Shown piece after piece: positions 1 to 20,722 of a stretch of DNA of 20,722 nucleotides. The stretch is from the NCBI GenBank assembly GCA_027604185.1, contig JADGKB010000177.1, forward strand, positions 1-20,722, in the 5' to 3' direction. Below the pieces are notes generated by a model that worked only from the letters and a program-made list of their open reading frames with translations, was not told the origin of the DNA and did not search any database. The position numbers were made by a program, and so were the translations under genes. The stretch is from Boothiomyces macroporosus (lineage: Eukaryota > Chytridiomycota > Chytridiomycetes > Rhizophydiales > Terramycetaceae). The number at the start of each line of letters is the position of its first letter. Position 1 is the stretch's first letter.

Positions 1-2
1 TC

Positions 3-509
3 AAGCCATTTTCTAAAATGGCAAAAGCCTGGCACAAGCTCTCTGGTCAATGCAAACCATGGTCGGGAACTATTACCCTCACTCAGTCTGAACCGGTTGT
101 CAAAGATAAAAAGAGCAGAGTTAAAGTTGCAGGGTCTTTTGAAAGCGATTTGATAAGTGTCAAGCACGAAATTCGATTGATTTTCAAACTGCACGACCAT
201 GATTCAATTCAAAAGAAACTACCGATCGAATTTCTGGATATAGACAAGGAAACTAGAGACTGGGGACTGAGACAAATCCAGGGCCTTGCCAAAGAACTGA
301 CCCGCGCACAAAGTGTTTCTTCAAAACGCACCAGTGTGCTTGATAGACCAACTAGTCCAATTCGTTCCTCTACCCTACCTAGACCTGCTAAATCGGAAAT
401 GAGTCCGCCTGTTCCAGCCAAAGATATAATTCCTGACGATTCCATTTCTGTCAGGGACACAACCCTTCGCCCAATCGCAGAAGATGCAGTTGCGGCGAAA
501 GAAGAGTAA
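3..509 (+). CDS. Arrestin-like protein, C-terminal part (5' end outside window)
   Basis: The frame is open from the window edge (codons KPFSK before the first ATG at 18), so the gene very likely starts upstream and the ATG at 18 is internal. The visible part is a beta-rich stretch ending in a segment like ISVKHEIRLIFKLHDHDS followed by KKLPIEFLDID. This resembles the last strands of the arrestin C-terminal domain in fungal alpha-arrestins, where a 'hKHxLxIxhxF' strand precedes an 'LPhxI' strand. After it comes a Ser/Pro-rich tail of about 75 residues (RPTSPIRSSTLPRP) typical of a disordered, phosphorylatable end. Alpha-arrestins recruit Rsp5-type ubiquitin ligases to membrane proteins; no PPxY motif is visible in this fragment. 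The family call is from pattern only, and another beta-sandwich protein is possible. Confidence 0.5.
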   Translation, partial: KPFSKMAKAWHKLSGQCKPWSGTITLTQSEPVVKDKKSRVKVAGSFESDLISVKHEIRLIFKLHDHDSIQKKLPIEFLDIDKETRDWGLRQIQGLAKELTRAQSVSSKRTSVLDRPTSPIRSSTLPRPAKSEMSPPVPAKDIIPDDSISVRDTTLRPIAEDAVAAKEE

Positions 510-742
510 TCAGTTTTCAATATAAATCGTTCATTGTTACCATTTCGATTTGTGCCAAATGCTGTTCTCCACTCTAAATCTCCAATAATTCGGTGATCGT
601 GTTGGCTATGAATTTTTGAATCGATCAAGCTATTATTTCCACTGAATACACTCTGTGGTCTTTCATCACCATTGAAATTATAGCAATCAAGAGTGTGGGT
701 TTTAGTCACAGCCTCTAGTTGCTTTCTTTTTCATACTCTGGA

Positions 743-3191
743 ATGTCGTATAGAGACCAGGAAACATTTTCGGCTCACTATGCACTATTCAGAGAATATC
801 TAGAATCCTATTTCAGTCAGGGATATTCAATGGGTCCATCCTCAGCAACGTCCAGAATTAACCGATTACCACCAGAGCAATTTCTGGATGTATCTATGGA
901 TGTGTACGATGAATTGAACAGGAGATTGAATGATTCAAAAGACTGTAATTCAGTTATAACCGCTAGTGCCTTTTTTACCAATTCGCACCGATTTGGCCCC
1001 AAAGAGAAACCAAGCGAGACAAAAGATGGCGACATTGCCAGAAAACAGATTCAAGGAATTGGCAGCTCAATTATATTTTGAAATTGAAAAAAGATTCCCA
1101 AATATCGCTTCAGATTTTAATGCTCGATATGGAGTACTTTTTTGTTTATCTTAGGCTTTGGATGTGGAGCCCCCAAGACCGATTTCTAGTTCACCGTCAC
1201 CAAGAGAAACAGAAAGAGTAATTTCTGGCAGAAGAGATGTAATGTAATTGTAATCCTAGAATACCGAACGGAATAGCAGACCAGACAGGAGTGAACGGCC
1301 ACCAGACAGACCAGTGGAAAGATCTGAACGAACTCGGAACGCGGCAGTTGCTAGTGAACCTGGTGCAAGAAGAAGAAGAGACCCTTCTACCGAAAACAGA
1401 AGAGCGCCTTCACAAAGAGCACGTTCAAGAGATCCAAATACCAGAATTCCATCGTACAGAAGTGACGAAGGCAATAATAATGCACAGAATACTGAAGCGA
1501 TGCGGGAAGAAATGGCAAAGATTCAATCTGATTATGAATTTAAGATTGCAATGTTGGAAAAGAAATTAAAGGAAGCCGAGCTCTCAAGTCAAGATTTACA
1601 AAATCAGATGTCTACCAAGAATAATGATTCTCGCAAATATCAAACTGAAATATCTCAGCTGCAACAGCAAAACGCAGATCTAATTGAAGACTATGAAAAA
1701 CTAAAGTTAGATTATGGGAAAATGCAAAAGGTAATTCAATATTAAGCTCAAGGACTACAAAGCATTAGATTCTACAAATTTAGAGTTGGAACAGCGACTG
1801 GAAAAATTGCAGCGGGATTATGATTTATTGCAAGAGGACTTTGATAGAGAGCAACAGATTACAAAGGATTTGGAACTGCGAGTGAGGCAACAAGACGACA
1901 AGTATTTGAAACTACAAGATGACTACGACGACCAACAACGAGTTTTAGATAATATTCGAAATGACTCTGCTGCTCTGGTAAAAGATGTTCAAGTCTTGAA
2001 TCAACAAATAGAAACTTCAAATTCAGAACTTGATGCATTGAAAGCCAACAAACAGTTGCTCGCAGGTGAATTGTCAAAAGCAGAAAATGAAGTTGCATCG
2101 CTAAAGAAAGAAGTAGAAAGACTGCAGGAAGAACTGAAAAAGAAGGCCCAAGTCAGAACATCTATTAATGCCTATCAATCACCAATAAGGTCAGCCTCCA
2201 ATTCTCCTGCTCCACTGGATAAACCAATGTCCCCAAGAAAGGAACAAATTGTCTCTCCAAAAAGAGAGCAGATTACTTCCCCCACACAGAGCGATAGAAC
2301 AGAAAAGGATGACTTGGCCACCGATTTACTGTCCACTTTCAAAAAGATTTCCAAAGATTTAATTGACTCTACAAAGAACAGCAATCCTGTTTCGGTTCTT
2401 GGGCCAATGAAAAGCCTACTGCTTACTTGTAAACAAATCACCCAAGACTGTGAAGAGAAAGAAGATGATCCTAAAGTTTCAAATGCTGATAAAGACGACT
2501 TGGCAGATTCTAAAGGAAAGCTTTCTGAAAGCTTGACTCATTTGATGGGTATTGCAAAGGAACATGCCTCTGGCAGTGCCAAGTATGATACATCAGCAGA
2601 AATACAGAGTGAAATTGAGTATCTAACCAACTGTGTTGCAGATTTACTTGATTTGCTTAAATTTGTATCAAAAGCACCAGCTCCAAAGCCAACTAATCCC
2701 GTCAGCTCACAGAGAGATACAATGAGACAGTCGGTTGCATATACCAACGAAGAATTACCTCCATTTGAACTCCCAGAGCTAAAAGTATTTGCTTTTTGAT
2801 ATTTAGGATTATTTACAAGAGCAAACAGATATAATTGCGCATAACATTCAAGATTTGCTTGCTGCTATTAAACAAAACTCTCCGACAGACAACGTTACTA
2901 AATTTATTAACAGCATCGCAACTTGCATGGATAATATTATTTATGAAACTCAAGGGACATTGGATATCTCTCCACAGATGAATCAAGATGCAATGGCTGA
3001 CGCCGATGATATTCTAGCTGTTCTTGGAGATATTCGAAATGAGCTATTGGATTTGAATGATATGATAATTAAGACCCCGAACGATCGGGCAATCAAGCAA
3101 AAAGTTGGGACATTGTCTTATGAAGTTGCAAAGGTAATAGTTTGATTAACTTTAGCAAGCCAAGGATCTGTTGGTTGTGTTGGATTATTGA
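743..3191 (+). CDS. SPA2: Spa2-family cell polarity scaffold (two SHD/GIT repeats, coiled coil)
   Basis: Seven exons joined across six introns (945-966, 1134-1154, 1239-1259, 1731-1752, 2785-2806, 3134-3155; 21-22 nt) give 772 residues. Two Spa2-homology (GIT/SHD1) repeats lie at about residues 39-62 (RLPPEQFLDVSMDVYDELNR) and 85-111 (LPENRFKELAAQLYFEIEKR), the second restored only by splicing. An Arg/Ser-rich linker is followed by a heptad-rich coiled coil at about 225-445, a Ser/Pro linker (SPIRSASNSP), and a helical C-terminal domain with the conserved-looking ELPELKDYLQEQTDIIA segment made across intron 5. Spa2 is a polarisome scaffold at growing tips, binding MAPK-module kinases, formin and Rab GAPs. 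I chose ATG 743 because it is the first in-frame ATG and sits 38 residues before repeat 1. The gene converges on Snf1 with 59 bp between stops. Confidence 0.88.
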
Positions 3192-3250
3192 AATTATATA
3201 TAGTAAAGTCTTTATTTGTGGCTATCATTTATTGATCTATTTTGAATACA

Positions 3251-4870
<1,620 letters not shown>

Positions 4871-5154
4871 TTTGGATTGCGGGCGTTTGCAAAAAGTTCT
4901 TTGAGACGGGAGCCCAAAAATAGCATGGAACCCAGGAAAGATTATTTCTCAAGCATACTTGCTACGCACCGGATTGGCGATGCTCGCCTCTTCGCTATCC
5001 CCGCCAAACAGAACTGCTTGTAGATCTACCTGCGATCCGTATCTCAATGAGTAATATAGTTTCATTTATTTTGATGCATTTCTCCATGCAATCTGCTGGG
5101 GCAAGTATTTGTTGGTAAATAAAGGTGCTTTGCGACTGTTTCCTCCCACCATCT

Positions 5155-6288
5155 ATGATTGCGAGCGTACTATTTGCTTCCTTACTAGCTCAGTCTCCCG
5201 ACCCAGCGACATCTCCAGAATACATTGGGAACTGCCTTTCTCAAACTATCGACTTTTCTGACACCTCACGCATTTTTGACATGGGAGGGTTGCCAACATT
5301 GACAGATATCAAAGGGCTTGATGTCTCCAGATATGACATGACTATGGACTACAATTCTCAAAATATAAAAATCATTCCGGGGTCTGGAGTTAGGCTCGAT
5401 CTTACTCCAAATAAAGCTGGTGGGGATCCAGTTGGAACAAGAATGTCTTCAACTAGATTCATGCAATACGGAAAAGTTTCGGCTGTATTGAAAGCACCTG
5501 CAGTCAGTGGAATCGTCATTACGTTTATTTCCATGGGCCCTCAGCTCCCTGACCCTAATGTGGACCTTAGCTATGTTGATCCTTCTGGTGGTGATGAAAT
5601 CGATTGGGAATTATTAGGATCTGATCCCCTTCATGCCGAAAGTAATATATTCTATAGAGGGATCCCAGAATACGGAATAAGGAGCGGGACTCACCCACTC
5701 TCGAATAACATTACTGAATTTCACAAGTACACCATTGATTGGAAACATGATTTGATCAATTTCCTGATCGATGATCAGCTAGTTCGCACTTACTACAAAA
5801 ATAGCACTTTGGCAACCGATTCAAGATCGGCAACAGAGCAATTCTTTCCAAATCGCGCTGGAAAGTTTCAAATTAGTATTTGGAGCCAAGCATGTAAGAA
5901 TGTTTAATGTTAGCAAATACTTGGGCGGGAGGAGCTGCAAAGTTTGCAAATGGAGTTGATTCATACTCTGCTTATTATAAATCGATTGAGGTGGAATGTT
6001 ACGATAGTAACGACACGGTGGTACCAAAATGGCCCAACTCTGCTTCAAACCCAGATAAACTTCCATCAATACCAAATCAGCCAACAGCCGGTATTACTGT
6101 TATTAATTATAGTATTCAATGGAGTAATCCCAAAGACAGCCGCTCCGGGATTTGTCGGGCCTATTACTAGCCAGTATGACGGATATGGGAATTTAATAAC
6201 TATAGCTCAAACTTCGTTCTCCAATGTGAGCTCATATGGAGCCGCATCTTTATTAACCTTTGCGTTGATCCTTCTCTTGTCATTGTGA
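5155..6288 (+). CDS. CRH-type GH16 transglycosylase (chitin-glucan cross-linking), GPI-anchored
   Basis: Three exons (introns 5894-5913 and 6091-6112) give 363 residues. There is a short N-terminal signal peptide (MIASVLFASLLA) and then a GH16 domain. The catalytic signature is DEIDWELLG, with Glu148 as nucleophile, Asp150 and acid/base Glu152 in the E-x-D-x-E order of fungal Crh1/Utr2. YTIDWKHDLINFLIDD and WAGGAAKF are further family landmarks, the latter restored by the first intron. A hydrophobic C-terminus (AASLLTFALILLLSL) after a Ser/Asn stretch fits a GPI signal; only the second intron brings it into frame. The CBM18 chitin-binding module of some Crh proteins is absent. Crh enzymes transfer chitin chains to beta-glucans in the cell wall. 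ATG 5155 is chosen because it directly starts the signal peptide. A 35-bp gap separates it from the next gene, and it is divergent from Snf1. Confidence 0.9.
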
Positions 6289-6323
6289 ATAAATAATAAG
6301 CATCACGTTTTTTAAGCTTTTGA

Positions 6324-7964
6324 ATGACGTTTCGAAATCTTTGGTTGAGTATGATACTAGCTCTTCTAACAAATAGCATTGAAGCAGCCTCATTAGCCGT
6401 CGAATCACAATGGAAAACAGGCGATTGCGTTGGTCCGCCAGACGCAATATACCAATTTCAACTAGTGGACTACAAAGCCAGTTCTCCGAAAATTCACAAC
6501 GAAACCTGGCCGCCATCATTTGCAACTTTTCTCAATACCAACCCGATGTATTCGTGTGGGAGGATGAATAATGAACTGCACCCTTACCAATGCTGCGTGT
6601 CATCTCTCAACTATACTTTGACCAAAATGCAAAGTGTTACGTTCGACTATTTAGATCCACAAGGGATACAAAATAACATCCCAAAAGCAGCAACAGGAAG
6701 CAGTTATTGTTTTATACAAGATGCCGGGAATAATACTTTTGGCTATAAATCACTGCATATCCGCAATAATACTTGCATTGAAAATATGCTATGTACTATG
6801 CCGTCAATACAGTTTTATAATACTAAGGATTGTTCTGGCAATGTTACATTGAATGTGGATGTAACTGTGCCTTCTAGCATTACAACACCGCGAGGACTTG
6901 TAAATATGTCACAGATATTAAATATACAGGGAAACACACAATACTTTCGTTGGATATCCCAAATACCAAAAAGCTTGCTGGTGCCTAATTATTCATACGT
7001 AATTGATGTTGTTAGCATACTCTGTGCGGTTCTGTCAGTTGTATGTTATCTTACCACGATCCCCTATTATGCTTACTTGGTTTACCAAAGGTGGTCGCCC
7101 TTGTATATGCTTGTAACTGTCGAACAATCAATGTGGATGATTTCGAATGCACTATCCGTTTGGAACTCTTATGGGACGTATCCTTCATCGTATGTGGGAA
7201 ACATATCAAAAACTATAAACGCACTCACTCAAAATATAGCTTCAGTCATGGGTGTATGTACGTCTGCTTATTTGGGGCTGAGAATTTATGGTACAAATTG
7301 GAAGTTGGATTGTGCAGTGTATGCATTCATAATAATCAGCAACTTTGCATTTAATGGTACCTCATACTTGTATTATTCTTACGCAACGAATATGTATGGA
7401 TGGGCATATGCGATTTGGCCATATTGGAAGCCTTATTCGGTGTATTGGTACATTCTAATGATGATACTAAACTCGCTACCAATATTAGGGATTATTTATA
7501 CACTGTTGAAATCCAAAACGACGAAAATGTATCCAATGTTTCAAAAATTTGTAAAGGAGCATCCTCGATTCATGATTCTCTACGCATTCTACAACTTTAA
7601 CACTGTTTGCTATATCGGACTGGCATTATTCAGGTCTTATGCAAGAGTTCTTTATGGAATTGATCGAAATGATTATTCAATAGGAAACATTCAAAACTTT
7701 CCAATTGCAGTTCACTCGGTTATTCAAACGTTTTGTCTGCGAGCACTAATGGAAATCTCCAAGCAGAAAACTGGCAAGAGCAGGAAGACAGGGTCTAGCC
7801 GGCCAAAGAAGGAAGATGAAGGGATTAAAAAGAGCTCAAATGCACCTGAAACTTCAAAAGCAGAATCAGGGTACACTTCAGATCATGCCCTTACGCGTAA
7901 ATCGACTCGTAAAGAATTGGTTGCCACTGTTATTCAACCAAAGTTTTCCACAGTAGATGAATAA
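6324..7964 (+). CDS. Seven-transmembrane receptor-like protein with secreted cysteine ectodomain
   Basis: A single 546-residue open frame without introns. It has a signal peptide (residues 1-22) and an ectodomain of about 200 residues with eight cysteines (35, 78, 90, 91, 129, 151, 157, 170) and many N-x-S/T sites. Seven hydrophobic spans follow at about 224-254, 257-280, 298-322, 328-350, 374-396, 416-436 and 461-478. A basic, Ser/Lys-rich cytoplasmic tail (about 480-546) ends the protein. This layout fits a G-protein-coupled-receptor-like surface protein, with the tail in the cytosol. I do not recognise a named family; no DRY or NPxxY motif is evident. An adhesion-like or zoospore chemosensory role is inference only. 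It is the longest uninterrupted frame of the window, unlike its intron-rich neighbours, and its stop is 4 bp from the opposing stop at 7969. Confidence 0.75.
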   Translation: MTFRNLWLSMILALLTNSIEAASLAVESQWKTGDCVGPPDAIYQFQLVDYKASSPKIHNETWPPSFATFLNTNPMYSCGRMNNELHPYQCCVSSLNYTLTKMQSVTFDYLDPQGIQNNIPKAATGSSYCFIQDAGNNTFGYKSLHIRNNTCIENMLCTMPSIQFYNTKDCSGNVTLNVDVTVPSSITTPRGLVNMSQILNIQGNTQYFRWISQIPKSLLVPNYSYVIDVVSILCAVLSVVCYLTTIPYYAYLVYQRWSPLYMLVTVEQSMWMISNALSVWNSYGTYPSSYVGNISKTINALTQNIASVMGVCTSAYLGLRIYGTNWKLDCAVYAFIIISNFAFNGTSYLYYSYATNMYGWAYAIWPYWKPYSVYWYILMMILNSLPILGIIYTLLKSKTTKMYPMFQKFVKEHPRFMILYAFYNFNTVCYIGLALFRSYARVLYGIDRNDYSIGNIQNFPIAVHSVIQTFCLRALMEISKQKTGKSRKTGSSRPKKEDEGIKKSSNAPETSKAESGYTSDHALTRKSTRKELVATVIQPKFSTVDE

Positions 7965-7968
7965 ACCG

Positions 7969-8151
7969 CTAGATTATTGTTGGTAGTTTGGAGATTCTAT
8001 AATAAATTAGAGCGTCATTGATGTAATTGTACCACTTTATTGTGATGTCACGATTCTTTACAGCATAAAATCTTTGAGCTACAGAATCCATTCGCCGTTG
8101 CGTAAATATACTCACGTCCAGAATTATTTCAGGGCCAGTAAGATTTGACAT
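7969..8151 (-). CDS. Small conserved-looking protein of unknown function, 60 aa
   Basis: One exon from ATG 8151 to TAG at 7971-7969. The product is charged and probably helical (QRRMDSVAQRFYAVKNRDIT), with no signal peptide or membrane span. I do not recognise it. Support for it being a real gene is positional: it fills exactly the gap between the 7TM gene (4 bp from its stop) and Ist3 (39 bp between the two start codons), in a window where genes are closely packed. No 19-22 nt intron with a GTA start and a TTAAC-like branch site could be placed inside it. It could instead be the last exon of a gene in another frame, but the ATG lies so close to the Ist3 start that little room is left. Confidence 0.5.
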   Translation of the reverse strand: MSNLTGPEIILDVSIFTQRRMDSVAQRFYAVKNRDITIKWYNYINDALIYYRISKLPTII

Positions 8152-8190
8152 TTTCTTTGCAATTTGTTTTCAAAAAATTCAAGATCAACC
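8152..8190. promoter_or_regulatory. 39-bp divergent promoter between unknown small gene and IST3
   Basis: Only 39 bp separate the two opposing ATG codons. The segment is AT-rich with T and A runs. It must hold at least the leader sequences of both genes, so transcription start sites may lie inside the opposite coding sequence. No clear TATA box is seen. Confidence 0.45.
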
Positions 8191-9053
8191 ATGGCTCACA
8201 ATACCAGAAATATTCAGCGGCTCAATCAGATAGAACTGGAGAAGGGCTTGATAGGAAAAGCCAGTTGGCATGACCAATTTAAAGTAATACAGATTAACCG
8301 TAGGATTCAGCCTACATCTATGTCGGCAGTTTACCGTTTGAGCTGACAGAAGGAGATTTGATTGCAATATTTTCACAGTATGGAGAAGTTATAGACTTGG
8401 ATTTAATCAGGGATATAGAGACTGGGAAATCAAAAGGATTCTGTTTTATTGGATATGAAAATCAGAAAAGCACTGTCCTGGCTGTTGATAATTTGAATGG
8501 AATAAAGATTCTAGATCGCACTATTAGAGTAGATCATACAGAGAAGTATGTGAAGCGACCAATGAAAGGAGAAAGCGAACAAGAGTTTCAAGAACGAGAA
8601 CAAAGAAGACGAGATTTAGTTTTGCCGCCCCACTTGAAACCGGGATATGTTCCTGAATCAGATGATGAGGAAGAGGGAGGGGCTGCTAAACTAAACGAAG
8701 ATCCAATGAGTTCATATTTCAGCGAGAAGAAAATGAAAAAAGAAAAGAAAGAAAAGAAGGAAAAGAAAGGGAGAAAGCGACAACGAGAATCAAGTGCGGA
8801 GCGCAATCATCCAAGAGATGATTCACAATCATCAAGGAAAGATCATCTCAGCCATCATAGAGAAAAGTACAGACGTGACGATTCCAGGGATAGGATATAT
8901 GACAAATATGATAGAAGCGACTCCCGAGAAAGGTCAGGGCGCAGATATGAAAGTAACTACTCCAGGGACAGGACAGAGAGAAGCTATGATACAAGAGACA
9001 GATCCAGGGAAAGACACAAAAGCAGTAAATACCCAGATAGCTATAAAGAATGA
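8191..9053 (+). CDS. IST3: Ist3/Snu17/RBMX2 RRM protein of the RES complex and U2 snRNP
   Basis: Two exons (intron 8284-8303, 20 nt) give 280 residues. The N-terminus NIQRLNQIELEKGL...SWHDQFKDSAYIYVG is the distinctive start of Ist3/RBMX2, and the intron falls exactly between WHDQFK and DSAYIYVG. The single RRM has RNP2 at 34-39 and RNP1 (KSKGFCFI) at 73-80, followed by DNLNGIKILDRTIRVDH, then KRP and a PPHLKPGY-like segment. The last 130 residues are Lys/Glu and Arg/Ser/Asp-rich (RDRSRERHK), as in animal RBMX2 rather than short yeast Ist3. The protein joins Bud13 and Pml1 in the RES complex, which stabilises the activated spliceosome and helps splicing of weak introns. Its own transcript needs splicing of a 20-nt intron. 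ATG 8191 fits the family N-terminus. Confidence 0.93.
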
Positions 9054-9115
9054 AAAAATAAACTGAATTATAAACAATTACATTAAAATTTAGTGAAATA
9101 GAATTTATAAAGAGC

Positions 9116-9640
9116 TTATTCTTCGTCTTCTTCTTCTTCTTCATCTCCGGCAATGTTGAAGTATCTCAATTCATAAGCAGATTTGGAGGATGCAACAACA
9201 CGGATCCAGTCACGGAGAGAGTGCTTCTTCAAGAACTTCTTTGCAAGGTACTTGATGTAACGCTTAGCAAATGGAGTGGTGGCAGAAGCGGTAACGGTAA
9301 TGATGGAACCAGAACGAGCAATGGTAACGGCATCAGTCAAGTTTCCAGTGCGACCTTCAACCTTGATTCTGTCTTGCAAGAATTTTTCGAATTGAGCAAT
9401 GTCGAAAACACCATCAGCAGCTGGCTTGGTAGCATCGATAGTGAACTTGGAAGCAGTCTTCTTTTGAACTTGTTTCTATTGGTTAATCTGTTCAAAGCCC
9501 TACTCTTGACATAAACATTTGAGCAAACAATAAAAGCTACTCGTCGTTTAAATGCCGAATTCAAATTGAATTTGAGCAAAGGTAAATGTTATTGTTCTTG
9601 TTTAATGTCGGTAGAGGGTTGCTATACATACTTGAGCCAT
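9116..9640 (-). CDS. RPL22: 60S ribosomal protein eL22
   Basis: Two exons: ATG GCT CAA (MAQ) at 9640-9632, then a 156-nt intron (9631-9476), then 9475-9116. The 122-residue product reads [22 protein letters not shown], then [15 protein letters not shown], then [21 protein letters not shown], then [20 protein letters not shown] and an acidic EEEEEDEE tail. This matches eukaryotic eL22 in every block and in length. eL22 sits on the large subunit near the exit tunnel. A first exon of only a few codons followed by a comparatively long intron is typical of fungal ribosomal protein genes. Codon use is more biased (GCC, AAG, TTC, ACC) than in neighbours, as expected for high expression. It converges with IST3, 62 bp apart. 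Confidence 0.96.
9476..9631 (-). other. Long intron of RPL22 (156 nt)
   Basis: Begins GTATGT, the strong fungal 5' splice site, and ends GATTAACCAATAG, with a TTAAC branch-like site about 6 nt before the AG. It is roughly seven times longer than the other introns here. It carries an 11-bp direct repeat (ATTTGAGCAAA on the + strand at 9517-9527 and 9570-9580) and a short palindrome around CAAATTCAATTTG. No convincing C/D or H/ACA snoRNA boxes were found. Confidence 0.85.
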
Positions 9641-10211
9641 TTGAAAAGTAAGAAATTTTTTTGTTGGATTGGATTTTAACTTTTTTTTTATTGGATCTCA
9701 GCCAATGAAATTCTCCGAAGTCACATGATTTAGTTGAACATAAACTGGGAAGCTATTAATAGTGTCAACCACTTCTCGAGCGACTGACTTGGGTTTTGAC
9801 GTTCCAATATTTCCATCCCGCTCATATTTAAAATTATATTCCCGCGAATATCGTAAAATCAAAAGCTAAATTGGTAGCTCTAGATGATCTACAGACATTC
9901 ATGGAATGTTAGATCTACCTTGAACATCTTTACCAAACAGGGAAAATTGAGATATTAAATTTCAAAGGGCCCGTTCTATACCTATTAAAGTCTGTCCTTT
10001 TGATTGTGGATCCCAGACATAAATGTCTTTTGCTAATCTATCCAACTGGTATAGACTAAAACAACTTACTGTGATAGCTAAACAGTGTATAAAATTGAAA
10101 TTCCATCACTTGTATTAACATACTGCAATTGTAAATTTACGGCATAAATGTTCATATTAGTATTTAGAATCATAAAATATAAATATATTATTTACAAAAT
10201 GGAAGAGTTGC
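9641..10211. other. 571-bp stretch without a supported gene
   Basis: It should contain the RPL22 promoter near 9641-9750 (T-rich tracts, CCAAT-like GCCAATGAA at about 9700) and the 3' flank of the lysine-rich gene. Two short frames look mildly coding: a + strand 31-residue frame at 10023-10118, and a minus-strand stretch open from 10105 to 9962 without an ATG (it reads KDIYVWDPQSKGQTLIGIER). They overlap each other and neither can be confirmed. Palindromes occur at 9886-9915 and at about 10016 (AGACATAAATGTCT). No tRNA boxes were seen. Confidence 0.5.
9886..9915. repeat. Imperfect inverted repeat (hairpin) in intergenic DNA
   Basis: GATCTA (9886-9891), CAG bulge, ACATTC (9895-9900), ATG loop, GAATGT (9904-9909), TAGATC (9910-9915). 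The two perfect 6-bp arms are interrupted by one 3-nt bulge. It could be part of a structured RNA, a protein-binding palindrome, or chance in AT-rich DNA. Confidence 0.5.
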
Positions 10212-10715
10212 TTAAAGCGCGTTCTTTGCGGTGTTTGGGTCAAGCTCAATGTCTTGGAGCACAGCTGGTTCAGCGGCGGCGGCAGCAGCAGGAGGAGCAG
10301 CAGCTTGACCAGCATTTGCATTTGCATTAGCATTTTGGGCAGCAGCTTTGTTTGCGTTTTTCTTTCCGCCCTTCTTTCCACCTTTTTTACCCTTCTTTCC
10401 TCCCTTCTTTGCCTTCTTTGCTTTCTTGCCTCCTTTCTTGGTCTTTTTGGCTTTCTTGCCTCCTTTCTTTGCCTTTTTGGCTTTCTTGCCTCCCTTCTTT
10501 GCCTTTTTGGCTTTCTTTGCTTTCCCACCTTTCTTTGCCTTCTTTCCGCCCTTCTTTGCTACAGCTTTCTTTGCACCTCGAGGAAGAGCTTCTGGAACCG
10601 GATTAGCTTCGCGCTTATCCAACGCATTTGAGCCAGCAAGTGAAGATTCAAAATCAGCTGGAGTAGCACCAACAACCGCGAGAATTGCAAACAGATGAAT
10701 GATAAATTTGAACAT
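10212..10715 (-). CDS. Secreted lysine/glycine repeat protein with Kex2-like processing site
   Basis: A single exon encoding 167 residues. A signal peptide (MFKFIIHLFAILAVVGA) is followed by a short acidic pro-region and the sequence LDKREANP. The dibasic KR at 34-35 followed by EA is the arrangement cut by Kex2 and then trimmed by Ste13 in yeast alpha-factor precursor. From residue 48 to 119 the protein is almost only Lys, Gly and Ala, built from 10-residue units KKAKKAKKGG (about four copies) grading into KKGKKGGKKGG. The tail is Ala/Asn-rich (NANANANAGQAAA) and then acidic. No GPI signal is evident. A secreted polycation could bind acidic wall polymers, DNA or membranes, or act as an adhesive; this is inference. 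The start is fixed by the signal peptide and a TATA box 26 bp upstream. Confidence 0.75.
   Translation of the reverse strand: MFKFIIHLFAILAVVGATPADFESSLAGSNALDKREANPVPEALPRGAKKAVAKKGGKKAKKGGKAKKAKKAKKGGKKAKKAKKGGKKAKKTKKGGKKAKKAKKGGKKGKKGGKKGGKKNANKAAAQNANANANAGQAAAPPAAAAAAEPAVLQDIELDPNTAKNAL
10359..10574 (-). repeat. Lysine-glycine coding repeats (30-bp units)
   Basis: Tandem units of 30 bp encode KKAKKAKKGG; the best-kept copies lie at about 10390-10530. The + strand is a long C/T-rich tract of CTTCTTTGCC-like words, so the overlapping + strand frames rich in Phe, Leu and Ser are by-products. Such tracts are prone to copy-number change. Confidence 0.8.
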
Positions 10716-10740
10716 TTTGGATGTTGCAGATTTGGTTTTC

Positions 10741-10749
10741 CTTTTTATA
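10741..10749 (-). promoter_or_regulatory. TATA box of the lysine-rich protein gene
   Basis: TATAAAAAG on the minus strand, ending 26 bp before the ATG at 10715. It implies a very short 5' leader. Confidence 0.55.
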
Positions 10750-10826
10750 ACAGTTTTGTGGCATTGGCTTTACTGAAACTTTTCCCAAAGGGGTAGATAT
10801 TTTTTGGAAGCCCCTACAAGCCCAAC

Positions 10827-11107
10827 ATGAAGTGCATGGAGCCATTCACAAAACTAACTAAATCAACCAACAAAAAGTTTATTATATTAATATGAATAAT
10901 CTTGATAGACTGGGTCAATATTGTAGATTGTTGTTTGATGGATGTTCCTCTTTGACATTTTCCAAGGTTCCAGCATGGGCTTGTCAAATTGCAATGATGA
11001 AATGGCAGGCTGTCAAGGTCGGGACTTGCACACATGGTCCGCTAATTGAGTTTGTATTCGATTTCAATAGAAAACCACTAATCAACAAGCTGATTGGTGT
11101 AGTCTAA
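10827..11107 (+). CDS. Doubtful small gene, product unknown
   Basis: A frame at 10892-11107 encodes 71 residues (for example FSKVPAWACQIAMMKWQAVK and GPLIEFVFDFNRKPLINKL). An upstream ATG at 10827 gives KCMEPFTKLTKSTNKK and can be joined by removing about 32 nt (10876-10907, GTTTAT...GATAG), making about 82 residues that start vaguely like the N-terminus of a PEX11 protein. That intron would be longer than the 19-22 nt norm and starts GTTT. The opposite strand also has an open frame (10814-11035) that looks less protein-like. I do not recognise the product. It may be a real small gene, a decayed gene fragment, or chance. Confidence 0.25.
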
Positions 11108-11196
11108 TTACTAAACTGATTCAACACCCTCTGAATGTCCAAGATGTTCTTTAGATAGGAAATAGATCAAAATTAAAGTCCACCCGATCTATTCTG

Positions 11197-11602
11197 TCAT
11201 GCTGTTTGAGAAAATGGAGTAATGAGATTGGGGTCTGGCAGAACATTAGGTCTTTTGCGCAAATATTCACAGGGTCCTGGCTGCCATTGATTTCTACACA
11301 CACCTAACTTGATACTGTTTTCCTCTAGGGCCAATTCATTTATTTCTGCGATCGTTTGTGTTCCAATCCAAATACGCTTGCGGAATATTGTTATTTTAAT
11401 TATAGTGGAGTTTCTCAGCTCGATAATTCTAGTGACACCATACCCTGGATTTAATCCAGTTTTGTTGCTCCGCTAGTTATCTAAAGAGATTGAATTCCAG
11501 TTATACGGTCTGTATTCGTTTATTCACGTATGAGATAGATATAACGCGGAAAACAATTTGACAGTGCTTCATGTTAATATTCCTCCTTATTAGTAATTTC
11601 AT
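11197..11602 (-). CDS. Unrecognised two-exon gene, about 123 aa
   Basis: The second exon (11472-11197) is open for 91 codons and reads like a real protein: NPGYGVTRIIELRNSTIIKI, RKRIWIGTQTIAEINELALE, GVCRNQWQPGPCEYLRKRP. It is preceded by ATAACTAG, which matches the branch-plus-acceptor pattern of the other introns, and it has a TAG in frame just upstream, so a first exon is required. The best donor is GTATAACT at 11506, giving a 34-nt intron (11506-11473) and a first exon from ATG 11602 (MKLLIRRNINMKHCQ). That N-terminus is basic and hydrophobic, which could be a mitochondrial presequence. No domain is recognised. The intron is longer than the usual 19-22 nt, so the first exon is the weaker part. 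Confidence 0.45.
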
Positions 11603-11628
11603 GAAGAAATATTAATCTGTAGGGGTTT

Positions 11629-11662
11629 CCGACGAATTTAATTCAGAATTATTAATCGTCGG
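11629..11662. repeat. 34-bp near-palindrome between divergent genes
   Basis: CCGACGA (11629-11635) and TCGTCGG (11656-11662) are exact inverse complements, and the centre AATTCAGAATT is also symmetrical; one internal asymmetry lies between. It sits 27 bp upstream of the minus-strand gene start at 11602 and 78 bp upstream of the + strand ATG at 11740. A regulator binding site serving both genes, or a hairpin in a leader, is plausible. Confidence 0.6.
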
Positions 11663-11697
11663 AGGTGCACGGTTACATTTTAATATATGTGAAAAAG

Positions 11698-11704
11698 TAT
11701 AAAG
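11698..11704 (+). promoter_or_regulatory. TATA box of the GPI mini-protein gene
   Basis: TATAAAG begins 42 bp before ATG 11740, a position comparable with the TATA box of the lysine-rich gene. Confidence 0.5.
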
Positions 11705-11739
11705 CCAACGGCAAGTTTCCATGAATCATTATTAAAATA

Positions 11740-11931
11740 ATGAAATCCTTCCTAGTAGCTCTCCTTTCTGTCTTTGTCATTGCCGCCCCAGCTGCTGATC
11801 CACAGTTGCAAGAGAATTGCGATGGCCCAATGACCACCACTGTTACTCCAACTAAAGCCCCTAGTGCCGCACTTTCAAACACTGTCATGCCTGCTTTGGC
11901 CGTCGCTGCTTTCGCCGTTGCATACCTTTAA
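11740..11931 (+). CDS. Very small GPI-anchored surface protein, 63 aa
   Basis: A single exon with a textbook signal peptide (MKSFLVALLSVFVIAAPAA), a short Thr/Pro-rich middle (ENCDGPMTTTVTPTKAPSAA) and a hydrophobic C-terminus (VMPALAVAAFAVAYL) directly before the stop. This is the layout of a GPI-anchored protein reduced to about 20-25 mature residues with one cysteine. Codon choice (GCC, GCT, CCA, ACC) is biased, and a TATA box lies close upstream, both hinting at strong expression. An AATAAA-like signal (TTAATAAAAG) follows about 30 bp after the stop. It could coat the cell surface; no family is recognised. Position and orientation differ from both neighbours, so it is probably a single transcription unit. 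Confidence 0.65.
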   Translation: MKSFLVALLSVFVIAAPAADPQLQENCDGPMTTTVTPTKAPSAALSNTVMPALAVAAFAVAYL

Positions 11932-12031
11932 ACATTGTACCTGAATTTGCTCTTTTTATTTCGTTAATAAAAGTCTGTTTAAAAAACAAGCCTTTTGATC
12001 TATTTAGACTCTGTCAATCTTTCGCGTTTAC

Positions 12032-14430
12032 ATGGAACGGCGGACAAGTTTTGCCACGTACTATGGAAATACATTTGCGGATGGACAAAGGATGGAAAAA
12101 AACAGTAGTAGGATCGGAGGGTTAGCGTCTGCACCGATTAGCACTGCGGCATGGGATCACGAAGATAATAAACCAAGGGTTGCCAACTCTGAACCACAGT
12201 TTATCTCCAAATACAAAACCGGAGTAGCTTCAACGCAACAAAGAGGCGCAAATAAAATAGTGATTCCAGGCGACATTTCAAAACCAACGTTTCTTCGTAA
12301 AGCACAAGCATTTTTAAATCATGAACTGCACGTTATTGGCGCGACACAGTACATGGAGTTAATTTTAGTGAGGCACCAGGAACCCTTCGAAGGCTACAAG
12401 TATATACCCAAGTATTTGGTTTAATCCGACTAATTCAGACTTGTTTATTCAAAATTTTAAAACTTATGAACCAATATTATCAGATATAAAGCGAGAATAC
12501 GACTTGGTTATAGAAGCTCAACGGAATGATTTATCGCAATTTGAAATCGTAAAGTCAAAGTTATCAATCATGGAGTTTAAGATGCAAAAGGAAATTGAAA
12601 AAGTAATGCATGATGCAAATATAATGATCCAAGATTTGGTTAGAGATAACGAGTCTGTTCAAGAAAAACTACAGGCAAAAACTCAAGAACTAATGCTGAT
12701 GACGAAAAAGAATGAATCGCTCATGCAAGAGCAAAAACGCAAAGCAGAATTGAAGCCTGCAGAAGTATTTTCTATTAACACAGTCTCCTGAAATGATTGA
12801 GCTCAGAAATCTTGCCCAAGAATACGCAAACTACGAGCGAAGGACAAGAGATTTATTGGATGCCAAGAGCGACCAAGTAGTAGAACTCATTGCAGCCAAA
12901 CAAAAAGGTACTTTGCATTTGATCCAGCCGTGCAAGAAAATGCGGATTTGCAGCTTACAATTTCCAATATGAGCAAGACGCTTGACGAGTACAAATCAAG
13001 AAATATCAACGGGATGATTAGAGAGCTTGGAGAATTAAAAGGAAAATTAAGTGCCATGAGCGAAGAGAAAAGAATGATGGTACATAATTGTTAAATAATG
13101 AACTTGAAGTATGAGGAATTGGAAAGGAGTTACAAGAATTCAAAGCAAAGTGCTTTAAAATCATTGAGTTCTCAATTGCCAAATTGGGAGTATATTCAGA
13201 GCCAATTTTCTTCAAACATTAAAGAGTACTGGACTCTTGCTAGGGATATGGACTCGAATGATGCGATTATCAAGCTCATTAGAGAATTGCAAAAGGTAAT
13301 AATTAGATTTATAAGGCTAAATCTACTATCAAGACAGATATTCGTCAACCAGGATCTGAACAGTATAAAAGTACTAAAAATAGCGTTTCGGCTGAAAATA
13401 ACGTGGTACAGATACATGACCAATACTTTCCACCCAAAGGTACTGATACTTCTATACCAAAATACCTCCGTTCAAAGACCAAAGTGTTGAACAGACACTT
13501 GACAAAAGAGAACTGCCTTCTCTTGATCAAAGATATTTGGGAAGCCAAAACCATACATGATTCTACTATTAAACAGACAACAGTAATTGCATTTAACATA
13601 GCTGGACGAATTCTTGTACTTGTACTTGAAAAAACGCTTTGGGAATCAGGATATTATATGCGAATGGGGCTACAACCTGACCGAAGCATGTCAAAAATTC
13701 AAAGATACAAGTGCCGACTGCCAGATATTTACAAGCATCTTGAATGGAGAGATATTAGAGTCATCGTACTATATTCTTCATTCAACGATTGAGAAATTAA
13801 AGAATTTGTTTTATCAGAATGATATGGATACCAACCATAATAGCGCAAAAGGATTCTTGGATAGGGCTATAATAATGAGGATTCTAAATCAGTTCTGGCC
13901 ATACAAATCAAAGCAGCAGCTTTACACACTGGAAACAGTATAGATATATTAACAAGGCATTAATTAATGATCAGCCGGGTACAAACGTAATCTATAGATT
14001 CTTGTTTGAATCAGAATCAGAATCCGCTTTTACTGAAACTCTAAAAACACAACACTTGCAAAGTCGATCAGATTATTTACAAGAATTAGAGAATATATTG
14101 AAGCGAATATCTAGAGATGAAAACCTTTCTGTGTTTGAAGCTACTAAAGCATTCAATGAAATTGATAGCTCAAAGAGACCTGAAGACGTTGATAAACTAG
14201 TCGCACTTGGCTTTGGAATCAAAACTATTGACTTGAAGCCAAGATTAATGATTCCTAAAAAGAAATTTATACAAGTATCCGCAACTAACATAGAATATAA
14301 AGCATCTTCCATTAATAAAAGGAAATGGAATGGACCAGCTGCTAATAAAACTAAAGTAATTAAAATTGCAAAAATTCATTGGTATTACTCGTTGTTCTTT
14401 GTATCGTCTCTTCAACAGTCCATCCTTTAG
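12032..14430 (+). CDS. TSNAXIP1-like coiled-coil protein (cilium/flagellum-associated family)
   Basis: Nine exons (introns 12349-12368, 12419-12438, 12765-12783, 12908-12927, 13080-13109, 13296-13315, 13583-13601, 13938-13956) give 743 residues. The N-terminal domain at about 80-145 reads KPTFLRKAQAFLNHELH, TLRRLQVYTQVFDLFIQNFK and TYEPILSDIKREYD. This fits the TSNAXIP1 N-terminal domain; the middle part appears only after two 20-nt introns are removed. Coiled coil follows, then IPKYLRSKTKVLNRHLTKEN, KDIWEAK and LYLKKRFGNQDIICEWGYNL, which also fit the animal protein. TSNAXIP1 binds translin-associated factor X and is expressed in ciliated and sperm cells; a flagellar role here is inference. 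Seven introns are 19-20 nt. The fifth is about 30 nt and less certain. The last 71 nt overlap the opposing TatD coding sequence. Confidence 0.8.
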
Positions 14431-15139
14431 CTTCACTAACCAGCCCAACAATTTTTTTCATTGCATCGTCCACCATCACGGTATCATGAATATCGCTTTC
14501 AATCAGGATCCTATTATCAGGTATTCCTTTGATTTTATCTATAGTTTTTGGCGATCTGGCATTTACAAAATGAGAAAAGGAAAAATAGAAGCGTTTGCCT
14601 ATTCGTGGAAGTTTGATTAGCTGTTTAGCAATCTCTAGCGATGCGGTAAACGAATGCATCATGATGGAAGGTGGGCAGGGAAGCGCGAGGTTTGATTTTT
14701 TAGGTTTTGCACAAGTCTTGTCCAACAGTGTAAAATAATTCAACATTTCGGACGGTGTATGAACGCAGTGCACTGATACAGGCCTGTTATATTTCACTGC
14801 TATATCTATTTGTTTTTGAAATGTTTCGAGTTGCTTGTCAAAGTCATACACATTCCCTTCTGTGTCTGTAGCAATCTTATCCAATCCAATTTCTCCGACA
14901 AGTGCTTTCGGATTCCTTGAAACATATTCTTCCAGTTCATTCAAATTTGACTCCAAATTAGTAAACCAGGGATGAATCCCAAACGAAGGAATAATTTTGT
15001 TGTACTTGGCAGCGAGCGATTCTACCAGTGAAAAATCTGAATTCCTAGTCGACATTACAAACAACTTTTTTGTTTCCAGTTCATTGATTCCGATCAGAGT
15101 GTTTGGGGTGTCGATAATGTGAGAATGGACATCGATCAT
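14360..15139 (-). CDS. TatD-family metal-dependent hydrolase (Scn1-like)
   Basis: A single exon of 259 residues from ATG 15139. The start is fixed by MIDVHSHIID, where the HxH metal motif lies at residues 5-7 as in TatD proteins; the longer upstream frame would run into the divergent gene. Other landmarks are IIPSFGIHPWF, ALVGEIGLDKI (metal-bridging Glu), PVSVHCVHTPSE, IMMHSFTAS and RILIESDIHD. The C-terminal GWTVEETIQRTTSNTNEF corresponds to the usual last helices. The family contains 3'-5' DNases and, in fission yeast, the Cut9-interacting protein Scn1. The region KPKKSNLALPCPPSIMM is a small insertion before the fourth metal ligand. No introns. Its start lies 31 bp from the start of the next + strand gene, and its end overlaps the TSNAXIP1-like coding end. 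Confidence 0.88.
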   Translation of the reverse strand: MIDVHSHIIDTPNTLIGINELETKKLFVMSTRNSDFSLVESLAAKYNKIIPSFGIHPWFTNLESNLNELEEYVSRNPKALVGEIGLDKIATDTEGNVYDFDKQLETFQKQIDIAVKYNRPVSVHCVHTPSEMLNYFTLLDKTCAKPKKSNLALPCPPSIMMHSFTASLEIAKQLIKLPRIGKRFYFSFSHFVNARSPKTIDKIKGIPDNRILIESDIHDTVMVDDAMKKIVGLVSEAKGWTVEETIQRTTSNTNEFLQF

Positions 15140-15170
15140 GAGACAAAGGCTTTGAAAAAAGATTCCAAAA
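15140..15170. promoter_or_regulatory. 31-bp divergent promoter between TatD and membrane protein genes
   Basis: Only 31 bp lie between the opposing ATG codons at 15139 and 15171, too little for two independent core promoters. Shared control, or promoter elements inside the neighbouring coding sequence, is likely. Confidence 0.4.
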
Positions 15171-16558
15171 ATGCCAGATATTGATATTCTAGGTGGATTA
15201 GCGCTGCCCAATTGCCCATATCCCAGCTCTACACTCCCGCCCTACAACACCAGCGCTTCCTTTCGACTCCAGTACCCTACAATTTCAACCACATACATCA
15301 TCCTGGGAGTTACATTCACATCACTCTGCATTTTAAGCTTTATTAAATACAACAATGTCAAGATATTTAATAGAAAAATAACCCATCCTTCAATTACTAA
15401 TTACGAGTATTGTTTCATGTACTTGTTTCTTGCACTTGGGTTTGTTATTGATGCAATCAGGTACAGCTTGGGATTAGCACACTCGGAAAAAACCCAGAAA
15501 CTAACAGAGCAAACTTGGATTGTAGGGCCATATGTGATGGATACCTGGTTACTTATTGCTTCGTATATTGGCAGATCGACAGCGTTATTCTTTGCATCGT
15601 TAGCAATTAATCAGCAAAGGATATACAGATCGACTGGTAATTATTATTTACATAAGCTGCTGCTAATCCTTCTGATCGTAATCAACTGGAAAGTAATAGT
15701 GAAACTACACCGCTGCTACATTCCCCAATAAGAAGACCTATGTCACAATCGTATCCTGGAGCAAACCCAACCAGTTTAATATTCCAACAGCAGGAGGAAG
15801 AAATAGAACAAGAAGAAATCGAGCAAGAGGTTCCATTTCCAACCAGTAAAACAAACGAATTAATTTCAAAAATTACCAAAGTAATATCCAAACTAGTATT
15901 CAATTGGAAGAATGTTTTTCTATCTGTGTGGATGCTCCGCATTGGGACTCTGTTTCTTACAATGTAATTAAAAGAGTAATTTAGGGATTCTCAGAGATTA
16001 TCGGATCCAATACAATCTTTTACTTTGGATCAGCCATGGAAGACAGGAATCTTGATTACAACAGGAGTTCAAATACTATTCTTTATGCATATGGTCTCAA
16101 CAGTAATAATGACAAAATCATTACCTCTTCCAAACGCAACACTAAGACCAAATAGGAATCGCATATATGGGCCTTCACAGTACTCCAAGGCAATACTATT
16201 CATATCATCAATATGTTCTCTAGTTTACTTTATAGAACCAAGTGTTATATACCGTATTATCATTACATTTTACGAGAATCAAACGTTAGAATCGCTGTGT
16301 ATTGTTCCACCATGGTAAACACTATTGATGTAGGTGGTGGATGGAAAGAAGCGAATATCTGTATAGTATTAGTGCTCATGGATGGGCTAGTTGGATGGAC
16401 TTTTGTCAGTGGATAGGTGGGTTAGGGCTATTTGGGTTTTTTATGTTTATGAAACACGAGTATACTAGAAATATGGAGGTACTATTTCTTAATTGTAGGA
16501 TTGGATATGGGTTACTGTCAATCAAGTTCAGAATACTTTTGATTTTAGGAGATATTAA
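15171..16558 (+). CDS. Multi-span (probably seven-helix) membrane protein, unknown family
   Basis: Five exons (introns 15637-15656, 15964-15984, 16315-16333, 16479-16498; 19-21 nt) give 435 residues. Hydrophobic spans are YIILGVTFTSLCILSFI, CFMYLFLALGFVIDAI, WLLIASYIGRSTALFFASL, VFLSVWMLRIGTLFLT, GILITTGVQILFFMHMV, AILFISSICSLVYFI and WIGGLGLFGFFMFM. The N-terminus is short and has N-x-S sites, with no cleavable signal peptide. The third loop carries a long insertion with NPSDRNQLESNSETTPLLHS and a Glu/Gln-rich stretch; ETTPLL resembles an acidic dileucine sorting signal for endosomes or vacuole. The protein ends DWIWVTVNQVQNTFDFRRY. A 7TM receptor-like or vacuolar membrane protein is plausible; I do not recognise the family. 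After the second intron another frame is also open for a while, but it lacks the membrane spans. Confidence 0.72.
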
Positions 16559-16623
16559 TAATAGTATCTTTCCTTTTATCGAGTATCATTTGTATCTCTT
16601 TATCTCTAATTATCTTTCGAATT

Positions 16624-16677
16624 ATCTCTATTGATTATTAACTTTCTAATATCTCTATTGATTATTCTCTTTCTAAA
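16624..16677. repeat. 27-bp tandem duplication upstream of the RRM gene
   Basis: Two copies of ATCTCTATTGATTATT followed by about 11 less similar bases ending TTTCTAA (16624-16650 and 16651-16677). Weaker TATCTCT words extend upstream to about 16590. It lies 48 bp before ATG 16726 and may be promoter sequence. Confidence 0.6.
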
Positions 16678-16725
16678 CATCAAAGAATGACTCAAAAAAA
16701 AAAGTTTTCAAAAAAAAATAAAAAA

Positions 16726-17037
16726 ATGTTCTTTAAAAGAGCTTTCCACTCCTTCCCTAAACAATTACAGAAATTGTACGTCGGCAATATTGCATGGACA
16801 TCCACCGAAGACCAGCTCCGCCAACCATTCTCCAAATTCGGCTCAATCCTCGATGTTTTCATTGTCCGTGACCGTTTAACTGGTCGATCAAGAGGATTCG
16901 CTTTTGTAGAATTTGCTAATAAGCAAGACGCAGAAAAAGCCAAGCAAGAATTGGACGGAACTACTTTAAACGGCCGTGTGTTAAAAGTAAACTTGGCTGT
17001 TGATCGTGAAAGAAAGACTTTTAATAATGAATTTTAA
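16726..17037 (+). CDS. Single-RRM RNA-binding protein, probably mitochondrial
   Basis: A one-exon gene of 103 residues. The RRM fills almost the whole protein, with RNP2 LYVGNI at 17-22 and RNP1 RSRGFAFV at 54-61, plus VRDRLTGRSRGFAFVEF and LDGTTLNGRVLKVN, as in plant and fungal glycine-rich RNA-binding proteins but without the glycine-rich tail. I prefer ATG 16726 over the in-frame ATG at 16687. It gives MFFKRAFHSFPKQLQ, a good amphipathic basic mitochondrial presequence, while the upstream codons lie in an A-rich leader coding KKKFSKKNKK. A role in mitochondrial RNA binding is inference; a cytosolic RNA chaperone is the alternative. Codon use is biased (TTC, GCT, CGT, AAG), consistent with good expression. 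AATAAA follows the stop within a few bases. Confidence 0.82.
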   Translation: MFFKRAFHSFPKQLQKLYVGNIAWTSTEDQLRQPFSKFGSILDVFIVRDRLTGRSRGFAFVEFANKQDAEKAKQELDGTTLNGRVLKVNLAVDRERKTFNNEF

Positions 17038-17132
17038 TATTTGTAATAAAGCGTTTTTTCAATAGTAATTAAAGCAATTGATTTTAGAGCATTTAAACAG
17101 TCTAATAGAATCAAAATCGGTATTCTTTTTTC

Positions 17133-17884
17133 ATGTCATCTCAAAATATACTTTCGCTCGTTTGGCATTCAGTAGAAAACAAGGACACTTCGTTGATTTC
17201 ACAGTTGGAGATACCAGAGATTGAACTGCTGCTGAGTCAGCTACATTCGCAAATCAAACGAGAGAAATCAGAGATACAACTGGCTCTACTGTTGAATTTC
17301 AAGAAACTAGTCCTGGATGTAGTCACTAGCAATTACCCTCTTTCTAAACTGTCGTCGATAGTAGATTACTTGCATCCAATGGAATGTGTCTGTACTCTTA
17401 CCTAACATAGACATGATTTTAAACTCTTTAATGAGTGAGGATTTACAAGAATTCCTGGTTCATAAACAGCAAATATACACTATTTTTGGATATATCTGTA
17501 GATGGAAACAGTACAAGATAACAGACGAAGGCGACGAGCTTTATTATGAAACGTTTTTCAATGATTACTCGAGACAAGAACGTAAAAATGTAATGGATAA
17601 AGTTGGTAAATACAAATAATGTAGGAATGGATTTGTTGAAACTGGAGCCTCTAGATCAAACAGTCACAATCAATCTGCAAGAAATTGTTCCGTATTTGGA
17701 CTATGACCAACTAGAACTATTCTACAATATCACTAAAAAGGATTTCTGGCCCTTTTTATCCAAACAAAATATTGAGCTGCTTTTAAAAGATGATTCAGAT
17801 CTGAGTAAAAGATTTTATGAGTATTTGAAAACAGATTCAAGTTTTTTGGGTGAATATCAGAGTTTATATGAATCAAAGAAATAA
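17133..17884 (+). CDS. Unknown helical protein, 237 aa
   Basis: Three exons with two 19-nt introns (17392-17410, GTACTCTTACCTAACATAG, and 17606-17624, GTAAATACAAATAATGTAG). Joined, they read continuously through YLHPMECVYMILNSLMSEDL and RKNVMDKVGMDLLKLEPLDQ. The product is leucine-rich and predicted mostly helical (IELLLSQLHSQIKREKSEIQ), without signal peptide, membrane span or recognised motif. The end contains repeated aromatic/acidic helices (VPYLDYDQLELFYNITKKDF). The splice sites match the window's strict intron pattern, which is good evidence that this is an expressed gene. It stops 2 bp from the opposing stop at 17887, and the AATAAA that overlaps its stop codon lies partly in the gap. 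Confidence 0.7.
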
Positions 17885-17886
17885 AG

Positions 17887-19090
17887 CTATTGTTGGTTAC
17901 ACTCTTGTGGGGTTTGTCGATCGATTTTCAATCTTTTTCTTTCTGGTTTATCAATTGGTTTGGTTTCTAGATTTTCTTTTTCTTTATGGATCTGTTTAAC
18001 CAAATCATTGATTAATTCTTGTTTGTTTTCTTTTTTATCATCTTGATCTTTCATTTGTTGATCTTTTACTTTAATAACAAGACTTTTCTGTTCAATTGAC
18101 ACCTTGCGTTCAACCAATCCCTCCTGTCCAACCAATCCTTCACGTTCAACCAACTCTTCCTGTCCAACCAATCCTTCCTGTCCAATCAACTCTTCCTGTT
18201 CTTTTTCCTTTTTCAATTCATTAATCTCATCTATATTAACCAATTTTACCAGTTAGCATCTTAATCTGCTTCAACAATTCAATATTCCTATTGTTTTCTT
18301 CTATTTTACACATTCTCAAGTACTTTATTTCATCCTCATTATTGTTTGCTAATCCATAACTGTTCATTTTCTCTAATACTTCGATTTTTTGATTTAATTC
18401 TTGTATTTCTGATTTTAATTGAGATACTAGGTCCAAGTCTAGTTTTAATTGAACTGGTCTTCGTTCTTTTTTTACTTGTAGTTGAGAGAATAATGATTGT
18501 TGGGGTAAATTTGATGTAATTAGTCTTTGCTCTTCTATTGGCTGGTTTTGAATTGCTTCTTCATATAATGACTTGTACTCTTCAATAGTTTCTAATAAGG
18601 CATTGATCTCTTCTCTGTTATCCACGTGCTTGATTATCTCTACTGTTTCTACTTTGATTTGTTCTCTAGTTTTTACTTGCTTTTGTTTTTCGATTTCAAT
18701 TTCCAACATCTTCTTTTCATTGAGAATTTCTTTATATTTCAACTCTAAATCTAGCAATTCTTGTTTGATTTCTTTAGTTTTGTCTTCTGATTCGGTCAAC
18801 TTGTTTGTAAATTCCTTGTTTTCTATTTCCATTTGGATTAGTAAATCCTGATTCTTGTCTATGATTGCTTTCTGTTTTTTTGTTTGTTCTCTCAACAAGT
18901 TTAGCTCTTGCTTTGCTTGATTCAACTCAGATTCCATCTTTATATACTCCTGTTCAATCACCAGTTGGTTGCTCTTTTCTTTTTCTAGTTGGGTTTGCAA
19001 TTCTTGGTTTTGCTGAGTGAGGTATAGTCCTAGTTCGCAAGCTGTTTTTAAATCTGCTTCTTTTTGGAGGAGCTGTTCTTCTAGATTCAT
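17887..19090 (-). CDS. Coiled-coil protein with dynein-adaptor CC1-box-like motif
   Basis: Two exons (19-nt intron 18249-18231, GTAAAATTGGTTAATATAG) give 394 residues. Residues 10-36 read KEADLKTACELGLYLTQQNQ and ELQTQLE. This resembles the CC1 box (A-A-x-x-G followed by LLxxNxEL) with which BICD, BICDR, HAP1 and Spindly contact dynein light intermediate chain; here the second Ala is Cys. Almost all the rest is heptad coiled coil up to about residue 285. The second exon encodes a hexapeptide repeat (consensus GLVGQE/ELVERE, five copies) and then a Lys/Glu-rich end. A role linking cargo to dynein is inference from the motif alone; a generic coiled-coil scaffold is the alternative. Its stop lies 2 bp from the neighbour's stop. 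Confidence 0.7.
18107..18196 (-). repeat. 18-bp tandem repeat in coding sequence (five copies)
   Basis: On the + strand, five 18-bp units alternate between CGTTCAACCAATCCCTCC-like and TGTCCAACCAATCCTTCC-like forms. They encode a six-residue repeat of the GLVGQE type, so the reading frame is kept whatever the copy number. Confidence 0.8.
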
Positions 19091-19211
19091 TTTCGATCCT
19101 TTGTAAAAATCTTGGTAATTTCATGATAGATTATGTAAGCAATAATTGAATTGTATTACTGTTGTTAATATTGTAAGGATCTTGAATTGAGGTTTAGGCA
19201 CATAGAAACAA

Positions 19212-19300
19212 GAAAGATTAAAAAAGAAAATATCTTGAAATATACAGAGATTTATGAAACACGAAAGGTTAAGAATATCTTGATATACAGAGAGATTTAT
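19212..19300. repeat. Imperfect direct repeat in the 3' flank of the hydrolase-like gene
   Basis: Two related copies of about 40 bp (19212-19255 and 19263-19300), sharing AATATCTTGA.ATATACAGAGA and GATTTAT. The second copy includes the stop codon at 19297-19299, so the copy downstream in transcription may be a duplicated 3' end with its AT-rich processing signals. Confidence 0.45.
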
Positions 19301-19896
19301 TTTAGTTCGATGACATCCGCCATTTGTTCAAGTGCAAGATTCCTCAGGTACAAATGTTCGGAAAACCATTTCATAATTACTTGCGCTTCCTTTTGCTTTG
19401 GCATCTCAAAATCCTCTTTATCAAACCGCTCGATTTGTCCAATCTCTATTCCTCTTTGACTCTTTCCACAAGTTAAAAGGACATTGTTGATTTGGTATTT
19501 TTGTAGCGGGAACCCAGATATCGAAATCGCTTTTAGCTTTAATTCATTGGCGATATCCAGCGCTATTGTGCCCCCTTGTCCAAAACCCAATAATATTATT
19601 TGCTTGTAATTCTGCTTTTTAATCAGGGGAAGAATTGCGAGTGTAGTCTGTTTCATCAATTTCAACTGTATTTCTGCAGGTAAATCATTCCCGTATTCGT
19701 CATACATGTCATACCAACTGCTGCCTGGAAAGAATGGTATAGATTTCGGTCCTTTGATTGCCATTAATGAGGTTTGTGGTAACTGCAACTTTTCTCCAAA
19801 TTTTATGAAATTCTGGTTTGTGTCTCCAAACCCATGAAAAAGTATTAGCAAGTTACTGTTTATCTCATTCAATCGTTCAATATAATCAATCGTCAT
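19297..19896 (-). CDS. Acyl-protein-thioesterase-like alpha/beta hydrolase lacking catalytic serine
   Basis: A one-exon gene of 199 residues. The fold is clear: LLILFHGFGDTNQNFIKFGE (oxyanion-hole HG-x-GD), LPQTSLMAIKGPKSIPFFPG, SSWYDMY, and the nucleophile elbow ILLGFGQGGTIALDIANEL. This order is that of the phospholipase/carboxylesterase (LYPLA/APT) family. At the elbow, GxSxG is changed to G-F-G-Q-G, with Gly106 (codon GGA at 19581-19579) in place of the serine. The regions that normally carry the Asp (HGxxD) and His (GH) read VLLTCGKSQRG and FDKEDFEMPKQ, so the whole triad seems lost. It may be a pseudoenzyme with a binding role. The gene is otherwise intact, without stops. A 27-bp gap separates it from the upstream gene on the same strand. 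Confidence 0.75.
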   Translation of the reverse strand: MTIDYIERLNEINSNLLILFHGFGDTNQNFIKFGEKLQLPQTSLMAIKGPKSIPFFPGSSWYDMYDEYGNDLPAEIQLKLMKQTTLAILPLIKKQNYKQIILLGFGQGGTIALDIANELKLKAISISGFPLQKYQINNVLLTCGKSQRGIEIGQIERFDKEDFEMPKQKEAQVIMKWFSEHLYLRNLALEQMADVIELK

Positions 19897-19923
19897 TTTT
19901 GAAAAAAGAAAAAAATATTGTAT

Positions 19924-20463
19924 TTAAAGAAAGAGGCCAACAATGGTCCACAAAAATGGAGAATTTGCTAATGCGGAACCAGCTAATGTCGGCAAGGGCT
20001 TATAAGCGGTAGTAGTTGGATATGTATTGGTTGTGGTTTGTGGATATTCTGTTTTTGCTTGGGTAGTTGCAGGAACAGTAGAAGTGGTTGTCTTGTCAGC
20101 AGTGGTTTTTGCTTGAGTTGTGGTTTGATGTTGTGATTGAGTAGTAGTTGAAGTGCTCGTTGGAACACCTGGAACATCACTTTGGATTGCCAAGCTACAC
20201 AAACCAGGCAAATCCGGTAATCCAGATTTCATGCAGACCAATGGTGCTGCACATGTCTTTGCATTCTTACTATTGCCTCCACAAGGTTGTCCAATTCCTG
20301 CAAAAGTTGCAAGTTGACAGATACCAGCAGATTCTGGATTGCTGGAAACTGAAAGACAAACCAATGGTGGAGTACAGGTATTCGCCTTTTGAACTGATCC
20401 TCCGCATGGCTTTCCTAAGCCTACTACTTCAGCTACTGCTTGAGAAATTAATAGAATCAACAT
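19924..20463 (-). CDS. GPI-anchored wall protein with two four-cysteine repeats
   Basis: A one-exon gene of 179 residues. A short hydrophobic N-terminus (MLILLISQAVAEV) serves as signal peptide. Two tandem repeats of about 40 residues follow, each with G-x-G-x-P-C-G-G, TC, PLVC and G-x-C. Cysteines are at 20, 30, 36, 49 and 61, 71, 77, 89, spaced x9, x5, x11-12. A Thr/Gln-rich stalk (about 100-155; TSTSTTTQSQHQTTTQ) suits O-mannosylation, and the C-terminus (NSPFLWTIVGLFL) is a likely GPI signal. The protein is probably exposed on the wall. The cysteine pattern is reminiscent of small disulfide modules in secreted proteins of zoosporic fungi, but I cannot assign a named domain. A TATA-like TTAAAAAGG lies about 22-30 bp before the ATG. 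Confidence 0.78.
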   Translation of the reverse strand: MLILLISQAVAEVVGLGKPCGGSVQKANTCTPPLVCLSVSSNPESAGICQLATFAGIGQPCGGNSKNAKTCAAPLVCMKSGLPDLPGLCSLAIQSDVPGVPTSTSTTTQSQHQTTTQAKTTADKTTTSTVPATTQAKTEYPQTTTNTYPTTTAYKPLPTLAGSALANSPFLWTIVGLFL

Positions 20464-20484
20464 TAAAAGTGGAGCGGTTCATCA

Positions 20485-20494
20485 GCCTTTTTAA
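20485..20494 (-). promoter_or_regulatory. TATA-like element of the cysteine-repeat GPI gene
   Basis: TTAAAAAGGC on the minus strand ends 22 bp before ATG 20463. It resembles the TATAAAAAGG element of the lysine-rich secreted protein gene. Confidence 0.4.
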
Positions 20495-20696
20495 GTTTCT
20501 TTCAAAGAGCTTGTGGGCTCACCGACCGACCGAGACTGATTTGTGCAATCTCGCGTTCATTAATTGGTAATCAATTATTCATTACTGATTTCGTCACTGC
20601 TGTAACTATTTTATCTGATGAATGCATAAAATCAAGTACTTTGAGTTGAAAATAGTCAATATAAATATATTAAATTAAGGAAATTGGATTTGGCAC

Positions 20697-20722
20697 ATGT
20701 TGGCATCACAAGCAGCGAGCTG
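20697..20722 (+). CDS. Possible start of another gene (runs off the window)
   Basis: ATG at 20697 is followed by eight open codons (MLASQAAS) to the window end, and a TATAAATATA lies about 30 bp upstream (20660-20669), a spacing seen for other genes here. Too short to judge. The region 20464-20696 otherwise shows only AT-rich promoter-like sequence and a CCGACCGACCGA run at about 20522. Confidence 0.2.

Follow-up and report, generated by a model that had tools for sequence, protein, structure and literature searches.

The window analysed here is the complete 20,722-nt contig JADGKB010000177.1 of Boothiomyces macroporosus (assembly GCA_027604185.1), from a 15.2-Mb genome most closely related to those of the chytrids Boothiomyces and Terramyces. 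Several other contigs of this genome look duplicated, and scanning the window for tRNAs and Rfam families returned no matches. Rebuilt gene models place 30 introns in eight genes (Spa2, Snf1, CRH, Ist3, a TSNAXIP1-like gene, a gene for a second membrane protein, the 17133 gene, and a CC1-box gene) between positions 945 and 18249; nine are 19 nt long, 11 are 20 nt, four are 21 nt, and six are 22 nt. With these segments removed, each gene is open from ATG to stop, with no internal stops, as a preliminary description of this DNA had proposed. All 30 introns start with GT and end with AG; the GTA start claimed in that description holds for 29 of them and fails for the intron at positions 12419 to 12438, which begins with GTT. 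The same description had the Snf1, Ist3, and CRH joins landing exactly on conserved sequence, and comparison with homologues upholds this for six of seven joins in Snf1, for the one in Ist3, and, weakly, for one of two in CRH. Together with those of TSNAXIP1 (seven of seven) and Spa2 (six of six), 21 of the 30 joins are supported by homologues; the remaining nine (Snf1 join 6, CRH join 2, four in the membrane protein gene, two in the 17133 gene, and one in the CC1 gene) are based on frame restoration and the intron consensus.

The Spa2 (polarisome) gene (positions 743 to 3191, plus strand; seven exons) was modeled with the help of homologues and contains introns of 22 nt (945 to 966), 21 nt (1134 to 1154 and 1239 to 1259), and again 22 nt (1731 to 1752, 2785 to 2806, and 3134 to 3155). 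Gene model and homology agree at every join, the homology at joins 2 and 3 being to a single close relative, JEL0866, whose orthologue has the same length as the joined protein (772 amino acids) and is 93% identical to it. The Snf1 (AMP-activated kinase) gene (3251 to 4870, minus strand; eight exons), likewise modeled with homologues, has introns at positions 4775 to 4794 (20 nt), 4522 to 4541 (20 nt), 4308 to 4328 (21 nt), 4158 to 4179 (22 nt), 3887 to 3905 (19 nt), 3675 to 3694 (20 nt), and 3467 to 3485 (19 nt). Homology and the gene model define all of these except the sixth, which lies within a nonconserved linker and was placed by the gene model. The Snf1 protein of JEL0866 (Boothiomyces) carries a 7-residue insert at the site of the intron at 4308 to 4328, which fits a retained 21-nt intron, that of Globomyces carries a 10-residue insert at the site of the intron at 3887 to 3905, and the Terramyces Snf1 gene model is truncated.

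The CRH-like GH16 glycosidase gene (5155 to 6288, plus strand; three exons; gene model and homology) has a 20-nt intron at 5894 to 5913, where homologue support is weak and a 7-residue gap adjoins the join, and a 22-nt intron at 6091 to 6112, taken from the gene model. In the two-exon Ist3/RBMX2 gene (8191 to 9053, plus strand; gene model and homology), the join across the 20-nt intron at 8284 to 8303 aligns without a gap to human RBMX2 and yeast Ist3. This host of a tiny intron is itself a splicing factor. The neighboring RPL22 gene for ribosomal protein L22e (9116 to 9640, minus strand; two exons; gene model and homology) is modeled with a long intron of 156 nt, GTATGT...GATTAACCAATAG, at 9476 to 9631.

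The TSNAXIP1-like gene (12032 to 14430, plus strand; nine exons; 3' end uncertain), again modeled with homologues, has introns of 20 nt at 12349 to 12368, 12419 to 12438 (the GTT start), 12908 to 12927, and 13296 to 13315 and of 19 nt at 12765 to 12783, 13583 to 13601, and 13938 to 13956, all defined by homology and the gene model. A further, 30-nt intron at 13080 to 13109 lies outside the set described previously; it comes from the gene model, and the JEL0838 protein has the same join. The annotated proteins of some close relatives do not match join 1 (P0121 and P0123) or join 2 (P0121, P0122, and P0123). Because the Globomyces protein and other, more distant proteins match the join, we read these deviations as annotation errors. 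At the site of the second intron, 7 extra residues are inserted in the Terramyces protein. Gene annotation in the relatives seems to handle such introns incorrectly; with read aligners whose minimum intron is near 20 nt, many tiny introns would be scored as deletions.

The remaining introns were placed by gene models. They are found in the second membrane protein gene (15171 to 16558, plus strand; five exons) at 15637 to 15656 (20 nt), 15964 to 15984 (21 nt), 16315 to 16333 (19 nt), and 16479 to 16498 (20 nt); in the 17133 gene (17133 to 17884, plus strand; three exons) at 17392 to 17410 and 17606 to 17624 (19 nt each); and in the coiled-coil (CC1-box) gene (17887 to 19090, minus strand; two exons) at 18231 to 18249 (19 nt). 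A Pfam search gave no match for any of these three genes.

The preliminary description had called the introns fixed at 19 to 22 nt and proposed a genome-wide length plot. A sharp peak at that length was indeed seen, both in an intron scan of 220.7 kb of the genome and in a test blind to splice sites, but the lengths are not fixed, as the 30-nt and 156-nt introns of the window show. With a flat length prior and a range of up to 150 nt, 68 of 122 GT-AG introns in the 220.7 kb were 19 to 22 nt long; each of 19 decoy site pairs gave 2 to 13 at these lengths, and among the 20 pairs, GT-AG alone produced the peak. Since the intron finder requires GT-AG, independent support comes from the site-blind test, in which the frame jump between neighboring matches was measured. 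Of 67 neighboring pairs, 17 with >10 profile positions in doubt were dropped, two of which also had jumps of 19 and 20 nt. Of the 50 pairs left, 4 keep frame and were likewise set aside; 41 of the 46 jumps were of 19, 20, or 22 nt (38 of 42 minus four apparent duplicates). When lengths of 18 to 23 nt were given a discount, the finder made 267 GT-AG calls versus 34 to 93 for nine decoy pairs, and when the discount was shifted to six other length ranges, 55 to 79 GT-AG calls fell in those ranges. A sizeable minority of the catalogue of 257 candidate tiny introns in 220.7 kb may therefore be false. In the sampled genome, introns of up to about 22 nt form a narrow class that makes up the majority of detectable introns.

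The tiny introns share a common plan, in which a GTAAT-like start is followed by a YTAAY branch site and then by 5 to 6 nt to the AG; the branch-site A lies mostly at nt 14 to 15, and the intron ends in TAG or CAG. YTAAY is present in 147 of the 257 introns, which were called without use of the motif (500 shuffles gave a mean of 28 and a maximum of 47), and was also recovered by de novo motif finding. The 3' module is found in longer introns of the window as well and apparently in others; two more ribosomal-protein genes appear to have introns of 241 nt and 92 nt. All 46 detected 21-nt introns contain an in-frame stop; we do not claim selection against stop-free ones, as the finder can hardly detect 21-nt introns that lack such a stop. 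Proteins of relatives carry traces of two 21-nt introns and one 30-nt intron at the same sites.

The genome encodes U1, two U2, and U6 RNA genes with ordinary recognition stretches, the U1 match (68.8) falling just below the Rfam cutoff (69.5). The U2 gene contains GTAGTA, the YTAAY branch site is complementary to U2 GUAGUA, and both 5' sites and branch sites match the U1 and U2 RNAs encoded in the same genome. With the length peak, this supports the earlier proposal of spliceosomal introns that are small and unusually uniform, in a fungal nuclear genome that is normal in other respects. Step-1 and step-2 factors are among the proteins encoded, which include Slu7 and Prp18 (both above the cutoff), Isy1, a U2AF65-like protein (230.7 versus a model cutoff of 310.3, scored exon by exon), and a Cwc25-like protein that starts with MGGG and keeps the glycine plug (MGGGDLNLKKSWHP). 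Isy1 usually begins with a MARN-like sequence; the gene model here begins, unlike this, with MAPKTLAQKQED. Because the first exons of this model can be read in two ways, with a 1-nt exon flanked by 20-nt introns or with a single 49-nt intron, the Isy1 start is uncertain.

Known cases of tiny introns come from ciliates, mikrocytids, and nucleomorphs, all distant from yeast and humans, whose spliceosomes have the best-known structures. In the ciliate Stentor coeruleus, introns are 15 to 16 nt long and resemble those described here in their single narrow length class, GUA start, fixed place of the branch A, and 5 nt from it to the intron end; in Stentor, however, the branch A is at nt 10 to 11 rather than 14 to 15, there is no strong branch consensus comparable to the clear YTAAY of this chytrid, Slu7 and Prp18 are listed as N/A, and the Cwc25 plug is reported as missing (PMC9505925). 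Such a reduced step-2 machinery was not found in this genome, where all three are present. Mikrocytid introns (16 to 17 nt) are likewise tiny, very uniform, and nuclear, but the mikrocytids are described as obligate parasites with a much reduced spliceosome (17 to 19 proteins) and 224 annotated introns (PMC10245619), versus the 257 candidates in 220.7 kb alone of this chytrid. The introns of chlorarachniophyte nucleomorphs cover nearly the same length range (18 to 21 nt) and are also many per genome; a nucleomorph, in contrast, is the relic nucleus of an endosymbiont (PMC10245619, PMC5014332). In the nuclear genes of Paramecium, a ciliate, introns are short and fall into a narrow class, but at 25 to 45 bp (PMC5014332) they are longer than those of this chytrid. 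Among fungi, a survey including two Chytridiomycota reported chytrids to be intron-rich and termed the introns of Cryptococcus (mean, 63 bp) relatively short (PMC8476143); 19 to 22 nt is about one-third of that mean. Among the openly licensed PMC papers listed in literature searches, we recognized none that describes 19- to 22-nt introns in a fungus; PMC9926174 and PMC3207900 make no mention of introns or exons.

From the sequence data, it is very probable that the tiny introns belong to the U2-type spliceosomal class and have shrunk to about the shortest length that the spliceosome of this chytrid can cut. The whole intron would be recognized as a single unit, with U6 pairing at the 5' end, U2 at the branch site, and few nucleotides between them; the lariat loop produced by branching would measure about 14 nt, and the AG 5 to 6 nt beyond the branch A would be docked directly for exon ligation. 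The lower length bound would be the sum of two minimum spacings, 14 nt up to the branch A and 5 nt after it, giving 19, and deletion bias or selection for compactness may hold lengths near this floor. Longer introns are still present, including 5' introns in ribosomal-protein genes, so the machine is not limited to tiny substrates.

Short introns could in principle be mimicked by errors of sequencing or assembly or by gene decay; in favor of this, the contig spans a mere 20.7 kb, and several others are apparently duplicated. Errors, however, would not share a length of 19 to 22 nt, GTA...AG ends, and a positioned YTAAY, nor would their removal bring back conserved sequence at 21 of the 30 joins and at frame jumps across many contigs, which makes this explanation hardly credible. 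It is also conceivable, but in our view unlikely, that the introns are spliceosomal and the spliceosome itself has changed to accommodate them, as has been suggested for Stentor. The unusual start of the Isy1 model would fit such a change, the Isy1 N terminus of Stentor being reported as nonconserved (PMC9505925), as would the presence of G at +5 in 37 of 257 tiny introns versus all three long ribosomal-protein introns, two of these three being predicted. Against this, the Isy1 start is uncertain, the Cwc25-like plug is kept, and Slu7 and Prp18 are encoded.

A more speculative reading is that spliceosome geometry sets two separate length floors, which minimal introns would allow to be read directly: one of about 5 nt beyond the branch A, shared by this fungus and Stentor, and one for branching, of about 14 nt here versus 10 nt in Stentor. 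We suggest tentatively that the 4-nt difference stems from the Cwc25 N-terminal plug (and perhaps Isy1) at the active site, kept here and missing in Stentor. Were this true, the introns of this fungus would mark the real lower size limit for a spliceosome that has its standard branching factors. As a chytrid is a fungus, its introns can be set directly beside yeast, and the shortest intron for a standard spliceosome, and the part that limits it, become testable, with the 14-plus-5 spacing as a starting rule. The tiny introns of this chytrid would be near the smallest known in any nucleus and may provide a fungal case for the lower limit of splicing.

The sharp length peak at 19 to 22 nt that the preliminary description had predicted is present in the 220.7 kb sampled (positions 1 to 100000 of contigs C1 and C2, plus the window), on whose long open frames an ab initio finder was trained. 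In a flat scan, which permitted introns of 10 to 150 nt with no length preference, 68 of the 122 GT-AG introns called were 19 to 22 nt long, compared with 2 to 13 calls at these lengths for each of 19 decoy dinucleotide pairs. Families were also matched exon by exon genome-wide, without the use of splice sites, and the leftover DNA between neighbouring matches was computed. In 50 of the 67 pairs, no more than 10 profile positions were in doubt. The frame changed in 46 of the 50, and 41 of the 46 imply 19 (14), 20 (18), or 22 (9) nt, and the remaining five imply 11, 13, 32, 41, and 41 nt. This test is blind to 21-nt introns, because they keep the frame, and it gave 38 of 42 once four apparent duplicate-copy rows were removed. 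Paired family matches with identical scores in two places (contigs C36, C42 and C190, C10, C65, C49 and C100, C20) suggest that parts of the assembly (15,203,306 bases in 216 contigs, the window being all 20,722 b of C177) are duplicated or represent uncollapsed haplotypes. With a discount favouring 18 to 23 nt, the finder produced a catalogue of 257 introns of 19 to 22 nt. The same discount gave 34 to 93 calls for nine decoy pairs versus 267 for GT-AG (18 to 23 nt), and shifting it to six other length ranges gave 55 to 79 GT-AG calls in those ranges. Since decoy pairs and shifted discounts also yield calls, the catalogue is mixed, not clean, and it is on this mixed set that the branch-site and spacing statistics were computed.

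Within the window, rebuilding reproduced the 30 tiny introns proposed in eight genes (9 of 19 nt, 11 of 20 nt, 4 of 21 nt, and 6 of 22 nt), and their removal gave each of the eight genes an uninterrupted frame from the ATG to the stop codon. The set is less uniform than had been claimed, as the window also has a 30-nt intron in the TSNAXIP1-like gene and a 156-nt intron in RPL22. Similarly, not every join (exon-exon junction, numbered by intron) said to land on family-conserved sequence is backed: homologues support 6 of 7 joins in Snf1 and the single Ist3 join, which is gapless against the human and yeast proteins, but only 1 of 2 in CRH, and that weakly. With 7 of 7 in TSNAXIP1 and 6 of 6 in Spa2 (joins 2 and 3 via Boothiomyces sp. 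JEL0866 only), 21 of the 30 joins have homologue backing; the other nine are proposed from the restored frame and the intron consensus. Counted against TSNAXIP1 are deviations in the annotated proteins of Boothiomyces spp. JEL0838 and JEL0866 at join 1, and of both these strains and Terramyces at join 2. Since the Globomyces protein and more distant ones do follow these joins, the deviations are attributed to misannotation. Elsewhere in the window, positions 10215 to 10715 (minus strand) encode a small protein that may start with a signal sequence and has Lys/Gly-rich repeats built on a 30-nt unit, for which a Pfam search gave no match, and an 18/36-nt tandem repeat lies within exon 2 of the coiled-coil gene (18107 to 18199).

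Although the finder that built the catalogue did not use the branch site, 147 of the 257 introns contain YTAAY with its A 3 to 9 nt from the intron end (mean of 28 and maximum of 47 in 500 shuffles); of all 1,532 GTA..AG segments of 19 to 22 nt that this DNA contains, 218 have it. Run with no preference for position, an EM search recovered the YTAAY motif, starting mostly at nt 11 to 12, and looser motifs assigned a branch A in 233 of 257. It lies at nt 14 in 42 of 54 19-nt introns, at nt 14 (41) or 15 (60) in 105 20-nt introns, at nt 15 in 32 of 43 21-nt introns, and at nt 16 (14) or 15 (9) in 31 22-nt introns. Of the 233 introns, 227 have at least 14 nt up to the branch A and 220 have at least 5 nt beyond it; intron numbers drop abruptly at the lower length edge (two calls at 18 nt versus 60 at 19 nt with the same discount), and the practical minimum intron is 14+5.

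Longer introns appear to be kept at or near the start codon in the ribosomal-protein genes L22, L7A, and S12 (156, 241, and 92 nt). The RPL22 intron (9476 to 9631, GTATGT...GATTAACCAATAG) follows codon 3; consensus and frame, rather than homologues, would place the L7A intron directly after the ATG and have the S12 intron split the start codon. Unlike the tiny class, these three start with GTATGT or GTAAGT, with G at +5 in 3 of 3 (two of them inferred) versus 37 of 257. In all three, 6 to 7 nt follow the apparent branch A. The first 21 nt of the 30-nt TSNAXIP1 intron (13080 to 13109) resemble a usual 21-nt intron but end in TG, not AG, and JEL0866 has three extra residues there (NLK), encodable by the last 9 nt. 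This is the pattern that a 9-nt downstream shift of the 3' site in this genome would leave, with an intron of 21 nt in JEL0866.

Relatives were compared at the protein level, through annotated proteins. Over 65% of its length, the joined Snf1 protein shares 97% identity with that of Terramyces sp. JEL0728; identity is 88% to JEL0866 over 100%, and 56 to 57% to Batrachochytrium. The TSNAXIP1-like and Spa2 proteins are 93% identical to those of JEL0838 and JEL0866, respectively. These values place the fungus in the Rhizophydiales, close to Boothiomyces and Terramyces. Three inserts, of 7 residues at the join 3 site of JEL0866 Snf1, 7 at the join 2 site of Terramyces TSNAXIP1, and 10 at the join 5 site of Globomyces pollinis-pini Snf1, are compatible on back-translation with GT...AG introns of 21, 21, and 30 nt. 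Every such back-translation of the JEL0866 and Globomyces inserts puts a YTNAY branch A at nt 15 and nt 16, respectively; for the Terramyces insert, 192 of 768 have one at nt 16. As a random insert would fit GT..AG with a chance of about 5% (21 nt) or 1% (30 nt), the three are jointly suggestive of introns at the same sites. At tiny-intron sites, five annotated Boothiomyces and Terramyces proteins (P0001, P0002, P0121, P0122, and P0123) are truncated, change frame, or carry inserts, apparently through faulty annotation.

The machinery search covered U1, U2, U6, Slu7, Prp18, Isy1, Cwc25, and U2AF65. The genome has U6, two U2 genes, and one U1 gene (68.8 bits, below the Rfam cut-off of 69.5) with ordinary recognition stretches: U1 starts ATACTTACCTG, U2 contains GTAGTA, and U6 contains ACAGAGA. 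It also encodes Slu7, Prp18, Isy1, a Cwc25-like protein whose N-terminus carries MGGGDLNLKKSWHP, and a U2AF65-like protein scoring below its model's cut-off. The start of the Isy1 gene (extracted locus L029, about 1259 to 1300, contig C39) allows two readings: a 1-nt exon flanked by two 20-nt introns, or a single 49-nt intron. In Stentor (PMC9505925), introns are 15 to 16 nt long with the branch A at nt 10 or 11 and 5 nt after it, the Cwc25 glycine motif is absent, and Slu7 and Prp18 are given as N/A. On these figures, the spacing from branch A to intron end agrees with that of this chytrid, whereas that from the 5' end to branch A differs by about 4 nt; the doubtful reading that the Cwc25 N-terminal plug accounts for this difference rests on a comparison of these two species. 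Yeast Slu7 promotes exon ligation in introns with a long distance between branch A and 3' site (PMC8022279); that the chytrid has retained Slu7 fits with its longer introns.

From the observed positions, ends, and motifs of the introns, we infer splicing through lariats, and the best reading is that a largely standard spliceosome acts on introns that have been eroded to the shortest spacings it can handle. As for why they would have shrunk, a proposal in PMC10245619, that narrow length classes arise from deletion bias against a functional threshold, fits this chytrid. A search of openly licensed papers found no fungal case of such tiny introns. Since the parallels described so far belong to other lineages, these introns would be new for fungi, although of a kind already known.
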